Positions 1 through 64,000 of a stretch of DNA of 64,000 nucleotides are shown here, one piece after another. The translations under genes were made by a program, and so were the position numbers. The notes under the pieces are model-generated. The model searched no databases, was not told the origin of the DNA, and saw nothing but the letters and a program-made list of their open reading frames with translations. Location of the stretch: positions 62,001-126,000 of the forward strand of contig OOHK01000002.1 in assembly GCA_900315845.1 (NCBI GenBank). The letters are read 5' to 3'. This DNA comes from Candidatus Avelusimicrobium luingense. Its GTDB lineage: Bacteria > Elusimicrobiota > Elusimicrobia > Elusimicrobiales > Elusimicrobiaceae. Every line of letters starts with the position of its first letter. The stretch's first letter is position 1.

Positions 1-389
1 AATATGCTATCATCCGGGCGTAAAGCAAGGGCTTTTTCGTAAGCATCAAGGGCTTGGGCGGAATTTTGCTTCTTAAGGTTATACGAAGCATACGCCAAAT
101 AGTCTTCTGCTGTATTTTCGCCCATCGTAATATAATCTATATACGGCTCAGCCTGCTCCGGAGTGGGGGCCGCCGCCACCAATAATTGACGCAAGTATTT
201 AGAATCGGGATCCAGTGCTAGTGTTTTCTTTAAGGCCTCAAAATAGGCTTGCGGATTATTTCGATGCACATAAACAGCCTCTAAAAAGGAATTAAATAAC
301 GCGGCTTCTTGTTTCCCTTCTGGGCTAATTTCCAACCCCCAAGCCGGGCACGCATAGCATATGGCTAAAACAATGATCCATTTTTTCAT
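1..389 (-). CDS. TPR-repeat exported protein, 3' end cut by window edge
   Basis: The protein begins MKKWIIVLAICYACPAWG, a short signal peptide, followed by helical repeats. The segment ending in QALDAYEKALALRPDD is a typical tetratricopeptide repeat, so it is likely a periplasmic or envelope scaffold that binds other proteins. Only the first 129 codons are inside the window. Its ATG overlaps the TGA of rimI by four bases (ATGA), so it is probably translated by coupling and belongs to the tsaE-tsaB-rimI operon. No more specific function can be read. Confidence 0.75.
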   Translation of the reverse strand, partial: MKKWIIVLAICYACPAWGLEISPEGKQEAALFNSFLEAVYVHRNNPQAYFEALKKTLALDPDSKYLRQLLVAAAPTPEQAEPYIDYITMGENTAEDYLAYASYNLKKQNSAQALDAYEKALALRPDDSI

Positions 390-817
390 AATTTAATTCC
401 CATAATTAATGCATCTTGTCCGTCAGCATAAAATTTTTTTCGCCGACCTATCGGCAAAAATCCTGCTTTTTCATACAACCGTATCGCGGCTGCATTATCG
501 GCCGCCACTTCTAACGAAATTTCTTCTCCGCCGTTTTCGCGGGCCCACGTCAGGGCGTGGAAAAGTAAAGCCGTTCCTATTGCGCGGCGCGTAAAATCTG
601 GCGATATACCCACGTTTAAAATTTCACCTACGCCCGCCGCTAAGCGCAACGCCACAAATCCGACAACGGCTTGTTCGTGCGCACAAAAAACGTGTGCAGA
701 TTTCTCTGCCAATTCCGTTTTCCACCCATTTTCCCCCCATTGAGCACAACGCGGTTGCTGCTTTTCTATAACCGCTAATGCGGGGATATCTTGAGAGTTG
801 GCTAAACGTATGTTCAT
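386..817 (-). CDS. rimI: Ribosomal protein alanine N-acetyltransferase, RimI-like GNAT
   Basis: This 143-residue protein is a single GNAT acetyltransferase domain. The acetyl-CoA loop RRAIGTALL lies near residues 78-86, and the C-terminal pattern DNAAAIRLYEKAGF is characteristic of RimI-type enzymes that acetylate the N-terminus of ribosomal protein S18. It lies directly behind tsaB with a four-base ATGA overlap and no separate ribosome binding site, which is the usual tsaE-tsaB-rimI order in bacteria. The neighbourhood supports RimI over other GNATs, but the substrate is inferred. Confidence 0.85.
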   Translation of the reverse strand: MNIRLANSQDIPALAVIEKQQPRCAQWGENGWKTELAEKSAHVFCAHEQAVVGFVALRLAAGVGEILNVGISPDFTRRAIGTALLFHALTWARENGGEEISLEVAADNAAAIRLYEKAGFLPIGRRKKFYADGQDALIMGIKL

Positions 818-1509
818 TTAGGAGTAATAAGTTCAAAGCGCGCCGGTTTTAAGTAAAGCGGTTCTAACGCATCTTGTTTAAGCGTATCATCTTGCGCCAT
901 GGCAAGTAACGTCTGCGGACGCACCCGAGAGTCACGCGGCGCAGCAAGTGGATATTTATTACCCAACAAGCCGTCCAAATCCGCATTATTTTTATCCGTT
1001 CCCGCCAGCATAATAGGATGCGTGTACGCGGCTAACCGCGCCAGTAATTCTTCGCGCGATAACCACATGGGCGCCCCATTTTTTCCGTCAAAAATCTGTA
1101 AAAAATACTCCTCGCGAAATGCGTGCAACACTACACCCAATGCTCCGTCAGGATATTGTTTTTGAAAACGTTTGAACGTGGCCGAAACCACTACTTGCCG
1201 ACGGATAATTTCAAAAAGGGTTGCGCCATAGACTTCGGCCTGATTTAAGTATTTCATCATAGAAGCAAACGTCAGCCCGATACGGATACCCGTAAACCGC
1301 CCCGGCCCACGCACAATACACACTTTTTTAACATCTTGCAATGTACTCTCACAGGCCGTTAAAGCACGCGACATAACCGGAAAAAGCAAGCGTTCCTGTT
1401 TGATGCCTTTTTGACGGCGTGCGGCTGTTTTTTCTCCGGCTTGCACCGCTACCAAAAGAGGCGAAGCCGATGTATCCAATCCTACAATGACGTTTTTGCC
1501 TGTTTGCAT
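814..1509 (-). CDS. tsaB: tRNA threonylcarbamoyladenosine biosynthesis protein TsaB
   Basis: TsaB is the inactive ASKHA-fold partner of TsaD in the complex that attaches threonylcarbamoyl to A37 of ANN-decoding tRNAs. The 231-residue protein begins with the family pattern VIVGLDTSASPLLVAV and carries GPGRFTGIRIGLTFA near residues 69-83, matching the conserved GPGSFTGLRIG segment. Length fits the family. The start codon follows GAGGATTT and lies 28 bases inside tsaE, so translation is probably coupled. TsaD and TsaC are not in this window. Confidence 0.92.
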   Translation of the reverse strand: MQTGKNVIVGLDTSASPLLVAVQAGEKTAARRQKGIKQERLLFPVMSRALTACESTLQDVKKVCIVRGPGRFTGIRIGLTFASMMKYLNQAEVYGATLFEIIRRQVVVSATFKRFQKQYPDGALGVVLHAFREEYFLQIFDGKNGAPMWLSREELLARLAAYTHPIMLAGTDKNNADLDGLLGNKYPLAAPRDSRVRPQTLLAMAQDDTLKQDALEPLYLKPARFELITPK

Positions 1510-1964
1510 AAATCCTCTAACAATATATCTGAAATGCGGCCGAAGGACGACAGTTTAATTTCCCGTTCGTCCCCTTGGCGCAAGATAAAATCCATTTCTA
1601 GCCTATCGGAGGGCAACATATGTGCAATCGGATCAGGCCACTCAGCTAAAATGATAGCCTCTTCATCTTCCAACATTTCTTCAAAACCCAGATTAAACAC
1701 TTCCCCCGCAGATAACCGGAATAAATCAATATGAAACAAACGGTGTTTCTTATTGTGATATTTTTTCATCAAACTAAAACTGGCACTGGTAGGGGAACTT
1801 TTTAGCCCGAGCGCAGCGGCAATTCCTTTCACAAACACCGTTTTCCCGGCACCGATCGGCCCGCGTAAAAAGATAATCTCCCCGCCGTGCAACGCATGAG
1901 CAAACCGCGTTGCCAAAGCAAGCGTTTCTTCGCGCGAAGAAGTATAAATGGTACCTTGTTTCAT
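1482..1964 (-). CDS. tsaE: tRNA threonylcarbamoyladenosine biosynthesis ATPase TsaE
   Basis: TsaE is the small P-loop ATPase that resets the TsaB-TsaD complex during t6A synthesis. The 160-residue protein has a Walker A motif GPIGAGKT near residues 35-42, the family segment HIDLFRL near residue 78, and ILAEWPD near residue 105, close to the usual EWxE/D motif. Its start abuts the stop of the upstream gene (TAATG, one-base overlap) and its end overlaps tsaB. The arrangement leaves little doubt about identity. Confidence 0.93.
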   Translation of the reverse strand: MKQGTIYTSSREETLALATRFAHALHGGEIIFLRGPIGAGKTVFVKGIAAALGLKSSPTSASFSLMKKYHNKKHRLFHIDLFRLSAGEVFNLGFEEMLEDEEAIILAEWPDPIAHMLPSDRLEMDFILRQGDEREIKLSSFGRISDILLEDLCKQAKTSL

Positions 1965-2416
1965 TATTTTACCGTCTTAATACACACCCGCCGTCCATCA
2001 ATAATTTGGCGGTCTTCGTTCATCGGATCTAAAACGTCGTCCCCGTCCACCACAAACACATACTTATATTCTCCCGCCGTCAATGCAACCGACGTTTCAA
2101 AATATCCTTTGCGGTAGGCTTTAAGTTCAATAGGGTCCTTGCCCCAGCGGTTAAAATCCGCCGCGAGTTCTACTTTTTGTGCGCCGGGAACCGTGATATA
2201 AAATTTGCGGTATTTCACTTCGGTATCATATGACACGGTCGGACGCGGCGTTTGTAAACTTTCTTTATTTAAGGGCGCCACCGAAGCGGCATTTTCTATC
2301 GTGCCTGCCGCATAGGAATAATAATCGGACGCCAAGGCAAAAAAACCCGTTAGTCCGATGGCCAGTAAAAATAAAATCAACGCAAAAAATGTACCGGGCC
2401 GGCTAATTTTGGGCAT
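1964..2416 (-). CDS. Membrane-anchored protein with glycogen-binding (CBM48/AMPK-like) domain
   Basis: A 150-residue protein with an N-terminal hydrophobic segment (about residues 9-32), a short linker, and a C-terminal beta domain. In that domain KVELAADFNRWGKDPIEL and YFETSVALTAGEYKYVFVVDG are typical of isoamylase N-terminal and AMPK-type glycogen-binding modules, ending with the DG..V.DP core. No catalytic domain is attached. It follows GAGGAGTTTTTTAG and overlaps the upstream radical SAM gene by 14 bases. It could tether or sense alpha-glucans at the cell envelope; that role is inferred, and malQ lies about 6 kb away in a separate operon. Confidence 0.7.
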   Translation of the reverse strand: MPKISRPGTFFALILFLLAIGLTGFFALASDYYSYAAGTIENAASVAPLNKESLQTPRPTVSYDTEVKYRKFYITVPGAQKVELAADFNRWGKDPIELKAYRKGYFETSVALTAGEYKYVFVVDGDDVLDPMNEDRQIIDGRRVCIKTVK

Positions 2417-3056
2417 CTAAAAAACTCCTCAAATAGAATTGCGCGCCACATTCGTGGGCAATTTTTTCTACGGCTTTCTCATCAGCGCCGGTGTTTTCTA
2501 CACAACTGACCACTACACGTTTTATTCCGGCGTCCACACACAAGCGGATAAATTCCACTACGCTTTCATAGCCGTCTTGATAAGGTTCTTGCGGGCGAAC
2601 TAATTTACGCCATGTTTCTTCGTCTTGGGCATTAAGACTGACATTGATTGCATCCAACACCGCCGCCAATGACGGCACAATGTTTTTATGATGAATTAAA
2701 TTGCCCAAGCCGTTTGTATTAAGCCGAATCGTAAAGGGCGGATATCTAAATTGTGCTTTCCAACCTTTGAGCGTTTGCGCGATAAATAAGAGTTGGTCTA
2801 ATCGCATCGTCGGCTCGCCGTATCCGCAAAATACAACTTCCTTAAAGGGGGCTTTAGCAAGTTCTTTTTCAAGAGCAAGGAGCACTTCATTAGCAGACGG
2901 CTCTCCCGCCGCTAAATTCAAATTATTCCCATGGAAATCCATGTTCCATTTGGTTTTGATACAAAACGTGCATAAATTAGGGCAACGGTTTGTCAAATTG
3001 ATATAAACCCCTGTCCCAAAACGATAAACAACTGCCGGCTCAGTTTTCTCTTCCAT
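2403..3056 (-). CDS. Radical SAM protein, TatD-linked subfamily
   Basis: A compact 217-residue radical SAM enzyme. The cluster motif is C-x3-C-x2-C (CPNLCTFC, residues 25-32), preceded by YINLTNR, and GYGEPTMRL near residues 79-87 is the SAM-binding GGEP-like motif. Length and N-terminal pattern match the small family often encoded beside tatD in bacteria, though no tatD is seen here. No auxiliary cluster domain is present. It is first in the operon that continues into tsaE-tsaB-rimI. Substrate unknown. A TATAAT box lies at 3074-3079 on the minus strand. Confidence 0.8.
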   Translation of the reverse strand: MEEKTEPAVVYRFGTGVYINLTNRCPNLCTFCIKTKWNMDFHGNNLNLAAGEPSANEVLLALEKELAKAPFKEVVFCGYGEPTMRLDQLLFIAQTLKGWKAQFRYPPFTIRLNTNGLGNLIHHKNIVPSLAAVLDAINVSLNAQDEETWRKLVRPQEPYQDGYESVVEFIRLCVDAGIKRVVVSCVENTGADEKAVEKIAHECGAQFYLRSFLDAQN

Positions 3057-3151
3057 AAAACCCTCTTTATAGTATTATAGCAATTTCCATATATCCGGCC
3101 GGGCGATTTTAACTAGGCAAGCACCCGAAAAAAATAATAGAATAAAAGAAG

Positions 3152-3238
3152 GGAAGGGTGGCCGAGTGGTTTAAGGCGTCAGTCTTGAAAACTGATGTAG
3201 GGGCAACTCTACCGAGGGTTCGAATCCCTCCCCTTCCG
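3152..3238 (+). tRNA. tRNA-Ser (anticodon TGA)
   Basis: A complete class II tRNA. Acceptor arms GGAAGGG (3152-3158) and CCCTTCC (3231-3237) pair, discriminator is G, the anticodon loop is CTTGAAA, there is a long variable arm, and the T-arm contains GGTTCGAATCC. CCA is not encoded. Confidence 0.97.
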
Positions 3239-3244
3239 GAAATT

Positions 3245-3275
3245 AAAAATCCTGCGAAAGCAGGATTTTTTAATT
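3245..3275 (+). terminator. Rho-independent terminator after tRNA-Ser
   Basis: Stem AAAAATCCTGC / GCAGGATTTTT with loop GAAA, followed by further T residues, begins seven bases after the tRNA. Confidence 0.8.
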
Positions 3276-3276
3276 T

Positions 3277-3466
3277 TCGAAAGGTGGAGTGACACCAACT
3301 GCTTGGTGTCACGTCGGGATTCGAAAGGCGCAGCGTTGTACGAGTTTTGCCATTAGGCAAAGGCGAGTACCGCGAGCCCGGCCTGCAGAAAAATTCCGTC
3401 AGGAATTTTATCGGAAGGCGAATCACCAACTGCTTTACGTTGCGTCGGGATTCGAAAGGTGCAGCG
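3277..3466 (+). repeat. Two diverged copies of a folded, tRNA T-arm-like repeat
   Basis: Copies at 3277-3335 and 3411-3466 share the segments caccaactgct and cgtcgggattcgaaaggygc. The shared gggattcgaa is the reverse complement of the T-arm bases of the neighbouring tRNA-Ser. The stretch also holds three small hairpins: GTGACACC/GGTGTCAC (3289-3312), TTTGCC/GGCAAA (3346-3361) and AAAATTCC/GGAATTTT (3390-3409). No credible gene lies between the tRNA and 3495. Confidence 0.6.
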
Positions 3467-3494
3467 GCAAATAACGTCGCCCAATACCTTTTGC

Positions 3495-5492
3495 TTATAC
3501 GGTAAAACCGATACTGTGCCCTACGGCATGTTGTTTTAATTTCTGTTCAGTTGCAAGCATATCCTTCAGCACCTCCACCTGTGAACTTTTACCCAAGATT
3601 TCTGCCTTATTTTTAACTAACGTAAAATCACCGGGAGTTAATTTGTCTAAACCGATAAGGTTCTTTTTTCCTACATCTAATCCGAAGAAAAACGAAAATG
3701 CTTCCTGCACTTGTTCCAACGTCAAGAAATCATATTTGACCTTAAAACTAAACCGACGCAAACTTGCCGGGTCTAACGTATCCATCAAGTTGGTGGTACA
3801 AACAAACGGATAGGGGTGCGATTCCATCCACGTCAGCATTTCGTTCACGCTGGAAATCTCCCATGAACGCGCGGCTAAAGAACGGTCCCGTAAAAAACTG
3901 TCCGCCTCGTCAAAAATCAATAACGATTTATTGTCTTTAGCCTGTGCAAATGCTTTGGCAATGTTTTGCTCGGTTTCCCCCACATACGGGCTAATCAAAT
4001 CAGATGCTCGGCGCTGGAACACATCCAAGCCCAATTCTTCCGCTAAATAACGCGCATAAGCCGATTTACCTGTACCGCTTGCCCCATACAAACAAAGGGA
4101 AAAATTGAGCCGTCTCAAGTCTTTTAATTGTGCGGTCAGTGCGCTTAAATCCATATCGGCGTGCACCAAAGCCTGACAAAATTTTTGTTCCGTTTTGGGA
4201 TCTTCCGGTTTTTCGTAGCCGCCGTTTAAGGCTTGTGTCATAAAAGACAGATGATCTTTAACGGTGTCCAAATTTCCTTTAGCCATACGGGCCGCCCGTG
4301 CCGCATTGACAATCATAGAAGGCGGAACTTCGTACTTTTTGGCAAGCACAAGTGTATCGCTTACATCACACACAATTTTATTTTCCGTTAAATATTTTTT
4401 CCAAATTTTTTGGCGCACTTCCACAGGAGGTTTAGTAAAACATATCGCCAAGGTAAAACGACGAATAAAAGCCGGATCCATCCGATGAATTTTATTAGTC
4501 GTCCAAATGACAGGCACTTCGTTATTTTCCAACAAATTATTTATTTCCATTTTGCTGATGCGCGTTTCCGTACTGGAAAACACATCTTCGCCCTCATCAA
4601 AAAGGATACATGTGTTTTTAATATTCTTAAGTAAATATTGCTTGCGGTATAATTGTTGCAAACGATAATTACGTTTATCGTCTCCGTCATTGCATATACC
4701 GGCCGGATATAAGTTTAGTTTGGCCGATTGGGCCAGCACGTTGGCAAAACTGGTTTTGCCCGTACCGGGCACTCCATACAAAAGGATATTAAACCCCTTG
4801 GTATGTTGGGCCCTTTTCATCAGCCGCCATGCCAAATCGGCGGCCTTCACATGTGCAAAATCACGCTTAGTTAAAACATTCTCACCGATGATAGGCTCAC
4901 CCAGCAATGCTTTATAGCGAGCCGCATCATCTTTGTATATCGTATGAATAAACCCCTGTACCCATTTGGTCAAAACAAGCGAAGATCGGTAATGATGCTC
5001 CCGTAATATCCCCAATCGTCTTAACGGAGCATTTTCATTCAAAACCGAAAAGCCCATCCCGCGCGTGATTCCGGAAACTTGCGTTAAGATATCTTCATCG
5101 TCCTCAATATCTCCTTTGAATTCACGCAAGCATGACCTTAACAGTTCATTATCCGTCATGGTACTTAAAAACCGCACAACGGCTTCTTCGGAAGCGGTCA
5201 AATGAAACTCGCGCACCAAGTATGAAATGTTATGTTGTTGATTAGATGGTGACAGGCTCGGATAAAATTCTCCGTATTTAGCAAAAGCCTTTTCTATTTG
5301 CAACAATCCGTTCGCTTGCTTGGCGGATGGATCTGAGAAAGCATCCATTTTCTTAAGTCCGGGGAATAATTTCCCATCTATTTTTCGGGCCGACAAGATT
5401 AAATCCCGCGCAAAACTTTTAAAATTTTTCAGTTCGGGCAGCAATTTATTCAGATAGTACATTGCTTCGTATTGTTCGTAAGTATATTTCAT
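3495..5492 (-). CDS. Tandem AAA+ ATPase of unknown role
   Basis: A 665-residue cytoplasmic protein with an alpha-helical N-terminal region (about 1-220) and two AAA+ modules. The first has Walker A GVPGTGKT, Walker B ILFDEGED and sensor WTTN with paired arginines in FIRRF. The second has GASGTGKS, IFDEADSF, CTTN and LRRF. Both sites look intact, so it is probably an active remodelling ATPase rather than a protease; no peptidase or zinc motif is present. The ATG at 5490-5492 follows a clear AAGGAG eight bases upstream, so the in-frame extension ahead of it was not used. It is a single-gene unit; the substrate cannot be predicted. Confidence 0.8.
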   Translation of the reverse strand: MKYTYEQYEAMYYLNKLLPELKNFKSFARDLILSARKIDGKLFPGLKKMDAFSDPSAKQANGLLQIEKAFAKYGEFYPSLSPSNQQHNISYLVREFHLTASEEAVVRFLSTMTDNELLRSCLREFKGDIEDDEDILTQVSGITRGMGFSVLNENAPLRRLGILREHHYRSSLVLTKWVQGFIHTIYKDDAARYKALLGEPIIGENVLTKRDFAHVKAADLAWRLMKRAQHTKGFNILLYGVPGTGKTSFANVLAQSAKLNLYPAGICNDGDDKRNYRLQQLYRKQYLLKNIKNTCILFDEGEDVFSSTETRISKMEINNLLENNEVPVIWTTNKIHRMDPAFIRRFTLAICFTKPPVEVRQKIWKKYLTENKIVCDVSDTLVLAKKYEVPPSMIVNAARAARMAKGNLDTVKDHLSFMTQALNGGYEKPEDPKTEQKFCQALVHADMDLSALTAQLKDLRRLNFSLCLYGASGTGKSAYARYLAEELGLDVFQRRASDLISPYVGETEQNIAKAFAQAKDNKSLLIFDEADSFLRDRSLAARSWEISSVNEMLTWMESHPYPFVCTTNLMDTLDPASLRRFSFKVKYDFLTLEQVQEAFSFFFGLDVGKKNLIGLDKLTPGDFTLVKNKAEILGKSSQVEVLKDMLATEQKLKQHAVGHSIGFTV

Positions 5493-5634
5493 CGTTTTGT
5501 TCTCCTTTTTAGTAGATAAAGATAGAATAACAAAGCCGCCCGACAACGCTATGTCGTTATCTAAAAAAAGAACGATTTGTATAGAGAAAAAAGATTAGAT
5601 GTTTGTGAAAAAATTTAATTTTGCCAGAACAAAA

Positions 5635-5662
5635 AACTCCCCGGGTTATAGGCCGGGGAGTT
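5635..5662 (-). terminator. Minus-strand terminator of the 5681-6676 lipoprotein gene
   Basis: AACTCCCCGG / CCGGGGAGTT stem followed on the minus strand by a T run (5631-5636). Confidence 0.8.
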
Positions 5663-5680
5663 CAAAAACGAGGAAACTGT

Positions 5681-6676
5681 TTATCTAATTCCGGTTACGA
5701 TACCGTGATCCAGCGTATAAATAGTAGTTGTAGCGCCGACAGACATATCGGTGAACGAAAGTTCTTCCGTATCAGCGTTAGGCTGATATTGCCAAGTCGG
5801 GCGGCCTTTACGCTCAAGGAGTTCGGCACGTGTAAGCCCATAGCCTTTGGGCGTAGGCGGACAATAGGCTTTATAAAAATCTACCATTTTCCAATACATA
5901 TTGGTTGTTTTGGCTACCAATTTTTTATCTAAAATCAGGCCTTGCACCACCGCACAATTTTGCGCAACGGTCATATTGCCCAACAAAAAAGAACGTACGG
6001 TTTGAAATTCATTCAAATCATTCGTGTTTTGCGCCACCCAAACCACCTCATCCGCCGTTGCGCTTTTTTTGGCGAGCAAATGATTATACCGGCAACGGTA
6101 ACTGGTACATTGCCATTTAGCATACGACAGGTGCGGCTGATAAACAACCAAAGCGGCTTCTTTAATAAAAGTTTCGGCAAGCAGCCGTTGGGCATCCGGA
6201 GAAACAGGGTTGCCGTTCTCGTCCATAAACGGTTCAGACAAATTTTTAACAGACGGAAACATCCACCACGCCACCCAAACAGCGTTGTTGGCTTTTTTAG
6301 CCGGGGCTAATTCGGCAACTTCACCGGTGCTCATATTCCACAATTCGGCTGACGCCGTCCAATGTCCGCTGGCCGATTGGAAGGGCACGGTAAATAAAGT
6401 TAAGGCGGAAGCCACCCCCCAAATTTTATTGGCTAAAGGTTTAGATAATTCAAAAGTATAATGCATTTTCAACTTATAATTACTTGCCCGTTGCGCCGCG
6501 GTAAAATAAGGCATAACCGAGGCACCGGCACAATTTTCGCACGATAAACTGAATTTACGGGCGGAAATATCCGGCGACGGGACTTCATACGGATTATCTA
6601 ATTTAGGAGCCGTTACACACCCCGCAAGCGCTAAAACCACTAAACAAATTATCCCTACACCAAATGTTTTTTTCAT
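5681..6676 (-). CDS. Hypothetical lipoprotein with SmpA/BamE-like C-terminal end
   Basis: The 331-residue protein starts MKKTFGVGIICLVVLALAGC, a type II signal peptide with lipobox LAGC at residues 17-20, so it is probably anchored in the outer or inner membrane. A pair of cysteines (CENC) follows near residue 46. The last 50 residues (LTRAELLERKGRPTWQYQP, then a sheet-like ITTIYTLDHG-type end) resemble the small domain of BamE/SmpA lipoproteins. The middle has no recognised fold. It is monocistronic, with its own ribosome binding site (GGAGAAACG) and terminator. The BamE link is weak and based only on pattern. Confidence 0.65.
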   Translation of the reverse strand: MKKTFGVGIICLVVLALAGCVTAPKLDNPYEVPSPDISARKFSLSCENCAGASVMPYFTAAQRASNYKLKMHYTFELSKPLANKIWGVASALTLFTVPFQSASGHWTASAELWNMSTGEVAELAPAKKANNAVWVAWWMFPSVKNLSEPFMDENGNPVSPDAQRLLAETFIKEAALVVYQPHLSYAKWQCTSYRCRYNHLLAKKSATADEVVWVAQNTNDLNEFQTVRSFLLGNMTVAQNCAVVQGLILDKKLVAKTTNMYWKMVDFYKAYCPPTPKGYGLTRAELLERKGRPTWQYQPNADTEELSFTDMSVGATTTIYTLDHGIVTGIR

Positions 6677-6723
6677 CGTTTCTCCTTACAACTGCTATTA
6701 TTATACATTAAAATTTATTCACA

Positions 6724-6753
6724 AAAAACTCTCCGGTGTAGCGAAGAGTTTTT
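6724..6753 (-). terminator. Terminator of the TSCPD gene
   Basis: AAAAACTCT / AGAGTTTTT hairpin 28 bases beyond the stop at 6781, with T-rich flanks on the minus strand. Confidence 0.65.
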
Positions 6754-6780
6754 AATGGAAAAACTTCAAATCAAACCATT

Positions 6781-7035
6781 TTATTTTTTAATGGCTTCTT
6801 CCAACGCGCGGGCGAGTTGATCGGCGCACGAAGTGCCTTTTCCGGCACAATCGTTGCCCTTTAATAAAGTAGCAATTTGTCGGGCATCGGCCCCTTCTAC
6901 CAATTTACCGATAGCCGTTAAATTTCCCGGGCAACCGCCGATAAATTGCACATTATGTACACGTCCTTGCGCGTCCACGTCAAATAAAATTTCTTGCGAG
7001 CAGACCCCTTGCGGGCGAAATGAAAATGAGGCCAT
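6781..7035 (-). CDS. TSCPD-domain protein (four-cysteine type)
   Basis: An 84-residue protein that is essentially one TSCPD domain, related to the C-terminal piece of some ribonucleotide reductases. It keeps the family core VQFIGGCPGNLTAIGKLVEG and four cysteines (GVCSQEI, GGCPGN, DCAGKGTSCADQLA) that could bind a metal. The stand-alone form is widespread in anaerobes and has no assigned function. It is monocistronic, preceded by AAGGAGTTTTT. Family call is solid, role unknown. Confidence 0.85.
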   Translation of the reverse strand: MASFSFRPQGVCSQEILFDVDAQGRVHNVQFIGGCPGNLTAIGKLVEGADARQIATLLKGNDCAGKGTSCADQLARALEEAIKK

Positions 7036-7119
7036 AAAAACTCCTTATTGTAAGATACTATATTATACCAAGTTCGTTTGAAAAGCCGTTTTTTGTATAA
7101 TAAAAACGGGAGAAAATTT

Positions 7120-7659
7120 ATGACTAATTCCGACATTATATCCAACGCACCTATTTCATCAGAAGAATTACAACAAGCCGCACAAATCATTACGGCTTTG
7201 CAAGAAGAACTTAAAACATATATTGCACAAGGTTCCGGCCCGTTCCTAGCCGCTATTTACGACGATAAAGGGACTCTCATTGCCAAAGCTGCCAATTCGG
7301 TAGTAAAAGGAAAATGCAGCCACAAACATGCCGAAATGAATGCCATTAAACAAGCGGAAGAAAAATTAAACACCTTTGATTTGGCCCCGTATAATTTACG
7401 CTTATATGTTACCGCCGAACCCTGTTTAATGTGTTTGGGCGGGATTATGTGGTCGGGTATTAAAACGGTATATTTCGGTGTGCCATCCAAACGCGTGGAA
7501 GAAATTACCGGATTTGATGAAGGATTCAAACCCAGCTGGTTAGAAGAGTTTAACAAACGCGGGATCCGCGTATATGGGAATTTGGCACCGCAAATCGGAG
7601 AAGACATATTGACGTTTTACGTCAAAAACGGACATCCTATATACAAACCCTCGCGTTGA
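7120..7659 (+). CDS. Nucleoside/guanine deaminase, CDA fold
   Basis: A 179-residue zinc deaminase. HKHAEMNA provides the zinc-binding histidine and catalytic glutamate, and EPCLMCLGGI the two zinc-binding cysteines. The C-terminal extension after the core (FDEGFKPSWLEEFNKRGIRVYG and beyond) resembles guanine deaminase/GuaD-type proteins more than tRNA adenosine deaminase TadA, which is shorter there. The ATG at 7120 follows GGGAG by about six bases. Purine salvage is the likely job; substrate choice is not certain. Confidence 0.8.
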   Translation: MTNSDIISNAPISSEELQQAAQIITALQEELKTYIAQGSGPFLAAIYDDKGTLIAKAANSVVKGKCSHKHAEMNAIKQAEEKLNTFDLAPYNLRLYVTAEPCLMCLGGIMWSGIKTVYFGVPSKRVEEITGFDEGFKPSWLEEFNKRGIRVYGNLAPQIGEDILTFYVKNGHPIYKPSR

Positions 7660-7684
7660 TATTTGGTAAAATAAAAGTAAATTT

Positions 7685-8173
7685 ATGCGTTACGTTTTAT
7701 ATTTATTTACAATGGCTTTGTTGTTTGTTGGCGGGATGCTTGTAGGCAATAATTTCTTGCCCCAACGGGACATGTCGCTTGCTTCCGCTGTGTCTGTCCC
7801 GCCGCTAAATGTGGATAATCCCGCTTTGCAAAGTGTGACGCGCGAACAAGCCCAACAAGATTTGGCCATGCTTACGCAGTTGTTGCAAGAGGGCGAAGGG
7901 GCTCAAAACGAAGAGAGAACCCGTTTGTTAAATCGTATTTCTTTACGTTTGGCGATGGAAAATTTTGAGTTCAAGAAAACGAAATTAGAATTGGAAATTG
8001 CTAAAAACAATAAAGAGAACCGACCTACCGCCCAACTGACACAAGCCATGAACGAATATAATCAAGCGCGTGAACAGGTAGAAAAATTATTAGATTCGCT
8101 TTTCCCGGTACCAACGCAAGAAGAAGAAATGATTGAAAACGAAACACCCCCCGCAGAATCTGAAAAAAAGTAA
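7685..8173 (+). CDS. Small membrane-anchored protein with periplasmic coiled coil
   Basis: A 162-residue protein with an N-terminal membrane or signal segment (MRYVLYLFTMALLFVGGMLVG) and a mostly charged helical remainder rich in Q, E, N and K (about residues 50-145), as in periplasmic coiled-coil proteins of the Spy or heavy-metal-resistance type. The stretch LLNRISLRLAMENFEFKKTK fits an amphipathic helix. No known motif is evident. It starts 25 bases after the deaminase gene with no clear Shine-Dalgarno, but a TAAAAT box lies just upstream, so it may be expressed separately. Confidence 0.6.
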   Translation: MRYVLYLFTMALLFVGGMLVGNNFLPQRDMSLASAVSVPPLNVDNPALQSVTREQAQQDLAMLTQLLQEGEGAQNEERTRLLNRISLRLAMENFEFKKTKLELEIAKNNKENRPTAQLTQAMNEYNQAREQVEKLLDSLFPVPTQEEEMIENETPPAESEKK

Positions 8174-8177
8174 TACC

Positions 8178-8208
8178 AAAAATCCCCGGTAAAAAACCGG
8201 GGATTTTT
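8178..8208. terminator. Bidirectional terminator between convergent genes
   Basis: AAAAATCCCCGGT / ACCGGGGATTTTT, a perfect 13-base stem, lies between the stop at 8173 (plus) and the stop at 8226 (minus). Confidence 0.9.
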
Positions 8209-8225
8209 ACACTCCAAAAAACATT

Positions 8226-9800
8226 TTATTTTCGGTTTGTTTCGGCAAGCAGGTTGCGTAACATTTCCCATTCCGCCGCATATTTTTCAGCGGTTTCTTG
8301 CGGGGTATAACCGGAGCGGTACGTCCAGTTTTCTTCGCCTACTGTTCCGGGAGTATTAACGCGGTCAGTTGTGCCGATAATATCTTGGAACGAAAATAAT
8401 GCAATAGCCGATGATGAACCTAATACGCGACGTAAAATCGCACGTTGTGTGTCTAAATTCCACGGCACGTTTCCGTCGGTTTTTTGTGCGGAAATCATTT
8501 CCCAAATATTGGCACGCTCATATGGATTCATTGTTTCCCACCAACCGCGTACCGTTTCGGTATCGTGGGTGGACGTCGTCGCCAACGACACAACGGGATA
8601 ATTGCGCGGTTCGCGGTAATAACCGTTATCTTCGCGTTCCCAACGAAGCACCTTATAACCGGGAATACGCAAATCTACAAGCATTCGGCGCACATAGTTG
8701 GGAATAACGCCTAAATCTTCACCGACAGCCAATTTACCATGGGCTTCATCTAACACCATGCGCAAAAACGCATAACCGCGGTCAATTTGGTTTTGTTCAC
8801 CTTCCACATCAAATTGACCAACTTGGTCGCCGGGGGCAAAAATATAAGTCCGGAAAAATCCTACTAAATGATCTAAACGGAAAATATCATACAGTTCCGT
8901 TACACGGCGGATTTTACGCCGCCACAAATCTAAATTATTTTCATGTTGATACTTCCAATCATACGCCGGAAGTCCCCAGCGTTGGCCGCCTTTTGAAAAT
9001 TGATCGGCCGGAGCGCCGGTTTCCCAACCGAGCCGGTAATTGCGCCGCTCGGCCCATACTTCGGCACTATCTAAATTAGTGCCAAACGGGATATCGCCGA
9101 AAATCAACAGTCCTCTTTTGGTAGCAAAGGATTTAGCGGCGCGAAGTTGCCCATCCAATATCCATTGGATATAGGCAAAAAATTGGATATATTCACGGTA
9201 TTTGGCTTCAAAAATTTCCACGGCCGTTTCATTGCATTGGCGCAAAGTTTGCGGCCATGAGAGCCACGTTTGCCACCGGTAAAATTCTTTTAATGCGCGA
9301 AACAAAGCATAACTTTTCAACCACCCGGCTTGTGCTTGTTGGTAGGCTTCAAAAGCAAAAAAACGCGGCGTACGCGCGCTTTGGTCTTTCGCCAAGAAGT
9401 GTTGATATCCCAACCACAAAACTTTTAATTTCGCCGATTTTACTGCTCCAAACGGGGCTTTCTGCGCATGGTGCCACGTTTCAATTTGCGGTTTTAATTC
9501 GTTAATACATTGTTGCGCTTCTGCACTTTGCGCAATATCTTCTACCGCCGAAATATCGGTATAAACAGGGTCAATGGCAAACGACGTCATCGCCGAGTAC
9601 GGACACGTAACCCCGGGCGCGGTTTCCTGCAACGGTAAAATTTGCAAAATTTTAATACCTTGTCCGGCAAAAAACTCCGTCCATTGTTGCAAGGAGCCGA
9701 AATCGCCCACGCCCCAATCGGTTTGGGTTTTCATCGCAGAAAGCGGCAATAAAATACCGCATGAGCGCGAGGATAGAAGTTGGTCTTGTATCGTCATCAT
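8226..9800 (-). CDS. malQ: 4-alpha-glucanotransferase (amylomaltase, GH77)
   Basis: MalQ transfers alpha-1,4-glucan chains between maltodextrins, feeding glycogen or maltodextrin use. The 524-residue protein has the expected family length and motifs: GILLPLSAMKTQTDWGVGDFG at the start, FRLDHLVGFFRTY with the nucleophile aspartate, GEDLGVIP with the acid/base region, and STHDTETVRGWW with the transition-state aspartate. The start is one of two adjacent ATGs that directly follow the TAA of ridA, so the two are co-transcribed and probably translationally coupled. Confidence 0.95.
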   Translation of the reverse strand: MMTIQDQLLSSRSCGILLPLSAMKTQTDWGVGDFGSLQQWTEFFAGQGIKILQILPLQETAPGVTCPYSAMTSFAIDPVYTDISAVEDIAQSAEAQQCINELKPQIETWHHAQKAPFGAVKSAKLKVLWLGYQHFLAKDQSARTPRFFAFEAYQQAQAGWLKSYALFRALKEFYRWQTWLSWPQTLRQCNETAVEIFEAKYREYIQFFAYIQWILDGQLRAAKSFATKRGLLIFGDIPFGTNLDSAEVWAERRNYRLGWETGAPADQFSKGGQRWGLPAYDWKYQHENNLDLWRRKIRRVTELYDIFRLDHLVGFFRTYIFAPGDQVGQFDVEGEQNQIDRGYAFLRMVLDEAHGKLAVGEDLGVIPNYVRRMLVDLRIPGYKVLRWEREDNGYYREPRNYPVVSLATTSTHDTETVRGWWETMNPYERANIWEMISAQKTDGNVPWNLDTQRAILRRVLGSSSAIALFSFQDIIGTTDRVNTPGTVGEENWTYRSGYTPQETAEKYAAEWEMLRNLLAETNRK

Positions 9801-10175
9801 TTATTTCTTGGCTATGGCTTCAATTTCTACCGCACTGCCTTTGGCAAGTGCCGCCACCTGAACTGTCGTACGGGCAGGCGGATTATCTTTAAAAAACGTA
9901 CTATACACCGCATTCATCTCGGCAAATTGCGTCAAATCCGTCATAAATACTGTTGTTTTGAGCACGTTTTTAAGCGAACAGCCAGCTTGTTTCAAAACGG
10001 CTTCCAAATTGGTTAAAATAAGTTCGGTTTGAACACGCACATCTCCGTTAAAGATTTCCCCCGTTACCGGGTCTATGGGTACGATACCCGTAGTAAAAAT
10101 AAAACCGCCGTCTTCTACCGCTTGCGAATAACAACCGATAGGTTTGGTGGTACTGATGTTAATTACTTTTTTCAT
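9801..10175 (-). CDS. ridA: Reactive intermediate/imine deaminase RidA
   Basis: A 124-residue YjgF/YER057c/UK114 protein. The start TTKPIGCYSQAVEDGGFIFTTGIVPIDPVTG, the arginine in NPPARTTVQVAALAKGSAVEIEAIA (about residues 100-124) and the size match RidA, which hydrolyses 2-aminoacrylate and related imines released by PLP enzymes. It begins the two-gene operon with malQ. Confidence 0.93.
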   Translation of the reverse strand: MKKVINISTTKPIGCYSQAVEDGGFIFTTGIVPIDPVTGEIFNGDVRVQTELILTNLEAVLKQAGCSLKNVLKTTVFMTDLTQFAEMNAVYSTFFKDNPPARTTVQVAALAKGSAVEIEAIAKK

Positions 10176-10280
10176 AAATCACCTATATAAAAACGGAATA
10201 CGGCACAAAGCCCTTTTTTATATGGTAGCAAGGCAAGAGCCTGATGTCAAACGGTTTATTCGGCGGGAAAAGAAAATTTT

Positions 10281-10309
10281 TTGACGGGTCTGTGTAAAAT
10301 TGCTATAAT
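10281..10309 (+). promoter_or_regulatory. Strong promoter upstream of the tRNA-Lys/Glu pair (distal)
   Basis: TTGACG, 17-base spacer, TATAAT. It points toward the tRNA genes, about 130 bases ahead of tRNA-Lys. Confidence 0.7.
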
Positions 10310-10353
10310 AAATTATCGCTTAAAAATACAAGCAGCACAATCTAAAAAAACAG

Positions 10354-10383
10354 TTGTGTAACTTCTTTGAATTTTGATATAAT
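10354..10383 (+). promoter_or_regulatory. Second promoter for tRNA-Lys/Glu (proximal)
   Basis: TTGTGT, 18-base spacer, TATAAT. A hairpin GGGTTTAA/TTAAACCC follows at about 10393-10419 in the tRNA leader. Confidence 0.55.
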
Positions 10384-10437
10384 AATTAGGTCGGGTTTAA
10401 CCGATGCTAGATTAAACCCCCTAAAAGTTATTTTTTT

Positions 10438-10512
10438 GCGCTCGTAGCTCAGTGGTAGAGCATCCGCCTTTTAAGCGGGGGGCCGTGAGTTCAAGTCTCA
10501 CCGGGCGCACCA
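10438..10512 (+). tRNA. tRNA-Lys (anticodon TTT), CCA encoded
   Basis: Acceptor arms GCGCTCG (10438-10444) and CGGGCGC (10502-10508), anticodon loop CTTTTAA, T-arm GAGTTCAAGTCTC, discriminator A and a genomic CCA (10510-10512). Confidence 0.96.
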
Positions 10513-10517
10513 TTTAA

Positions 10518-10590
10518 GCCTTCTTCGTCTATCGGTTAGGACGTCGGATTTTCAATCCGAAAAGAGGAGTTCGATTCTCCTAGAAGGCGT
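10518..10590 (+). tRNA. tRNA-Glu (anticodon TTC)
   Basis: Acceptor arms GCCTTCT (10518-10524) and AGAAGGC (10583-10589), discriminator G, anticodon loop TTTTCAA, T-arm GGAGTTCGATTCTCC. CCA is not encoded; a T run follows at once. It lies five bases behind tRNA-Lys and is surely co-transcribed. Confidence 0.96.
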
Positions 10591-10649
10591 TTTTTTATGC
10601 CCTGCGTATGCGGGGCATTTTGACTTCTAGGCCTGAATCGAACTCCCGC
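10573..10649 (+). repeat. Direct repeat, copy 1, including the 3' end of tRNA-Glu
   Basis: This 77-base unit starts in the T-loop of tRNA-Glu, runs through the hairpin terminator and ends with a reverse-complement near-copy of the same tRNA end (acttctaggcctgaatcgaac). The whole unit is therefore an imperfect palindrome around the hairpin. Copy 2 is at 10763-10840. Confidence 0.85.
10599..10618 (+). terminator. Hairpin behind tRNA-Glu
   Basis: TGCCCTGC / GCGGGGCA stem with loop GTAT, T-rich on both sides (10591-10597 and 10619-10621). A second copy of the same hairpin lies at 10789-10808. Confidence 0.75.
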
Positions 10650-10698
10650 CCCTTTAGGGGCAGCCGAAGCATTTAGCGTAGGCGGGGATACTATAAGA

Positions 10699-10741
10699 GC
10701 AAAATCTAAGTTGTTTGGCACATCGTGCGTTTAGATTTTGC
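10699..10741. repeat. Inverted repeat between the two tRNA-Glu-derived copies
   Basis: Outer arms GCAAAATCTAA (10699-10709) and TTAGATTTTGC (10731-10741) enclose a smaller GCAC/GTGC stem. No gene lies here, and the stretch from 10591 to 11001 holds only repeats and hairpins. Confidence 0.7.
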
Positions 10742-10762
10742 CGGTATTTCCGGAGGAAATAA

Positions 10763-10840
10763 CGATTCTCCTAGAAGGCGTTTTTTTATGCCCTGCGTAC
10801 GCGGGGCATTTTGACTTCTAGGCCTGAATCGAACTCCCGC
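10763..10840 (+). repeat. Direct repeat, copy 2, with a truncated tRNA-Glu 3' end
   Basis: Nearly identical to 10573-10649, with one T/C change and one extra T. It begins cgattctcctagaaggcg, so the T-arm and acceptor bases of tRNA-Glu are present without the rest of the tRNA. Confidence 0.85.
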
Positions 10841-10885
10841 TTGTTCACCGGAACAAATTTTTACAAAGCAAACTTTTATTTAATG

Positions 10886-10919
10886 AAAAAGCAACTCTCT
10901 TTTTGCAGTGTTGCTTTTT
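10886..10919. terminator. Terminator-like hairpin
   Basis: AAAAAGCAAC / GTTGCTTTTT with a 14-base loop. It has T runs on both strands and lies downstream of both the tRNA region and the pilin gene. Confidence 0.5.
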
Positions 10920-10956
10920 GTAAAAACATTTTTATTGAAGATGTTAGAACATAAAA

Positions 10957-10978
10957 AAACCCCGCCGAAGCGGGGTTT
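10957..10978 (-). terminator. Terminator of the pilin gene 11002-11553
   Basis: AAACCCCGC CGAA GCGGGGTTT, a perfect 9-base stem with a stable tetraloop and a minus-strand T run. Confidence 0.9.
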
Positions 10979-11001
10979 ATTCTCGTTAAGAGAAAAGAAT
11001 A

Positions 11002-11553
11002 CTAATCGTTTTGTACCGGTTGAGAGCAGCCACCGGAAGAACGACCATCGCTACAGCAAGAAGAGCGAGGCATATCAATACCGCAGAAGTCGGCGCACAA
11101 GGCTTGACCGTTTTCATCGGAACCATCGCATTGCGTATCATTGCTGGCATACCAGCGGCTGAGCGTATATTTGTATTGCAAGTTGGTGCTGGCGCTACCA
11201 TTGGCTTCGCGGACAGCGGTTACTTTACCACCGGTGAAAGCAGTACCGGACAAAGAAACGGCGAAACCGTTACCGTTAGCACCAGTAGAGACGTTACCTT
11301 TGGTGTAGTAGATAGAACCGTTGGCACCTTTGGGGGCGACGTCTAACGCTCTATAGTTCGTGGTATACTTGTTGATTTGCAAGTATTTGCGTTGTTGAGC
11401 TTGAGCAATATTTCCAAGCAAGGTTACAGCTTCCGTCATGCGGGAGCGTTCCACTGCTTTGAAGTATTGCGGCATGGCCATAGCGGCCAAAATCCCGATG
11501 ATGAGTACCACCACCAAGAGTTCGATAAGGGTAAACCCTTTATTAGTATTCAT
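11002..11553 (-). CDS. Type IV pilin, candidate major/constitutive pilin
   Basis: A 183-residue prepilin. The leader MNTNKG is cut before F, and FTLIELLVVVLIIGILAAMA forms the conserved assembly helix with glutamate at mature position 5. The C-terminal part is small-residue rich and ends in a cysteine cluster (CADFCG then SCCSDG and GGC), unlike the other pilins here. The ATG at 11553 has the best ribosome binding site of all pilins in the window (AGGAGG, six bases away), and the gene has a strong hairpin terminator. Its promoter lacks the uninterrupted A/T tract seen at other pilin genes. That it is the main pilus subunit is an inference. Confidence 0.88.
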   Translation of the reverse strand: MNTNKGFTLIELLVVVLIIGILAAMAMPQYFKAVERSRMTEAVTLLGNIAQAQQRKYLQINKYTTNYRALDVAPKGANGSIYYTKGNVSTGANGNGFAVSLSGTAFTGGKVTAVREANGSASTNLQYKYTLSRWYASNDTQCDGSDENGQALCADFCGIDMPRSSCCSDGRSSGGCSQPVQND

Positions 11554-11589
11554 AAAACCTCCTACAGTTTTATACATAGATTTCTGTAA

Positions 11590-11599
11590 CCCACAAGGG
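11590..11599 (-). promoter_or_regulatory. CCCTTGTGGG element in the pilin leader
   Basis: The bases CCCTTGTGGGTT in the predicted 5' leader of this pilin also occur upstream of 35197-35772 and, with one change, upstream of 53736-55049. Function unknown. Confidence 0.35.
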
Positions 11600-11610
11600 G
11601 CTACAAATTA

Positions 11611-11639
11611 AGTGTAGCAGTAAAAGAGAAAAAAATCAA
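11611..11639 (-). promoter_or_regulatory. Promoter of pilin 11002-11553
   Basis: TTGATT (11634-11639), 17-base T-rich but interrupted spacer ending TGC, TACACT (11611-11616), minus strand. Confidence 0.6.
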
Positions 11640-11654
11640 GCGTTTTTTGAAAAA

Positions 11655-12602
11655 TTATTTATCAAAGTTAATTCGCTCTTTCTCAATTACTAACGGGCGG
11701 TGTAATACTTGCGTCAATATCGCTCCGACGTATTCTCCTAAAATTCCCAAGAATATTAACTGTACGGAAGCGAAAAATAATACGGCTAATAATATGGGGG
11801 CCGTCCCCATGGGGAAATTATCCCAAAAACATAATTTAAGAATTAAATAGATACAAGCCAAACTAAAACTGATAATACCTAACACAAATCCTCCCAACGC
11901 CGCTAAACGAAGCGGCACTTTGGAGTGATTGGTAAAACCGATCATGGCATTATCATATAAGGTGTAAAAATTATTTTTGGTAATTCCTGTTTTGCGGGCA
12001 GGCTGTTCAAACGGCACGAGTGCTTTGGCATATCCCAACTCACACACCAGTCCGCGCATGTACGGGTAAGGGTCATCCAACCGACGGATTTCATCCATCA
12101 CTTGTTTATCAAAAAGTCCGAACCCGGTACAATTCGGTACCAGTTCAGCGCCGGAATCGTTGACTAAATTTAAGAGCCAATAATAAAATGTTCGCACAAA
12201 AGCAAATAATTTATTTTCTACGGTTTGCTTTTTTTGGCCCAGCACAATGGGTGTACCTTTTTCCCACTCGGTAATAAAAGCATTGATTAAAGCGGGCGGG
12301 TCTTGCAAATCGGAAGCCATATAGATAACCGCATCGCCGGTGGCTTGTAACATACCGTAATGTGGGCTTCGGATATGCCCGAAATTACGCGCATTGACAA
12401 TCACTTTAATATGCTCATCCTGCGCAGCCAAGCGGCGAAGTTCTGCCAATGTGTTATCCGTAGAACCATTATCTAAAATAATTTGTTCGTAATCGTATTT
12501 ATCCGTCCATTTAGCCATTTCTTCTTTAACGGCTTTACATAATGGCCCGACGTTATCTTGTTCGTTAAAAGCGCTGGAGACGATAGAGATTTTTTTTCTC
12601 AT
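11655..12602 (-). CDS. Polyprenyl-phosphate sugar transferase, GT2 (DPM1/GtrB/ArnC-like)
   Basis: A 315-residue GT2 enzyme with two C-terminal membrane segments (about 232-258 and 268-295). The N-terminus KKISIVSSAFNEQDNVGPL, the DNGSTDNT metal-site region and YMASDLQDPP are the pattern of enzymes that move a sugar from a nucleotide donor to a lipid phosphate carrier. Its ATG overlaps the stop of the GT-C gene by four bases. The pair gives a donor-maker and a donor-user, and both sit between two pilin genes, so pilin glycosylation is plausible but unproven. Confidence 0.85.
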   Translation of the reverse strand: MRKKISIVSSAFNEQDNVGPLCKAVKEEMAKWTDKYDYEQIILDNGSTDNTLAELRRLAAQDEHIKVIVNARNFGHIRSPHYGMLQATGDAVIYMASDLQDPPALINAFITEWEKGTPIVLGQKKQTVENKLFAFVRTFYYWLLNLVNDSGAELVPNCTGFGLFDKQVMDEIRRLDDPYPYMRGLVCELGYAKALVPFEQPARKTGITKNNFYTLYDNAMIGFTNHSKVPLRLAALGGFVLGIISFSLACIYLILKLCFWDNFPMGTAPILLAVLFFASVQLIFLGILGEYVGAILTQVLHRPLVIEKERINFDK

Positions 12603-14125
12603 AAATTACTTACTCCCGCCGGATGCACCGTAAAAATACAAGCATCGCGGCCAAAGACCATTGGCTCGCCATCTTCTTCGGTACGGGTTTCCATACTCAC
12701 TTGCATAAAATGAATTTGCGAACAAAGCGGTAAGAAAATATACGTCTTTGGATTAGTTTCCCAAGATAAAGATACATTTTCCGGCGTGAGCGGAATAAGT
12801 TCCAAGTTCTTATCTTTCGGGATATAAAGCCCAAACATATAAGGAAGGGCGGCTTCCGGATATCCGGTTTTTGTCATATCTACTAAAATTTTATCTACTT
12901 GTTCATCCTTAGCCAAATGGGAAAATAACGCTTGTAACCCGGTATATTCTTGCCAATGCAAATGTTCCAATTGCCAATAAAAACTAACCCAACCCCATAG
13001 CAAAGCCGGCCATAAAATCAACAAAACCAAATGACGTTTTTGCAAATGATCCAAACACTCAGTGAAAAGCAAAATGAACGCAGGCATTGCGGGCAGGAAA
13101 TAACGGTCTAACCATAAATTGACACGGCAAGACACTAAAGCCACCACTCCCAAAAGCAGTACGATTTGGGCGATGGGCAATATAAAATCAGCGCGTTGAA
13201 GTATTTTGACTTTATAGGTAAAGACAAGAGATACAGCCGCTAATATCACCCCATATAAGATAGCGGAGAATAAGAACCGCGGGCCGAATAAGAAAATTAA
13301 AATATCATAGGTGGCTTTGGCAAGCGGCGTTTTGAACCACCATGTAGATTGCAACCCGCCCGTAAAAGTCAGTACATGATACAACCACACACTCCACAGG
13401 GCAAATACAACGGCTGTCCCCCAGAAAGCCCATTTACGTCCGATTTTATAATAACATGCATATAAAAACACAATTAATGCCGTAATAAAAAATTCTGCCG
13501 TACAGAAGAAATGGCTATATGCCCCCAAGAACCCGGCTATATAAAAGGCCAACCATAACCGCCGAGAAGGTTCTTTACCTTGGCTAAAATCATAAATAAA
13601 CCGCAAGCCCAATAATGAAAAAATAGTAGAAAGCAAAATAGATAAAGAATAGGTACGCACGATATGTCCGTAAGCAACCAAGATAAAAGAACAAGCCATC
13701 AAAGATACAAAGATATATTTTTTAAGCGGTTGCCAATACTTTGGGGCGAGCAACCAGGCCATAACCACAGCCAACAGACCTAACAACGCACTAAACAAAT
13801 GTAACCATACATACGAGAACGGGAATATACGGTTCCATACAAACAGCAAGATATTAAAAAGAGGCAAGTTAATATCTTGCAAGAGCATATTTTTCCAGAT
13901 AAATGAAAAAGAAAGTTGAGGAAAAGCCGTAATGGCGGAATATAATTCATCATATTGCAAGCCATTGCCCAAGTGGGCAAAACGCATGACAGACATATAG
14001 AGAGAAAGAACCACCGCACAAATAATACAAACCGTCGTAAAAATGCGTGCCAATGCCGCTAAACAGGTGACTCTTTTCCCGGAAGAAACGTCTATCTTTT
14101 TTACATCAACTTGCAAATTATCCAT
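12599..14125 (-). CDS. GT-C membrane glycosyltransferase (ArnT/PMT-like)
   Basis: A 508-residue polytopic protein with about 11-12 membrane helices. The first large loop after helix 1 holds YDELYSA near residues 59-65, the acidic motif expected of lipid-phosphate-sugar-dependent GT-C enzymes (GT39/GT83 type), and the protein ends in a small soluble domain (about 400-508). It starts six bases after the pilin stop at 14132, with a GAGGGAGAG ribosome site, and runs into the GT2 gene by overlap. In Pseudomonas some GT-C enzymes encoded next to pilA (TfpW) glycosylate the pilin; the same logic is proposed here. A lipid A or O-antigen sugar transferase is the alternative. Confidence 0.75.
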   Translation of the reverse strand: MDNLQVDVKKIDVSSGKRVTCLAALARIFTTVCIICAVVLSLYMSVMRFAHLGNGLQYDELYSAITAFPQLSFSFIWKNMLLQDINLPLFNILLFVWNRIFPFSYVWLHLFSALLGLLAVVMAWLLAPKYWQPLKKYIFVSLMACSFILVAYGHIVRTYSLSILLSTIFSLLGLRFIYDFSQGKEPSRRLWLAFYIAGFLGAYSHFFCTAEFFITALIVFLYACYYKIGRKWAFWGTAVVFALWSVWLYHVLTFTGGLQSTWWFKTPLAKATYDILIFLFGPRFLFSAILYGVILAAVSLVFTYKVKILQRADFILPIAQIVLLLGVVALVSCRVNLWLDRYFLPAMPAFILLFTECLDHLQKRHLVLLILWPALLWGWVSFYWQLEHLHWQEYTGLQALFSHLAKDEQVDKILVDMTKTGYPEAALPYMFGLYIPKDKNLELIPLTPENVSLSWETNPKTYIFLPLCSQIHFMQVSMETRTEEDGEPMVFGRDACIFTVHPAGVSNL

Positions 14126-14131
14126 AACCCG

Positions 14132-14713
14132 TTACTCTCCCTCAGCGGTAGATATACGGGCTTCAATGCGCGGATCCGGGGGCAAAGCAGACATATCGTC
14201 CACCCCCATCATATCCATACAAAGCGTTTCGTTTTTCTGGAAATGTCCGGTAGGAACACAAAATACTTGCAGGCTATTAAACGGACGCACCAAGGTATAA
14301 CTATATTTCTCGCTTCCTACGCGGTCAGCCGTCATAAACCATTGACCGTTGATTTCTTCAAAATACACTTGGAAACCCGATTTCGGGGTGCCGTCATCGT
14401 ATTTACCGCGGGTGAAATAAACCGTATTTTCTATGCCATTGGAATACAGGTTATCCGCCGACGGCCGGCGCAACGGCACAGGGGCTACATCCAGATAATG
14501 CCACAATTTCGTATAACGATGTTTCATGACACGATAACGGTCTTGCGAAGAGATAACCGTCCCCATCAAAGACAACACATCTGCCCGGCGGACATTTTCA
14601 ATAGCATGTTCATAAAAAGAAGTGGCGATAGCGGCCAAAATGGCAACTATTATTACTACTACAATAATTTCCAACAAGGTATATCCTTTTTGGTTTTTTA
14701 ACATAGTTTTCAT
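14132..14713 (-). CDS. Divergent type IV pilin-like protein
   Basis: A 193-residue prepilin with leader MKTMLKNQKG and helix YTLLEIIVVVIIVAILAAIA, so it has Y at position 1 and glutamate at 5. It differs from the other ten in both helix and body but shares the plan of the 11002 pilin: a DVAP segment near residue 75, YFTRGKYDDG against YYTKGN, then KYSYTL against YKYTL. It has two cysteines late in the chain (VFCVP and ETLCMD). It has AGGAGAAAAT before the ATG and sits inside the marC/thioredoxin-CcdA/GT-C/GT2 operon, so it may be a minor pilin or partner of the 11002 pilin. Confidence 0.8.
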   Translation of the reverse strand: MKTMLKNQKGYTLLEIIVVVIIVAILAAIATSFYEHAIENVRRADVLSLMGTVISSQDRYRVMKHRYTKLWHYLDVAPVPLRRPSADNLYSNGIENTVYFTRGKYDDGTPKSGFQVYFEEINGQWFMTADRVGSEKYSYTLVRPFNSLQVFCVPTGHFQKNETLCMDMMGVDDMSALPPDPRIEARISTAEGE

Positions 14714-14721
14714 ATTTTCTC

Positions 14722-15888
14722 CTAAATGTTACCTAATAACAAAATAAACAATCCCAAAAACACCAGGCATAAACAAATTTTTGTAAGCCCCAAATGTCTT
14801 TTGAGAAAATCGTTAAATGTTTTAGACTCGTAACCGAGTAATGCCAATACAAATACCAGCACTAACGGTACAATAAACATTAAATTATATAACACTAAAT
14901 AGAAAACGGCCTCGGCGCGAAATGCCGGATTCTGCATAATCAACACACACGTCGGTACATACACTTGCCCCGTGCAAACGGCTTCAATAAGCGACACGAC
15001 AAACCCGACGGCTAAAGCAGCCAATGTCAAACGAAATATATTTTTGTTTTTATCGCGTAAGAAAAACCCCATAATCTTATGGATACGCGTTTTATTTCCT
15101 AAAGAAAGTTGCAAAAGCATACCGTCTGATTTTTTCGTTTTCGTATAAATCCAAAAGTCATATACGCTAAGAGCAAAGAACACCAAACAAAGGCCCGCCG
15201 TTATAATATAAAACGCCTTTATCACATAACCAAATCCTCGCATGGCATATAGAAACTTAAACACACCCATTCCCAACAACAAATAGGCCAAAAACACCGC
15301 CACACAATACGAAATACCCACCACGATAATTTCCCGTCGGGTATACTTATATACGGTTAAGAAAGAAATAAAGAACACAATAACGGCAAATGCACAGGGG
15401 TTAATTCCGTCCACAAGTCCCGCCCCGACAATCGCCCAAAAGGTAATTTGCGAGAAAGCCTGTTCGGCATTTTCTTTTCCCCCTGCTTGCGTTTGGACAT
15501 TCGTTTTCTCATGAAGGAGTTGGGCTTTTTCAATCGCGGTATCGGCATAGGTAGCGATTTCGGTAGGATACCCCATCAAAAACGTACTTCCTACGGCGGC
15601 CGCCGGATAACCGAGTTTATTTTCCGGCACGCCGTACACCTTAGCGGTTTGCATAAAAATCAAGTGATTACCGTCTTTAGAAATATCATATTCCGTAAAA
15701 TGGACAGTATCTTTATATTTTTCTTTCAGTTTGCCCAAATACTCTTTTTTCAGTTTATTACAATGCACACACGTCGGACTTAAGAACAAAGCAAATTCTA
15801 CTTTTTCCGATGAAGATTGGGCAAAAGACGGCATTTGCCCCCACAAAAAAATGCTTAATAAACTTAATGCAACTAAAACTTTCTTCAT
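14722..15888 (-). CDS. Thioredoxin-like domain fused to CcdA/DsbD-type membrane domain
   Basis: A 388-residue protein. Residues 1-23 form a signal peptide; residues about 28-125 form a thioredoxin-like domain with CVHC (SPTCVHCNKL). From about 148 on there are six or more membrane helices with the electron-transfer cysteines in DGINPCAF and EAVCTGQVYVPT, as in CcdA and DsbD. It should pass electrons across the inner membrane to periplasmic thiols. It lies two bases after marC and eight bases before the divergent pilin; almost all pilins here carry late cysteine pairs, so pilin disulfide handling is an attractive but inferred role. Confidence 0.85.
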   Translation of the reverse strand: MKKVLVALSLLSIFLWGQMPSFAQSSSEKVEFALFLSPTCVHCNKLKKEYLGKLKEKYKDTVHFTEYDISKDGNHLIFMQTAKVYGVPENKLGYPAAAVGSTFLMGYPTEIATYADTAIEKAQLLHEKTNVQTQAGGKENAEQAFSQITFWAIVGAGLVDGINPCAFAVIVFFISFLTVYKYTRREIIVVGISYCVAVFLAYLLLGMGVFKFLYAMRGFGYVIKAFYIITAGLCLVFFALSVYDFWIYTKTKKSDGMLLQLSLGNKTRIHKIMGFFLRDKNKNIFRLTLAALAVGFVVSLIEAVCTGQVYVPTCVLIMQNPAFRAEAVFYLVLYNLMFIVPLVLVFVLALLGYESKTFNDFLKRHLGLTKICLCLVFLGLFILLLGNI

Positions 15889-15890
15889 AC

Positions 15891-16475
15891 TTATAATTTC
15901 ATAAAGGCAGAAATTCCGCCCATCACCATATCTACCGACATTAAAATTAAGATCATACCCGTTAACCGTTCAATAGCGGCAAGCCCGCGTTTTCCCAATA
16001 CATTACTCAACGGGAACGAGAGCATTAAAATAATGGAATTGATAACGGATGCCACAATCACCGCTCCCAACGTCAACAGTTTGGGGTGTTGAGCCGCCGA
16101 AATCATCACAATAGACAACGCCGCCGGACCGGCCACAAGCGGAATAGCCAACGGCACAATAAACGGCTCATCTTCTTTGGGATCGTTTTTAGGTTCGCTT
16201 TCGTTGCTAAACACTAATTTGACGGAAATGATAAATAAAATAATCCCCCCCGCAATATTCAGTGAATATTCGTGAATGCCAAAGGCTTGCAAAAACCATT
16301 TGCCCATAAACAAAAAGCCCACCATAATAAGAAGGGCAATCACCAACTCGCGTATCAATACGGTTTTACGACGTTCCGGAGCGACTTTTTTTAATGCAGC
16401 AATAAAAAGCGGGATATTGCCAAATCCGTCCATCACTAACGCAATAGTAACTACTGTAGAAATAAATGTATTCAT
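15891..16475 (-). CDS. MarC family integral membrane protein
   Basis: A 194-residue protein with six predicted helices and the MarC pattern: VMDGFGNIPLFIAAL near the start, FGIHEYSLNIAGGIILF in the middle, and FIVPLAIPLVAGPAALS plus LTGMILILMSVDMVMGGI near the end. Function of the family is not established. The ATG at 16475 was preferred to an upstream in-frame start because family members begin here and the preceding GGGGAATTTT can serve as a weak ribosome site. It is first in the operon leading to the divergent pilin. Confidence 0.88.
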   Translation of the reverse strand: MNTFISTVVTIALVMDGFGNIPLFIAALKKVAPERRKTVLIRELVIALLIMVGFLFMGKWFLQAFGIHEYSLNIAGGIILFIISVKLVFSNESEPKNDPKEDEPFIVPLAIPLVAGPAALSIVMISAAQHPKLLTLGAVIVASVINSIILMLSFPLSNVLGKRGLAAIERLTGMILILMSVDMVMGGISAFMKL

Positions 16476-16631
16476 AAAATTCCCCAAAACAAAATAATAC
16501 CTAGCCGATTCATCCGGTGGTACTTTTTTATAGTATAGCAAAAAATACACCTGTTTGACTTATCCGCATCGCCGAATATAATCTAAAACCCGTTCTATAC
16601 AGACCGCCTGTTTTTTAGTAAGATATGTACT

Positions 16632-18005
16632 ATGAAATTATTAGATAATTCCACACGAAACGTTATCCACATTATCAAATGGTTTATATTATCCACTTGT
16701 ATTGGGGTAATTATAGGCGTGTTAGATGCGGTATTTCTCAAAACGCTGGACTTTTCTATTGAGTGGCGAAATCAAATTCCGCATTTCTATATATGGTTGC
16801 CTTTAGCATTATATGTAGTAGCCGTGTTATCCCGCCGGGCCGCCCCCAAAGACAAAGATTATTCTACCGATGCGGTCCTTAAAAAAATTAACGAATATAA
16901 GCCCATTTCGTTTATTTCCATTTTGAAGGGATTTGTACTCTCTATTGTTACCATGGCCACCGGCGGTTCGGCCGGGAAGGAAGCCCCCTGTGCCGATGTC
17001 GGCGCGGGGATTTCGTCGCTGTTATCGCGGTTATTTCGCATGAGTTTGGAAGATCAACGCAAAATGATGATCTGCGGCGTAAGTGCCGGTTTTGCGGGTG
17101 TGTTCGGTGTGCCGATATCGGGGGCCTTATTCGGGCTGGAAGTATTGTGGGTAGGGCATATATTTTACGAAGTAATGTTTCCGGCGCTCGTGGCGGGGAT
17201 TACGGCATTTCAGGTAACGTCTTATTTAGGAGTCAATTATATTTATCATCCGATTCATTTTGTCCCCGTTTTTTCAGAACAGTTTTTCTTAAAAATGATT
17301 ATTGCCGGTATGGCTTTCGGGCTGGTATCGTTACTGTTTATTGAAATTTCCAAATTTACAAAAGTCGTATTTCGCTATTTAGCAAGACGCAGTAATTTAT
17401 TCGTTACGTGTGTATTGGGCGGTGTTCTGTTAATGGCAGTCGGCCACTTTATTTCGCCGCTTTATTTGGGGCTCGGCACCGCAGGTATTGACGGACCTCT
17501 TAGCGGGGGCACCGTATCGCCTTTTGGTTTTTTATATAAGATTATAACTACTTCTATTACATTTGCCGCAGGCGGAATCGGCGGCATTGTTACCCCGATA
17601 TTTTTCGTGGGATCCCAAGCCGGCGCCATGTTATCCGATTTTCTAAAAGTAGATTCAGCCACGTTAGCCGCGTTGGGATTGGTATCGGTTTTGGCCGGAG
17701 CGGCCAACACCCCATTAGCCGCCAGTATTATGGCGATAGAATTATTCGGCCCGGCCATTGCCCCCTACGCAGCCGTTTCATGCGTAATCAGTTTTTTAAT
17801 TACCGGGCAACAAAGCATGTACCCCAGCCAACGCATTTCATGGGATAGCGGCAAAATGTCCGGCGAGCCCCGTCAAGGTTCTGCCAAATTCGGACGCCGT
17901 GCTACCGACCAAGTACCGGTTCATGCGCGCAAAATGCTATCCAAACAAATGTGGCGGGAAATGACAAAACATCTCATCCCGCACAATAACGATAAAAAAT
18001 CTTAG
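16632..18005 (+). CDS. CLC-family chloride channel/transporter
   Basis: A 457-residue polytopic protein with GGSAGKEAPCADVGAG near residues 111-126, corresponding to the GKEGP selectivity motif with the gating glutamate (E117 here), and GGIGGIVTPIFFVGSQAG near residues 315-332, the GxFxP-type region. No CBS domains follow. It may be a chloride/proton antiporter. A TAAGAT box ends seven bases before the ATG and there is no Shine-Dalgarno, so the transcript may be leaderless. Confidence 0.9.
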   Translation: MKLLDNSTRNVIHIIKWFILSTCIGVIIGVLDAVFLKTLDFSIEWRNQIPHFYIWLPLALYVVAVLSRRAAPKDKDYSTDAVLKKINEYKPISFISILKGFVLSIVTMATGGSAGKEAPCADVGAGISSLLSRLFRMSLEDQRKMMICGVSAGFAGVFGVPISGALFGLEVLWVGHIFYEVMFPALVAGITAFQVTSYLGVNYIYHPIHFVPVFSEQFFLKMIIAGMAFGLVSLLFIEISKFTKVVFRYLARRSNLFVTCVLGGVLLMAVGHFISPLYLGLGTAGIDGPLSGGTVSPFGFLYKIITTSITFAAGGIGGIVTPIFFVGSQAGAMLSDFLKVDSATLAALGLVSVLAGAANTPLAASIMAIELFGPAIAPYAAVSCVISFLITGQQSMYPSQRISWDSGKMSGEPRQGSAKFGRRATDQVPVHARKMLSKQMWREMTKHLIPHNNDKKS

Positions 18006-18019
18006 TAAATAGTCTCTGC

Positions 18020-18047
18020 TTGACAAAGCAAAAAAAAAAACGATAAT
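18020..18047 (+). promoter_or_regulatory. A-tract promoter of pilin 18090-18581
   Basis: TTGACA (18020-18025), spacer of 16 that includes an uninterrupted run of 11 A (18030-18040), GATAAT (18042-18047). Confidence 0.65.
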
Positions 18048-18089
18048 ATTTTTTGTGGTAGTAACACAAAAATAGTCAGGAGAATTCTT

Positions 18090-18581
18090 ATGAATAAACA
18101 TGCATTTACACTCATTGAATTATTAGTAGTCGTACTTATTATCGGCATTTTGGCAAGCGTGGCCTTGCCGCAATATAAAATGGCCGTAGAAAAGGCCCAC
18201 ATGACGGAAGCCATTACACAAGTAAAAGCACTGGCTCAAGCCGAAAAAATATATTTTATGGCCAACGGACAATATGCCCCGACTTTTGATTTATTAGACT
18301 TAGAATTTACCGGTACATTAGATACTGCCAAAACCACACAAAGCCAAACGCATTTCTATCTTTCTTTGATAGAACTCCCCCGCATTGTATATGCCGGACG
18401 TCAAGGAAACGGTATCGCGTGGGGTGACGGGAGATGGTATATTGTGTATGATTTGGCTTTAGAACGTTTAGCCTGCACGGCTAAAAAGACAGATACAAAA
18501 TCCAATGCTTTGTGTAAGCGAGTAGGAACTTTGGGTACGTGCAATGTTGTTGAATCGGAAAATTGTTATTTAATCAACTAA
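18090..18581 (+). CDS. Type IV pilin-like protein
   Basis: A 163-residue prepilin with leader MNKHA and the helix FTLIELLVVVLIIGILASVA. The residue before the cut site is alanine instead of glycine. The body keeps YFMANGQYAP and LDLEFTG, then three late cysteines (ERLACTA, NALCKRVG and GTCNVV) and a fourth near the end. The ribosome site is AGGAGAATTCTT. It is a single-gene unit between the CLC gene and convergent cysS, closed by a hairpin at 18609-18638. Confidence 0.88.
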   Translation: MNKHAFTLIELLVVVLIIGILASVALPQYKMAVEKAHMTEAITQVKALAQAEKIYFMANGQYAPTFDLLDLEFTGTLDTAKTTQSQTHFYLSLIELPRIVYAGRQGNGIAWGDGRWYIVYDLALERLACTAKKTDTKSNALCKRVGTLGTCNVVESENCYLIN

Positions 18582-18608
18582 CTATCAAACAGGAACTCTT
18601 TTAACGTC

Positions 18609-18638
18609 AAAATACCCCTAGGAATCTAGGGGTATTTT
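18609..18638. terminator. Bidirectional terminator between pilin and cysS
   Basis: AAAATACCCCTAG / CTAGGGGTATTTT, loop GAAT, between two convergent genes. Confidence 0.9.
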
Positions 18639-18657
18639 GTGTTTTTTCAAAAGGCTG

Positions 18658-20058
18658 TTATTTACTAATTTGTTGGCCTTGAGGCGTATCTTTTACGGTA
18701 TAGCCCGCTTTGGCAATTTCGTCACGCAAGCGATCCGACTCCGCCCAGTTTTTGGCCTTACGCGCCGCGGCACGGGCATCCGCCAACGCTTGTACTTCTG
18801 CCGGAAGTTCGGTAGGTTGTTCACTGTCCACCGGCACCAATAAATCAAGCGATAAAATACCGTCAGCCAATTGCAAATAGTCCCATTTTTCGCCGGCGGA
18901 CAAATCACCCGCGCGGACGGCTTCCCAAGTAATAGCCAAGGCTTTGGGGGCATTTAAGTCATCTTCCATCGCGGCAATCAATTTATCTTTCCACGCGCGG
19001 CTCTTTTCGGTTTCCTGTGCGGTGCGGTTGGCCGCTACCCCAATTTGCGTGGCCAACGCACGCAAATTTTTCAAACTTTTGGCGGCGCTGTCCATGCTTT
19101 CGTACGAAAATTCCAACTGTGTACGGTAGTGTGCCCCTAAACAGAGATAACGGTATGCAAGCGGCTCGTATCCTTTTTCTTTGAGTACATCTAACGTTAC
19201 AAAAGTGCCGCCCGATTTAGACATTTTGCCAGAGCGCAAAATTAAAAACTCGCCATGCACCCAATAATTGACATACTTTTGTCCGGTAGCGGCTTCGCTT
19301 TGGGCAATTTCGTTGGTATGGTGAATCGTTACGTGGTCAATGCCGCCGCAATGGATATCCAACGTCGCGCCTAAATATTTCATCGCCATGGCAGAGCACT
19401 CAATATGCCACCCCGGGAAACCGACTCCCCACGGGCTATCCCACTCCATTTGGCGTTTTTTATCTTTGGGAGAAAATTTCCATAAAGCAAAATCGGTTGG
19501 ATTACGTTTTTCGTCACTCATTTCCACACGCGCTCCGCCTTGCAAGCCGGAAATATGTGCGTGCCCCACCAAGGCATCATAGCGGTCAAATTTGGAGGTA
19601 TCGTAATAGATTCCGTCAGACGTACGGTATGTATATCCTTTTTCTTCCAACGTTTTGACCAGTTCAATCATCGGGCCGATATGTTCGGTGGCGCGGCTGA
19701 TGATGGTAGGACGCGTGCAGTGCAACGCATCATAATCTTGCCAAAATTTTTGTTCGTAGAATTTAGCAATTTCCCACGCACTTTTTCCTTCGCGGGCAGC
19801 GCCGAGTTCCATTTTATCTTCGCCGTCATCGGCATCGGATACTAAATGTCCAACGTCGGTTACGTTCATCACATGTTTAAGCGGATAGTGCAAGCGAATG
19901 GTGCGTGACAATAAATCTTCAAAAATATACGTACGTAAATTACCGATATGTGCAAAATTATACACGGTCGGCCCACAGCAATACATGGTAACTTGTTTTG
20001 GATTCTGCGGGTTAAAATCTTCTTTGCGCCGAGAGGCAGTATTATATAATTTCATCAT
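18658..20058 (-). CDS. cysS: Cysteinyl-tRNA synthetase
   Basis: A 466-residue class I synthetase that charges tRNA-Cys. It shows the HIGH-like motif FAHIGNLRTY near residue 35, zinc-binding CCGP and WHIECSAMA, and KMSKSGG near residue 268. The C-terminal end fits the usual anticodon-binding region. Two adjacent ATGs are possible starts. It overlaps the end of the upstream lipoprotein gene by one base and closes the yacL-like/ispDF/lipoprotein/cysS operon. Confidence 0.97.
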   Translation of the reverse strand: MMKLYNTASRRKEDFNPQNPKQVTMYCCGPTVYNFAHIGNLRTYIFEDLLSRTIRLHYPLKHVMNVTDVGHLVSDADDGEDKMELGAAREGKSAWEIAKFYEQKFWQDYDALHCTRPTIISRATEHIGPMIELVKTLEEKGYTYRTSDGIYYDTSKFDRYDALVGHAHISGLQGGARVEMSDEKRNPTDFALWKFSPKDKKRQMEWDSPWGVGFPGWHIECSAMAMKYLGATLDIHCGGIDHVTIHHTNEIAQSEAATGQKYVNYWVHGEFLILRSGKMSKSGGTFVTLDVLKEKGYEPLAYRYLCLGAHYRTQLEFSYESMDSAAKSLKNLRALATQIGVAANRTAQETEKSRAWKDKLIAAMEDDLNAPKALAITWEAVRAGDLSAGEKWDYLQLADGILSLDLLVPVDSEQPTELPAEVQALADARAAARKAKNWAESDRLRDEIAKAGYTVKDTPQGQQISK

Positions 20059-20663
20059 TATTTTCCCTCGTTCGCCGTATTGGCTTTGAGACGTAAGAAA
20101 TTAACTTTAATTTGTTCAAAAAACACCTGACAGGCTTTTTGACCGTTGGCATTAGCCGAGCGTTCACTCATACGGCATTGAATTTGAACTACCGAAAGCG
20201 GATTGACCGCACCCACGCTACTCATCGTGTATGTAAAACCGGTGGGTTGATACATACGGAAAGACTTGGTGTACGAGGTTTCAATGGCTTTCATCAGCAT
20301 GGACATATCTTTGCGCGTAGCCGACGAGCCAAGTTCAAATTTGCGCGAGGCTACCGTTACCACCACATCCCCGTAAGAGCGATAGGAACCGGCTAAATTT
20401 TCAGACACAAAATCTTCATCTTCGCCCAACAATTCTTCGGCCGTTTCGGTAGTTTCCGGATTGTTGGTTAACGTATCAGCGAAAGCATTTTCGCCCAAAT
20501 CAGAAGGAACTGGGGAAGAAAATTCATAATACGATTCTTGTTTACCGTAACGGGAATAATCAATTCCTTGCGTCACTCTTTTACGCGAACTAAACGAAGA
20601 ACCGGAAGCACACGCGCACAACAACGCCCCCGCTACTAAAATAATACTTAAACGAATTTTCAT
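20058..20663 (-). CDS. Hypothetical lipoprotein
   Basis: A 201-residue protein with type II signal peptide MKIRLSIILVAGALLCAC (lipobox LCAC), then a low-complexity acidic stretch (about 60-85) and a compact C-terminal part with two cysteines (IQCRM, KACQVF). No family is recognised. It lies between ispDF and cysS, two bases after ispDF, so expression is tied to those essential genes. An envelope role is likely from the lipobox alone. Confidence 0.7.
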   Translation of the reverse strand: MKIRLSIILVAGALLCACASGSSFSSRKRVTQGIDYSRYGKQESYYEFSSPVPSDLGENAFADTLTNNPETTETAEELLGEDEDFVSENLAGSYRSYGDVVVTVASRKFELGSSATRKDMSMLMKAIETSYTKSFRMYQPTGFTYTMSSVGAVNPLSVVQIQCRMSERSANANGQKACQVFFEQIKVNFLRLKANTANEGK

Positions 20664-20665
20664 AG

Positions 20666-21820
20666 TTACTCCTTATTGGTAATTTTAATGGTGGCTACGG
20701 CGTGGCACATGGCCGCTTCGCCGCGCCCGATTTCGCCCACTTTTTCATGGCTTTTTGACTTAAAACTGACATTTTCCACCGGCATTTCAAATACGCGCGC
20801 CAAACTGTTACGCACCGTATTATAATGCGGTTTAATTTTCGGTTCTTCGGTAATTAACGTGGCATCAATATGTTCAATTTCACCACCGCGCGCGCGAACA
20901 ATTTCCAACACTTTTTTAGCGATATCCACGCTGCAAATACCTTTAATTTTCGGATCAGTCGGCGGGAATAAAATACCGATCTCCCCTTCGCACAACGCAC
21001 CTAATAACGCATCACAAATAGCGTGCAGCACGACATCGCCGTCGCTGTGTCCCAGAAATCCTTTGGTATGCGCAATTTCCGCGCCACCGATAAACAATTT
21101 GCGGCCCGGCTCTAACCGGTGCAAATCAAATCCAAAACCTGTTCGGTACATTTCTTTTGTGTTCACAAGGGCCTCTGCAAAAATCAAATCTTCCGGCGTA
21201 GTGATTTTATTATTTTTATAATCAGACATCACCAGCCGCACTTTAACACCTAATTTTTCTACCAGTTGTGATTCATCGGTAGCATCTGTTTGGTGGCCGA
21301 ATTTTTCCAGGGCTTCTTGCAAAATTTCGCGCCGATAGGCTTGCGGCGTTTGCGCAGCCCACAAAGTAGCGCGCTCTAACGTGCGCCCGACAAATTCGCC
21401 ATCACTTTCTTTAACGGTATCTTTAACAGGCACAGCCAGTACCGCGGCGCCGTATTTGTCAGCCGCTGCCAAACAATCTTGAATATATTGCGGGTTGACT
21501 AGTGGGCGTGCGCCGTCGTGCACGGCAACGGTGTTGGCATTTTTGTCCACGCACGCAAAACCGTTTTTAACAGATTCCAAACGAGTATCTCCGGGATCAA
21601 CGAACGTCACGTCGGAAATATATTTTTCCACACCGGCGCGATTTTCCAACGGAGTAACTACCACAATTTGCCGCACTTGCGGCACTTGCTTAAATGCCAA
21701 AATAGTATGCACGAGTACAGGCTTATCGCCTAACGGAAGCATTTGTTTGGGGCGGCCCATACGTTTTCCGCTCCCCCCCGCCACAATAACTACCGACGAA
21801 AAACCTGTTTCGTTACTCAT
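20666..21820 (-). CDS. ispDF: Bifunctional MEP-pathway enzyme IspD-IspF
   Basis: One 384-residue chain carries 2-C-methylerythritol 4-phosphate cytidylyltransferase (about 1-222: VVIVAGGSGKRMGRPKQMLP, then HDGARPLV) and 2-C-methylerythritol 2,4-cyclodiphosphate synthase (about 226-384: GFDLHRL, GHSDGDVVLHAICDALLGA, FPPTDP, and EKVGEIGRGEAA). These are two steps of isoprenoid precursor synthesis. Fusion of IspD and IspF is known in several bacterial groups. The order PIN/TRAM protein, ispD, ispF, cysS mirrors that of Bacillus. Confidence 0.95.
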   Translation of the reverse strand: MSNETGFSSVVIVAGGSGKRMGRPKQMLPLGDKPVLVHTILAFKQVPQVRQIVVVTPLENRAGVEKYISDVTFVDPGDTRLESVKNGFACVDKNANTVAVHDGARPLVNPQYIQDCLAAADKYGAAVLAVPVKDTVKESDGEFVGRTLERATLWAAQTPQAYRREILQEALEKFGHQTDATDESQLVEKLGVKVRLVMSDYKNNKITTPEDLIFAEALVNTKEMYRTGFGFDLHRLEPGRKLFIGGAEIAHTKGFLGHSDGDVVLHAICDALLGALCEGEIGILFPPTDPKIKGICSVDIAKKVLEIVRARGGEIEHIDATLITEEPKIKPHYNTVRNSLARVFEMPVENVSFKSKSHEKVGEIGRGEAAMCHAVATIKITNKE

Positions 21821-21826
21821 ATCAAA

Positions 21827-22774
21827 CTATTTAACTTTTGCAAAAATCATCCGGCCCGAAGAGGTCTGTAAAATAGAATAAACCGATACTTCAATGCGTT
21901 TACCGATAGATTTGCGGCCTTCTTCCACCACAACCATCGTTCCGTCGTCTAAATAACCGATGCCTTGTTCTTTTTCTTTGCCTTCTTTCATGACAAACAA
22001 AGACATCGTTTCGCCGGGCAATACTACCGGTTTAAGCGCGGTAGTTAAGTCGGCAATATTAAGCGCGGTAACATTGTATAGTAAGGCAGCCTTGCTAATA
22101 TTAAAATCTAACGTCACCACTTGTGCATCTAAACTTTTGGCCAATTTCACAATACGTTCTTCGGGTGTAGCGGCTTTGACGTTTTTATTCGTAAGACGCA
22201 CCGTAACACCTTTGAGTTCTTGTAAACGCGTGGAAATATCCAATCCGCGACGACCACGGGCACGTTCCAACGGATCGTTAGAGGCGGCCATTTTATTCAG
22301 TTCGTCTAACACAAAAACCGGCAACACCATAATACCGGGCAAGAAACCGATTTCACATAAATCAATCACACGTCCGTCCAACAAAGCAGATAAATCTACT
22401 ACTTTTAAATGTTGCCCTTTATACGATAGCCCTTCCAAATCACGCGATTTCCAAATACTGGCAAGCACCCCAAAGACGAGTAAAACAATTTCCGCTTTGA
22501 AAGAATAGGTATTCCACCAATTGATAGCATCTTGGTGTTCCACCAAAATAACCACGTTGTTAATAAGCACAAAAAGCATATAGCCCATTAACAAGCCGGT
22601 ACAGGCAATCATAATTTTAATTAGACGCAAACGTTTGAAAAGCACTTCACCAGCCACGACGATTGCGCCGCATAACAGACCCCCTAACAGAGTCATCCAA
22701 TCTTGTTTGATAAATGTGTATGTAAGAAACGGAAATGCTACTAAAGTAGCGATACGGAAAATCCAAATCGGCAT
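21827..22774 (-). CDS. PIN/TRAM-domain membrane protein, YacL-like
   Basis: A 315-residue protein with four N-terminal membrane segments (about 1-110), a PIN nuclease-like domain (VVDLSALLDGRVIDLCEIGFL and VLDELNKMA, then VTLDFNISKAA) and a C-terminal TRAM domain (GYLDDGTMVVVEEGRKSIGK). Acidic residues expected in the PIN active site are present. The ATG at 22774 follows AGGAGGTTGT; a longer in-frame extension lacks a ribosome site. It leads the ispDF/cysS operon. RNA processing at the membrane is a guess. Confidence 0.88.
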   Translation of the reverse strand: MPIWIFRIATLVAFPFLTYTFIKQDWMTLLGGLLCGAIVVAGEVLFKRLRLIKIMIACTGLLMGYMLFVLINNVVILVEHQDAINWWNTYSFKAEIVLLVFGVLASIWKSRDLEGLSYKGQHLKVVDLSALLDGRVIDLCEIGFLPGIMVLPVFVLDELNKMAASNDPLERARGRRGLDISTRLQELKGVTVRLTNKNVKAATPEERIVKLAKSLDAQVVTLDFNISKAALLYNVTALNIADLTTALKPVVLPGETMSLFVMKEGKEKEQGIGYLDDGTMVVVEEGRKSIGKRIEVSVYSILQTSSGRMIFAKVK

Positions 22775-22874
22775 ACAACCTCCTATAAAAATACGGGGAA
22801 AATCCCCCATTACAGACTCTTATATTTTAGCACTTTTTACGTGGAAGTGGAAACGGTATCTGTTCCCGATGAAG

Positions 22875-23102
22875 TTAATCGCGTTTGAGAAAAATTTTGG
22901 CGGGGCTGGTGGCACCTTTAATCAGGGAAAGTTTATTTTCCGCGATATTTAAGTGCGCGGCAAGCAAGGTGCGGACGGCTTCATTGGCGCGGCCTTGTTC
23001 GGCTGGGGCTTTGACCCAAATTTCAAAACTGTCTGCCGATTTTTCCGTCAGTTTATTTTTCTTTTCGCCGGCGTGTACTTTTACTTTTAAGTATTGCTCC
23101 AT
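22875..23102 (-). CDS. YggU/DUF167 family protein
   Basis: A 75-residue protein with the family pattern KVKVHAGEKKN, the segment EIWVKAPAEQGRANEAV and an ending on SPAKIFLK. Role unknown. The ATG at 23102 is chosen because a minus-strand TATAAT (23109-23114) ends only six bases upstream and there is no Shine-Dalgarno. An alternative ATG at 23108 directly abuts the box and would lie ahead of the likely transcript start. Confidence 0.8.
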   Translation of the reverse strand: MEQYLKVKVHAGEKKNKLTEKSADSFEIWVKAPAEQGRANEAVRTLLAAHLNIAENKLSLIKGATSPAKIFLKRD

Positions 23103-23193
23103 AAACATATTATAACTTTTTACTATACACCCTTTCCCATATCGTTTTTGGTATATAAGCAGGTACTAAAATCATCCGGCCGAAAAATTTTAC

Positions 23194-23221
23194 TTGACAA
23201 ATAAAAAAAAAAAACGATAAT
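23194..23221 (+). promoter_or_regulatory. A-tract promoter of pilin 23257-23814
   Basis: TTGACA (23194-23199), 16-base spacer with 12 consecutive A (23203-23214), GATAAT (23216-23221). Same layout as at 18020. Confidence 0.65.
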
Positions 23222-23256
23222 AAGGTGTTGGTAAAAATAGTAAGGAGAAAAACTCT

Positions 23257-23814
23257 ATGAAAAATACAAAAGCATTTACGCTTATTGAGTTATTAGTAGT
23301 CGTTTTAATTATCGGTATTTTGGCAAGTGTGGCCTTGCCGCAATATCAAAAAGCCGTAGAAAAATCCAGAGCGACACAGGGCTTAACGGTACTGAAATCA
23401 CTGGCGCAAGCGGCCAAAGCACATTATATGGCCAGCGGTTCATACGCTACGAGATTTGATGAATTAGACGTAGAAATGCCCTGGACGGGAACCACCAAAG
23501 GATATACCGGAGTGGAAAGTACCGATACGCGATCTTCGGATGATTGGTCGTTACAAATCTATACGGCTCATAACCAAAACAGTTTATTTATGTATCGCAT
23601 ACGCGGTCCGTATCAAGGGATTATGTTTGAATACCGATTATATACCGCCGACGCCGAATATAAATCGTACGAAGATAAACTTATCTGCTGGGAACAATTA
23701 CAAGGCAGCAACTTACTATTTACCAAAAGTGCCGGCAGTTATTGTCAAAAAATAGTGCAAGGAACACCGAAAGATTCGTTTGCTTACGGTCGTTCGTACA
23801 CACTTCCTTTCTAA
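23257..23814 (+). CDS. Type IV pilin-like protein
   Basis: A 185-residue prepilin with leader MKNTKA (alanine before the cut) and the standard FTLIELLVVVLIIGILASVA helix. The body shares VEMPWTG, then TDTRSSDDWSLQIY with the pilins at 33063 and 37119, marking one subfamily. Cysteines occur at LICWEQ and GSYCQKI. The ribosome site is AAGGAGAAAAACTCT. Monocistronic; hairpin terminator at 23817. Confidence 0.88.
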   Translation: MKNTKAFTLIELLVVVLIIGILASVALPQYQKAVEKSRATQGLTVLKSLAQAAKAHYMASGSYATRFDELDVEMPWTGTTKGYTGVESTDTRSSDDWSLQIYTAHNQNSLFMYRIRGPYQGIMFEYRLYTADAEYKSYEDKLICWEQLQGSNLLFTKSAGSYCQKIVQGTPKDSFAYGRSYTLPF

Positions 23815-23816
23815 AT

Positions 23817-23854
23817 AAAAATATCCCCGATGTATTTCATCGGGGATATTTTTT
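23817..23854. terminator. Bidirectional terminator between pilin and gpmI
   Basis: AAAAATATCCCCGATG / CATCGGGGATATTTTTT with a short loop, between convergent genes. Confidence 0.9.
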
Positions 23855-23871
23855 GCTACAAACCAATCGTT

Positions 23872-25425
23872 TTAGTGTTTAATTAAACTCCGCGCGGTCA
23901 TGTCAGCGGGTTTTTCAATACCCATGACGTCTAATACCGTGGCGGCCACATCACCGAGGTTCCCCGTCGGTTGCATTTGGGCAGATTTATTATCTTTATC
24001 CACATAAATAAAATCTACCAAATTGGTCGTGTGTGCGGTTTTGGGCATATTGATTTTCTCATCCCACATTTCTTCGGCGTTACCATGGTCGGCCGTAATA
24101 AGCACCACATAGTCTTTGGCAAGTGCGGCTTCGGTTACGGCACCGGTGCATTCGTCCACCACTTCTACCGCTTTGATAACGGACTTCAAATTGCCCGTAT
24201 GCCCTACCATATCGCAGTTAGCAAAGTTAATAACGATAAAATCGTATTTGCCCGAATTGATTTGGTTAATGGCTTCGTCCTTGACGATATACGCTTCCAT
24301 TTCCGGATGCTCGGCAAATGTAGCCGGATCAAAACGGCCTTTTTTCTCAATGCGGTCTTCTCCGGGGTACGGTTTTAACAGTTTCCCGTTAAAGAAAGAC
24401 GTAACATGTTTGAATTTCTGCGTTTCGGCCAAGCGTAATTGTTTTAAGCCGGCCTTGGAAATGACTTCGCCCAACAGATTATTCATGCCACCGCCGTCAG
24501 TCATAGACGGCAAGGCATTATACGGGAACGAATCGTAGTATTTCGTCAGCCCGCAGAACACGCAAGGCACGCGCGCGCCGCGGTCTTTGCCCGGGTAATT
24601 ATCGTCAATAAACGCGCGGGTTAGTTGGATGGCGCGGTCTTGGCGGAAGTTAAAGAAAATCACGCTGGAATTTTCTTCCATTCCTTTATAATCGCCCAGC
24701 ACAGTCGGCGGGATATATTCATCTACCATGGGGCCGCCGTCCGGTGTTTTTAAGGTTTTGTAATCGGTGCTGACCACTTCTTCTGCGGTCGTGCCGTGCA
24801 ACCCTTGCGCGCGGACAATTAAATTATAGGCTTTGTCGGTCAATGTCCAATCTTCGCCGCGGTCCATGGCGTAGTAGCGGCCTTGGATAGTGGCAATTTT
24901 GCCGGCGCCGGCTTCTTTCATTTTTTCTTCTAACGTGCGGATATAGCCGATAGCACTTTGCGGCGGCGTATCGCGTCCGTCAGAAAAAAAGTGAACATAA
25001 ATTTCTTTGATACCTTTTTCGGCCGCATATTTGATAATGGCGTGCAAGTGGTCATGGTGTGCGTGGACGCCTTCGTCTTGCACAAGGCCCATGACATGTA
25101 ACGGTTTATGATTTTTAATACAATTATCGATACACGCACTAAACGCAGCGGACTTAAAGAGCGAGCCGTCTTCAATCGTATCTTTCAAGCGTTTTAATTC
25201 TTGCACAACAATACGTCCGGCGCCCATATTTAAGTGTCCCACTTCGCTGGATCCCATATAACCGGCCGGCAAACCTACTTGCTCGCCGGATGCTTCAATT
25301 TGCGTATGCGGATAATTGGCTAAATACTTCGTAATGTTTGGAATTTTAGCCAAACTTACCGCGTTGTACGGCCCCGCTTTTGCGTTCCCCCAGCCGTCAC
25401 GAATTAACAAGACTACTTTTTTCAT
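23872..25425 (-). CDS. gpmI: 2,3-bisphosphoglycerate-independent phosphoglycerate mutase
   Basis: A 517-residue alkaline-phosphatase-fold mutase interconverting 3- and 2-phosphoglycerate in glycolysis. Metal and nucleophile motifs are present: LIRDGWG at the start, MGSSEVGHLNMGAGR with the phosphorylated serine near residue 60, SDGRDTPP near 149, and TADHGNAEEM near 456. Family length. It ends the operon behind the histidine kinase, membrane protein and exonuclease genes. Confidence 0.96.
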   Translation of the reverse strand: MKKVVLLIRDGWGNAKAGPYNAVSLAKIPNITKYLANYPHTQIEASGEQVGLPAGYMGSSEVGHLNMGAGRIVVQELKRLKDTIEDGSLFKSAAFSACIDNCIKNHKPLHVMGLVQDEGVHAHHDHLHAIIKYAAEKGIKEIYVHFFSDGRDTPPQSAIGYIRTLEEKMKEAGAGKIATIQGRYYAMDRGEDWTLTDKAYNLIVRAQGLHGTTAEEVVSTDYKTLKTPDGGPMVDEYIPPTVLGDYKGMEENSSVIFFNFRQDRAIQLTRAFIDDNYPGKDRGARVPCVFCGLTKYYDSFPYNALPSMTDGGGMNNLLGEVISKAGLKQLRLAETQKFKHVTSFFNGKLLKPYPGEDRIEKKGRFDPATFAEHPEMEAYIVKDEAINQINSGKYDFIVINFANCDMVGHTGNLKSVIKAVEVVDECTGAVTEAALAKDYVVLITADHGNAEEMWDEKINMPKTAHTTNLVDFIYVDKDNKSAQMQPTGNLGDVAATVLDVMGIEKPADMTARSLIKH

Positions 25426-25434
25426 AATCTTCTC

Positions 25435-26028
25435 CTATTTACAACTCACTAAATCAGCCCAGCGTTTACATTGAAAATCATCTAATTGTTCCAATGTATG
25501 TACTCCGCGTTGATTTAGGGTTGTAATGAAATAATATAAGATCTTTTCGGCCATTTTTGTATCGGCCATAGCCCGGTGCCACCCTTCGCAATTAAATCCG
25601 AGTTGGCGGGTTACATCCCCCAAACGATTACTGGCAAACATACCGCTTTTGCGTGCCAATTTTAAGGTATCAATTACCGGATAGGGTGGGAAATTAACCC
25701 CACACGCATTAAATTCCGCACGTATAAAAGGAATATCAAACCCGGCATTATGCGCTACTAATACGCATCCGTCCAACACACCCAGTAACTGCGGGATGAT
25801 ATCTTCAAATTTCGGGGAATCTTTCACCATTTCGTTAGTAATGCCGTGAATTGCAATTACCGCCGGGGAAATAGGGGTATCCGGATTGATAAGGGTAGAA
25901 AATTCTTCTAATACACGTCCGTTTTGGGAAACAGAAACGGCGATTTCGCAAATTTTACCGCCGCTATCAAAACTAAGGCCGGTTGTTTCCGTATCCAAGC
26001 AAGCAAATTTAACGTCAGACAGTTCCAT
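25435..26028 (-). CDS. DEDDh 3'-5' exonuclease, DnaQ-like
   Basis: A 197-residue single exonuclease domain. LDTETTG (residues 11-17) gives the first catalytic acids, HNAGFDIPFIRAEF the second, and HRAMADTKMAEKI the catalytic histidine and last aspartate. It could be a proofreading epsilon-like subunit or a stand-alone repair nuclease; no polymerase-binding tail is evident, so it is not named dnaQ. Confidence 0.85.
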   Translation of the reverse strand: MELSDVKFACLDTETTGLSFDSGGKICEIAVSVSQNGRVLEEFSTLINPDTPISPAVIAIHGITNEMVKDSPKFEDIIPQLLGVLDGCVLVAHNAGFDIPFIRAEFNACGVNFPPYPVIDTLKLARKSGMFASNRLGDVTRQLGFNCEGWHRAMADTKMAEKILYYFITTLNQRGVHTLEQLDDFQCKRWADLVSCK

Positions 26029-26029
26029 A

Positions 26030-26740
26030 TTATATTAGATAAAAGCGCAAGCGTACTAAAAACCCGATAAATGCCGCACCAAATGCTCCTACGTAAAATA
26101 CAAAGTTAGACACGTCCATCAAGCGGATTCTACGTGCATACATACAAATAAATAACCATACAAAGAATAAAACTCTCCACCGCCAACCGGGCAGCAGCAT
26201 AATCAAAAAGAAAATCGCGCGTACAATCATCAGCACCAGCCGCTCATCAAAGGAAATATACTTTACCCCGTGGCGGTCTTGCTCTACGGCAATAAGGCCC
26301 CACCCGATTACACGCGTAGCCACCACAAGCCCCGCGCAAAACACAATCCAGGGTTCTGCAAAAAAGTTACCCGTTTCATACAAGACTTTGAATGGTACAC
26401 ACAGAAATAAAAATAATAAATTAACGATATTTTTAAGAAAGAACGTCAATACAAACCCATGTTTGCACTTGCCGCCGAATTGAAAAAGGCCGTCCGTAGA
26501 TACGTGAAATGCACAAAACAGCAAAATACATACCCAACCGGGTAAGTCAAACAATTCCAAAAACGGCCATTCCATCGTTAAATAATTTTTACACAATAAA
26601 AAACCCCAAAACAAAAATACGACACTGTGTAAAATGGCCCCTTTGACGGGTTTTTCTTCGCGCACTTGGTTAATTGTTTTGTGGAAGAACACGAAATCAG
26701 TTAAGAAATAGGCCAAAAACAAACGCCAAAATACAATCAT
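26030..26740 (-). CDS. DUF3307-like integral membrane protein
   Basis: A 236-residue protein with about six or seven hydrophobic helices. The N-terminus FLTDFVFFHKTINQVREEKP followed by ILHSVVFLFWGFLL resembles DUF3307 membrane proteins, where a DF..Q..K pattern precedes a histidine. It overlaps the histidine kinase gene by four bases and stops two bases before the exonuclease start. Function not known; co-expression with the kinase is the only hint. Confidence 0.6.
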   Translation of the reverse strand: MIVFWRLFLAYFLTDFVFFHKTINQVREEKPVKGAILHSVVFLFWGFLLCKNYLTMEWPFLELFDLPGWVCILLFCAFHVSTDGLFQFGGKCKHGFVLTFFLKNIVNLLFLFLCVPFKVLYETGNFFAEPWIVFCAGLVVATRVIGWGLIAVEQDRHGVKYISFDERLVLMIVRAIFFLIMLLPGWRWRVLFFVWLFICMYARRIRLMDVSNFVFYVGAFGAAFIGFLVRLRFYLI

Positions 26741-28446
26741 TTTTCCTCCTTAGGTAACGTTATCGTAAAAACGCTGCCTTCACCGGGCCGGCTGGTAACG
26801 CTTAACGTGCCGCCATGAGATTCTACAATTTGACGGCTGATAAATAAGCCAAGCCCATAGCCGGGTTTATCCGCATGAATTTGGTGGTACTTTTGGAACA
26901 GACCCTTAATTTCCTGCTCACTCATACCGATACCACTATCCTCTACAGTAATAAAGTAGCATTTTTCATCTTGTTTTGCACGCAAACGGACATATCCTTT
27001 TTCGGTAAATTTAATAGCATTAGATACTAAATTGGTTAACACGCGGCGAAGAAGTTTTTCATCAGCGGGCACTTGCCATGCGGGGACAACGGCATTTAAG
27101 TCAATTTTTTTCTCGGCGGCGGTGGGGGCTAATGTATCCACTACTTCTTGCACCAGTTTGGCCATATCAACCGGTCCCTTTTGCGGAGCAAGCATCCCCG
27201 CTTCCACGCGCGATACTTCCAACACATCTTCCAACAAGGCCGATAAGTTACGTGCGGCTTGGCTCATCAATTCCAAATACTGTTTCTTTTCTTCTTCGCT
27301 GGCTTTACCGCTTTGCAAAATATATAAGTATCCTTGCAAACCCAGTAACGGGGCGCGCAAATCGTGTGCAACGGCGCGGAACACGTGTTCTTTAAGTTGG
27401 CTGGCTTGCGCTTGGAGTTGCAAGACTTGATAATCTTGTAAATCAGCCGTCATCTTATTAAACGCGGCAATAAGTTGCTTAAATTCCCCCCATCCGATAT
27501 CTTCATCAATTTTTTGGTCCAGATGTCCGGCGGAAACTTCGCGTGCGGCATTAGACAATGCGCCGATCGGTTCGCCCAATCTTTCGGCAAACGTCAATGC
27601 CCCGAAATAGGATAACGTCATAATGGTCAGCAAGAAAAGTGCCAAAATAATGTTGGTGTAATAGATACTGCGGTAGGCTTCACTTTTAAGTTGTAAAACC
27701 GCCACATACGCGCCTAAAATCGGAGTGGGGGCATATGCGCCGACATATGTCTCGCGCGATGTTTTCAAATTTTTAATGAGCGGATTTTTGGCGGAAAACG
27801 CACGCGACAAAACGGCGGCATCGAAATCGGGGCTATACTGATACGGCGTGGTATAGATTTGTCCGGCCTGATCGGCAATATAAATGTGTCCGGTATTACC
27901 GATACGTTGCTCTTGCAAGCGTGTTAAGAAACTAAAGAAACTCATAACACCATACAAAAAATCTCCGTTAGGCAGCGGATAAATAAACTCGCTAATCGGG
28001 CGACCGGATACCACGTCAAAACTACTGATAAAAAGTTGTTTCTTTTCAGCCAATTCGGCTAATTCTTCCTTATTGCTTAAATCAAGCGGCGGCAATTGGT
28101 TTAATACTTGTTTTTCTCCCGCGCGGTAAAGTTCTTTACCTTTAGATGACAAAACGGCCAGCATCACAAAATCAGGATTAGCGGCCAACGCTTCCTGCAA
28201 AAGGGGTTGCGGGTTTTTCTTTTGTTGTAAATAAGAGGATACATTTTGCGTAAACGCAAGCCGCCAATTTAAATCCTCAATGTGTTGATTTAAGGAGGAC
28301 GCCACCATCTGCGCCAAATTGGCATGGGTTTCCAAAATGTTATCTTTCAAATGAACCTGATAAAACACCAGTAATAATATCATTGGTATTACCGGCATTA
28401 GTACCACACCCACAAATAACTTAAACAGTTTAGAGAATAAAGACAT
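26737..28446 (-). CDS. Membrane sensor histidine kinase
   Basis: A 569-residue kinase. Two membrane segments (about 10-30 and 263-288) flank a large periplasmic sensor region of Cache-like pattern. A HAMP segment follows, then a HisKA domain with phospho-acceptor AVAHDLRAPLLGLQGY, then a HATPase domain with TNLVSNAIKFTEKGYV (N box), VEDSGIGMS (G1) and GYGLGLFISRQIVESHGG (G2). No response regulator gene is adjacent, so it is an orphan here. It heads the operon ending in gpmI. Confidence 0.92.
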   Translation of the reverse strand: MSLFSKLFKLFVGVVLMPVIPMILLLVFYQVHLKDNILETHANLAQMVASSLNQHIEDLNWRLAFTQNVSSYLQQKKNPQPLLQEALAANPDFVMLAVLSSKGKELYRAGEKQVLNQLPPLDLSNKEELAELAEKKQLFISSFDVVSGRPISEFIYPLPNGDFLYGVMSFFSFLTRLQEQRIGNTGHIYIADQAGQIYTTPYQYSPDFDAAVLSRAFSAKNPLIKNLKTSRETYVGAYAPTPILGAYVAVLQLKSEAYRSIYYTNIILALFLLTIMTLSYFGALTFAERLGEPIGALSNAAREVSAGHLDQKIDEDIGWGEFKQLIAAFNKMTADLQDYQVLQLQAQASQLKEHVFRAVAHDLRAPLLGLQGYLYILQSGKASEEEKKQYLELMSQAARNLSALLEDVLEVSRVEAGMLAPQKGPVDMAKLVQEVVDTLAPTAAEKKIDLNAVVPAWQVPADEKLLRRVLTNLVSNAIKFTEKGYVRLRAKQDEKCYFITVEDSGIGMSEQEIKGLFQKYHQIHADKPGYGLGLFISRQIVESHGGTLSVTSRPGEGSVFTITLPKEEK

Positions 28447-28539
28447 ACTTATAGATATTATATCAATTAAACACCCTTGCCTTGCCTTTTTTAGTTGACT
28501 TACCTACCCGACCATTTTGCCGGGCTGTCAAATCCGGCA

Positions 28540-28567
28540 TTGACAAAAAAAAACCATGCTATAATAT
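28540..28567 (+). promoter_or_regulatory. A-tract promoter of pilin 28595-29095, short spacing
   Basis: TTGACA (28540-28545) then a run of nine A counting the last base of the box (28545-28553). A perfect TATAAT is at 28560-28565, only 14 bases from the -35; a weaker TAATAT (28562-28567) is at 16. Confidence 0.55.
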
Positions 28568-28594
28568 ATTGGTATTTCTACAAGGACATTTTTT

Positions 28595-29095
28595 ATGAAA
28601 AACATACAAGCATTTACGCTTATTGAATTATTAGTCGTCGTACTCATCATCGGCATTTTAGCCGCCGTGGCGTTGCCGCAATATCAAAAAACGGTACATA
28701 AAGCACGTTTTACGCAAGGAATCACCGCGCTGAAATCGCTGGTTGATGCCGAACAAATATATTTTTTGGCAAACGGGGAATATACCCAAGATTTATCTCT
28801 TTTAGATTTAGATTTTCCGAATAATCAAATCCCTTACTTTACCAATTTATCCGTACATAACCCGGGCTCATCAATCACGCCGCATATTCAAATCTTATAC
28901 TACCAGCGAATTGACGGAACCCAAATTTGGTTGGCGGCCTATTTAGAGGATCAAGACCGCCCAAACATTGTCTGTGGAGTACCGTCTTCCACGGCGGCTA
29001 ATTCCGAAGCCCGCAAATTATGTCAAACAACCATGGGGACATCTACTTCTTACAACGGCGAACCCGGTTGGGATGATTACCCGCTAAGTCTATAA
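28595..29095 (+). CDS. Type IV pilin-like protein
   Basis: A 166-residue prepilin with leader MKNIQA (alanine before the cut) and FTLIELLVVVLIIGILAAVA. The body has YFLANGEYTQ and LDLDFPN like the 18090 and 63005 pilins, and late cysteines in NIVCGVP and ARKLCQTTMG. Initiation signal ACAAGGACATTTTTT is weaker than at other pilin genes. Monocistronic. Confidence 0.87.
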   Translation: MKNIQAFTLIELLVVVLIIGILAAVALPQYQKTVHKARFTQGITALKSLVDAEQIYFLANGEYTQDLSLLDLDFPNNQIPYFTNLSVHNPGSSITPHIQILYYQRIDGTQIWLAAYLEDQDRPNIVCGVPSSTAANSEARKLCQTTMGTSTSYNGEPGWDDYPLSL

Positions 29096-29123
29096 AATGA
29101 CAATTTGTTTATTGGAAATAGAA

Positions 29124-29155
29124 CACAAGGGCGCAACTAATATTGCGCCCTTGTG
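29124..29155 (+). terminator. Hairpin behind pilin 28595-29095
   Basis: CACAAGGGCGCAA / TTGCGCCCTTGTG, 13-base perfect stem and six-base loop, without a clear T run. A second small hairpin ACGAAC/GTTCGT follows at 29172-29187. Confidence 0.6.
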
Positions 29156-29208
29156 CTTGCTTACGAAACTTACGAACAGCCGTTCGTTACGGGCTAACAT
29201 TATAGGAG

Positions 29209-29319
29209 TTTGCCTGATTTGTCAGATTTGAGATAGATTTGCGCCGCTAGTTGCCCGTATAGGCGTGGTGGTAATCACGTCAAGGGCAAGGCGGCGCAAA
29301 GATACTCAAATGTGGCAAA
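29209..29319. repeat. Long nested inverted repeat in the 270-base gap before etfA
   Basis: Arms nest in order from outside: TTTGCC/GGCAAA (29209-29214, 29314-29319), ATTTGAG/CTCAAAT (29226-29232, 29305-29311), TTTGCGCCGC/GCGGCGCAAA (29238-29247, 29291-29300), TTGCCC/GGGCAA (29251-29256, 29284-29289) and CGTG/CACG (29264-29267, 29276-29279). No ORF of interest lies here. Confidence 0.75.
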
Positions 29320-29365
29320 TTATTGCCGCTTTCCTGCGAATTACGAAACATAACGAGGCCGTTAA

Positions 29366-30550
29366 TTATTTCTTCAACTGTTCTAATACTTTGGGTAGAA
29401 TTTGGGTAGCATCCCCCACCAGCCCGTATTTGCATACGTTAAATATGGGAGCATTGGCGTCTTTGTTAATACCCACAATCACATCACTGTGTTCAATACC
29501 GCACACGTGTTGTACCGCGCCGGAAATACCGCATGCCACGTAAAATTTGGCGGCAATCGTTACACCGCTTTGACCGATTTGTTTGTCTTTTTCTTTTAAG
29601 CCCAAATCAATCGCCGCGCGGCTGGCGCCTACCGTTCCGCCTAACTTGGCTGCCAAATTTTCAAGCAGGTCAAACCCGGCTTTATTCTTCATACCGCGTC
29701 CGCCGGCAATAACCACTTCGGCTTCGTCCAATTTGACGCCGCTAGCGGGCGGATCAAAGTGCGTACTAATCACGCGTACTTTGGCCGCTTCGGCAGGCAG
29801 CGGTATCATTTCGGACACCACTTGTGCCATTTTGCCGGGGGCGGATACCACTTTCTTAAATACGTTGGGCCGTACCGTTGCCATTTGCGGGCGGTAGTCC
29901 GGACATTTAATATCGGCCATAATGTTACCGCCAAAAGCGGGACGGGTTTGAATCAAATTACCGTCTTTAATGGCGAGTCCGGTACAATCGGCCGTAAGTC
30001 CTACAAATAATTCCGCCGCGAGCCGCGGGGACAAATCACGCCCGATAAATGTGGACGGGAAAAGGACTACGCTGGGGTTGTACTTTTTAATAAGCGTTCC
30101 TAAGGCGTTTGCATACGCAGCCGTATTATATTGTGCATACGCGGGCGAATCTACGGCGTAAATTTTATCCGCGCCGTATTGGGACATTTCCGCAAAGAAT
30201 GGCGAAACGTTACTGCCGATAATGACCGCGCAGAGTTCTTCGCCCACTTGGTTAGCCAGTTCGCGTCCTTTGGAAAGCAACTCATAACCGACGGAACGTA
30301 CGTGTTGGGTTTGTCCGTTATTACCCACTTCTACAAATACCCACACACCCTTATAGGCAGATAAATCTTTTTTAACCGCGGTAGTAGCGGGCAAAGAAAG
30401 CGCACCCACCGGGCATTGACTCACACAAGCACCGCACATTGTGCAAGCGGCAGAAGCCACCGCTTTGCGGTTAACTAAAGAGAGCGCCCCAAACGGGCAA
30501 GCGGCCGTACATTTACCGCATCCAACACATTTTTGAGAAATCTGAATCAT
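29366..30550 (-). CDS. etfA: Electron transfer flavoprotein alpha subunit with N-terminal 2[4Fe-4S] ferredoxin domain
   Basis: A 394-residue EtfA. Residues 1-62 are a dicluster ferredoxin (CVGCGKCTAACPFG and CTMCGACVSQCPVG); the EtfA body follows, with the FAD-binding C-terminal region VIAGGRGMKNKAGFDLLENLA, GASRAAIDLG, QIGQSGVTIAAKFYVACGISGAVQH. The ferredoxin extension is the type seen in CarE of the caffeyl-CoA reductase complex. It is last in the acyl-CoA dehydrogenase/etfB/etfA operon, overlapping etfB by four bases. Confidence 0.95.
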   Translation of the reverse strand: MIQISQKCVGCGKCTAACPFGALSLVNRKAVASAACTMCGACVSQCPVGALSLPATTAVKKDLSAYKGVWVFVEVGNNGQTQHVRSVGYELLSKGRELANQVGEELCAVIIGSNVSPFFAEMSQYGADKIYAVDSPAYAQYNTAAYANALGTLIKKYNPSVVLFPSTFIGRDLSPRLAAELFVGLTADCTGLAIKDGNLIQTRPAFGGNIMADIKCPDYRPQMATVRPNVFKKVVSAPGKMAQVVSEMIPLPAEAAKVRVISTHFDPPASGVKLDEAEVVIAGGRGMKNKAGFDLLENLAAKLGGTVGASRAAIDLGLKEKDKQIGQSGVTIAAKFYVACGISGAVQHVCGIEHSDVIVGINKDANAPIFNVCKYGLVGDATQILPKVLEQLKK

Positions 30551-31335
30551 TTGACGACACGCTCCTTTTTCAAAATTTCTACGAATTTATTGGCTAGTTC
30601 CATATCAGAGCCGGAGAACATTTCTCCTTTGGTTCTGGCAGGCGGCGGAAAGATTCTATCCACACGGGTAGGAGAACCTTCTAACCCTAATTTATGCGGG
30701 TCAGCGCCGATATCGGCGTCCGTCCAGGTGCGAATCAGTTTATCTTGCGCTTTATGAGCCGCCATAAATGACGGATATTTCGCCACATAATCAGCCGGCA
30801 TTGTCATGGTAACAAGCAGCGGCAAATCGGCTTGCAAGATTTGGTGTCCGCCTTCTATGAGTTTTTTAACAACAACGGTGTTACCGTTAGCGTCAATACT
30901 TTCGCAAAACGTGATTTGCGGGATATTCAAGTGGTAAGCCATTTCCGGCCCGGTTTGTGCCGTGTCGCCGTCAATAGCCATTTGACCGCATAACACCAAA
31001 TCAAATTGCCCTATTTTTTTAACCGCCATAGCCAGCGCATACGCCGTTGCCCACGTATCCGATCCGGCAAAGGCACGCGCAGAAAGCAAGACACCTTCGT
31101 CCGCGCCTAATGCAAGAGCCAAGCGTAAAACAGCGGTGGCCTGTTGCGGCCCCATAGACAAAACGGTTACTTTCGCCCCTGTTTTAGCCTTGATAGCCAA
31201 TGCTTTTTCCAACGCAAAATGGTCGTACGGGTTCAAAATGCTGGGCACGCCCGCACGGATGAGCGTACCGGTTTTGGGATCTACTTTTACTTGGGTAGAA
31301 TCGGGAACTTGTTTAATACAAACGATAATATGCAT
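30547..31335 (-). CDS. etfB: Electron transfer flavoprotein beta subunit
   Basis: A 262-residue EtfB with the expected start MHIIVCIKQVPDSTQVKVDPKTGTLIR, the adenine nucleotide-binding CGQMAIDGDTAQTGPEMAYHL region and a C-terminal KP/EIL tail. It pairs with the adjacent EtfA to carry electrons between the flavin of the acyl-CoA dehydrogenase and other carriers. Whether this pair bifurcates electrons with NADH cannot be settled by reading. Confidence 0.95.
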   Translation of the reverse strand: MHIIVCIKQVPDSTQVKVDPKTGTLIRAGVPSILNPYDHFALEKALAIKAKTGAKVTVLSMGPQQATAVLRLALALGADEGVLLSARAFAGSDTWATAYALAMAVKKIGQFDLVLCGQMAIDGDTAQTGPEMAYHLNIPQITFCESIDANGNTVVVKKLIEGGHQILQADLPLLVTMTMPADYVAKYPSFMAAHKAQDKLIRTWTDADIGADPHKLGLEGSPTRVDRIFPPPARTKGEMFSGSDMELANKFVEILKKERVVK

Positions 31336-31343
31336 ACGTTATC

Positions 31344-32987
31344 CTATTTCTTGAAAATCTCACGCAATTTAGCCGATACGGTGTCCATATCGTCAATGAG
31401 CCCGCGCATTTTGTCTTCAATGCCAACGAGATTGACCGCTTGGCTGACTTCGGCCGTATTGATAGCCGGGCAAGTGCCCAAAATCAGACGTAAACCTTCG
31501 CCGGCCGTCTTAAACGCACTTTGGCGAGCATTGACGCGCGCCATCGTGCACAAAGTAGCCAAATCAAAGCGGCTGCCTTCCGTTACGATTTTGTTAGCGC
31601 ATTGGCGCGTAAATACGGCGGCGACTTCCATTTCGCTGATTAAATCACCCAACATAAACGTAACATATTGGTGGCGAGTGAGTTTATTGACGCGGCAATC
31701 TTCCAAAATACGGGCAAGCGCTCTAAACCCTAACGCAATACTGTCTGCACCGACTTGCGGGTTTTGTGCATGCAAGGCATCAAATTCGGCGGCTTGGTTT
31801 AAGTAGTATTGGCCGCGCGATTTTAAGTGTTCTTGCCAGCGTCCGCGGAAAATCGTCATTTCCAACACTTCGCTTGTTCCTTCGTAAATGCAAGTGATTT
31901 TGACGTCGCGTTTAATTTTCTCTACGGCAAATTCTTTCGTGTAACCGAAACCACCCATGGCTTGAATAGCGTCTTCGGCGGCTTTGTTGCCCGATTCGGT
32001 AGCATAGAGTTTGGCGATAGCACCCTCGGTAGCAAGTCCATGGTTATTGACTTCTAACTGTTTAGCCGTCCAGTCAATATACGCGCGCGCCGCTTCAAAG
32101 CGGATATAGTGCGGCGTAATGAGTTTTAACATAAACCCTTGTTTTTGCGAAAGCGGCCCGCCGGCTTGGATACGTTGTCCGGCATATTCCAAAGCGGTTT
32201 CTACGGCTTCTTCGCCGCCGCCAAGTCCAAACGCAGCCACCATTAAGCGCGTATAACCGAAAACGGCTTGCGCTTGTAAAAAGCCTTGCCCTTCTTTTAG
32301 GCCGATTAAATTTTCCGCCGGAACATATACTTCATCAAACGCAAGCCCCGCCGTATTGGACAGCCGAATACCGTGTTTATCTTCGTGCACGTCTTGCGTA
32401 AAACCGGGCGTGCCTTTTTCTACAATAAACCAACTCGGCCCACCGGGAGCAAGCGCCAGAACGGTGTAAATATCGGCAACTCCGCCATTGGAAATCCACA
32501 TTTTGCTACCCGTAATTTTATAGCCGACTACTTTGCCGTTTTGAATAACGTGTTCGGCGCGGGTGCGTAAGGAAACCAAATCGGAACCGGCATCGGCTTC
32601 GGTAGCGCCGTAAGCGACGAGTTTATTTTCATGAGCGATTTTTTTGAACCATTTGGCTTTTTGTTCGGGAGTACCGCCCACGTTAAGCGGGTCGCTTCCT
32701 AAAAAGGTAGCAAAAACGCCCGTGGCGATACCGAGATCAATGCGTGCCAGTTGCTCGCACACGCGGTAGATTTCGGTCGTTTGACCGCCGAGTCCGCCAT
32801 ATTCTTCCGGAATAAGCAAAAGATGTACGCCCAAAATATCATGGTCGTACATTTCTTTCAAAATGTCTAAAGGAATTTCGTTCTTGGCGTCATATTCGCG
32901 CAAGAGATTAAAGGAAATACGGTTCTTTGCGTACTGCTTAAGACTATCCAACATGAGGTTGCGGGTAGTCAAATCATTTTTAGCCAT
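31344..32987 (-). CDS. Acyl-CoA dehydrogenase family protein
   Basis: A 547-residue flavoprotein. The FAD/substrate segments are present (AYGATEADAGSDLVSLRTRA, KMWISNGGVADIYTVLA), as is QAMGGFGYTKEFAVEKIKRDVKIT and the catalytic glutamate in CIYEGTSEV. A C-terminal extension of about 150 residues goes beyond the usual 380-residue enzyme. The ATG at 32987 follows GGGAGACCAAAAC and is preferred to a start five codons earlier. It heads the operon with etfBA; the acyl substrate is unknown and no thiolase, hydratase or CoA-transferase gene is in the window. Confidence 0.92.
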   Translation of the reverse strand: MAKNDLTTRNLMLDSLKQYAKNRISFNLLREYDAKNEIPLDILKEMYDHDILGVHLLLIPEEYGGLGGQTTEIYRVCEQLARIDLGIATGVFATFLGSDPLNVGGTPEQKAKWFKKIAHENKLVAYGATEADAGSDLVSLRTRAEHVIQNGKVVGYKITGSKMWISNGGVADIYTVLALAPGGPSWFIVEKGTPGFTQDVHEDKHGIRLSNTAGLAFDEVYVPAENLIGLKEGQGFLQAQAVFGYTRLMVAAFGLGGGEEAVETALEYAGQRIQAGGPLSQKQGFMLKLITPHYIRFEAARAYIDWTAKQLEVNNHGLATEGAIAKLYATESGNKAAEDAIQAMGGFGYTKEFAVEKIKRDVKITCIYEGTSEVLEMTIFRGRWQEHLKSRGQYYLNQAAEFDALHAQNPQVGADSIALGFRALARILEDCRVNKLTRHQYVTFMLGDLISEMEVAAVFTRQCANKIVTEGSRFDLATLCTMARVNARQSAFKTAGEGLRLILGTCPAINTAEVSQAVNLVGIEDKMRGLIDDMDTVSAKLREIFKK

Positions 32988-33062
32988 GTTTTGGTCTCCC
33001 AAAATAGAATATAGTATATTGTACTATTTTTGGGGGAATAAAACGAAATTAAACTATATTTT

Positions 33063-33608
33063 TTAAGGTTGATAAGGATAAGAACGTCCATTCCAATTAC
33101 TAAACGGAGTACCGGAACAACGCATAATTTTTACGCAGTAGTCCCCCTCATTGCCGTCAAACGTAACGCCATCGGCAATTCTTTCCTTACAATACCACGT
33201 TCCATCTTCCGAGACAGAGAAACCAGCCCCCTTATATTTTCCGCTAATGCGACCCATAATTACCGACCAACCATACCCTGTTTCTTGATAGATTTGTAAT
33301 GACCATAAATCATTGGAACGGGTATCTCTCATCACAGAGGAATTACGCCATTTTACGTTTCCCGTCCACGGGATTTCTACGGCAAGTTCGTCAAATTTAG
33401 CGGGCCACTCGCCATTGGCCATGTAGTAGGCCTGTGCGGCCTGATAAACCGATTTTAGTATTGGTAACGCCTCGCTTGCGCGTGATTTTTCTACCGCTTT
33501 TTGGTATTGCGGCAAGGCTACCGCGGCCAAAATACCGATAATCAAAACTACCACCAATAATTCTATTAACGTAAAACCACCCAAACAGTTCAACCTATTG
33601 CTTTTCAT
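33063..33608 (-). CDS. Type IV pilin-like protein (paralogue of 37119-37664)
   Basis: A 181-residue prepilin. Leader MKSNRLNCLGG ends in glycine, then FTLIELLVVVLIIGILAAVA. It shares long identical stretches with the 37119 pilin (ASEALPILKSVYQAA, EIPWTGNVKWRNSSVMRDT, SGKYKGAGF, FDGNEGDYC against FEGNEGDYC). Late cysteines: WYCKER, GDYCVKIMRC. The ribosome site is AAGGAGCGTC. Monocistronic, behind the acyl-CoA dehydrogenase promoter region on the same strand. Confidence 0.88.
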   Translation of the reverse strand: MKSNRLNCLGGFTLIELLVVVLIIGILAAVALPQYQKAVEKSRASEALPILKSVYQAAQAYYMANGEWPAKFDELAVEIPWTGNVKWRNSSVMRDTRSNDLWSLQIYQETGYGWSVIMGRISGKYKGAGFSVSEDGTWYCKERIADGVTFDGNEGDYCVKIMRCSGTPFSNWNGRSYPYQP

Positions 33609-33638
33609 AATGACGCTCCTTTATATGATTTTGCTTAA

Positions 33639-33669
33639 ATAATAATTTAACAAAAAAAAACGATGTCAA
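33639..33669 (-). promoter_or_regulatory. T-tract promoter of pilin 33063-33608
   Basis: TTGACA (33664-33669), then TCG and nine T. Candidate -10 boxes are TAAATT at 14 bases (33644-33649) or TATTAT at 19 bases (33639-33644); none at 16-17 is good. Confidence 0.5.
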
Positions 33670-33820
33670 GCAATTTCAAATAAAACAAATAATTTTTACG
33701 CCAAGCAATCCGGGGAGACAAGAAGAAATGTTTTTCGCTGAAAGACCGCTCTTGCTTTTTCTCAAAGAAATAATGTTATAATGGGAAAATAAGGACATTT
33801 TCCCTATTCAAGGAGTTTTT

Positions 33821-35134
33821 ATGCCAAACACAACCGCTGTTAAACAGAAACAACCGGCCGGACTGTACCTTTTATTTGCGACCGAAATGTGGGAACGATT
33901 CAGTTTCTATTCGTTAAAAGCCCTGTTTATTTTGTATCTCACCAAAGAGTTATTACTCTCTACCGAAACAGCCAGCGGATATTTCGGCAATTTAATGAGT
34001 TTAATTTTTCTCTCCCCGCTTTTCGGCGGTTACATTGCCGACCGGTGGCTCGGCAAACGCGCCTGTATTATTATCGGCGGTATTTGTATTGCATTAGGGC
34101 AACTGTGCATGGGGCAAGGGTCTCTGCCGGCCGTGTGGGTAGCCATGGGGCTTATTATTATCGGTAACGGTTTTTTCAAGCCGAACATTTCCAGCATCGT
34201 CGGTGATTTGTATGAAAAGAACGATGCCCGCCGCGACGGTGGCTTTACCATTTTCTACATGGGCATTAACCTGGGCTCATTCTTAGCCGGAATTATCGCC
34301 GGGACTCTGGCACACAAATTCGGCTGGGCTTACGGTTTCGGTTCAGCCGCCGTAGGAATGATTTTCGGACTGGCTTTATTCATTTGGGGGAAAGACAAAT
34401 ACTTGCAAGGCAAAGGTAAGGCCCCCAAAGAATATATAAAGGAAACCGCTAAAAAAGAAGTTTCCAACGCCCCGCTAACAAAAGAAGAATGGCAACGTAT
34501 TGCCGTCATTTGTATTATGGCGTTCTTTACGATTTTCTTCTGGGCGATTTTTGAACAAAAAGGCGCCGCGCTTAACTTAATTGCCGACCAGCACGTAGAC
34601 CGTATTATTCATTTCTTTGGAAAATCGTTTGAAATTCCGACGGCATGGTTCCAATCTATCAACCCCTTGTTTATTATGTTGTTTGCCCCGGTGCTATCCA
34701 AATTATGGGTCAATTTAGGCAAAAAAGGGAAAGATTTAAGTGTACCCGCCAAATTTATGGTAGCGTTTTGGCTGATTGCTTCGGGATATATCATTTTGTT
34801 ACTTTCCACCATTGTTTGCGGCGATAACAAAATGGGTATTATGTGGATCGTCGGTGCGTATTTTATGTTCACCATGGGCGAGTTGTGTTTGAGCCCGGTG
34901 GGACTTTCTATGGTGACGAAATTATCCCCCACCAAGTTTATTTCGCTGTTTATGGGTATTTGGTTCTTGGCGACGTCTGTTGCCGGGAAATTAGCCGGTC
35001 TTTACTCCGGCCAACTCAGCAAAATGACGTTGCAGCAATTCTTTACATGGCCGGTCATTGTACCGATCTGTGCCTCCCTGGTGCTACTGGTACTCATTAA
35101 ACCGATTAAGAAGTGGATGAACGGTATTCAATAA
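33821..35134 (+). CDS. Proton-dependent oligopeptide transporter (POT/PTR family)
   Basis: A 437-residue MFS protein importing di- and tripeptides with protons. The POT signature region is clear: FATEMWERFSFYSLKALFILYL (ExxERFxYY motif) in helix 1 and GFFKPNISSIVGDLY plus FTIFYMGINLGSFLA (PTR2 signatures). It is shorter than many members. TATAAT at 33777-33782; the leader forms a small GGGAAAAT/ATTTTCCC hairpin; the ribosome site is AAGGAG. Confidence 0.92.
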   Translation: MPNTTAVKQKQPAGLYLLFATEMWERFSFYSLKALFILYLTKELLLSTETASGYFGNLMSLIFLSPLFGGYIADRWLGKRACIIIGGICIALGQLCMGQGSLPAVWVAMGLIIIGNGFFKPNISSIVGDLYEKNDARRDGGFTIFYMGINLGSFLAGIIAGTLAHKFGWAYGFGSAAVGMIFGLALFIWGKDKYLQGKGKAPKEYIKETAKKEVSNAPLTKEEWQRIAVICIMAFFTIFFWAIFEQKGAALNLIADQHVDRIIHFFGKSFEIPTAWFQSINPLFIMLFAPVLSKLWVNLGKKGKDLSVPAKFMVAFWLIASGYIILLLSTIVCGDNKMGIMWIVGAYFMFTMGELCLSPVGLSMVTKLSPTKFISLFMGIWFLATSVAGKLAGLYSGQLSKMTLQQFFTWPVIVPICASLVLLVLIKPIKKWMNGIQ

Positions 35135-35147
35135 TTTATTCGTATGC

Positions 35148-35180
35148 AAAAGAACCCCCGCTTTTGGCGGGGGTTCTTTT
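35148..35180. terminator. Bidirectional terminator between transporter and 35197-35772
   Basis: AAAAGAACCCCCGC / GCGGGGGTTCTTTT between convergent genes. Confidence 0.9.
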
Positions 35181-35196
35181 ATAATAACCGGTAAAG

Positions 35197-35772
35197 TTAT
35201 TTTTTGTTCATTTCTGCCGATACGGTACCTGTTTTTGCTTGGCCCGAAACAGCGGGAACTTTTGTTTGTTCCGGATTTTCTACATTCTCCGATGCGGTTC
35301 CTTGCGGGGTTTCTTCCGCAGCAGCAGTAGGTTGTTCGTCCGTATTAGTATCTTTTTCTTCTTTCTCTTTTTTAGCGGACTTATCTGAAGGAGCGTGATA
35401 TTCCCGATAATTGAACTCACCGAGGCCCCTTCTCATTTGTTGCATATAACGCTCCGATGATTGTACGGTATGAACGGCATAGCGCCCTTCGGAGTGGGTA
35501 GAATAATAATCATCGGTTGCATTACGCGGAATCATCCGCTCTAACTGGGACGTCATCTGATTAATAGTCCGTTCTGCCTGTGCAGTTTCTCTGACAGCGG
35601 CTTGCGTTGACATTTCTGCAGTCGCCACAGCACGAGACAACGCAAATTGGATTTCGGCCACTATGTTGCTACCAACTTCAAGCCCGGCTTTGGCGCCCTT
35701 AACAACTTGTGCGCTCGCCGGGGTGATCATTCCCAAAAAAATAACAACACTAAGTAAATGAGATGTTTTCAT
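35197..35772 (-). CDS. Exported protein related at its N-terminus to the 53736 ankyrin protein
   Basis: A 191-residue protein with a signal peptide (MKTSHLLSVVIFLGMITPASA) and an alanine-rich helical region with VGSNIVAEIQFALSRAVATAE and MSTQAAVRETAQAE, followed by a charged, E/T/P-rich tail (about 125-185). The N-terminal plan matches that of 53736-55049 (VGSKMTEQVTLAGERTAQ), and the two upstream regions are also alike. The ATG at 35772 follows the signal-peptide logic; no good Shine-Dalgarno is seen. Function unknown. Confidence 0.65.
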   Translation of the reverse strand: MKTSHLLSVVIFLGMITPASAQVVKGAKAGLEVGSNIVAEIQFALSRAVATAEMSTQAAVRETAQAERTINQMTSQLERMIPRNATDDYYSTHSEGRYAVHTVQSSERYMQQMRRGLGEFNYREYHAPSDKSAKKEKEEKDTNTDEQPTAAAEETPQGTASENVENPEQTKVPAVSGQAKTGTVSAEMNKK

Positions 35773-35796
35773 AACATAATTATGTGTTTTTATGAC

Positions 35797-35849
35797 AAAA
35801 ACCCACAAGGGCCAAAAGACCTAGATGGATCTAGGCCCTGTCCTTTTGG
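35797..35849 (-). promoter_or_regulatory. Upstream element shared with 53736-55049
   Basis: On the minus strand it holds CCTAGATCCATCTAGG (an inverted repeat), TTTTGGCC and CCCTTGTGGGTTTTTG ahead of ATAAAAA. The same pieces in the same order occur at 55107-55154. It overlaps the end of cinA by a few bases and could also help end cinA transcription. Confidence 0.5.
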
Positions 35850-37066
35850 ATAGTTTGTACGAGCAATCGCAACGCGTTGATTGAGGCCTTGCCGATGTTG
35901 CGCTCGCGCGTATGGGAAAACAAAAATTTTTTTGCTTTTGCACCGTTAGGCCCGGCTACGGCTATCCATACGGTACCGACTGGCTTTTGCGGCGTACCGC
36001 CATCCGGCCCGGCTATACCAGTAGTAGAAACGGCATACTCGGCCCCCGTTACACGGCGCGCACCCGTTGCCATTTGCAAAGCGACCTGTTCGCTAACCGC
36101 GCCGAAAGTGGCCAAATCGGTTTTATTCACGCCGAGCACATTGACTTTGACATCGTTAGCGTAGGAAACAATGCCCCCTAAAAAATAAGACGACGCCCCG
36201 GGAACGGACGTAATTAAATGCGCGATATTACCCCCCGTACAACTTTCCGCACAAGCCACCGTACGGCCCAGTTGTTTGAGTTGTTTAGCACAAAAATCTT
36301 CCGGTTTTTCTTCGCCGGACGTAAAAGGCAGCCCGGCTAAATTGGTGCGTAGTTTTTCCGTCATTTCATTTAATTTTTCTACCACCGGGCCGATAGCCGT
36401 TAAGCGCAACCGCACAAATCCCGCCGACGGTAAATAGGCCAATTTCATCCCCACGGGCAACGCACGCTCAAAGGCATCTAACCGCATCGCAAGATCGGAC
36501 TCCGGAATATCATACACCGTTACTACCTGATAGGAAAGTTGCAATTGCGGAAATTTTTGTTTGAGCCGCGGTAATACTTCGGCCGGAATAAGATATTCGG
36601 TTTCAAACGGCACGCCGGGCAGTGAAATGACGATCTTGCCGTTTTCTTCAAACCACATACCGCACGCCGTGCCTTTCGCGTTATGCAAAGGCGTGCACGA
36701 GGCCGGTAAAAACGCCTGCGTTTTATTATACGCATTCATACGCGCAGGATTAGCCGCAAATAATTCATCTAACCACGCTTGTGCTTGCGCGTTAAATTCA
36801 AGAGTTGTGTGGAAAAAATCCGCCAAGGCATTTTTGGTAATATCGTCTTTAGTCGGGCCAAGTCCGCCGGTAATGATAACGGTATCGGCCATTTTAAGGG
36901 TGCTTTCCAAAGCGCTTAAAATTTCATCGCGGGTATCTCCCACGGAGCGCATTTCTACGGTTTGTGCGCCCAGTTTGGTCAGTTCCCGCGCGATAAATTG
37001 GGAGTTGGTATCTAAAATTTGGCCGAGTAAAATCTCGTCGCCAATGGTAATAATGGCTGCTTTCAT
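35831..37066 (-). CDS. cinA: CinA: nicotinamide-nucleotide amidase with MoaB-like domain
   Basis: A full-length 411-residue CinA. The N-terminal molybdopterin-binding-like domain (MKAAIITIGDEILLGQILDTN, TVIITGGLGPTKDD) is joined to the C-terminal amidase (VACAESCTGGNIAHLITSVPGAS, VSTTGIAGPDGG, GTVWIAV) that deaminates NMN in pyridine nucleotide recycling. Monocistronic. Confidence 0.95.
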   Translation of the reverse strand: MKAAIITIGDEILLGQILDTNSQFIARELTKLGAQTVEMRSVGDTRDEILSALESTLKMADTVIITGGLGPTKDDITKNALADFFHTTLEFNAQAQAWLDELFAANPARMNAYNKTQAFLPASCTPLHNAKGTACGMWFEENGKIVISLPGVPFETEYLIPAEVLPRLKQKFPQLQLSYQVVTVYDIPESDLAMRLDAFERALPVGMKLAYLPSAGFVRLRLTAIGPVVEKLNEMTEKLRTNLAGLPFTSGEEKPEDFCAKQLKQLGRTVACAESCTGGNIAHLITSVPGASSYFLGGIVSYANDVKVNVLGVNKTDLATFGAVSEQVALQMATGARRVTGAEYAVSTTGIAGPDGGTPQKPVGTVWIAVAGPNGAKAKKFLFSHTRERNIGKASINALRLLVQTIQKDRA

Positions 37067-37118
37067 ACTGCTATTGTAGCAATTTTGATGAATTCCGGTG
37101 TTTTACCGGACGTGTCGG

Positions 37119-37664
37119 TTATGACTTGTAAGGATACGCGCGAATGTTCCAATCGGTATAGGATGCCGGAGCGCTACGCATAATTTTAATACAGTAATCA
37201 CCTTCATTCCCTTCAAAGACAAATCCGTCAGCCACGCGTTCCGCACAAGCGAGATCGCCTTGCTCCCCTATCATAAATCCGGCACCTTTATATTTGCCGC
37301 TGATACGCCCCAACATTAATGTCCAACCGTATCCGGTTTCTTCATAAATTTGCAAAGACCACAAATTGTTGGAGCGGGTATCGCGCATAACACTGCTGTT
37401 ACGCCATTTTACATTTCCGGTCCAAGGGATTTCTACGGCGAGTTCGTCAAAATTGCGCGGCCATGTTCCGTTAGACATTTGATACGCCGCCGCCGCTTGA
37501 TAAACCGATTTTAAGATAGGAAGCGCTTCGCTGGCGCGGGCTTTTTCCACGGCTTTATCATATTGCGGCAAGGCCACCGCCGCTAAAATACCGATAATTA
37601 ATACTACCACTAAAAGTTCTATTAACGTAAAACCATTCAAACGATTTGACAAGATGTTTTTCAT
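37119..37664 (-). CDS. Type IV pilin-like protein (paralogue of 33063-33608)
   Basis: A 181-residue prepilin with leader MKNILSNRLNG and FTLIELLVVVLIIGILAAVA. It matches the 33063 pilin over most of its length; differences cluster in the last third, the exposed D-region (LACAERV, GDYCIKIMRSAPASYTDW). The ribosome site AAAGGAGTC is close to that of its paralogue. A duplicated gene that has diverged mainly at its surface is the simplest reading. Confidence 0.88.
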   Translation of the reverse strand: MKNILSNRLNGFTLIELLVVVLIIGILAAVALPQYDKAVEKARASEALPILKSVYQAAAAYQMSNGTWPRNFDELAVEIPWTGNVKWRNSSVMRDTRSNNLWSLQIYEETGYGWTLMLGRISGKYKGAGFMIGEQGDLACAERVADGFVFEGNEGDYCIKIMRSAPASYTDWNIRAYPYKS

Positions 37665-37696
37665 AAAGACTCCTTTCCGAGTATTTTACACGAACA

Positions 37697-37725
37697 AGTA
37701 AATTTAACAAAAAAAACACTGTCAA
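37697..37725 (-). promoter_or_regulatory. T-tract promoter of pilin 37119-37664
   Basis: TTGACA (37720-37725), GTG, eight T, then GTTAAATT. TAAATT is 13 bases from the -35; TTTACT (37697-37702) is at 17. Confidence 0.5.
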
Positions 37726-37794
37726 GTAAATTCTTTTTGTTGAACAAAACCGAAAAAAATACTAGATTGAACGCACAAAAAGTTATAATAAAGT

Positions 37795-39102
37795 ATGTCT
37801 GCTGTGCAAAACCCCATTATTTTAACCGACGAATTTAAGGACGCCTTGGCTCTATTGGAAGCCACGCCCGCTATCACGCCGCTTATCTTTATTACAGGCC
37901 GCGCCGGAACGGGAAAAACAACGCTCCTTCGGTATTTTGCCGAACATTCCGCACAAAACACCGTTGTATTGGCTACCACGGGGTTAGCGGCCATCCACGT
38001 TCACGGGCAGACGGTACACTCGTTTTTCCGCCTTAAGCCGGGTAATTTATTTGATACGGCCAATTTACACCGCTTGCCGCGCAAAACAGTAGATGCCATA
38101 GATACTATTATTATTGATGAAGCGTCTATGTTACGCGCCGATTTATTAGATGCTATGGACTATATTTTGCAACTTTCCACCCATAGCGATTTACCGTTTG
38201 GCGGCAAAAAAATAGTGCTGTTTGGCGATTTATTCCAACTTCCGCCGGTGGAAGAAAAACAAACCAGCGGACTTTTTGATGTATTTGCACAAGAATATCA
38301 AAGCCCATATTTTTTTGAAGCGCACGTGCTAAAGCGCTTACCGCTGGAAGTGTTTGAACTCAAACGCATTTTCCGTCAGAAAGCCGATCCCGATTTTGCC
38401 CATTTACTGAATTTAATTCGCGAGGGGCAAATTTCGCAACCGCAACTGGACAGTATTTTGAACACGCACAAGACATTTGAACTGCCCGAACAATTTGATA
38501 ATTGCATTATTTTATCCCCCACCAACCGCGAAGCCGCCGCACGCAACCTACATTATTTATCACGGTTGCCTGGGCCGGAATTTACGTATCAAGCCTATCG
38601 GGATGAAGGATTTAACCCCAAAATCACACCGGCGGAAAGCGAACTGAAACTAAAAAAAGGCGCTAAAATTATGATGCTGACCAACACCGATAATTGGGTC
38701 AACGGTGATATTGGCACGATTTACGATTTAGACGAAAACTCCATTAAAATTGAACTCAAAGGAGCCGTCTATGAAGTAGAGCCGCATGTGTGGGAAGATG
38801 TGCGCTATGAATTTAATGCACTTACTCAAAAATTAGAACCGAAAGTAAAAGGATTTTTCAAACAATTTCCGCTAAAACTCGCTTGGGCCATTACGATACA
38901 TAAATCGCAAGGGCTGACATTTGATAACATTTATTTGGATATCGGGCGCGGGGCGTTTGCACCGGGGCAAACGTATGTGGCGCTTAGCCGTTGCCGCAGT
39001 TTGGGCGGAGTACACCTCAAAAAAGACATTTCCGTACGTGATATTTTATGCGACAACCGTGTTAAACAATTCTTTGATTACGTCCGCGGCTCTGCGCAAT
39101 AA
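37795..39102 (+). CDS. Pif1/RecD-like superfamily 1 helicase
   Basis: A 435-residue helicase with Walker A GRAGTGKTTLLRYFAEHS, motif Ia TTGLAAIHVHGQTVHSF, Walker B DTIIIDEASMLRADLLDAM, motif III LFGDLFQLPPV and late motif AITIHKSQGLTFDNIYLDIG plus YVALSRCRSL. This fits Pif1-type 5'-3' DNA helicases, which unwind forks and G-quadruplexes. No extra nuclease domain. TATAAT (37784-37789) ends five bases before the ATG and there is no Shine-Dalgarno: a probable leaderless transcript. Confidence 0.9.
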   Translation: MSAVQNPIILTDEFKDALALLEATPAITPLIFITGRAGTGKTTLLRYFAEHSAQNTVVLATTGLAAIHVHGQTVHSFFRLKPGNLFDTANLHRLPRKTVDAIDTIIIDEASMLRADLLDAMDYILQLSTHSDLPFGGKKIVLFGDLFQLPPVEEKQTSGLFDVFAQEYQSPYFFEAHVLKRLPLEVFELKRIFRQKADPDFAHLLNLIREGQISQPQLDSILNTHKTFELPEQFDNCIILSPTNREAAARNLHYLSRLPGPEFTYQAYRDEGFNPKITPAESELKLKKGAKIMMLTNTDNWVNGDIGTIYDLDENSIKIELKGAVYEVEPHVWEDVRYEFNALTQKLEPKVKGFFKQFPLKLAWAITIHKSQGLTFDNIYLDIGRGAFAPGQTYVALSRCRSLGGVHLKKDISVRDILCDNRVKQFFDYVRGSAQ

Positions 39103-39111
39103 AATACAAAT

Positions 39112-39651
39112 TTAAGGAAGTTGATATCCTCTTGCAGTAGGACGACCGACTTGGTCTCTATCTACTCCGCCCATTGCTTTACACGCTTGTTGATAGGCCG
39201 CATTTTCTCCGAAACACCAACGCCCGCTAGCCCAGTGGGTGTATCCGGCATGATCAAGATAAAAAAGGCTACCATGCAATAAACTGCTGGGAATATATAC
39301 CGTCACTCTATTATTCCCACCGCCATAACCGTTAAGTGCAATTTCCAACAGATAGTGATTAGCCAACTCCACTTTTATATAATTCGGCACATCGGCTACT
39401 GGTGTATAACTTCCCGCATCTATACTTAATGCTTCTAAATCGGTAGTATATTCTCCATTGGCTACATAATATGCTTCTTCGGCATCTTTGAAAGATTTGG
39501 CTAACGTAAAAGCTTGCACCAACCGACTTTTAGCAACAGCCGCCTGATACTGCGGGAGCGCCACCGAGGCGAGTATGCCAATAATCAAAACTACCACCAA
39601 CAATTCTATCAAGGTAAAACCATTTAAATGACCTACCATCGTGTTTTTCAT
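39112..39651 (-). CDS. Type IV pilin-like protein
   Basis: A 179-residue prepilin starting at the ATG at 39651 (AAGGAG seven bases upstream) with leader MKNTMVGHLNG and FTLIELLVVVLIIGILASVA. The body has YYVANGEYTTDLEALSID and VPNYIKVELANHY, and a late cysteine pair in GRWCFGE and QQACKAMGG. It stands alone, convergent with the helicase gene nine bases away. Confidence 0.88.
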   Translation of the reverse strand: MKNTMVGHLNGFTLIELLVVVLIIGILASVALPQYQAAVAKSRLVQAFTLAKSFKDAEEAYYVANGEYTTDLEALSIDAGSYTPVADVPNYIKVELANHYLLEIALNGYGGGNNRVTVYIPSSLLHGSLFYLDHAGYTHWASGRWCFGENAAYQQACKAMGGVDRDQVGRPTARGYQLP

Positions 39652-39688
39652 ACATTTACTCCTTTTTAATCCTTGCATCTTTTTATAA

Positions 39689-39716
39689 AATCTAGCAAAA
39701 AAAAAAACGATGTCAA
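39689..39716 (-). promoter_or_regulatory. T-tract promoter of pilin 39112-39651
   Basis: TTGACA (39711-39716), 16-base spacer TCG-T11-GC, TAGATT (39689-39694). Confidence 0.6.
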
Positions 39717-39777
39717 GTATTATTTTACCCCGCAGAACAACTCACTAGTGACGAGTACAAAATGCTACAATAAAAAT

Positions 39778-41565
39778 ATGAATCCCCTCTTCCCCTTTTG
39801 TGTATTACAAGCAATAGTATGGTGTGCCGCAGCGACAGGTTATTTTTATACGAACGGTTTTTTTACCGATCCGGTAGGTCTTATCTTTAGTTTCTTTTTT
39901 ACGGTAGCCCATTTCTTTTGTTTTGCGTGGTTGCTCGGTTTAGTTTGCGCACCTTTTAGTAAAATCGGGCCGCGCGCATTAGCGGGGGCGTGTATTACAG
40001 GCGGAACGCTCGTTTCGTTTTTTTTAGCGGCAGATATCGTCGTATTTGCCCAGTACCGTTTTCATATCGGGTTATCTATTTTGGAACTATTCTTCGGCTC
40101 GGCCGGACGGGAAATCTTTGTTTTTTCCGCCGGGATGTGGGCACTTGTGCTGTTAATTGCCGCACTGATTATTGCGCTGGAGTGGGGGCTGTGGCAAGGG
40201 GCCAAACATAGCCGTTTTTCTACGCGCCAAATCATTACTATTTTTATTGTATGGATTCTTTGCTTTGGCATTTACAACGGTCTGTATGCGTGGGGAAAAT
40301 TCAAAATGGTACCGTCCATTGTTTCTCAACCGAAAATTTTGCCGCTTGCTTATCCGTTATCGGCCAACCGGCGGCTTGAAAAATGGGGTTTCTCCCCCCA
40401 CCAAGACCCGTACTTTTTACCTAAAAAAGGTACCCTTAATTATCCGCTTTCGCCACTTACTTGCACCTCTCCCGAAAAACAAAAAAACATATTGATTATT
40501 GTAGTGGATGCGTTGCGCGCAGATATGTTAAATAAACAAGTAATGCCGCAAGTGTCGTCGTGGCTTACACGTCCGGGCGTGCACAATTTTACAAACCATT
40601 TATCGGGCGGGAATGCCACTATCGGCGGCATATTTTCACTTTTTTACGCCATGCCCCACTCGTATTGGGACGATTTTACCGGGCAACATGTACCGCCGCT
40701 CGTGCTGGCCCGCGCCTTATCGCAAGGATACATACCGGGAATTTTTGCAAGCAGTCAAATTACAAGCCCGGCTTTTCACCGCAATATATTCTCCGCTATA
40801 AAACCTTTGCGCATCGGCTCCGACGGGAACACCCCTTGGGAACGCGACCAAGACGCCGTAACCGATTGGACACACTTTTTGGACACGCACGCTAAAGACA
40901 AACCGTTTTTCGGATTTATCTTTTTAGATGCACCGCACGGGTACAGTTACCCGGACAGCGCGCAAGTTTTCTCGCCGTCTAAACCGATGAACTATTTACT
41001 GTTAAATAATGACACAGATGCCACCCCTTATTTGAACCAATATAAAAACGCCGTCCACTTTGACGACGCACTTATCGGGCAGGTATTAACCGATTTGAAA
41101 AAACGCAATTTGCTTAAAGATACCTTTATTTTAATTACAGGCGACCATGGGCAAGAATTAAACGATTCTCACCAAAATTTCTGGGGACACAACAGCAACT
41201 TTACCGACTACCAAACCCATGTACCGCTGGTGGTATTTGACTCCTCGCGCCCTACCCCGACCACCAACGATTACAGCACTTCGCACTACGATGTTGCCCC
41301 CACTATTTTGCAAGGCGTTTACGGGTGCACCAGCGCCGCGGAAACCTATGCACTGGGAAAAAATTTATTTGATAACACCCCGCGACCGTTTACCGTTTTT
41401 GCGGGACAAACCGCCAAAGCCGTGCGCGTGGGAGATGCCGTTACGGTGTTCCACGAGTTCGGCACCCTGGAGCAATATGATAAGCACTTACATCCGCTTG
41501 AAAAAGCACCCGCTCCGGCATTACTGAAAGAAGGCCTTAAATCGTTCCGCCGGTTTTATAAATAA
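39778..41565 (+). CDS. Inner-membrane sulfatase-fold protein, YejM/PbgA-like
   Basis: A 595-residue protein with five N-terminal membrane helices (about 1-190) and a periplasmic sulfatase-like domain. The motifs IIVVDALRADMLNKQVMP, NHLSGGNATIGGIFSLFYAMP and LITGDHGQELNDS match the YejM group, which in Enterobacteria controls LPS synthesis rather than cleaving sulfate. A phosphoethanolamine or LTA-type transferase is the alternative. The ATG at 39778 is chosen because TACAAT ends six bases before it (leaderless); an upstream extension would run into the pilin promoter. Confidence 0.82.
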   Translation: MNPLFPFCVLQAIVWCAAATGYFYTNGFFTDPVGLIFSFFFTVAHFFCFAWLLGLVCAPFSKIGPRALAGACITGGTLVSFFLAADIVVFAQYRFHIGLSILELFFGSAGREIFVFSAGMWALVLLIAALIIALEWGLWQGAKHSRFSTRQIITIFIVWILCFGIYNGLYAWGKFKMVPSIVSQPKILPLAYPLSANRRLEKWGFSPHQDPYFLPKKGTLNYPLSPLTCTSPEKQKNILIIVVDALRADMLNKQVMPQVSSWLTRPGVHNFTNHLSGGNATIGGIFSLFYAMPHSYWDDFTGQHVPPLVLARALSQGYIPGIFASSQITSPAFHRNIFSAIKPLRIGSDGNTPWERDQDAVTDWTHFLDTHAKDKPFFGFIFLDAPHGYSYPDSAQVFSPSKPMNYLLLNNDTDATPYLNQYKNAVHFDDALIGQVLTDLKKRNLLKDTFILITGDHGQELNDSHQNFWGHNSNFTDYQTHVPLVVFDSSRPTPTTNDYSTSHYDVAPTILQGVYGCTSAAETYALGKNLFDNTPRPFTVFAGQTAKAVRVGDAVTVFHEFGTLEQYDKHLHPLEKAPAPALLKEGLKSFRRFYK

Positions 41566-41569
41566 AATC

Positions 41570-42904
41570 TCATATGTTGATTTTGTTAAATTTCATTTTC
41601 CACCGTTGCCATGTTTTTTTGAGATATCTTTTTATTCTTCTATCCCAACGCAACGCGGAAATATCCGTAATGCACAATACAGGTATTTTATAATCGGGCC
41701 CGTACTTTTTGAGTAACCAACAACACCGATGTTGTCCGTCTTGCAACACATAATCTTCCCCCCTGACAACGGGCATATATGTTTCATCATATCCGTTTTG
41801 CAAGGAATGAATTAACTTCTTAAAACGTGTTTCAGACATACAAATCCCCGATATTCTTTCATTTTCCGCACAATATTCATTATAGACGGTGCTATTTCCT
41901 TCCAGGTATTGATAGGCGTGCGTATCTTGCAAATGTAATATTTGCCCTTGCCACTCCCGCTTGATTTCCCGTAATGCCAGATGTTTAATTTCATACACAA
42001 TCCGTCCACCTTCCAACCATTTATAAAAAAATTCATAATCTATATGCACACGCGGATCATCCAACAAACGTAACGCCGTGTATTTTTGATACCGTTTTAA
42101 TTGACGTGAATATAAAGGGTGCGGTGTGGGTTGCCCATAGAGAGAATATCCCAGCGGCTCTATAAAAGCGCATATCATACGCTCCAAAGCATGCGCCAAC
42201 GAAAACCCTTCCCCGCGCTTAGTAGGGGTAAAATCGGTCATATGCACAGGCCAAGTCTTTACTTGTTCCAGCAAAGCGGCTTTCATAGCAAAACAAGTAC
42301 CCGCTACAAAATGATAGTTCTGCGTTATAGGGATATGCAACCGTTGTGCATAAGCTGCGGTAAAAGTTTGTTTATGCTTAGGATCTTGGATAATTAAATT
42401 TTTGGCCGCCACCAGCCCCGTAGTAGGATGCGTACAAAGTCGGTTAATAGTCCGGTGAACAGAAAAACCGCCTAAAATACCGTCATAAAGATTGGTAAAC
42501 CAATCTTTTTTCTTGAAAATTTGATTATATATATAGATAAATTTACGCGTCGTCCCTTTGGTATGCAGTTTATACACAATATCATACCGTAACAAATCTT
42601 GTTTAGAAATAACTTCTAAAAAAGGCGCAATATCCCACCCTTTATTTGCGCAAGCGAAAAACTGCGTATCTGGTTTGAATTGCTTGATTTGAGCCAAAAT
42701 TTTTTCATTAGATTGTTGGGGAATATAAGTAATAATTAAATCATACTTATAAGGGCGAAGATTTCGTAAATACTTTTGAATAGTTGGCCAACTATCCATA
42801 TAATACAAATGCAGTACAACTAAAATTTTACAAGAATAGTTTTTTGCAATTTCCTTTCTGTAATACCATCGTCCGGCGAGATACTCCCAATAATTATTAG
42901 ACAT
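41570..42904 (-). CDS. RgpF-like glycan protein with ParB/Srx-like C-terminal segment
   Basis: A 444-residue cytoplasmic protein. Residues about 25-290 follow the rhamnan synthesis F pattern (ILVVLHLYYMDSW, ANKGWDIAPFLEVI, YKLHTKGT, HFVAGTCFAMKAALL), a group of putative cell-surface glycan transferases. The C-terminal part has GEDYVLQDGQHRCCWLLKKYG (about 391-411), like ParB/sulfiredoxin nucleotide-binding folds. Codon use looks more AT-rich than in neighbours. The ATG sits right behind a hairpin that holds its AAGGAG. The two-part reading is by motif only. Confidence 0.65.
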   Translation of the reverse strand: MSNNYWEYLAGRWYYRKEIAKNYSCKILVVLHLYYMDSWPTIQKYLRNLRPYKYDLIITYIPQQSNEKILAQIKQFKPDTQFFACANKGWDIAPFLEVISKQDLLRYDIVYKLHTKGTTRKFIYIYNQIFKKKDWFTNLYDGILGGFSVHRTINRLCTHPTTGLVAAKNLIIQDPKHKQTFTAAYAQRLHIPITQNYHFVAGTCFAMKAALLEQVKTWPVHMTDFTPTKRGEGFSLAHALERMICAFIEPLGYSLYGQPTPHPLYSRQLKRYQKYTALRLLDDPRVHIDYEFFYKWLEGGRIVYEIKHLALREIKREWQGQILHLQDTHAYQYLEGNSTVYNEYCAENERISGICMSETRFKKLIHSLQNGYDETYMPVVRGEDYVLQDGQHRCCWLLKKYGPDYKIPVLCITDISALRWDRRIKRYLKKTWQRWKMKFNKINI

Positions 42905-42944
42905 AATAGACGCTCCTTATAATTCGCTGATAAGGATGTCTATT
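42905..42944 (-). promoter_or_regulatory. Hairpin masking the ribosome binding site of 41570-42904
   Basis: AATAGAC/GTCTATT and TCCTTAT/ATAAGGA pair around a nine-base loop (with a 2 against 1 base bulge). The AAGGAG ahead of the ATG is inside the stem. Confidence 0.65.
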
Positions 42945-43000
42945 AAAAAACGGCTGCTATACATGAGCCAAGCGAACGGTTCTCAATGTATAACAGCCGT
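42945..43000 (-). terminator. Terminator at the end of the candidate leader RNA
   Basis: Minus strand ACGGCTG (42994-43000) pairs with CAGCCGT (42950-42956); inner arms TATACATTGAG and CTCATGTATA; T run at 42945-42950. Confidence 0.8.
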
Positions 43001-43176
43001 AGTCTGCCGTTTATATAAACGGCAGACATTCGGCATGGAAGACAGGCTCATGACTTCCTGTCTTTCATACCTTTGAATCGGCTGTTTTTTGGAGTTCGCT
43101 TGGCCTTTTAGTCCACCGGTAGGTTTTCTAAAAGCAACCCCGTATTCTACATACGGTTCCAAAAACAGTAAATTAT
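42945..43176 (-). ncRNA. Candidate structured leader RNA/attenuator
   Basis: About 230 bases on the minus strand, driven by a promoter at 43183-43212, with no credible ORF. Hairpins include CCGTAT/ATACGG near 43141-43157, CTTTTAG/CTAAAAG near 43105-43134, AAGACAGG/CCTGTCTT (43039-43064) and a perfect 26-base palindrome (43002-43027). It ends in a terminator with arms ACGGCTG/CAGCCGT and TATACAT-GAG/CTCATGTATA, then six T. Earlier segments are complementary to the terminator arm and loop. It does not look like tmRNA, RNase P or SRP RNA. 5' end inferred. Confidence 0.55.
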
Positions 43177-43182
43177 GCGTAT

Positions 43183-43212
43183 AGTATAGCAATTAACAGA
43201 TTTTTTGCTCAA
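43183..43212 (-). promoter_or_regulatory. Promoter of the candidate leader RNA
   Basis: TTGAGC (43207-43212), 18-base spacer ending TGC, TATACT (43183-43188), minus strand. Confidence 0.55.
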
Positions 43213-43231
43213 GAAAAGTTATAATACTTGT

Positions 43232-43567
43232 ATGAACTGTATATTTTGCGGCATTGCCGACGGCTCTGTAAAAAGCCAACTGATTTACGAAGATGAGGAC
43301 GTGGTGGCATTTAAGGACTTAAACCCGCAAGCCCCCACCCATCTTTTAATTATCCCGCGCAAGCATATTGCGCGCTTGTCGGAAGCGGACGAAAAAGACG
43401 TCCTTTTGCTAGGTAAAATCTTGCTCGTAGCGCAAAAATTAGCCCGAAAATTTGACTTAAAAGACTTCCGGCTGATTACCAATAACGGCAAAGGGGCCGG
43501 ACAAAGTGTGGATCACTTACACTTTCATCTCATGGCCGGACGCCGTTTCTTGTGGCCGGCAGGCTAA
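43232..43567 (+). CDS. HIT-family nucleotide-binding hydrolase
   Basis: A 111-residue HIT protein. The N-terminal CIFCGIADG and the catalytic HLHFHLMAG triad (about 95-103), plus family length, mark the HINT group that hydrolyses AMP-linked substrates. The ATG at 43232 is chosen because TATAAT (43220-43225) ends six bases before it and no Shine-Dalgarno is present; a start nine codons earlier would overlap the promoter. Confidence 0.92.
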   Translation: MNCIFCGIADGSVKSQLIYEDEDVVAFKDLNPQAPTHLLIIPRKHIARLSEADEKDVLLLGKILLVAQKLARKFDLKDFRLITNNGKGAGQSVDHLHFHLMAGRRFLWPAG

Positions 43568-43633
43568 AAATAATATATAATATAAAGAGAATTTATTTTG
43601 ACCTACTAGCCGTAGAAGGTGGTGAATAACGTA

Positions 43634-43828
43634 ATGGTTTTCGTGAAAGTAAGAGATGCCGAACACTTGGAAGAAGCCTTGAAACGCTTCAAACGCGAGT
43701 GCGAAAAAAACGGTATCTTGCGTGAAATCAAAAGACGCGAAACGTACATGCCTCCGAGCGTAAAACGCAAAATCAAATCGCAGGAAGCACAACGCCGCGC
43801 CAGACGTACCAAACGCAGACGTTTTTAA
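43634..43828 (+). CDS. rpsU: 30S ribosomal protein S21
   Basis: A 64-residue basic protein with the S21 core [20 protein letters not shown], then the highly basic tail [21 protein letters not shown]. The ATG at 43634 follows AAGGTGGTGA by about nine bases; GTG codons slightly upstream are in frame but would start inside the ribosome site. A TATAAT lies near 43576-43581. First gene of the rpsU-dnaG-rpoD operon. Confidence 0.95.
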
Positions 43829-43843
43829 GTAATACTGCAAGCA

Positions 43844-43880
43844 GGCAATAGTCCCGTACATTATGTATCGGGCTATTGCC
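43844..43880 (+). terminator. Intercistronic hairpin between rpsU and dnaG
   Basis: GGCAATAG-T-CCCG / CGGG-CTATTGCC, without a long T run. In E. coli a terminator lies at the same place and lowers dnaG relative to rpsU; the same job is likely here. Confidence 0.7.
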
Positions 43881-43932
43881 TTGTTTGCTCTAGTCAGCCG
43901 CATTTTTGATACCGAAAAAACGGATTTGTTGC

Positions 43933-45672
43933 GTGAATAATAACATCATAGAACAAATTAAAGACCGGTTGGACATTGTAGAATTTATCCGCCAATATGT
44001 ACCTAGTCTGAAACGTGCGGGTAAAACCTACAAAGCCTGCTGTCCGTTTCATCAGGAAAAAACCCCTTCGTTCACGTGCAGTAGCGAAAAGGGGCTCTTT
44101 TACTGTTTCGGTTGTCAGGCCGGGGGCGATATTTTTGAGTTTTTAATGCGTATTGAAAATATCCCGTTTAACGAAGCGGCCGAAAAACTTGCCCAACTAG
44201 CCGGCGTAGAATATAAGCCCAAACGAGATACCTTCTCCGCAGAAGAACAACGACGGGCGAGTGCACATAAAGTATTAGATTTTGCCAAAACGTTCTATCA
44301 TAAAAATTTATTAGCGGCCAATGGCGCATACGCGCGCGCGTATGTCAAAGAGCGCAATTTAACCAAAGAAACGTGTGTGAAATTTGAATTGGGATTAGCA
44401 TTTCAAGATAACACACAACTGGCTCGGGCCGCCCAAAAAGCAGGATACAGTGCGGCCGACTTAAAAGAAGCGGGCCTTTGCATGCAAACCGATTACGGCT
44501 TGCGCGATTATTTTAGAAACCGCTTGATGTTTCCCATCATCAATCACCGCGGTGATACGGTGGGGTTTGGCGGACGTATTTTAGGCGAAGGCGAACCGAA
44601 ATATCTTAATTCGCCCGAAACGATTTTATTTACAAAATCACACGTTTTGTACGGATTGAATTTTGCGGGGCCTGCCATTCGTCAAGCGGGCCGGGCGGTA
44701 CTTTTAGAAGGCTATATGGACGTTATCGGCACGCACCAAGCAGGTGTCAATTATACCGTTGCCCCGCTGGGTACCAGTTTAACCGAAGAACATGCGCGTT
44801 TATTAAAACGCTATACGGAAAACGTTATTTTGCTCTTTGACCCGGATGCGGCCGGAATAAAAGCCGCCTTGCGCGGTTCGCTCGTACTTATCAGCCGCGG
44901 GCTATTTGTAAAAATTGCCACGTTGCCGGACGGGTTAGACCCCGATGAATATATCGCCGCCAACGGCAAAGAAGCGTTTGAACAGATTTTGGATAAAGCG
45001 GAAGATGTTATCGCGTTTTACACACGCGAATTAATGAAAAAATGTGCGATGCCGTTAAGTGCACAAGATAAAACGCATTTGGTAACGGAACTTGCCGAAG
45101 TTATCACCCAACAGCCAGATGCTATCGTCCGGCGCGAATGGGCCAAATATGTAGCCGAGCATATCGGCGTAGATGAAAACCTGGTTTTGGCGCGGTTGCA
45201 ACGGCCGGGCGCATTAAAAACAAGGCAAGTGGGTACACCGGTAGTATCTCCCGTATCGGCCACCAACAGTGCCGAAGAAGAACTGCTGTCGTGGTTACTC
45301 CGTGCGCCGGAACAAATAGAATTATGTGCCGAACTTACGGCAGACGATTTTTCCACGCCGGGTAGTTTTCACCTGTTTCAAGCCGTACGTAAAGCGGCTC
45401 AAACAGGAGCAAACGAAAAGGAGTTAGTGGAACAAGTAAAAGCGGAAGTACCGTCGTTGGCGCAAGAAATTATCAAACTGGCGATGTTGCAAATTCCGCC
45501 GGATTTTCAGCCGCAACGCGATATTAAAACGTGTGTGGCCCGGGTAAAACAAAACGGCGTGCAAAAACGCCTAAAAGAAGTACAACAAAAGATGAAATCG
45601 CTGGGGGCAGGGAATGTGCCGCCGGAACTCATCCAAGAGTATATGTCGTTACAAACGAAATTAAAAAAGTAG
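43933..45672 (+). CDS. dnaG: DNA primase
   Basis: A primase of about 579 residues that makes RNA primers at the replication fork. The N-terminal zinc ribbon is C-x2-H...C-x2-C (CCPFHQEKTPSF, YCFGC), followed by FLMRIENIPFNEAAEKLA, the RNA polymerase core with FRNRLMFPI and GFGGRIL, Toprim motifs LLEGYMDVI and LLFDPDAAG, and a helical C-terminal helicase-binding region. The start is uncertain: GTG at 43933 is chosen from the conserved N-terminus; a TTG nine codons upstream is possible. Neither has a strong ribosome site. Confidence 0.94.
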   Translation: MNNNIIEQIKDRLDIVEFIRQYVPSLKRAGKTYKACCPFHQEKTPSFTCSSEKGLFYCFGCQAGGDIFEFLMRIENIPFNEAAEKLAQLAGVEYKPKRDTFSAEEQRRASAHKVLDFAKTFYHKNLLAANGAYARAYVKERNLTKETCVKFELGLAFQDNTQLARAAQKAGYSAADLKEAGLCMQTDYGLRDYFRNRLMFPIINHRGDTVGFGGRILGEGEPKYLNSPETILFTKSHVLYGLNFAGPAIRQAGRAVLLEGYMDVIGTHQAGVNYTVAPLGTSLTEEHARLLKRYTENVILLFDPDAAGIKAALRGSLVLISRGLFVKIATLPDGLDPDEYIAANGKEAFEQILDKAEDVIAFYTRELMKKCAMPLSAQDKTHLVTELAEVITQQPDAIVRREWAKYVAEHIGVDENLVLARLQRPGALKTRQVGTPVVSPVSATNSAEEELLSWLLRAPEQIELCAELTADDFSTPGSFHLFQAVRKAAQTGANEKELVEQVKAEVPSLAQEIIKLAMLQIPPDFQPQRDIKTCVARVKQNGVQKRLKEVQQKMKSLGAGNVPPELIQEYMSLQTKLKK

Positions 45673-45684
45673 TTGAGGGAAATT

Positions 45685-47394
45685 ATGGCATCAGGAAATA
45701 AATCACTAAAAGATTTGTTACAAGAAGGAAAAGAAAGCGGCTTTGTAGCCTTAGAGGACCTAAACCGTTCTATTGAAGGCGCGGATATGAGTGCCGAAGA
45801 CGTCAACGGTATCATGGACACGATTGACGATTTGGGCATACAACTGGTAGAACAAAAAAAATTAAAATCTAATTCCGCCCCGGAAAAAGAAACCCTCAGT
45901 GAAGATTGGTCATCCACGCCGGATATTTCTAACTCTATCCGGATGTACCTGTCGGAAATGGGCCGTGTACCCTTGCTTACCCGCGACGAAGAAATTACCT
46001 TAGCCCGCAACATCCGCGAGCGCGAAAAAGAATTGCGCAAACTCGTGTTAGAGTCCCCTATTACGATGCGCGAAATTTGCAACTGGGAAGAATTGGTGGA
46101 CCAAGAGGAAATGACCACCAAAGAACTGATGCCCCGCGGAAAACGTACCACCCGCGAACTGACCAACATGCGCCGCAAACTCAAAGAAGCGGCCAACTTC
46201 ATCGGCAAACGCGAGCAGGAAATTACCAAACTGATGCGGGAAATTCGCGAAGGGAATTTATCCGATAAGCGCCGCAACAATGCCATTGAAAAAATGGAAG
46301 CCAAACAAAAAGAAGTCGTGGCGTGTATTACCAAACTCAATTTGAATCAAAACAAAATCAAACGTTTAACTAATAAAATTAAGAATTTAGCCGACCGCTT
46401 GCGCGAAACGTCCAACGACATGCAACGCTTTGATGATTATTTCGGGCCGTATGCACAAGTCAAAAAATTAGTGAACGATTTGAAAAACAAAAAAATTACC
46501 GAGCGTGAATTCAAAAAGAAAACCAAATTCACCTTGCCGGAATTAGAACGGGCGCTTACAAATATTGACGACGTCCGCCGCCGCCATAACCAAATGGTGG
46601 ATATGTTACCCATGTCGGAAAAAGAATTTTTGGCTTTTAATGACCGTATCATATTTTTTGAAGATATGATTTTACAAGACAAATTAAAACTCATTAAAGC
46701 CAACTTGCGTTTGGTGGTATCTATCGCTAAAAAGCACGTCAATTCCAATTTGGAACTATCAGACTTAATTCAAGAAGGTGGTCTTGGCCTTATGAAAGCG
46801 GTAGAAAAATTTGAATACAAACGCGGTTTTAAGTTTTCCACGTATGCCACTTGGTGGATTCGCCAAAGCATCAACCGCGCCATTGCCGATCAAGCCAACA
46901 CCATTCGTATCCCGGTGCACATGAAAGAATTAGTTTCCAAACTGACTAAAGTAACTAACAAATTCCGGCAAGAGCACGGGCGCGAACCCACGTTGGAAGA
47001 TTATTCAAAGGCGTTGCGCTTATCCATAGAAAAAGTGAAAAGCGTACTGAAAATCATGCAAGACCCGATTTCGCTTTCTACCCCTATCGGAGAAGACGAA
47101 GACTCCAACTTAGAGGACTTTATTGAAGATAAGAACGGGCCGGATCCGACAAACGCCGCAGCGGACTTTTTACGTAAACAAGAAGTCGCCGACGTATTGG
47201 CCACCTTATCGGAGCGGGAATCTAAAATCATCAGTTTGCGTTTTGGTATTGATTCCGGCTATCCGCGCACGTTAGAAGAAGTAGGAAAAATGTTTAACGT
47301 TACGCGCGAACGTGTGCGTCAGATTGAGGCCAAGGCCATTCGCAAACTGCGCCACCCCAGCCGCACCAAAATGCTCAAAGATTATAACGAGTAG
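45685..47394 (+). CDS. rpoD: Primary RNA polymerase sigma factor (sigma 70)
   Basis: A 569-residue sigma factor. Region 1.2 is [23 protein letters not shown]; a long charged non-conserved region follows; region 2 has [36 protein letters not shown], region 3 [11 protein letters not shown], and region 4.2 [20 protein letters not shown]. The ATG at 45685 follows GAGGG and lies 12 bases after the dnaG stop. Region 2.4/4.2 motifs fit recognition of TTGACA/TATAAT promoters like those seen here. Confidence 0.97.
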
Positions 47395-47411
47395 TTGTTG
47401 AAGTTACTGAC

Positions 47412-47454
47412 AACCCCCCGCTCTCGCCCGTGCGGCGAGCACCGGGGGTTTTTT
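47412..47454 (+). terminator. Double-stem terminator of the rpoD operon (copy 1)
   Basis: Outer stem AACCCCC/GGGGGTT, inner stem CTCGCC/GGCGAG, then six T. The T run contains the stop codon of the convergent pilin gene. A near-identical copy lies at 48101-48145. Confidence 0.9.
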
Positions 47455-48013
47455 ATTGAAACCAATTGACGCCTGCGGTAATGGCTTCCGGCACCGATTG
47501 CATGTTCAAAACTTTTGTACAAAAATCTCCTTTGGGGCGAGACCAACGCCCGCTTCCGGTAATTTCTATACAATACTTTCCTGCATGTTCCGTTGTTTGT
47601 CTATCAGCCAATCCTACACACTGATATTCCCCTTCCGTTAACACGCCCAGAACCGAATTGGGCGATATGATCAGAGAGAATCCTTTTCCGCGGGCAACCG
47701 TTAAACCTGTTCCCGTAGAGATACCACAACTATTACTATCCGTCCTTGCTTCCACTGTCAAAGGGAAATCTATATCTAAATCTTCAAATGACTCCGGCCA
47801 TGTGCCGTTAGCCATTTTGTAACTTGCCGCGGCTTGCCCCGCCGCAGACACAGCCGTATATAACTGAGTTACCCGAGCCTTAACTACTGCCTTTTTATAT
47901 TGTGGCAAAGCCACCGCCGCCAATATGCCGATAATTAAAACCACTACTAATAATTCAATAAGCGTAAATGCTTTCGCATCTAAAATCCCCGACAAACTAC
48001 TTTTATTTCTCAT
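47453..48013 (-). CDS. Type IV pilin-like protein
   Basis: A 186-residue prepilin with leader MRNKSSLSGILDAKA (alanine before the cut, longest leader here) and FTLIELLVVVLIIGILAAVA. The body has YKMANGTWPESFEDLDIDFP and cysteines at NSCGIS, YQCVGL, GKYCIEI and GDFCTKVLN. The ribosome site is GGAGGGATACGC. Convergent with rpoD, sharing its terminator sequence at the stop. Confidence 0.87.
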   Translation of the reverse strand: MRNKSSLSGILDAKAFTLIELLVVVLIIGILAAVALPQYKKAVVKARVTQLYTAVSAAGQAAASYKMANGTWPESFEDLDIDFPLTVEARTDSNSCGISTGTGLTVARGKGFSLIISPNSVLGVLTEGEYQCVGLADRQTTEHAGKYCIEITGSGRWSRPKGDFCTKVLNMQSVPEAITAGVNWFQ

Positions 48014-48046
48014 GCGTATCCCTCCACAGGATTTTAATATATGCCT

Positions 48047-48074
48047 ATTAAAGCAAAAAAAAAAACAAAGTCAA
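48047..48074 (-). promoter_or_regulatory. T-tract promoter of pilin 47453-48013
   Basis: TTGACT (48069-48074), 16-base spacer TTG-T11-GC, TTTAAT (48047-48052). Confidence 0.6.
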
Positions 48075-48100
48075 GGGGTTTTATACTTTTCTATAAACAC

Positions 48101-48145
48101 AAAAACCCCCGCTCTCGCCCGTGCGACGAGCACCGGGGGTTTTTT
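48101..48145. terminator. Double-stem terminator (copy 2), behind pilin 48157-48675
   Basis: AAAAACCCCCG / CGGGGGTTTTT outer stem with inner CTCGCC/GACGAG; same sequence as 47412-47454 apart from single-base changes. Confidence 0.85.
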
Positions 48146-48156
48146 GATATGTTTAA

Positions 48157-48675
48157 TTATTCATTATAGCCGTAAAGTCCGTATGCCGTCCAACCGTCCG
48201 AAGTCCATTGATACGTACCCATAGATTTGCACACTTGCCCGGCGGTAGCGGTAGAGGTTACACACTGGCCGCGCGCGCCCGTTCCCAATACGTGCCGAAA
48301 TGTCAAAACAAGTGTTCCGCCGTCATAGAGATCCCCACGAACACTTTTTTCACTTCCGTCATTGACCGGATTATATAAGTCCACCCTTAAACTTCCTTTG
48401 GATGCTATTTCGCTATCCCCCGACCAAGAAACCGTCCAACCGGCCGGAGCATCTACGGACAATTCATCAAACCGGGTGGCATACTGTCCGTTAGCCATAT
48501 AATAACTCTCTTGGGCTTTCATGATACCGTCCACTACGGGGCGCAACGTAGCAAATCTGCTTTTCAAAACAGCCACCTTGTACTGCGGCAATGCTACACT
48601 GGCCAATATACCGATAATTAAGACAACGACTAATAATTCAATCAGTGTAAAACCTTCCGACTTCTTATTTCTCAT
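48157..48675 (-). CDS. Type IV pilin-like protein
   Basis: A 172-residue prepilin beginning at the ATG at 48675 (AAGGA upstream) with leader MRNKKSEG and FTLIELLVVVLIIGILASVA. The body has YYMANGQYATRFDELSVDAP, as in the 63005 and 23257 pilins, and cysteines at GQCVTS and QVCKSMG. Its promoter has TATACT (48714-48719) but no TTGACA and no long A/T tract, so it differs from most other pilins here. Confidence 0.87.
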   Translation of the reverse strand: MRNKKSEGFTLIELLVVVLIIGILASVALPQYKVAVLKSRFATLRPVVDGIMKAQESYYMANGQYATRFDELSVDAPAGWTVSWSGDSEIASKGSLRVDLYNPVNDGSEKSVRGDLYDGGTLVLTFRHVLGTGARGQCVTSTATAGQVCKSMGTYQWTSDGWTAYGLYGYNE

Positions 48676-48731
48676 ATCCTTATTCCTTTGTACCAAAATG
48701 TTCCGATAAACATAGTATAGCAAAAATCATA

Positions 48732-48764
48732 AAAACACCCCCACAAATATCGCGGGGGTGTTTT
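48732..48764. terminator. Terminator of the 48785-53614 operon
   Basis: AAAACACCCCC / GGGGGTGTTTT; lies just ahead of the -10 box of pilin 48157-48675. Confidence 0.85.
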
Positions 48765-48784
48765 ATGCAACCAAAAACTAACTT

Positions 48785-49360
48785 TTATTTTTCGGCGTTT
48801 TGTTTAGCGGAAAGGTCGGTACGGACTTTGTTAAACAAATTGCTGGCCGTAGCCCGTTCCAAAAACGCTTCCCATTCTTGTTGGGTGAGTTCAAAATCAT
48901 CCATCACGATAGAAGATATTTCTTTGGCCGTATCTTTACCGGTTTTGTTGAGTTTGGCATATTCCTGTTCCAACTCTACATAGCGGCTGGCTACGGCATA
49001 ATCAATATCGTCTTGAGAATAAGTGGGCATAGCCGGTTCTTTCATCGTGTTTGTATCGGTAATACCGACCACCGGCGCATTATCTTGCATAGGATAGGCT
49101 TGCGACTCGTCTGCAGAATACGGTTTTACACCTGCTGCCGTGGAGGACGATCCTTGATAGGGTTGCGCAAGGGGTTTGTCTCCCGAGGGAACAAACATTT
49201 TTTCATGTTCACCCGGTAACAATTCCTGTGTAGGTTGTGTATCCGTTACATTCGTCACGCGGCCCATCATAAAGTTAGAACAAGCCGACGGGTTAACGAT
49301 AAAATAGATACTTAAAATAATAAAAACTAAAATAATAGTTTTGAGTAAAATTTTCACCAC
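48785..49360 (-). CDS. Membrane-anchored hypothetical protein
   Basis: A 191-residue protein with one N-terminal membrane helix (LLKTIILVFIILSIYFIV), a disordered P/S/T/Q middle (about 35-125) and a charged helical end (about 128-190). The GTG at 49360 is chosen since AGGAGG lies seven bases upstream; an in-frame ATG 32 codons earlier lies inside the preceding gene with no ribosome site. No family recognised. Last gene of the envelope cluster. Confidence 0.65.
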   Translation of the reverse strand: MVKILLKTIILVFIILSIYFIVNPSACSNFMMGRVTNVTDTQPTQELLPGEHEKMFVPSGDKPLAQPYQGSSSTAAGVKPYSADESQAYPMQDNAPVVGITDTNTMKEPAMPTYSQDDIDYAVASRYVELEQEYAKLNKTGKDTAKEISSIVMDDFELTQQEWEAFLERATASNLFNKVRTDLSAKQNAEK

Positions 49361-49394
49361 AAGATTGCCTCCTATATGTATAGGATACAATATT

Positions 49395-50054
49395 TTACTT
49401 ATTTTGTTTTTGATTTTTTGCCGCTCCGGCGCTGTGTTTCTGTAACTGTTGTACACTTTCCACGAACTGCGGATTGGACAAAATTTGTTTCACGGTTTGG
49501 GCAAAATTCGGATCTTGCATGTGTTTAGATACCACTTCTTGAATTTGCGGATTGTCTTTTAATATTTTGCCCAAATCGCCCCCACCTAGGGCACTTAAAT
49601 CAACGGCTTGCCCCTGGGTGGCTTTGGCAAGGTCTTGATTAAAGGCCTTGATTTCCGGCTCATCCTTAAAATCTCGCACGATAGAGCGTAACGTCTCTTG
49701 CGCTTGTTCTATGGCTTGTGTTTCGGGCAGCGGCGCATCTTCTAAAACAACTGATTGAGAGGTAGTTAACGAAACACTTTTTCCGGCAGCAGACTCATCG
49801 GCATTAAGCGGTAAAATAGCCATAGAAGTAATGTCTGCGGGAAGAATTTGCGGATTAGATACCGGCTCGGCTTGGGGAGCCGAAAGGGCTACCGGGGTTT
49901 GTCGTTGAAATGAGAATGCCGCGTCCGGACTATTGAGCCGTTCTTCTTCCCATTGGGCTACTTTTTTTTGGTAAAACTGATAACCGCGCACCGCGCCCAT
50001 AAATAAGAGCGCGGTGATCATAATTGCAATTAAACAGTAACTTGTTTTAGACAT
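49395..50054 (-). CDS. Membrane-anchored protein with STI1-like repeats
   Basis: A 219-residue protein with an N-terminal membrane helix, a low-complexity linker and a C-terminal helical part (about 145-210). There LGKILKDNPQIQEVVSKHMQ and FAQTVKQILSNPQFVESVQQ repeat the NP-centred helix pattern of STI1/chaperone-binding motifs. Its start overlaps the stop of the FKBP gene (TAATG). A chaperone-linked envelope role is suggested by the FKBP neighbour. Confidence 0.65.
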   Translation of the reverse strand: MSKTSYCLIAIMITALLFMGAVRGYQFYQKKVAQWEEERLNSPDAAFSFQRQTPVALSAPQAEPVSNPQILPADITSMAILPLNADESAAGKSVSLTTSQSVVLEDAPLPETQAIEQAQETLRSIVRDFKDEPEIKAFNQDLAKATQGQAVDLSALGGGDLGKILKDNPQIQEVVSKHMQDPNFAQTVKQILSNPQFVESVQQLQKHSAGAAKNQKQNK

Positions 50055-50731
50055 TATTTCACAATATCCAAAAGTTCCACGTCAAACACGAGTACCGAGT
50101 TGGCGGGAATAGGCCCCACCGGGCGACTACCATACGCGGTTTGCGCCGGGCACACTACGGTAGCACGCGCCCCGGGTTTTAATTGTTGAAATGCTTTCGT
50201 CCAGCACGGGATAACATCGGTCAAGCGCGTTTGGAACGCTTCCCCGCGGTCACGCGAACTGTCAAATTTCGTACCATCAATAAGTGTACCGGTATAGTGT
50301 GCTTTTACCGTATCGTCGGCTTTAGGCGTCTTGCCTTTACCCGCGCGCGTTTGTTTGATAAGCACACCGTTATCTAATTTTTTGACCCCTTTTTCTTTTT
50401 GGAAATTTTCCAAATAGGCTTCTTGGGCCGCTTGATGTTTTTCTTGTAATAAGTGGGCATCTTCGCGGTATTTTTGGATAATTTGCGGTTTGTATTTTTC
50501 CAAGTCCGTTTGTGATTTTTTGCCGAGCAAACTATCGCGCATGCCTTGCGAAACGGCTTTAAAATCAGTATCGTTATCCAAAATCAGCTCGCGTTTGAGG
50601 TTATCCCCCAACAAAAAACCGAGCGAATAAAGCATTTGCGTGCGCTGAGCCGGATCTGCCGCCGAAGTGGCTTCTTGGGCAAATAGCGCTACCGGTAAAA
50701 TAAACAAAACAGCCAATAGTAATTTTTTCAT
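50054..50731 (-). CDS. FKBP-type peptidyl-prolyl isomerase, FkpA/Mip-like
   Basis: A 225-residue periplasmic foldase with a signal peptide (MKKLLLAVLFILPVALFAQ), an N-terminal dimerisation helix region (SLGFLLGDNLKRE to about 115) and a C-terminal FKBP domain: VKAHYTGTLIDGTKFDSSRDRG, then AYGSRPVGPIPANSVLVFDVELL. Several canonical active-site positions (Y, F, D, Y) are kept, so it is likely active. Confidence 0.92.
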   Translation of the reverse strand: MKKLLLAVLFILPVALFAQEATSAADPAQRTQMLYSLGFLLGDNLKRELILDNDTDFKAVSQGMRDSLLGKKSQTDLEKYKPQIIQKYREDAHLLQEKHQAAQEAYLENFQKEKGVKKLDNGVLIKQTRAGKGKTPKADDTVKAHYTGTLIDGTKFDSSRDRGEAFQTRLTDVIPCWTKAFQQLKPGARATVVCPAQTAYGSRPVGPIPANSVLVFDVELLDIVK

Positions 50732-50743
50732 ATATTCTCCTTA

Positions 50744-51682
50744 TTATTTCGTTTTCAAATAGGCTTCTAAGCGAGCGGTAATTTGAGCGGCGGCTTGTTT
50801 ACCGGCGGCTTCCATACTGCGGCGCATAGATTCTTCGGCACGCGAAGTACCGGCCCGTTCATACACATTAAAACGAGAAAATGTAACTCCGCGGGTAGCA
50901 TCCACCAAACTAATAGCCGCATTGCTGGATGCCCACAATAAGCCATCTACTTTTTTAGAATCATAATTATCCACGTCGGTTAAGATTTCCACACTAAGCA
51001 CTTTTTCCGGGTCGGAAATATCCACGACGCCAAGCCCCATTTTATTCAGGGCATCTACTACGTACGTAATCATGACTTTACTTTCGCGCCCTTGCACATC
51101 AACGCCCACCAGTACCGCGGCCATTTTTTCTTTCAATTTGTTTTTGTAAGGAAAGAATTGATCCGCATTGTAACTTTGGTGCGTTTTGGACAAGAATTGG
51201 TACGTATCATCTAACAACGTGCGGTGTTGGATAAGCGGTTGCATCCGGTAAGCGATACGCAAATCGGCAAGCGGCTCGGCGGGATTAGCAAATTGTGCAT
51301 CCAAACCGGAGAGTTGGGCATCAATTTTATCCATTTCCTGTGATAAAATTTTATGTGCATTTTCACGGGATAAAACGGCTAACGCCAAATAGTGGGATTG
51401 TTTGATTGATTTATCTTTCCATACTTTTTCCACTTTAGCGTTGGCTACCAAATCAGTTAAAATTTTATCTTGTGCTAAATCAGGCGCATTTTGAACAAGT
51501 GCCGCGCGCATATTTTCCAGCGCATCTTTTGAAGCGGCGTCTTTGGTTTTTCCGTCACCAGACACTACATAATACTTGGCCGAATCGTATTTAGAAGCCT
51601 GATACGATACGGTGTTTTTATTGAGCGTCGTACAAGCACTTAACGCGAGTACGGCGCAAAGACATCCGATAAGTTTCTTCAT
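50744..51682 (-). CDS. Lipoprotein, LPP20-like
   Basis: A 312-residue lipoprotein (MKKLIGCLCAVLALSAC) starting at the ATG at 51682 behind AAGGAGGAAATT. The first half has the LPP20 plan (ASKYDSAKYYVVSGDGKTKDAASKDALENMRAAL), and the second half has repeated alpha/beta character (VVGVDVQGRESKVMI-type stretch, VLSVEILTDVDNYD). It is encoded with an LpoB-like and a COG3014-like protein, a trio seen in other Gram-negatives. Partner function unknown. Confidence 0.7.
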   Translation of the reverse strand: MKKLIGCLCAVLALSACTTLNKNTVSYQASKYDSAKYYVVSGDGKTKDAASKDALENMRAALVQNAPDLAQDKILTDLVANAKVEKVWKDKSIKQSHYLALAVLSRENAHKILSQEMDKIDAQLSGLDAQFANPAEPLADLRIAYRMQPLIQHRTLLDDTYQFLSKTHQSYNADQFFPYKNKLKEKMAAVLVGVDVQGRESKVMITYVVDALNKMGLGVVDISDPEKVLSVEILTDVDNYDSKKVDGLLWASSNAAISLVDATRGVTFSRFNVYERAGTSRAEESMRRSMEAAGKQAAAQITARLEAYLKTK

Positions 51683-51692
51683 AATTTCCTCC

Positions 51693-53009
51693 TTATTTTG
51701 CAGTGCGGTAATGCAAGTAAACACGTCCACCCGGCGTTACACGCACATTTTCAAAAGTATGTTCTCCTATTATATTACCAAATCGGTCGCGAAAGCGCAG
51801 TTTGATATCTTGCGTTCCGGGTGCTACAAACATCCGGGCCATCAGAATTTGGGCCGGCAATGTAAACCATTGGCGGGTATCTGCTTTTTCCACAGCACTA
51901 CCTAAAATGTTAACAAATAGTTCCGCTACATCCCCCCAATTATCATCCTTAGAGGCCGAGCGCGCCGCTTGCCGGGCTGCTTGAGCGGTCACTTGTTTAG
52001 CCACCGCCCGCGAAATGGCCCGAAACCAAATACCGGGCTTACGTTCTTCCAAATCGGCTTGCGCGGCAGCGGATAAATCGGCTACTTTTTGCAAGGTATA
52101 GCGCTGGCCGTCCGGCGATTCGGCAAAAGACGATACAATGCTATACGGTTGCGGGGTTAACTCTGGGAATGCCACCGTGACGGCATGCCCCATAAAACCG
52201 GCCTGAAGCGCATTAACTACTTGCGGACTTAAATCGCTTCGGTTCGTTTCTTGCGCGGTAGAGAGTACCGAGTACATTCTATCCCACGCTACTTGTATGG
52301 TTGCATTACGTTTCAGCGGAAGCAACCCATTGTAATGTAAAATAATTACTTCGCCTAAGTTGGCATAATTAGACGGAACGGAAAACTCCGGCGCACTTAC
52401 CTTTAACAAACCGCCTAATTTTTGGTACCCGTTTAGCGCATTACTGCGGCTAAGGCGCGCATCGGAAAGTTGCCCGACCGATTCAAACACCAAACTCGTA
52501 AAATATTGCACGAAAGGGTCATCGTTATAGCCGCTACGTTTACTGCCGCGTAAATTATCTAAAAATTGTACGGCTCTACGCGCTTCAACCGCGGCATTTT
52601 GCAAATCGTTTTGCTCAATAAAATTCATAGCGCGGTAAAAATAAGTCATCGCGCGTTCGTATGGGGCCACGCTATAAGGCAATGTTAAATCGTTGACGAG
52701 TAACCGCCCGGCAGATTTGGAGGCGCTAACCGTATATAATTCATCAATCCGCTCTTGCGCTTGGGCAAACAATTCATCGCTTTTAGCGTTTTCGCTGGCG
52801 TCGTGGCGCAAAACGGCTTCGTCTAAATAGGCCAAGGCGCGGTCTTGACGGGCATAATGTTTGGTACGTTTAGCCGCCACCATATCGGCCGCCACCTTAA
52901 AATCACCCTGAGCCATTTGGTGGCTGACATCGGATTTATAACGCAACGAAGGCGCCGTACACGCGGTGCAAAATACAAGCAGCCCCAGCAAATATACGCG
53001 CGCCTTCAT
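51693..53009 (-). CDS. COG3014-like lipoprotein
   Basis: A 438-residue protein with lipoprotein signal MKARVYLLGLLVFCTAC. The helical N-terminal half resembles TPR-like packing (RALAYLDEAVLRHDASENAKSDELFAQAQERIDEL, shown in part: YERAMTYFYRAMNFIEQ) and the C-terminal half is beta-rich (ILMARMFVAPGTQDIKLRF). This matches the uncharacterised COG3014 group usually linked to LpoB-like genes. The ATG at 53009 follows AAGGAG by ten bases. Role likely in the cell envelope. Confidence 0.72.
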   Translation of the reverse strand: MKARVYLLGLLVFCTACTAPSLRYKSDVSHQMAQGDFKVAADMVAAKRTKHYARQDRALAYLDEAVLRHDASENAKSDELFAQAQERIDELYTVSASKSAGRLLVNDLTLPYSVAPYERAMTYFYRAMNFIEQNDLQNAAVEARRAVQFLDNLRGSKRSGYNDDPFVQYFTSLVFESVGQLSDARLSRSNALNGYQKLGGLLKVSAPEFSVPSNYANLGEVIILHYNGLLPLKRNATIQVAWDRMYSVLSTAQETNRSDLSPQVVNALQAGFMGHAVTVAFPELTPQPYSIVSSFAESPDGQRYTLQKVADLSAAAQADLEERKPGIWFRAISRAVAKQVTAQAARQAARSASKDDNWGDVAELFVNILGSAVEKADTRQWFTLPAQILMARMFVAPGTQDIKLRFRDRFGNIIGEHTFENVRVTPGGRVYLHYRTAK

Positions 53010-53023
53010 AGTGCGAAATCTCC

Positions 53024-53614
53024 TTACCAAGAAACTTTACTGCGTTTAACGTATTTCTTGATTTGTTTTTGTCCGTTCCAAACGATTTGGTTCGTTTCCA
53101 AGTTAATGAGTTTCAAGTTCGTTTGGTAGAACACGAGTGCTTTGGAGCCGGATTTATCCACTACGGAACTGAGCACGCCCGAAAGCATAAAATCAGCGCC
53201 GATTTCTTGTCCAAAGGCTTTGCGGGTGGCTTCGGACGCAAATTCGTCTTGTTCCAAGCGTTCTTGGCGTACTTCGCCGCGTTCGCCGGCAGAGGCTACG
53301 AATTCCACTTTGCCCGAGTTAATGAGCGCACGTTGCATTTCCTCCACAAATACGCGCGTATTGATATGTTCGGACGATTCATTGGTTACCGTACCGACAA
53401 TCACCACCGGTTCTTTACCGTTTTTAGTCAAGAATTTGGGATACCAACCGCCTTGTAAGCAGTCCGTAATCATTTCTTGAGCCACCATTTGCGCGTCGGT
53501 ATCGTTCCAACCGCCGGAAACGTCTTTTACTAAATTAGTTTCCACGCGTTTGACGCTAGGCGAACACGCAAACACAAACGGCATAAGCAGTAAAGCAAGT
53601 CCTAGTTTTTTCAT
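53024..53614 (-). CDS. LpoB-like lipoprotein (penicillin-binding protein activator family)
   Basis: A 196-residue lipoprotein (MKKLGLALLLMPFVFAC) with the LpoB/TolB-N-like fold pattern: EPVVIVGTVTNESSEHINTR, VFVEEMQRALINSGKVEFVA, IGADFMLSGVLSSVVDKSGSK and YQTNLKLINLETNQIVWNG. In E. coli LpoB activates PBP1b from the outer membrane; no PBP gene is in this window, so the partner is unknown. First gene of the cluster. Confidence 0.82.
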   Translation of the reverse strand: MKKLGLALLLMPFVFACSPSVKRVETNLVKDVSGGWNDTDAQMVAQEMITDCLQGGWYPKFLTKNGKEPVVIVGTVTNESSEHINTRVFVEEMQRALINSGKVEFVASAGERGEVRQERLEQDEFASEATRKAFGQEIGADFMLSGVLSSVVDKSGSKALVFYQTNLKLINLETNQIVWNGQKQIKKYVKRSKVSW

Positions 53615-53695
53615 GACTGATTCTCCTTATTAGTTAGCGTTATTGTTATCCTATCAAATTTAACACTTCTGCGGAAAGTTTTATTGCACGAAAAA

Positions 53696-53717
53696 ACCCC
53701 GCCGTTTCGGGCGGGGT
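53696..53717 (-). terminator. Terminator of the ankyrin gene
   Basis: ACCCCGCC / GGCGGGGT with a minus-strand T run at 53691-53696. Confidence 0.8.
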
Positions 53718-53735
53718 GGGAAATATAGAAAAAAA

Positions 53736-55049
53736 CTAACGGAAAAAATAGGTGCTGGCAAAAGCCGTCGGTACCGGTGTAAAAAGCAATTCTTCGTTTT
53801 TTTGCAATGTAACCCGATACCAACCCGGTTTTCCATTAAATTCCCAAAACACCATGACATCTGCTATGGATGCCGGAGAAATATGCGTATTGTCAATAGT
53901 GGCCTGTGTAGAGAAGAGTGTACGCACCACAACCGGTATGCGCAATTTCGTCGGCTCATCTTCTATCATTTTGACATCTTCTCTAGCCGGCAAGGCCCGG
54001 TTTAAGGCTTGCGGGAAGGTATCCCCGGTTACCACCAACCCATCCTTAACTATGGTTTTCAAATCGGATACATATTCCACTTGCAAACCTTGATAGAAAT
54101 AATCATCGGTAATACTAAAATCTTTAGGCATAAGCACCCGTCCGTCCGCTTTCACATAAGAAAGCACTTCGCTGGGGGATAGCACGCGGGCATGTTGGAC
54201 AACGGCCGATGAACCGGCAAGGGGCTCAAACGAGTACAACGCATGATAATAATAATTCTCTACTTTTTTCAATTCCGCCTGCGTTTGCGCATCGGCGTGT
54301 TCCGCTTCCCTATGTGCCTGTTGAGCCGGAGTACGCCCTTGCGCATTGGGGATAGTCGGGTCAGCCCCTAATTTGATTAATTCTTTGGTAGTGGCGTAAT
54401 TATAAATAGCCCAATGCAACGGGGTGGCTTTTGAAATGCCGGATTGAATATTCAAATCGGCTCCGTATTTTTTCAAAATCGGCAAATAGGTCTGCCCTTC
54501 ATACAAAACCGCATGATGTATTAACGGAATATTCAACAAAATTTTATTGGGATCAAGACCGTTTTCTAATAAAAAAGTAATTTGTTTCTCATGCCCGGCC
54601 CGGTGGAGTAAATTTGCACACAAGAAATAAACATCCTTGGAAAGCAACACTTCTTTACCGGTTTGATCCAATAAATTTTGGGCCACATCAAATTCTCCGG
54701 CCGTCAAGGCATTATAAAAGGCTTGCTTGGCTATTATTTGTGAAACAGAAAAATCTGAAGATATTATTTCGGCAGATACTGCCGGGGTTTGGAATGCTTG
54801 TAGTTCATGCATTTCCCCCGCTTGTATAGTTGTTGCTTGCATGGCACGCGCGGCGGACATAAGGGCGGTGCGAACTGCTTCTTCCCCTGCTTGGACGGTT
54901 TGAGCAGTCCGTTCCCCGGCTAGTGTAACTTGCTCGGTCATTTTGCTTCCGACTTGGGGAAGCGTTTCCAAAACTTTCACTTTATTTTGTGCAAACGCAG
55001 GACAGACTGCAAAAATGAACGGAATTACCGCCAAAGATGCTTTTTTCAT
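53736..55049 (-). CDS. Exported ankyrin-repeat protein
   Basis: A 437-residue protein with a signal peptide (MKKASLAVIPFIFAVCPAFA), an alanine-rich helical N-terminal part (VGSKMTEQVTLAGERTAQTV) related to 35197-35772, ankyrin repeats at about 115-240 (LLENGLDPNKI, ILKKYGADLNIQ, ATPLHWAIYNYATTKELIKL, GADPTIPNAQGRTPAQQA) and a C-terminal beta-rich part. Periplasmic or surface protein binding is likely. Monocistronic with a clear AAGGAG site. Confidence 0.82.
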   Translation of the reverse strand: MKKASLAVIPFIFAVCPAFAQNKVKVLETLPQVGSKMTEQVTLAGERTAQTVQAGEEAVRTALMSAARAMQATTIQAGEMHELQAFQTPAVSAEIISSDFSVSQIIAKQAFYNALTAGEFDVAQNLLDQTGKEVLLSKDVYFLCANLLHRAGHEKQITFLLENGLDPNKILLNIPLIHHAVLYEGQTYLPILKKYGADLNIQSGISKATPLHWAIYNYATTKELIKLGADPTIPNAQGRTPAQQAHREAEHADAQTQAELKKVENYYYHALYSFEPLAGSSAVVQHARVLSPSEVLSYVKADGRVLMPKDFSITDDYFYQGLQVEYVSDLKTIVKDGLVVTGDTFPQALNRALPAREDVKMIEDEPTKLRIPVVVRTLFSTQATIDNTHISPASIADVMVFWEFNGKPGWYRVTLQKNEELLFTPVPTAFASTYFFR

Positions 55050-55106
55050 ATCTTCTCCTTACTAAACAATAAAACTAACGATATTATATTTTCGGTTTTT
55101 TATAGG

Positions 55107-55154
55107 CAAGCCCGCAAGGGTATTTTGGCCCAGAAAGCACCTAGGTCTTTTGGG
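55107..55154 (-). promoter_or_regulatory. Upstream element shared with 35197-35772
   Basis: On the minus strand CCCAAAAGACCTAGGTG, GGGCCAAAATACCCTTGCGGG and CTATAAAAAAC occur in the same order as at 35797-35849. Confidence 0.5.
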
Positions 55155-55164
55155 TAAAAAACAG

Positions 55165-55192
55165 AACTCCCCGGGGGGTAGTCCGGGGAGTT
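55165..55192 (-). terminator. Terminator of the gltX-pilT operon
   Basis: AACTCCCCGG / CCGGGGAGTT stem; minus-strand T run from 55156-55161. Confidence 0.8.
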
Positions 55193-55213
55193 TCTTACAC
55201 ACAGGAACAAACT

Positions 55214-56323
55214 TTATTTGAAGTTTGCCGTACCGAGTTTTTGTTGCAAATACGTCTTTAAACCGGACGTATCACTCGAGTGCGACAAGGCTTCTTGATA
55301 ACTGATTTTCTTTTGGATATATAAGTCACCCAACGCTTGGTTCATGGTGATCATACCCATACCTACGTTAGTTTGCATGGTAGAGATAATCTGCTCGGCT
55401 TTTCCGTCGCGGATTAAACTGCGCACGGCAGAGTTAGCCAGCAAGACTTCGGCGGCCATAGCGCGCCCGCCGGTAAGGGTAGGAATTAACTGTTGGGAAA
55501 TAATCGCCTCTAACACGAAGGACAACTGCGTGCGGATTTGCGGTTGTTGGTTGGGCGGGAACACGTCAATAATACGGTTGATGGACTGCACAGCGTCGTT
55601 GGTGTGCAAGGTAGCAAACACCAAGTGACCGGTTTCGGCCAACGTCAAGCAGGCTTCCATGGTTTCAATATCGCGCAACTCGCCGACCAGAATAATATCC
55701 GGGTCTTCGCGCAGGAAGTGTTTTAACGCGGCAGCGAATGTTTTGGTATCGGCACCCACTTCACGCTGATTGACAATACTGCGTTTATGTTGGTGGACGA
55801 ATTCGATAGGATCTTCTACCGTCATAATATGGTTACTTTCGTTCATATTGAGGTAGTTAATCATACTGGCCAGAGAGGTAGATTTACCGGATCCGGTTGC
55901 CCCGGTTACCAAAACGAGCCCCTTGTTGAGTTTCATAATGTTATAAACTACCGGGGGCAAGTTAAGTTCTTCAAAGGACTTAAATTCATTAGGAATGGAA
56001 CGCAAGGCAGCAGCAACACATCCTCTTTGTTTATATACGTTTACACGCAGACGCCCTAACGATTTCAAACCGATAGAGCAGTCCAATTCCAAGGTATCTT
56101 CAAAAGTTTGGCGTTGGTCGTCGTTCAAAATAGAATAAATTAACGTTTGGGCACTTTCTTTCGTCAACGATTCAAACGGCGTTTGATAGAGCCGCCCTTG
56201 AATACGAAGCACCGGGGGAACCCCTACGGTTAAATGGATATCGGACGCGTTTTTGGCTTTCATCAACTTAAACAAATCGTCCATGGTTGCTTGCGGCAAA
56301 TTTTGCGTTGTTTGTTCTGCCAT
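55214..56323 (-). CDS. pilT: Type IV pilus retraction ATPase PilT
   Basis: A 369-residue hexameric ATPase that depolymerises type IV pili for twitching. KNASDIHLTVGVPPVLRIQG marks the N-terminal domain, GATGSGKSTSLASMINY Walker A, the Asp box follows as TVEDPIEFVH, DIILVGELRDIETMEACLTLAETGHLVFATLHTND holds Walker B and His box (shown in part as two segments in the protein near 200-235), and QRLIP-like ISQQLIPTLTGGRAMAAEVL is diagnostic. It links the many pilins to a working retractable pilus. Assembly ATPase, PilC, PilQ and the prepilin peptidase are outside this window. Confidence 0.96.
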   Translation of the reverse strand: MAEQTTQNLPQATMDDLFKLMKAKNASDIHLTVGVPPVLRIQGRLYQTPFESLTKESAQTLIYSILNDDQRQTFEDTLELDCSIGLKSLGRLRVNVYKQRGCVAAALRSIPNEFKSFEELNLPPVVYNIMKLNKGLVLVTGATGSGKSTSLASMINYLNMNESNHIMTVEDPIEFVHQHKRSIVNQREVGADTKTFAAALKHFLREDPDIILVGELRDIETMEACLTLAETGHLVFATLHTNDAVQSINRIIDVFPPNQQPQIRTQLSFVLEAIISQQLIPTLTGGRAMAAEVLLANSAVRSLIRDGKAEQIISTMQTNVGMGMITMNQALGDLYIQKKISYQEALSHSSDTSGLKTYLQQKLGTANFK

Positions 56324-56338
56324 ACAATTCCTCTCTTT

Positions 56339-57934
56339 TTAATTTTGGTTAATCCGTCCTACTAAATCGAGCGCGATATTATTAAGCGCGCCGGTTAATT
56401 TTCCGCGTACGCCGTCTGCTTGAAAGACATACACAATTGGCTCGGTACGCGTTTTGGTCAGTCTATATTTTACAATATAAATACTTTTATGCAAGGGCTC
56501 TACGGACCAACTGGCTATATATCCTTGCGATAAATGGTCTTGATACACCCGGTCAAAATAAGCGGCAATCGTACCTTTATTATCGGGCAATTGATAATTT
56601 TGGACTGCGGCTAATGCTTTCTCTTGTGCGGTAACAGGTTTAGGGGGCGTAATGGGTTTTTCCGGCGCCGACGTTTCTGCCAAAGCCGCCGTTTGCACCG
56701 GGGTAGCAACAGGTGTAGGAGTTGGGGTTGTCTGTGTCGGCACTTGTTGCACGACCGATGTCGGTGTATTTGCCGCTTTAGACGGGGTATCCGTTGTTTG
56801 CGTTTTCATACGTGATAATCCCCAAATAGCCAAAGCAAGCACGATGATTATCCCTAATAAAATCCATAAAATCATATAGGCTTTTTTATGTGTGGGCGAT
56901 TGTCTTTCCGATATGTCCGGCACGGCTTGACGGTTGGCTAAGGCTTGTTCCAACCGGTGCAATGTCTGTTCACGCGGCGGACGCGGGGCGGGGATGGCCG
57001 TTTGCGAAATAGGTTCTTCTTGTAAAATTTTTTCTTGTGCGGGAGTCTCTTGCGGAGTTTCCGTTGGCTCGGTCGCAGAAGAAACCAATTCTTGCGGTTC
57101 TTGCGGCTTTAATTGCTCTTGGGATACCGGCTTTGCAACCGGTTGTGCCGGCGCGGCGGCGGTTTGTGTCGGCCCGGGAGTCTCTGCTTGTTCCGCAGTT
57201 ATTTCGGTTGGTTCGGCAGCAATTTCCTTTAATGCAAATTCCGGCATATCCGGTAACGGTACCGGTTCAAAATCGCCTTGCGGAAGTTGCGGTAAATCGC
57301 TCCGTTCTAAAATCTCATTAACAAGCGGCAAGGTGCAAGTAGAAATAATTTCTTCTTCCGGGGCAACCGTCAACGATTCTTGCAATTTCTCCGGTTTAGA
57401 AGTATCTGGCTCCGCTTGTTCATTTTGAGGTTCCTGCGCGGGCACTACCTCTTGTTCTTGTGTAGGTTCTTGCGGTTGCGGAGTCGCCGCTTGTTGTTGA
57501 ATTGTTTCTTGTATAGGGGCGGGCGCTTGATTTTCTTCCGGGTGTTCGGGAAGAACCAAATCCACATCTTCTCTAGCCAATATAACCGTGGCCGGTTCTT
57601 CCACCGTTTTTTCCACACGCGGTTGTGGTTGTACCAGTATGGGTTCCGGTTGAATAACCGGTTTTTCTTCCGTTTTTTTAGGTTGCGGTTCTTCGGTGGG
57701 AATTTCCGTAGCGGTAACTTCTTTACCGTCCGGCAAAAATACGCCTTCTAACTGCCCGCTAACCGGATGGAAACGGAAAATTTCAAAGGACGAAGCCAAC
57801 TGCCATCCGTCCGATTCTTCCCCTGTTTCTCCGGCACAAATTAAACTGGTGGCGGAAAAGTCCGTTCGCGCGGCAAGGGTCTGCAACGTGAACGGACCTA
57901 ACACATCTTTTCCGTCAAAAAGCCAGTATTTCAT
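56339..57934 (-). CDS. GYF-like domain protein with long acidic linker and membrane helix
   Basis: A 531-residue protein. Residues 1-55 (MKYWLFDGKDVLGPFTLQTL) look like the GYF_2 type small domain that binds proline-rich peptides. Residues about 75-335 are a low-complexity P/E/Q/T linker; one membrane helix follows (AYMILWILLGIIIVLALAIWGL, about 350-372), then a T/P linker and a C-terminal domain (about 440-531) with YFDRVYQDHLSQGYIASWSVEP. The gene lies between gltX and pilT with short gaps, so a link to pilus function or envelope signalling is possible. Family unknown. Confidence 0.65.
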   Translation of the reverse strand: MKYWLFDGKDVLGPFTLQTLAARTDFSATSLICAGETGEESDGWQLASSFEIFRFHPVSGQLEGVFLPDGKEVTATEIPTEEPQPKKTEEKPVIQPEPILVQPQPRVEKTVEEPATVILAREDVDLVLPEHPEENQAPAPIQETIQQQAATPQPQEPTQEQEVVPAQEPQNEQAEPDTSKPEKLQESLTVAPEEEIISTCTLPLVNEILERSDLPQLPQGDFEPVPLPDMPEFALKEIAAEPTEITAEQAETPGPTQTAAAPAQPVAKPVSQEQLKPQEPQELVSSATEPTETPQETPAQEKILQEEPISQTAIPAPRPPREQTLHRLEQALANRQAVPDISERQSPTHKKAYMILWILLGIIIVLALAIWGLSRMKTQTTDTPSKAANTPTSVVQQVPTQTTPTPTPVATPVQTAALAETSAPEKPITPPKPVTAQEKALAAVQNYQLPDNKGTIAAYFDRVYQDHLSQGYIASWSVEPLHKSIYIVKYRLTKTRTEPIVYVFQADGVRGKLTGALNNIALDLVGRINQN

Positions 57935-57939
57935 TTTGA

Positions 57940-59412
57940 TTAAGCAGGCTGCTTACAAAGCGCGAGCGCATCTTGCAAACGCGCAAGCACCGTTTCTTTG
58001 CCCATACACTCTAGCATCTTAAACAACGTCGGCCCGTGGGTGCGGCCCGAAACGGCTACACGTACCGGGTGGAAAATCTGCCCTGCCTTTAGACCGTTTT
58101 CTTTAGCGGTTGTGCGGGCGGCGGTTTCCAAATTAGCTTCGGTAAAATCGGTTAGTTTGCTATAGGCCGCGATAATGAGTTCCAACGCCTGTTTGGCTTC
58201 CGGCTTACCGAAAACTTTTTCCAAAGCGTCTTGTTCAAAAACGGGTTTTTCAAAGAAGAAACGGATTAAATCCGGAATTTCCGTTAAGAGTTTATATTTT
58301 TCTTGTTCCAACGCCACAATGCTTTCCAATTGTGCGCGGCTCACACCGGATACATCAATTCCGGCTTTTTCAATAAACGGTAACGCAAGGTCGGTTAAGC
58401 GGGCAATCGGCGTAGCGCGGATATATTCGCCGTTCATCCAATTGAGTTTTTCCGGATCCATAACCGCCGGGCTGGGTTGGCAACCGGAGATGTCAAATTT
58501 TTCTTCCAATTCACCGGGAGCGAATAATTGCTGGGAATCACTGGTGGCCCAACCGAGCAAAGCCAAGTAGTTTTTCAAGGCTTCGGGCAAGTAACCCATA
58601 TTGCGAAATTCCACTACGTTGGTCGCGCCGTGACGTTTGGATAATTTTTTGCCGTCCGGCCCGTGGATCATAGACAAGTGGGCAAAAACAGGCTCTTTCC
58701 AGCCGAGTGCGCGGTAAATTTGAATTTGCGCCGGCGTGTTGGAAATGTGGTCATCCCCGCGAATAACGTGCGTCATACGCATCAAGTGATCGTCCACCAC
58801 TACGGCAAAGTTATAGGTAGGATATCCGCTTGTTTTTTGGATGACTAAATCATACAAGTCTTTGCTGGCAAATTTGACGTGTCCGCGGATAAGGTCATCC
58901 CATTCCACATCCCCTTCTTGCGGCATGCGGAAACGAATAACATATTTGCGGCCTTGCGCTTCCAATTCTTTTTGTTGTTCGGGCGTTAAATGGGCACATT
59001 TACCGTCGTATTTCGGCGGGCGGTGTTCGGCCAAACATTTTTGGCGGTTGGCTTCCAATTCTTCTTCCGTGCAATAGCATTTATAGGCTTTGCCTTCGGC
59101 TAATAATTGGTCAATATATTTTTTGTAGATGCCCATATCGGCGCGTTGCGCTTGGTAGTAGGGAGCATCCGGACCTTTGGAAGTACCGTCGGTCATCGGG
59201 CCTTCATCCCAATTCAAATTCATCCATTGCATGCCTTCAAAAATAGCATCCGTGGACGCTTGGGTAGAGCGTTCTTCATCGGTATCTTCAATACGAAGTA
59301 AAAACGTGCCTTTATTCTTTTTGGCAAACAGATAATTAAATAAAGCGGTGCGCACACCACCAATATGTAGAAACCCAGTCGGAGACGGGGCAAAACGAAC
59401 ACGAACTGTCAT
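57940..59412 (-). CDS. gltX: Glutamyl-tRNA synthetase
   Basis: A 490-residue class I synthetase. RFAPSPTGFLHIGGVRTALF carries the HIGH motif near residue 17 and KKLSKRHGATNV the KMSKS-like loop near residue 256. A zinc-site-like CYCTEEELEANR region is present. The ATG has GAGAGGAAAAA upstream. It is first in the gltX/GYF-like/pilT operon; a minus-strand TATAAT lies at 59450-59455. Discrimination between Glu and Glu/Gln charging cannot be read. Confidence 0.96.
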   Translation of the reverse strand: MTVRVRFAPSPTGFLHIGGVRTALFNYLFAKKNKGTFLLRIEDTDEERSTQASTDAIFEGMQWMNLNWDEGPMTDGTSKGPDAPYYQAQRADMGIYKKYIDQLLAEGKAYKCYCTEEELEANRQKCLAEHRPPKYDGKCAHLTPEQQKELEAQGRKYVIRFRMPQEGDVEWDDLIRGHVKFASKDLYDLVIQKTSGYPTYNFAVVVDDHLMRMTHVIRGDDHISNTPAQIQIYRALGWKEPVFAHLSMIHGPDGKKLSKRHGATNVVEFRNMGYLPEALKNYLALLGWATSDSQQLFAPGELEEKFDISGCQPSPAVMDPEKLNWMNGEYIRATPIARLTDLALPFIEKAGIDVSGVSRAQLESIVALEQEKYKLLTEIPDLIRFFFEKPVFEQDALEKVFGKPEAKQALELIIAAYSKLTDFTEANLETAARTTAKENGLKAGQIFHPVRVAVSGRTHGPTLFKMLECMGKETVLARLQDALALCKQPA

Positions 59413-59503
59413 ACTAATTTTTTCCTCTCAACTTATATGAATATACTATATTATAACTTTTTATTATGTAAAATATAAGCATTCTAGCCAAGTTGGAGTG
59501 GAA

Positions 59504-60583
59504 ATGACCGCGTTTTTTATTATTGCTACGCTTGTGATTTGGGGGCTCTTTGCCGTAACGGGGCTATGGCTCGGTATGAATTTCCCGGCGTTAAGTAAAT
59601 TCAGTATTGCCGGGTGGTTACCCATACTATGCACGGCATTTGTGCTGGCCGGGCTTACACTCACGCGCACCCATTACAACTTTTTTACCCAGGTATTATA
59701 TTATGCATCCTACATTTTATTCGGGCTGGCATTTATTGCCTTTTGCGTGAGCGCGGGTTTCGCCGTTTTAGCCTTTTTACTCAAACTGCTACACCTTTCC
59801 GCCAGAACATATTTAGGAATTATCAGCGTAATTACCATGGGGATATTATTTGTATGTTCCGTATGGGGCGGTTTTTCCGCACCGAAAATCAAACGTATTT
59901 CCGTTTCCGATTCACAACTGCCCGCCTTAAAAATCGCGCTGATTTCCGATTCGCATTTGGGGATGGGCGTATCATATGCGCGGTGGGATAAAGCACTCAC
60001 GCAGTTGGAAAACGAAAAACCCGATATAATTTTAGTGTTGGGTGATGTGTTTGAATATGGCCCCAATGCCGACCAATACGCCGAACGGTTAGCCACATTC
60101 AACACTCCGCTCGGAACGTATGGCGTTTTAGGCAATCACGAGTATTATAACGATTTCAAAGCCGCCGTAGATTTTTACAAAAAGGCCCATATTAAATTAT
60201 TGCAAAACGAACTGATTACGCTACCCAATGGGTTGCAACTGGCCGGACTTAAAGATATCAAAACCGCCAACGTAACCGCGCAAGATATGGCTAATTTACT
60301 CGCCGCGACCGATCCGAAAAAGCCGCTTATTTTACTTTCCCACACTCCCTTATATGCGGAAATTGCCGCCGCTAACGAAGTCAATTTAATGTTTAGCGGG
60401 CATACTCATAACGGACAAATTTGGCCGTTTAATTATCTGGTCAAATTACAATTTCCGCGCGCGTATGGACTCTTTGATGTAAACGGCATGAAATTTTATA
60501 TTACGTCCGGAATGTTTTATTGGGGCATGCCGTTACGGTTATTTGCACCAGCCGAACTACCTATCGTGGAGGTAAACCGATGA
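59504..60583 (+). CDS. Membrane metallophosphoesterase
   Basis: A 359-residue protein with four or five N-terminal membrane helices (about 1-130) and a calcineurin-like phosphoesterase domain: ALISDSHLGMG, LVLGDVFEYG, GVLGNHEYYND, LLSHTPLYA and FSGHTHNGQIWPF, all metal ligands present. This resembles YkoQ/YaeI-type enzymes. The ATG at 59504 follows TTGGAG by five bases. Its TGA overlaps the next start by four bases, so the two are an operon. Confidence 0.88.
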   Translation: MTAFFIIATLVIWGLFAVTGLWLGMNFPALSKFSIAGWLPILCTAFVLAGLTLTRTHYNFFTQVLYYASYILFGLAFIAFCVSAGFAVLAFLLKLLHLSARTYLGIISVITMGILFVCSVWGGFSAPKIKRISVSDSQLPALKIALISDSHLGMGVSYARWDKALTQLENEKPDIILVLGDVFEYGPNADQYAERLATFNTPLGTYGVLGNHEYYNDFKAAVDFYKKAHIKLLQNELITLPNGLQLAGLKDIKTANVTAQDMANLLAATDPKKPLILLSHTPLYAEIAAANEVNLMFSGHTHNGQIWPFNYLVKLQFPRAYGLFDVNGMKFYITSGMFYWGMPLRLFAPAELPIVEVNR

Positions 60584-62268
60584 GAAAATGGGGCACATTC
60601 CTGTTAGCCTTGTGTTTAGCAACCGTTACCCGCGCGGCCACGACCTTTGATGAATTATCATTTGAAGAAAAACTCGGGCAAACGCTCGTTGCGTTTGTGG
60701 ATGTGGACAGTGCCGAACTGGTCCGCCCGGTCATTGAAGCAGGAAAAATCGGCGGTGTACTTATTCAATGGGGAAATTATTCGTTTGCGCAAACCGAAGA
60801 ACTCGTCAAAAAATTGCAAACGTGGGCACAAAAAAGTCCGCATCAAATTCCACTCTTAATTTCTATTGATTACGAAGGCGGCACCGTGCATACGCCTATT
60901 ACGTTAGGCTTTGATTATTTGCCTACCAACATGATGCTTTCCGCCGCAAACGACGAAGATGCCGCCGCGGCCGTAGCGTATTTGGCCGGGCTGGAATTAA
61001 AACGTGTGGGGGTGCATATCAATTTTTCCCCGGTACTGGACGTTAACAGCAACCCGCATAACCCCATCATCGGGGTGCGTTCGTTCGGCTCCGATCCGAC
61101 GAACGTAACACGGATGGGCATGTCGCTTATTCACGGATTTCAGGCAGCCGGCATTTTAAGTGTAGTAAAACATTTCCCCGGGCACGGCGACACTGCCCTA
61201 GATTCACATTACGATGTACCGGTAGTAAAAGCATCCTACGAACAGATGAAAAAAATTCATTTGGCTCCCTTCCAAGCCGCTATCAATCAAGGGGTGGACG
61301 GTATTATGACGGGGCACATCCGCTATCCGGCATTGGACAACAAAGATATCGCCACGTTTTCCAAACCGATTTTGCACGATTTATTACGAAAAAAAATGGG
61401 CTTTAAGGGTTTACTGGTTACGGATAGTTTGGATATGAAAAGTGCCACTAATTTTTGTACGATTTCCGGCTGCGCGGTGCGTGCATTAGAAAGTGGCGAA
61501 GATATGATTTTGCTCGGCCGATACATTAAACCAAGTGCCGTCTTTGCCCAAATTTTACAAGGCGTGCAGGAAAAAAAATTGCAACCGCGTGTAGAAGAAG
61601 CCGCCCGCAAAATCTTTGACATCAAAGAACGGCTTGGCTTATTAAGTACAGACACTCCGGCTGTTATCCCCCCCACGCAAAATGCGTACCGGGTACAACT
61701 GACCAAAATCAGCGACAAAGCCGTTACACTTATCAGAGACCGCCACCATTTGTTGCCGTTTACACCAAAGGCTAACAAAAAGCCTACCGTTTGTGCCGTG
61801 TTTTTTGCTCCGTCGCGCTTTGCAGACCAACTGCCCGGTTTTGCCCAACCTTTTTTGGAAAAAGGGTGGAACGTACGCAGTTACAATGCCGCTTTAACCC
61901 CGCGCAAAAAAGACAGCGAACGGGCCGCTGCCTGCGCCAAAGGGGCCGATTTGTTAGTGTTAACAAGCCTTCAATGGGCCGATAAAACAAATATTAACCA
62001 AAAAAATGCTATTAACGGTTTAATCAAGGAAAACAAAAATGTCGTGTTTATTTCTACGATGAGCCCGTACGATATTCCCAATTATCCCGAAGCCAACGTG
62101 GTATTGGCCACCTATGGGTTAAACCGCTATGCCTTACACACGGCGGCGGATATTATTTTAGGGGATTTGAAAGCACAAGGGAAATTACCCGTCCAACTTA
62201 CGGTTTCTTCTGCTGACGGCGTGCCGCAAAAAACTCATACACCGCGGGCAAAACCGAAATTAAAATAA
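60580..62268 (+). CDS. Glycoside hydrolase family 3, NagZ-like beta-N-acetylhexosaminidase
   Basis: A 562-residue exported hydrolase. It has a signal peptide (MRKWGTFLLALCLATVTRA), the GH3 barrel with KHFPGHGDTALDSHYDVP (the KH-F/I-PGH..DSH motif of NagZ-type enzymes, including the catalytic histidine) and LLVTDSLDM with the nucleophile aspartate, and an extra C-terminal domain of about 200 residues. It probably trims N-acetylglucosamine from peptidoglycan fragments. Its ATG lies behind GGAGG and overlaps the phosphoesterase stop; its 3' end overlaps the convergent DedA gene by 71 bases. Confidence 0.88.
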   Translation: MRKWGTFLLALCLATVTRAATTFDELSFEEKLGQTLVAFVDVDSAELVRPVIEAGKIGGVLIQWGNYSFAQTEELVKKLQTWAQKSPHQIPLLISIDYEGGTVHTPITLGFDYLPTNMMLSAANDEDAAAAVAYLAGLELKRVGVHINFSPVLDVNSNPHNPIIGVRSFGSDPTNVTRMGMSLIHGFQAAGILSVVKHFPGHGDTALDSHYDVPVVKASYEQMKKIHLAPFQAAINQGVDGIMTGHIRYPALDNKDIATFSKPILHDLLRKKMGFKGLLVTDSLDMKSATNFCTISGCAVRALESGEDMILLGRYIKPSAVFAQILQGVQEKKLQPRVEEAARKIFDIKERLGLLSTDTPAVIPPTQNAYRVQLTKISDKAVTLIRDRHHLLPFTPKANKKPTVCAVFFAPSRFADQLPGFAQPFLEKGWNVRSYNAALTPRKKDSERAAACAKGADLLVLTSLQWADKTNINQKNAINGLIKENKNVVFISTMSPYDIPNYPEANVVLATYGLNRYALHTAADIILGDLKAQGKLPVQLTVSSADGVPQKTHTPRAKPKLK

Positions 62269-62851
62269 TGGCAGCCACTACGTAGTGGAAATGTTGCTGC
62301 ACAACCGGCAAATCGGCAAAGAAATATCCCCCCACCGCAAATAACATGACCCACAGAAACGCCCCGATTACATTATATGAAGCGAAGTGTAAATACGTCA
62401 TTTTGCCAATGCCGGCTACAAACGGCGCAAACGTGCGGATAATGGGAATAAAACGCGCTAAAATAATTGTTTTCCCGCCGTATTTTTCATAAAAAGCATG
62501 TGCTTTTAATAAATGATTTTTATTTAAGAAAATACTGTCTTCGCGTGTAAAAACTTTAGGCCCCAGCCACTTGCCGATTTCATAATTGCAAAAATCGCCC
62601 AATACCGCTGCACAAAACACAACGGGTATTAACACAAAAAGAGAGATGGAACTTCCTTTACTGGCGGCTAACGCTCCGCACGCAAACAGGAGCGAATCAC
62701 CGGGCAAAAACGGCGTCACCACGAGTCCCGTTTCACAAAACACCACCGCAAAAATAATCACGTAAAGCCAAATACCCATCCACGCGGCCCACGCGTTCAA
62801 GTGAACATCCAAATGCAAAAAGATATCTATAACTTGAGAAAGTATTTCCAT
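62198..62851 (-). CDS. DedA family membrane protein
   Basis: A 217-residue DedA protein, a group tied to undecaprenyl-phosphate or phospholipid flipping. TPFLPGDSLLFACGALAA, the FARFIPIIRTFAPFVAGIGKM motif with paired arginines and YNVIGAFLWVMLF are diagnostic. Around five hydrophobic segments. Its last 24 codons lie antisense to the end of the GH3 gene. Confidence 0.93.
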   Translation of the reverse strand: MEILSQVIDIFLHLDVHLNAWAAWMGIWLYVIIFAVVFCETGLVVTPFLPGDSLLFACGALAASKGSSISLFVLIPVVFCAAVLGDFCNYEIGKWLGPKVFTREDSIFLNKNHLLKAHAFYEKYGGKTIILARFIPIIRTFAPFVAGIGKMTYLHFASYNVIGAFLWVMLFAVGGYFFADLPVVQQHFHYVVAAIILISVLPAVYEFFAARRQQKKP

Positions 62852-62945
62852 ATTTATATTATACCAAACCCGTTATTGTGCTTAAATTGCCCCCTTTTTA
62901 AGGCATCCAAAGAGCATTCAATACCGTCGGGCTGAAAACCACGCC

Positions 62946-62973
62946 TTGACAAAGCAAAAAAAAAAACAATACT
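62946..62973 (+). promoter_or_regulatory. A-tract promoter of pilin 63005-63538
   Basis: TTGACA (62946-62951), 16-base spacer with 11 A (62956-62966), AATACT (62968-62973). Confidence 0.6.
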
Positions 62974-63004
62974 ATAGTAGTAGCCGTATAAACAGGAGAT
63001 TTTT

Positions 63005-63538
63005 ATGAATAACAAAGCATTTACCCTGATTGAATTATTGGTAGTGGTACTTATTATCGGCATTTTGGCGTCAGTGGCCTTGCCGCAATATCAAAAAGCC
63101 GTTTGGAAAAGCCGCACGGCCCAATTATATTCGTCTGTTCAAGCATTATCCACCGCACAAGAAACTTATTTTATGGCAAACGGGAATTATGCTACGCGTT
63201 TTGATGAGTTAGATTTAGACTTTGAGAATCTTACTCCCCAAACATCTATTGAATCTCCTGTCGTTAGTTCCGATGATGCTATCCGCGGGACGAATGATAT
63301 GGAACTGATTGTAAATAACGGAGGGAGTTTCGTATGGTCGCGCGGACAATTCAGACGTGGTCCCTATTTGGCTGCCGGAATTACGTTCGTCCATAAAGGG
63401 GATGCTTCTTTGGTAGGGAACATGTATTGCACAGAAGCCGTAGCGAAAGTTTCACCCGCCGGAAAATTTTGCAAGAATGTAATGGGAATTTCAACCACGC
63501 CAACGGTATCTGTCGGAGCGCGTTTTTATAAGTTATAA
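63005..63538 (+). CDS. Type IV pilin-like protein
   Basis: A 177-residue prepilin with leader MNNKA (alanine before the cut) and FTLIELLVVVLIIGILASVA. The body has YFMANGNYATRFDELDLDFE and cysteines at MYCTEAV and KFCKNVMG. The ribosome site is AGGAGATTTTT. Monocistronic between dedA and convergent holA; hairpin at 63564. Confidence 0.88.
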   Translation: MNNKAFTLIELLVVVLIIGILASVALPQYQKAVWKSRTAQLYSSVQALSTAQETYFMANGNYATRFDELDLDFENLTPQTSIESPVVSSDDAIRGTNDMELIVNNGGSFVWSRGQFRRGPYLAAGITFVHKGDASLVGNMYCTEAVAKVSPAGKFCKNVMGISTTPTVSVGARFYKL

Positions 63539-63563
63539 GTTGTAGACTAATTTCAATTAGCAC

Positions 63564-63590
63564 GCGGGCACACCTACTGGGTGTGCCCGC
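63564..63590. terminator. Terminator between pilin and holA
   Basis: GCGGGCACACC / GGTGTGCCCGC with loop TACTG. Confidence 0.8.
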
Positions 63591-63620
63591 TTATATTGAT
63601 AAAACTTAATAAGATTGTAC

Positions 63621-64000
63621 TTATCTAAACAGCGTAAGTAATATCCCTTTCAAGGTCAGTTTCGGGTCACTTATTGCGCCGGACTTAAACCCGGCATCCG
63701 CGTCAATCATTTTATTCATGGCTGCTAAAAATTGTTTTTGGCCGGGGAAATTGCGCGCCGCAGTGATAAGCCGGCTTTCCCACGGGAACAGCCCCGCCGC
63801 GCGGACAATATCTCCCGCCGCCATTCCCCCTTCGCTCATACGTTTAATGCGGGCCATTTTTTCAATCGGATACGTCATTTTGGCTAAAATAGCCACCGGT
63901 TCTTCTCCGTCATCTAACAGTTTATCTACCAGTTTAATGGCTTTGTTTTTATTACAGGCCAAAATGGCATTGGAAAGTTCAAACGGGTTTTCTTCTTTAC
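63621..64000 (-). CDS. holA: DNA polymerase III delta subunit, C-terminal part (5' end outside window)
   Basis: The frame is open to the window edge, so the gene continues upstream. The visible 126 codons carry the helical collar pattern of HolA: ENPFELSNAILACNKNKAIK, LVDKLLDDGEEPVAILAKM, and a final segment ISDPKLTLKGILLTLF close to the usual LK...L..LE-type end. HolA is the clamp-loader subunit that opens the sliding clamp. Length of the missing part unknown. Confidence 0.75.
   Translation of the reverse strand, partial: KEENPFELSNAILACNKNKAIKLVDKLLDDGEEPVAILAKMTYPIEKMARIKRMSEGGMAAGDIVRAAGLFPWESRLITAARNFPGQKQFLAAMNKMIDADAGFKSGAISDPKLTLKGILLTLFR

Follow-up and report, generated by a model that had tools for sequence, protein, structure and literature searches.

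The window, a stretch of 64,000 nucleotides from the genome of Candidatus Avelusimicrobium luingense, contains 11 open reading frames (ORFs) with a pilin motif. Eight of these lie behind a promoter that holds an uninterrupted run of A or T, and for all eight runs the positions and lengths given by a sequence-only reading are borne out when the sequence is read again (Table 1). The same reading had called the eight genes pilins, and each of the downstream ORFs scores above the cut-off of PF07963 (N_methyl), the prepilin N-terminal methylation motif, as does ORF 48157, one of the three ORFs without a run (motifs at 11535, 14683 and 48651). The pilin gene listed with a start at 39678 more likely begins at the ATG at 39651, which lies behind AAGGAG. 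Judged by the sequence of the boxes, the tracts sit, as proposed, in the spacers between σ70-type −35 and −10 elements. TTGACA, in one case TTGACT, does precede every run, but the further claim that the run follows it directly holds only at 28545; in the other seven promoters a lead of 3-4 nt intervenes (AAGC, AAT, TCG, GTG, TCG, TTG and AAGC, in order of position). Read on the coding strand, four of the tracts are A-runs, upstream of plus-strand genes, and four are T-runs, upstream of minus-strand genes.

Table 1. Tract promoters, their pilin genes and contrasting pilin-motif ORFs in the window (window coordinates)
Feature	Position	Strand	Details
A-class promoter	18020..18047	+	TTGACA 18020-18025, lead AAGC, A11 18030-18040, C, −10 GATAAT 18042-18047; spacer 16
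Pilin gene (N_methyl)	18090..18581	+	PF07963 E 2.3e-07
A-class promoter	23194..23221	+	TTGACA 23194-23199, lead AAT, A12 23203-23214, C, GATAAT 23216-23221; spacer 16 despite longer run
Pilin gene	23257..23814	+	PF07963 E 7.1e-08
Variant promoter	28540..28565	+	TTGACA 28540-28545 merging into A9 28545-28553, CCATGC, TATAAT 28560-28565 (extended −10 TGCTATAAT); spacer 14
Pilin gene	28595..29095	+	PF07963 E 1.5e-07
T-class promoter	33644..33669	-	TTGACA 33669-33664, lead TCG, T9 33660-33652, GT, −10 TAAATT 33649-33644; spacer 14
Pilin gene	33063..33608	-	PF07963 E 8e-07
T-class promoter	37701..37725	-	TTGACA 37725-37720, lead GTG, T8 37716-37709, GT, TAAATT 37706-37701; spacer 13
Pilin gene	37119..37664	-	PF07963 E 5.6e-08
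T-class promoter	39689..39716	-	TTGACA 39716-39711, lead TCG, T11 39707-39697, GC, TAGATT 39694-39689; spacer 16
Pilin gene	39112..39651	-	PF07963 E 4.4e-06; listed ORF start 39678
T-class promoter	48047..48074	-	TTGACT 48074-48069, lead TTG, T11 48065-48055, GC, TTTAAT 48052-48047; spacer 16
Pilin gene	47453..48013	-	PF07963 E 7.7e-07
A-class promoter	62946..62975	+	TTGACA 62946-62951, lead AAGC, A11 62956-62966, CAA, candidate −10 TACTAT 62970-62975; spacer 18
Pilin gene	63005..63538	+	PF07963 E 1.1e-07
Pilin gene without long tract, contrast case	48157..48723	-	Above PF07963 cut-off; T5-GC-TATACT, no TTGACA
Pilin-motif ORF without long tract, contrast case	11002..11577	-	
Divergent pilin-motif ORF (GYTLLEII) without tract, contrast case	14132..14713	-	

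TTGAC followed within 6 nt by an A/T run of at least 8 bases occurs at eight places in the window, against 0.43 expected per 64 kb under an order-2 Markov null whose 200 simulations reached a maximum of three; this null rules out chance as the origin of the window's runs. The whole 1.46-Mb genome has 126 PF07963 places. Two genome-wide patterns (TTGAC, 0-7 nt and T8; TTGAC, 0-7 nt, three A/T and A8), both of which overlook most A8-A10 tracts, including the one at 28545, match 35 distinct places, 34 of them just before a pilin. A third pattern (TTGACA, 4 nt, A9) matches 15 places, every one of which precedes a pilin. Within 455 kb of this genome, made up of stretches picked around pilins and matches, TTGAC with 0-7 nt and a run of at least 8 precedes a pilin at 40 of 41 places. 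That every homopolymer behind TTGAC is a promoter was rejected on account of an exception, C8:54354, whose downstream inverted repeat and T-run resemble a terminator. The earlier observation that non-pilin promoters have no such runs is true of the same 455 kb: among 17 TTGACA-N15..18-TANNNT sites away from pilins the longest A/T run is 7 and 16 have at most 5, while 21 of 25 such sites upstream of pilins contain a run of 8-14. In this genome such tracts hardly occur except at pilins, and they are too pure and recur too often for chance; 80 of the 126 pilins are without such a box within 160 nt. Judging from the family to which they belong, the controlled products would be surface proteins.

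The promoters fall into two classes, an A class with the consensus TTGACA-AATC-A11-C-GATAAT and a T class, TTGACA-T[CT]G-T11-G[CT]-TANNNT, which is the mirror of the A class. Both polarities coexist in single genomes (G000, G004, G029, G032 and G035). A 16-bp spacer is reached in three ways, by a lead of 3 with T11 and 2 further bases, a lead of 4 with A11 and 1, or a lead of 2 with T12 and 2; the window promoter at 23203 combines A12 with a 3-nt lead, and its spacer is still 16. The T class carries an extended −10, TGnTANNNT. TTGACA together with TGnTANNNT is the consensus of extended −10 σ70 promoters, and the T class shares both elements. Unlike those promoters, it has a single homopolymer that nearly fills the spacer, and it is confined to multigene surface-protein families.

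Run lengths in the window's genome are dispersed, from 7 to 14 for T and from 8 to 12 for A. Length 11 is found in 18 of 46 boxes and in 14 of the 28 with canonical −35 and lead, the latter differing from the relative G004 in dispersion (Fisher p = 1.6e-5). The canonical −35 and lead are kept in 11 of 13 boxes with 10 or 12 bases, and thus the spacer varies with the run; in 10 of 11 boxes with 7-8 bases the −35 or lead is also altered. Most deviant lengths amount to a change of length inside an unbroken run.

With the lead allowed to vary, the T form is found in 64 of 90 Elusimicrobiaceae genomes and, outside the family, in five of 250 other Elusimicrobiota, once in each; a restriction of the motif to a few relatives (10 of 90 genomes per pattern) was therefore dropped. 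Viral contigs had no match to the one pattern searched. Length is best documented in G004. Its sampled sequence comprises 336 kb of contiguous stretches from three contigs, which were selected for their length and were already known to contain boxes; 49 of the 52 pilins in it carry a box, 46 of the 49 runs have exactly 11 bases, and none of the 49 is interrupted. When the search pattern fixed the ends of the box but left the spacer free, G004 gave 85 T-type and 70 A-type matches, every one of them unbroken; by match length, 71 of the T-type and 65 of the A-type runs have 11 bases. No interruption occurs in its roughly 1,700 tract bases, and 18 of its 19 off-modal lengths differ by one base. 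Of 26 A-boxes in G029, 24 are at modal spacing, 23 of these as A11 and one, counted as 11 by match length, as A10 with a C that keeps the spacing. The ten T-boxes at 38 sampled pilins of G019 are all T12, and 27 of the 38 pilins are without a box within 450 nt. Congeners with a two-base lead mostly have T12 and again arrive at a 16-bp spacer. In G018, 59 of 75 boxes are 28 nt long, which corresponds to a 16-bp spacer, and 14 of the other 16 are off by one base. Genus g5 has runs of greater or more variable length (G085 T15-16, G082 T18-21, G083 T10-16, G086 T11-13), with some spacers of at least 19. A table of T-box lengths built from stretches retrieved with T11 is biased and was set aside.

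Elusimicrobium RUG129 has about 190 boxes (114 + 78 places), and a first look at one congener found 257 pilin candidates. The box columns of RUG129 are fixed by the search pattern, and only flank values were used. Bases upstream of its −35 are near random (0-0.6 bit, with 1.0 for the last base), and the copies therefore did not arise by recent duplication of a long segment. Between promoter and ribosome-binding site the sequence is conserved, and homogenisation could therefore mimic selection on length. Length can also be followed between two sister species, G018 and G024, for which five syntenic locus pairs provide six box alignments. In the pairs L369/L383, L352/L385 and L370/L381 the alignment is good across both promoter and leader, L344/L386 aligns mainly in the promoter, and the two L346/L389 alignments pair boxes unclearly. 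The only clear length change is that of L369/L383, T11 in one promoter and T12 in the other, with pilins that diverge further on.

Specificity for pilins across the whole family was rejected on loci of genus g5 that have no pilin motif. Most of the places seen in G076 (7 of 12), G086 (3 of 3) and G088 (1 of 1) lie before members of a secreted Cys-rich family unrelated to pilins, with promoter tracts of T10-T13; a Pfam search of four of these proteins returned no family. Since this unrelated family carries the promoter, it is not pilin-specific across Elusimicrobiaceae. In all seven boxes read in G013 and G043, an inverted repeat of 15-16 nt surrounds the expected start, and one of its arms is made up of the −10 box and the end of the T-run; one G032 locus also has an inverted repeat. 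As a general feature the repeat was discarded, as none of 40 window-genome boxes has one.

The explanation we favour, at a rough probability of 0.46 and so a little short of even odds, treats the tract as an element of the core promoter dedicated to multigene surface proteins, above all pilins, of these gut bacteria of the family Elusimicrobiaceae, with slippage as a secondary means of tuning. Comparison of the sequences argues clearly for selection on the run in the pilin promoters of this family. A spacer consisting almost wholly of A11 or T11/T12 would hold near-consensus −35 and −10 boxes about 16 bp apart, and selection would maintain the purity of the tract and, in several species, its length. 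The stiff, narrow-grooved A-tract may set how RNA polymerase, or a shared protein that reads A-tracts, engages these promoters, and such common engagement could place the genes under control as a group. Single-base slippage would then tune single genes, and G004 and G019 would probably see less of it than the window's species. Counting against this explanation are the dispersed lengths of the window's genome, the 16 boxes of G018 that depart from 16 bp, the long or variable runs of genus g5, the Cys-rich family, the many pilins of the window's genome and of G019 that have no box, and the homogenisation that RUG129 may have undergone. A broader and more tentative version, to which we lend about a third of our belief, is a family-wide homopolymer code in which the tract would be read physically in either polarity, collective control would be combined with one-base slippage that drops or grades single genes, and the balance of locked and variable tracts would differ by species. 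The pilin genes under such a code would number from dozens to about two hundred in a genome, and the Cys-rich family of a second genus would fall under it as well. To our knowledge no surface repertoire this large is controlled through a single kind of tract.

The close rival of the core-element explanation, and one that we consider quite conceivable although not the better bet, is that these are contingency promoters, in which slippage would alter the −35/−10 spacing and so switch or grade single pilins (in genus g5, Cys-rich secreted proteins), yielding a combinatorial surface. This was the proposal of the sequence-only reading. Its foundations, the spacer site, the near-exclusivity to pilins and a purity beyond chance, have held up, and unbroken spacer runs do stand at dozens of surface-protein promoters and at almost no others in the window's genome. 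Slippage would also account for the spread of 7-14 in that genome with −35 and lead mostly intact at 10 or 12 bases, for deviations that are nearly all of one base in G004 and G018, and for T11 against T12 between the sister species; a contingency system would likewise be expected to place the promoter before a second surface family, as seen at T10-T13, and the vlp genes of Mycoplasma hyorhinis (PMC10502178) and the spacer tracts of Helicobacter pylori (PMC4081817) are precedents in the excerpts of these sources. Several findings speak against switching as the main purpose. Length is nearly fixed in G004 (46/49, 65/70 and 71/85) and in the A-boxes of G029 (24/26), the ten T-boxes of G019 are uniform, and the lead compensates for run length such that the spacer stays at 16; most window-genome boxes of 7-8 bases, with their changed −35 or lead, look like decay. 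Such constancy is unlike the five H. pylori loci that are highly variable across 49 genomes, as excerpted from PMC4081817. Length hardly changes in the most closely sampled relatives, so that an on/off slippage switch in these pilin promoters is a possibility.

Two further explanations are considerably less probable. A putative A-tract-binding regulator might read the site in either orientation, its shared core being [CT]G-T11/12-G or, in reverse, C-A11/12-C[AG]. Most members of both classes do share a core (ATCG-T11-G in the T class, C-A11-CGAT in the A class), and the inverted repeats of G013 and G043 look like an operator; however, the flanking G/C also belongs to the extended −10 and delimits the run, which makes the core match weak evidence, and the repeat is absent from the 40 window-genome boxes, so that we hold this regulator to be improbable. 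Least probable of all, and hardly to be expected, is passive inheritance, by which pilin genes would have been duplicated with their promoter and the tract would be a by-product of shared ancestry. The many paralogues with the same N-terminus and the conserved leader stretch of RUG129 are in its favour, yet the upstream flanks have diverged, there are two mirror-image classes, the tract bases of G004 are free of interruptions, congeners differ in their version of the promoter and still compensate for it, and an unrelated gene family carries the promoter too.

Comparable tracts have been described in other bacteria. According to an excerpt of PMC10502178, an A homopolymer lies in the promoter of all vlp genes of M. 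hyorhinis, a multigene surface-protein family, and on/off expression correlates with tract mutation. The Elusimicrobiaceae promoters likewise serve a multigene surface-protein family, whereas their tracts are A or T and are nearly constant in some relatives. In H. pylori strain 26695, nine loci have tracts between −35 and −10, among them A/T tracts of the outer-membrane genes hopZ, hopU, babA, babB and hopG, and these spacer tracts are 9 to 15 bases long; the five loci with great tract variability across 49 genomes have their tracts beside the −35, outside the spacer (excerpt of PMC4081817). An A/T tract of at least nine bases in the spacer of surface-protein promoters is common to both systems, but the nine loci of 26695 compare with the roughly 190 boxes of RUG129, and the range of 9-15 with lengths that, in the relatives sampled best, mostly keep to a single value within a species. 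The T-tract of H. pylori sabA acts as a rheostat, its length changing DNA shape and hence polymerase binding (excerpt of PMC4081817). Under the core-element explanation tract shape would similarly affect polymerase binding, but the sabA tract is upstream of the −35 whereas the present ones are downstream of TTGACA, inside the spacer. A sabA-type layout, with the tract adjoining the −35 on its upstream side, was rejected for the window promoters. They have two features of the vlp and hop type, an unbroken homopolymer between predicted −35 and −10 boxes and a position before PF07963 genes, as at 34 of 35 and 40 of 41 places in the window's genome. Length among loci is scattered in the window's genome, intermediate in G018 and nearly constant in G004, G029 and the ten G019 boxes. 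Limited literature searches found nothing on pilin promoters under Elusimicrobium, Elusimicrobiota or Elusimicrobia with pilins and type IV pili, and returned no paper on phase variation that combined promoter spacers with homopolymeric tracts and pilins, or on A-tracts combined with promoter spacers and their length.

These genomes hold a very large pilin set, a good part of which is tied together by an unusual promoter with a spacer of pure A or T. The tract would be either a promoter part with a job so far undescribed or the basis of one of the largest tract-controlled sets of surface genes found. Because the promoter has a nearly fixed tract length in some species and a scattered one in others, the family lends itself to a natural comparison between the homopolymer as a structural part and the homopolymer as a switch.

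Rereading the window bore out all eight A or T runs that the sequence-only reading had placed ahead of pilin genes, and a methylation motif was found in each of the eight downstream genes. The -35 box is TTGACA in seven cases and TTGACT in one, as had been read; the runs had also been said to follow it directly, which is so only at 28545, a lead of 3-4 bases intervening elsewhere. Eight places with TTGAC and a run in 64 kb compare with 0.43 expected under an order-2 Markov null (maximum 3, 200 trials). Within the window, a pair of nearly identical GC-rich hairpins, each with T's behind it (CCCCCGCTCTCGCCCGTGCG.CGAGCACCGGGGGTTTTTT), sits at the ends of neighbouring pilins or slightly beyond them; these are probably terminators and perhaps a sign of tandem duplication.

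Positions and composition of the promoter classes, window features and loci with Cys-rich products
Feature	Location or number	Description
T class	27 boxes, window's genome (G000)	TTGACA-T[CT]G-T8..14-G[CT]-TANNNT; TG ahead of -10 box
A class	19 boxes, G000	TTGACA-AATC-A10..12-[CT]-GATAAT (common form)
Runs in window	18030-18040, 23203-23214, 28545-28553, 33652-33660, 37709-37716, 39697-39707, 48055-48065, 62956-62966	Ahead of pilin genes
Hairpins in window	47415-47454, 48106-48145, + strand	GC-rich, then T's
Pilins beside hairpins	47453-48013, 48157-48723	
Cys-rich multigene family loci	L426, L434, L439, L440 (G076); L443 (G088); L446, L449 (G086)	Pilin-type T-tract promoter
G076 (genus g5)	12 places seen, some stretches picked for already holding boxes	7 Cys-rich, 3 pilin, 1 other secreted-looking, 1 incomplete
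G086	3 places seen	3/3 Cys-rich
G088	1 place seen	1/1 Cys-rich
G083	4 places seen	2 pilin, 2 unassigned

The window is positions 62001-126000 of contig C7, and its genome (1,463,713 bases, 8 contigs) has 126 places matching PF07963, the Pfam prepilin methylation motif, 125 of them above cut-off. This number of pilin-like genes is extreme for 1.46 Mb; 238 and 257 first-look candidates were counted in the relatives G004 (RUG129) and G019. Two genome-wide patterns (TTGAC, 0-7 nt, T8; and TTGAC, 0-7 nt, three A/T, A8), both of which miss most A8-A10 tracts, gave 35 distinct places when merged, 34 of them 35-82 nt upstream of a same-strand pilin motif, and all 15 places found with a third pattern (TTGACA, 4 nt, A9) lie upstream of pilins. 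In 455 kb of stretches around pilins or matches, 40 of 41 places with TTGAC, 0-7 nt and a run of at least 8 precede pilins, and the single exception reads as terminator-like. The earlier remark that no such run was noticed in non-pilin promoters was upheld over the same 455 kb, where all 17 TTGACA-N15..18-TANNNT sites off pilins have runs of at most 7, and 21 of the 25 upstream of pilins have runs of 8-14. Counted from the genes, 46 of 126 pilins have TTGANN and a run of at least 7 inside 160 nt.

Among relatives, all 71 stretches matching a 24-base T-class promoter were named Elusimicrobium or Elusimicrobiaceae (RUG129, Horse_feces197, RUG12698), in a collection that may leave out records of the window's own genome. 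Fixed-lead T and A patterns each occur in 10 of 90 family genomes, with 114 T and 78 A places in G004. With a free lead, T10 or longer behind TTGAC...G was found at 1,318 places in 64 of 90 Elusimicrobiaceae genomes (reversed control, 18), distributed as 55/66 genomes in the window's genus (g1), 9/18 in g5 and 0/6 in four other genera; elsewhere in Elusimicrobiota it occurs in 5 of 250 genomes, one place per genome. Locus-by-locus reading, which covered part of the 1,318, found a pilin motif within 350 nt of 44 T-type boxes, none at 7 (one of which, L304, precedes a pilin with an odd motif) and 3 incomplete; the corresponding figures were 23, 1 and 5 for A-type loci and 67, 2 and 1 in the relative G018. 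The motif is not a product of pilin number alone, because PF07963 genes occur in 90/90 family genomes, including those where no T-tract was found.

Run length and purity are closely kept in several relatives. When the pattern fixed the box ends and left the spacer content open, G004 gave 85 T-type matches (T11 71, T12 7, T10 6, T13 1) and 70 A-type matches (A11 65, A12 3, A10 2), none broken; over four genomes only 1 of 102 T-type matches is interrupted, at G000:C4:90119 in the window's genome. The relative G029 has modal spacing in 24 of 26 A-type boxes (23 A11, one A10 plus C). Searched from the pilin side, G004 (336 kb) has a box at 49 of 52 pilins, with runs of exactly 11 in 28/29 T and 18/20 A cases; under the same rule G019 (380 kb) has a box at 11 of 38, its ten T-boxes all T12, its sole A match (A7) looking spurious, and five further pilins having a run of at least 8 without a box. 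The lead is 3 bases with T11 and mostly 2 with T12, and spacing is therefore 16 bp in both. G018 has this spacing in 59 of 75 boxes; of the rest, 10 are short and 4 long by a single base, and 1 is short and 1 long by two. Between G018 and its sister species G024, whose syntenic flanks are 80-92% identical, one clear promoter pair has a single-T difference; of two further pairs, both with T12 retained, one is a base shorter in the lead. Genomes of g5 depart from the 16-bp rule (T10-T21); at L124 and L132 (G082) and L125, L133 and L140 (G085), T-runs of 15-21 and spacers of at least 19 make good places for seeking slippage.

T11 boxes served as bait for the RUG129 stretches, in which each of the 40 bases 5′ of the box has 0-0.6 bit (1.0 for the last) and about 30 bases 3′ of the run have 0.6-2 bits. 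Viewed on the T strand, most members of both classes have [CT]G before the run and G after it, a hint that one reader may serve both orientations, although the same bases have other roles too. Other flanking elements were also seen. Perfect inverted repeats extend from the T-run end across the -10 box and expected start at L277, L288 and L300 (G013), L280, L291 and L303 (G043) and L138 (G032), with arms of 15-16 nt, or 11 in L138; from copy to copy, an arm base and its partner change together (GATAAATTTTGC/GCAAAATTTATC and GATACATTTTGC/GCAAAATGTATC). These repeats are operator-like, and 0 of 40 boxes of the window's genome have one. Many RUG129 pilins (L194, L199, L183, others) have palindromic repeats such as CCTGAATCAAGTTCAGGATGAC immediately upstream of the pilin motif; part of the prepilin leader peptide appears to be encoded by these repeats, which are reminiscent of palindromic elements inserting into genes. 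A recurring hairpin (commonly ACGGCTGTTAT ... ATAACAGCCGTTTTTT) just 5′ of pilins in several congeners (L259, L267, L258, L271, L275, others) is terminator- or attenuator-like.

Four non-pilin loci of G076 encode secreted-looking, Cys-rich proteins that begin alike (...AESCSS.G..QYKP.G.C.TS.RTCCSNGSWS.WD...), 'Cys-rich' denoting a script rule (>4% C) with reading of sequences and 'secreted' a signal-like start rather than a predictor's call; Pfam gave no family match for four tested members of the Cys-rich family. Of the four g5 genomes whose stretches were read (G076, G083, G086 and G088), all but G083 have such loci, and the tract promoter thus serves at least two unrelated multigene families.

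The window's genome is less regular in run length than relatives such as G004. Its T runs are of 7 (3 boxes), 8 (5), 9 (3), 10 (5), 11 (9), 12 (1) and 14 (1), and its A runs of 8 (3), 10 (4), 11 (9) and 12 (3); in a hand-picked canonical subset (TTGACA with lead TCG/TTG or AATC/AGTC/AAGC) the run is 11 in 14/28 boxes, versus 46/49 in G004 (Fisher p = 1.6e-5). Boxes with 7-8 bases are also altered in the -35 or lead in 10 of 11 cases, which suggests decay, and those with 10 or 12 bases are canonical in 11 of 13, which suggests slippage.

Published work describes a T-tract rheostat at sabA, along with nine loci whose tracts lie in the -35/-10 spacer (PMC4081817), poly-A in all vlp promoters and a dinucleotide repeat in the vmm promoter spacer (PMC10502178), and A-tracts and supercoiling response in Synechocystis promoters (PMC9825172). 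In meningococcus, most A/T tracts are weak candidates for phase variation, and an effect on promoters was predicted for 15 of the 55 tracts analysed (PMC5084427); a phase variation review (PMC11868660) does not contain the term 'spacer'. The tract's purity, location, specificity in the window's genome, double polarity and compensation mark it as a selected promoter element, and the near-constant length in G004, in G029 and in the G019 sample indicates that nearly all loci there are in one state, with guarded spacing. A length-guarded promoter element is favoured tentatively, at a probability of about 0.46. That the tract is a switch or rheostat, as slippage setting spacer length would make it, is a close rival, a little less probable: a switch that varied freely should not leave near-constant length, but a switch with a strongly selected favoured state could give the same picture in a consensus assembly. 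The best places for seeking switching are the window's genome, where lengths spread, and genus g5, where runs are longer, more varied and ahead of two surface families.

What the first reader, a model, noticed from the sequence alone, without database searches (positions are those of the whole stretch)
42945..43212. Possible new riboswitch or attenuator ahead of an RgpF-like gene
A promoter (TTGAGC-N18-TATACT) reads into about 230 bases without an ORF, ending in a stem with a T run 40 bases before the ATG at 42904. Three earlier segments complement the terminator: AACAGCCG (43079-43086) can pair its 5' arm; CCAAGCGAAC (43094-43103) and CATGAGCC (43045-43052) can pair adjacent parts of its loop (42962-42977) in a crossing, pseudoknot-like order. 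A perfect 26-base palindrome sits between. Competing antiterminator and terminator folds are the hallmark of attenuators. It matches no riboswitch class I can recall.
Basis: partly seen in the sequence, partly recalled or inferred. Interest (0 to 1): 0.75.

Follow-up and report, generated by a model that had tools for sequence, protein, structure and literature searches.

The report
Self-pairing RNA brake before pilin genes
The leader is one copy of an undescribed RNA family of gut Elusimicrobiota bacteria, an RNA on/off switch with a built-in transcription stop and a hairpin that looks made to pair with its own twin, and in some relatives it sits before dozens to over a hundred surface-fibre (pilin) genes.

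Summary
The leader (about 43176-42945, minus strand) is one copy of a structured RNA family that matches nothing in Rfam. A covariance model finds it in 62 of 66 genomes of the genus, and within the phylum only in two families. Copy number runs from 1 to about 145 per genome. The record titles, where visible, are Elusimicrobiales.

Covariation strongly supports the fold. The terminator loop pairs with a strand beside P1 in 189 of 203 copies, against 4 of 203 mismatched controls. The terminator's 5' arm can instead pair with the P1 3' strand (antiterminator), favoured before the 3' arm is made. The T-run lies a median 43 nt before the start codon, so the downstream gene probably needs read-through. 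In two genomes nearly all copies examined precede pilin genes. Elsewhere they precede surface-sugar, lipoprotein and restriction genes; the window copy precedes an RgpF-like gene.

The P4 loop sequence changes often but stays self-complementary in 195 of 203 copies, which suggests homodimers by kissing loops.

Verdict: a new transcription-attenuator family. The switching, its signal and dimerisation are inferred.

The parts
43183..43212 (-). promoter -35 TTGAGC, 18-nt spacer, -10 TATACT; transcription start expected near 43176
   Evidence: sequence; consensus match only, no transcript data
43158..43168 (-). P1 5' strand CUGUUUUUGGA, nearly invariant in the family
   Evidence: first 12 nt identical in 156 of 203 copies; helix counts
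43140..43156 (-). P2 hairpin
   Evidence: 5 of 6 pairs change on both sides, 6 of 6 in a second set
43105..43134 (-). P3 hairpin
   Evidence: 8 of 8 pairs change on both sides
43094..43103 (-). pseudoknot strand CCAAGCGAAC; pairs with the terminator loop 42977-42968
   Evidence: 8 of 8 pairs covary; at least 9 contiguous pairs in 189 of 203 copies against 4 of 203 cross-RNA controls
43082..43093 (-). P1 3' strand UCCAAAAAACAG; also the antiterminator strand together with CCG 43081-43079
43079..43086 (-). AACAGCCG: alternative (antiterminator) partner of terminator 5' arm 42999-42992
   Evidence: 6 of 6 core pairs possible in 161 of 200 copies; in the MFE of 117 of 138 truncated transcripts, window copy included
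43032..43071 (-). P4 hairpin
   Evidence: 15 of 15 pairs change on both sides
43047..43056 (-). P4 apical loop AAGUCAUGAG with self-complementary UCAUGA (43053-43048): predicted kissing-loop homodimer site
   Evidence: loop self-complementarity conserved across the family while the sequence changes
43002..43027 (-).
   Evidence: 10 of 12 pairs change on both sides
42951..42999 (-). P6, intrinsic terminator stem; its loop holds the 3' pseudoknot strand GUUCGCUUGG 42977-42968
   Evidence: CGGCUG/CAGCCG nearly invariant; outer stem paired in 98-99.6% of cells
42945..42950 (-). T-run of the terminator
   Evidence: at least 5 T in the 8 nt after the stem in 196 of 203 copies
42913..42918 (-). Shine-Dalgarno AAGGAG of the downstream gene
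   Evidence: sequence
41570..42904 (-). regulated gene: RgpF-like (rhamnan synthesis F domain) protein, 444 aa
   Evidence: Pfam PF05045, E 2.8e-20

Best explanation
The leader is a cis-acting transcription attenuator, one copy of a new RNA family of Elusimicrobiota. In the OFF state P1 forms, the P6 terminator forms, and the P6 loop is pinned by a pseudoknot to the strand beside P1, so RNA polymerase stops at the T-run before the gene. In the ON state the P1 3' strand plus CCG captures the terminator's 5' arm (antiterminator) and polymerase reads through into the gene. The P4 tip is a self-complementary loop, so leaders with the same loop sequence should be able to dimerise by a kissing interaction; the likeliest role is to let free leader RNA, from the same or a sister gene, bias the switch. 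Shown by sequence comparison: the fold, the pseudoknot, the conserved alternative pairing, the position before genes, the conserved self-complementarity. Inferred: that termination is regulated, the ON/OFF assignment, that dimers form, and the signal.
For: Covariation: 89.8% of cells paired against 76.3% shuffled, 52 of 75 pairs with two-sided changes; 92.4% against 77.4% on 61 further copies. Pseudoknot of at least 9 pairs in 189 of 203 copies against 4 of 203 controls. T-run in 196 of 203; median 43 nt from T-run to start codon (10-90% range 36-80), too little room for a separate promoter. Alternative pairing possible over all 6 core pairs in 161 of 200 copies and at least 5 in 191, with concerted base changes in L072, L198 and L153; favoured in transcripts truncated before the terminator 3' arm in 117 of 138. 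Same-strand position upstream of an ORF in 196 of 203 copies. P4 loop: a palindrome of 6 nt or more in 141 of 203 copies (shuffle mean 13, maximum 25) and in 28 of 52 distinct loops (mean 2.8, maximum 9 in 2000 shuffles), kept through about 102 inferred class changes on a tree. The commonest non-palindromic loop is GACG (7 copies), a known self-complementary retroviral kissing loop (PMC7357161).
Against: No transcript, termination or binding data were available. About 20% of copies break at least one core antiterminator pair. Many palindromes are A-U only (UAAUUA, UUAUAA), and HIV-1 dimer sites with more than one A-U pair work poorly (PMC5874298), so a kissing helix alone may be weak. The near-invariance of the P1 5' strand and the upstream ACAAUUUA is not explained by base pairing alone and hints at another binding partner.
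Confidence: 0.74

Rival explanations
1. A ligand-binding riboswitch: P1-P3 plus the pseudoknot form an aptamer for a small molecule (for example a cyclic dinucleotide, as for some pilus genes elsewhere), and the P4 loop is a structural module.
For: Classic terminator/antiterminator platform. Surface and pilin genes are downstream. Every genome tested has GGDEF proteins. cGAMP riboswitches in Geobacter are described in PMC8835794 (abstract only).
Against: Few invariant unpaired bases that could make a binding pocket; the conserved block is mainly one strand of P1. The pseudoknot sequence is free to change. No Rfam match. GGDEF genes are equally present in genomes without a hit for the RNA (G028, G005, G010).
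Confidence: 0.3
2. A protein-responsive leader: an RNA-binding protein or elongation factor recognises the invariant 5' element (ACAAUUUA-CUGUUUUUGG) and decides between P1/terminator and antiterminator.
For: The P1 5' strand is nearly invariant although its partner tolerates G-U changes; the upstream ACAAUUUA is conserved.
Against: No candidate protein was found, and none was sought by genome comparison. A third strand able to pair with the P1 5' strand lies near the SD in about a third of copies (62 of 187 against 4 shuffled) and is a simple alternative reason for the invariance.
Confidence: 0.3
3. A mobile or selfish repeat with its own promoter and terminator, without regulatory function.
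For: Very uneven copy number (0 to about 145) and patchy distribution. Sampled pilin genes of the window's genome lack the leader.
Against: Fixed position and orientation before start codons. Copies are diverged (mean identity 69%, best pair in the sample 85%) yet keep covarying structure. Absent from viral contigs, phages and plasmids.
Confidence: 0.07
4. A stand-alone small RNA that merely happens to sit upstream of genes which have their own promoters.
For: Promoter and terminator frame a unit of about 230 nt.
Against: The gap from T-run to start codon is typically 36-80 nt and already holds the SD; association with a same-strand downstream ORF is nearly universal.
Confidence: 0.08

Closest known systems
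Intrinsic-terminator attenuators and transcriptional riboswitches in general
   Same: Leader in the 5' UTR, intrinsic terminator, a mutually exclusive antiterminator strand
   Different: Terminator loop locked by a long covarying pseudoknot; kissing-type palindromic loop; up to about 145 copies in one genome; no known ligand; no Rfam family
HMP-PP (thiS motif) riboswitch, terminator-embedded aptamer (PMC6478431)
   Same: Terminator hairpin is part of the sensing fold; a possible pseudoknot is involved
   Different: HMP-PP RNA is compact and its terminator loop is conserved in sequence; here the RNA is about 220 nt and the terminator-loop sequence changes freely while its pairing is kept
Retroviral dimer initiation sites (HIV-1 DIS; GACG loops of MoMuLV/MoMuSV; PMC7357161)
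   Same: Self-complementary loop core of 6 nt (or GACG) flanked by a few unpaired bases
   Different: Bacterial leader RNAs; many loop classes side by side in one genome; often A-U rich; dimerisation not demonstrated
Guanidine-II riboswitch (PMC7357161)
   Same: Kissing loops in a bacterial regulatory RNA
   Different: There two ACGR loops of one RNA are thought to pair with each other; here one such loop per RNA, so pairing would be between molecules
c-di-GMP / cGAMP (GEMM) riboswitches
   Same: RNA leaders that can control pilus and surface genes (general knowledge; PMC8835794 abstract)
   Different: No sequence or structure match in Rfam

Membership tests
Intrinsic-terminator transcription attenuator | G+C-rich stem followed by a U-run, upstream of the coding start | tested here: met
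   at least 5 T in the 8 nt after the stem in 196 of 203 copies; outer stem paired in 98.4-99.6% of cells
Intrinsic-terminator transcription attenuator | Mutually exclusive antiterminator helix | tested here: met
   pairing conserved and favoured in truncated transcripts; some copies break one pair
Intrinsic-terminator transcription attenuator | Termination efficiency changes with a signal | not testable with these tools
   Needs transcription assays or Term-seq
Known riboswitch or leader families (Rfam 15: T-box, GEMM, HMP-PP and the rest) | Covariance-model match at the gathering score | tested here: not met
   Searches (whole window; 20 relatives): only tRNAs; the sub-threshold hits are chance
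Riboswitch (ligand-binding) | Direct binding of a small molecule | not testable with these tools
   None
Ribosome-mediated (leader peptide) attenuator | Conserved short leader ORF | tested here: not met
   SD-like sequence in 72 of 202 upstream regions (46 shuffled), a start codon after it in only 18, no conserved peptide
Palindromic kissing-loop RNA dimers | Hairpin loop with a self-complementary core | tested here: met
   141 of 203 copies with a palindrome of at least 6 nt, 47 with 4 nt, 7 GACG; the 6-nt class is far above shuffles
Palindromic kissing-loop RNA dimers | Dimer formation | not testable with these tools
   Needs native gels or proximity ligation
Mobile repeat element | Recent near-identical copies, or carriage on mobile elements | tested here: not met
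   best identity 85% in the sample; none in viral contigs, plasmids or phages

The most novel reading that the evidence does not exclude
A cell-wide network in which a hundred or more pilin and surface-gene leaders regulate one another in trans: leaders sharing one of about ten palindromic loop codes dimerise, and dimerisation sets terminator read-through, so the RNA itself helps decide which members of a huge surface repertoire are expressed.
Probability: 0.2. Interest if true: 0.95.

Novelty: new variant of a known kind. Interest (0 to 1): 0.84.

Why it matters
If right, this is among the most heavily multiplied cis-regulatory RNA families in any bacterial genome that I know of (about 145 matches in a 1.7-Mb genome), and it would bear on how gut Elusimicrobiota manage more than a hundred pilin genes. 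It would also be a natural case of regulatory leader RNAs with interchangeable self-pairing loop codes, which simple loop mutants can test.

Tried and rejected
The CATGAGCC pairing (no excess over cross-RNA controls). Leader-peptide attenuation. Phage, plasmid or viral origin. Known Rfam class. Recent transposition. c-di-GMP as an obvious ligand: GGDEF genes do not track presence of the RNA. A divergent version of the RNA before the window genome's own pilins: 18 of 18 sampled have no model hit, and they look like short plain leaders. No mention of this RNA was found in the held literature; the 2009 Elusimicrobium minutum genome paper is not held.

Full report
Observation. On the minus strand the window shows a promoter (43212-43183), about 230 nt without a plausible gene, a terminator stem with T-run (42999-42945), an SD (42918-42913) and the ATG of a 444-aa RgpF-like gene at 42904. 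The RNA folds at -94.8 kcal/mol, z -8.95 against shuffles. No Rfam family matches it in the window or in 20 relatives.

Relatives. A DNA search found matches in 46 of 101 related genomes, all in the window's genus. A strict pattern scan of 84,980 species' genomes hit only two records, titled Elusimicrobium sp. and Elusimicrobiales. I aligned 26 copies, wrote the structure by hand and built covariance model R1. R1 finds the RNA in 62 of 66 genomes of the genus. Across 295 genomes of the phylum it hits 84, all in two families (f1 and f15) and not in the other families sampled. Copy number: about 145 in G060 and 82 in G040 at E <= 1, 5 in the window's genome, 25 and 22 in two f15 genomes. Counts are lower bounds because few candidates per genome were scored. 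The scan beyond the phylum was only the strict pattern.

Structure. P1 encloses P2, P3 and a pseudoknot strand; then come P4, P5 and the terminator hairpin P6. On the 26-copy alignment 89.8% of cells pair against 76.3% shuffled, and 52 of 75 pairs change on both sides; sliding the partners by one to three columns drops pairing to below 48%. On 61 further copies, in an alignment fitted to the model: 92.4% against 77.4%, 50 of 66 pairs. The pseudoknot was tested without an alignment: at least 9 contiguous pairs in 189 of 203 copies, against 4 of 203 when strands from different RNAs are combined. The J4/5 third base and J5/6 first base also covary (G-C 119, A-U 71, G-U 7 of 203).

Switch. The P1 3' strand plus the next three bases (CAG-YCG) can pair with the terminator 5' arm CGGCUG: all 6 pairs possible in 161 of 200 copies, at least 5 in 191. 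The YCG part is not needed for P1. In L072 and L198, P1 and P6 carry matching G-to-A / C-to-U changes, and in L153 a P1 3' change is matched in P6 although it costs a P1 pair. L053, L062, L063 and some f15 copies break that pair, so the support is good but not uniform. In transcripts truncated before the terminator 3' arm the alternative helix is in the minimum-energy fold in 117 of 138 copies, the window copy included. About a third of copies have a further copy of CCAAAAACAG, with the same G-U-tolerant changes, just before the SD (at least 8 of 10 matches in 62 of 187 against 4 shuffled). It could hold the freed P1 5' strand in the ON state; this is inference.

Genes. 196 of 203 copies have a same-strand SD-preceded ORF downstream; of the 7 others several are weak antisense hits or lie at contig ends. 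In G060, 79 of 83 and in G040, 34 of 38 downstream ORFs matched the strict pilin pattern; two more G060 ORFs are pilins with a variant FTLIEIL motif. The rest include RgpF-like, GT2, GT8, GT9 and DUF4422 proteins, polysaccharide pyruvyl transferase, a polysaccharide-biosynthesis epimerase, sulfatase-domain proteins, a beta-barrel outer-membrane protein, a type III restriction methylase, GmrSD and SNF2/PLD helicases. The genus is rich in pilin genes everywhere sampled (40 to at least 150 per genome), but 18 of 18 pilin regions sampled from the window's genome have no model hit and look like short plain leaders. So the RNA is a module attached to pilins in some species and to a few accessory genes in others. 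Copies are diverged (mean identity 69%, best 85% in the sample), which speaks against recent transposition.

Self-complementary loop. P4 loops vary, but 28 of 52 distinct loops hold a palindrome of 6 nt or more (shuffled mean 2.8, maximum 9 of 2000). By copies: 141 of 203 with 6 nt or more (shuffled mean 13, maximum 25), 47 with 4 nt, 7 GACG, 8 none. Palindromes include UAAUUA, UUAUAA, UCAUGA, UUCGAA, UUGCAA, CUCGAG, UAGCUA, CUAUAG and CUGCAG. Distinct loops within a class are not independent, and the 4-nt class alone is weaker evidence. On a tree built without the loop, the class changes about 102 times over 202 copies (the tree is rough). P5 loops, mostly 4-6 nt and so a weak control, show no 6-nt palindromes. 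The commonest loops have two bases, a hexamer and one base, which I recall as the HIV-1 DIS layout. The literature describes six-nucleotide palindromic kissing loops in HIV-1 and self-complementary GACG loops in MoMuLV/MoMuSV (PMC7357161). A caution: HIV-1 sites with more than one A-U pair work poorly (PMC5874298).

Judgement. An attenuator family is well supported. Dimerisation is the most economical reading of the palindromes but was not tested. How dimerisation would act on the switch, and what signal is sensed, are open. The small-molecule and protein-signal rivals are compatible with the attenuator itself and compete only over the signal. I found no earlier description in the held library, which lacks most subscription papers.

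Noticed in passing
G000, G060, G040, G046 genomes: Type IV pilin-like (N_methyl) genes are extremely numerous: 125 in the window's genome, at least 150 in G060, 113 in G040, 106 in G046.
   Followed up: partly
spacer between terminator and SD, e.g. L032, L023, L146, L215: About a third of leaders carry a third copy of the P1 3' strand (CCAAAAACAG, with G-U-tolerant changes) just before the SD.
   Followed up: partly
upstream of P1, e.g. L015, L025, L036, L066: A subset of leaders has an SD-like GGAG and a small hairpin (AUAAGCCUUAAACGUGGCUUAU) before the conserved ACAAUUUA, with no conserved start codon.
   Followed up: partly
L103 (G046), L108 (G046), L003 (G000), L029 (G049), L086 (G186): Several copies precede restriction or defence-like genes (type III methylase, GmrSD, SNF2 and PLD helicases, N6/N4 methylase).
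   Followed up: no
Loop class seems to go with gene type: UUAUAA and UUCGAA mostly before pilins, UCAUGA and GAUC more often before other genes. Not corrected for relatedness.
   Followed up: no
window 43906-47394 (+): dnaG primase followed by an rpoD-like sigma factor, next to a divergent HIT protein gene at 43205-43567.
   Followed up: no
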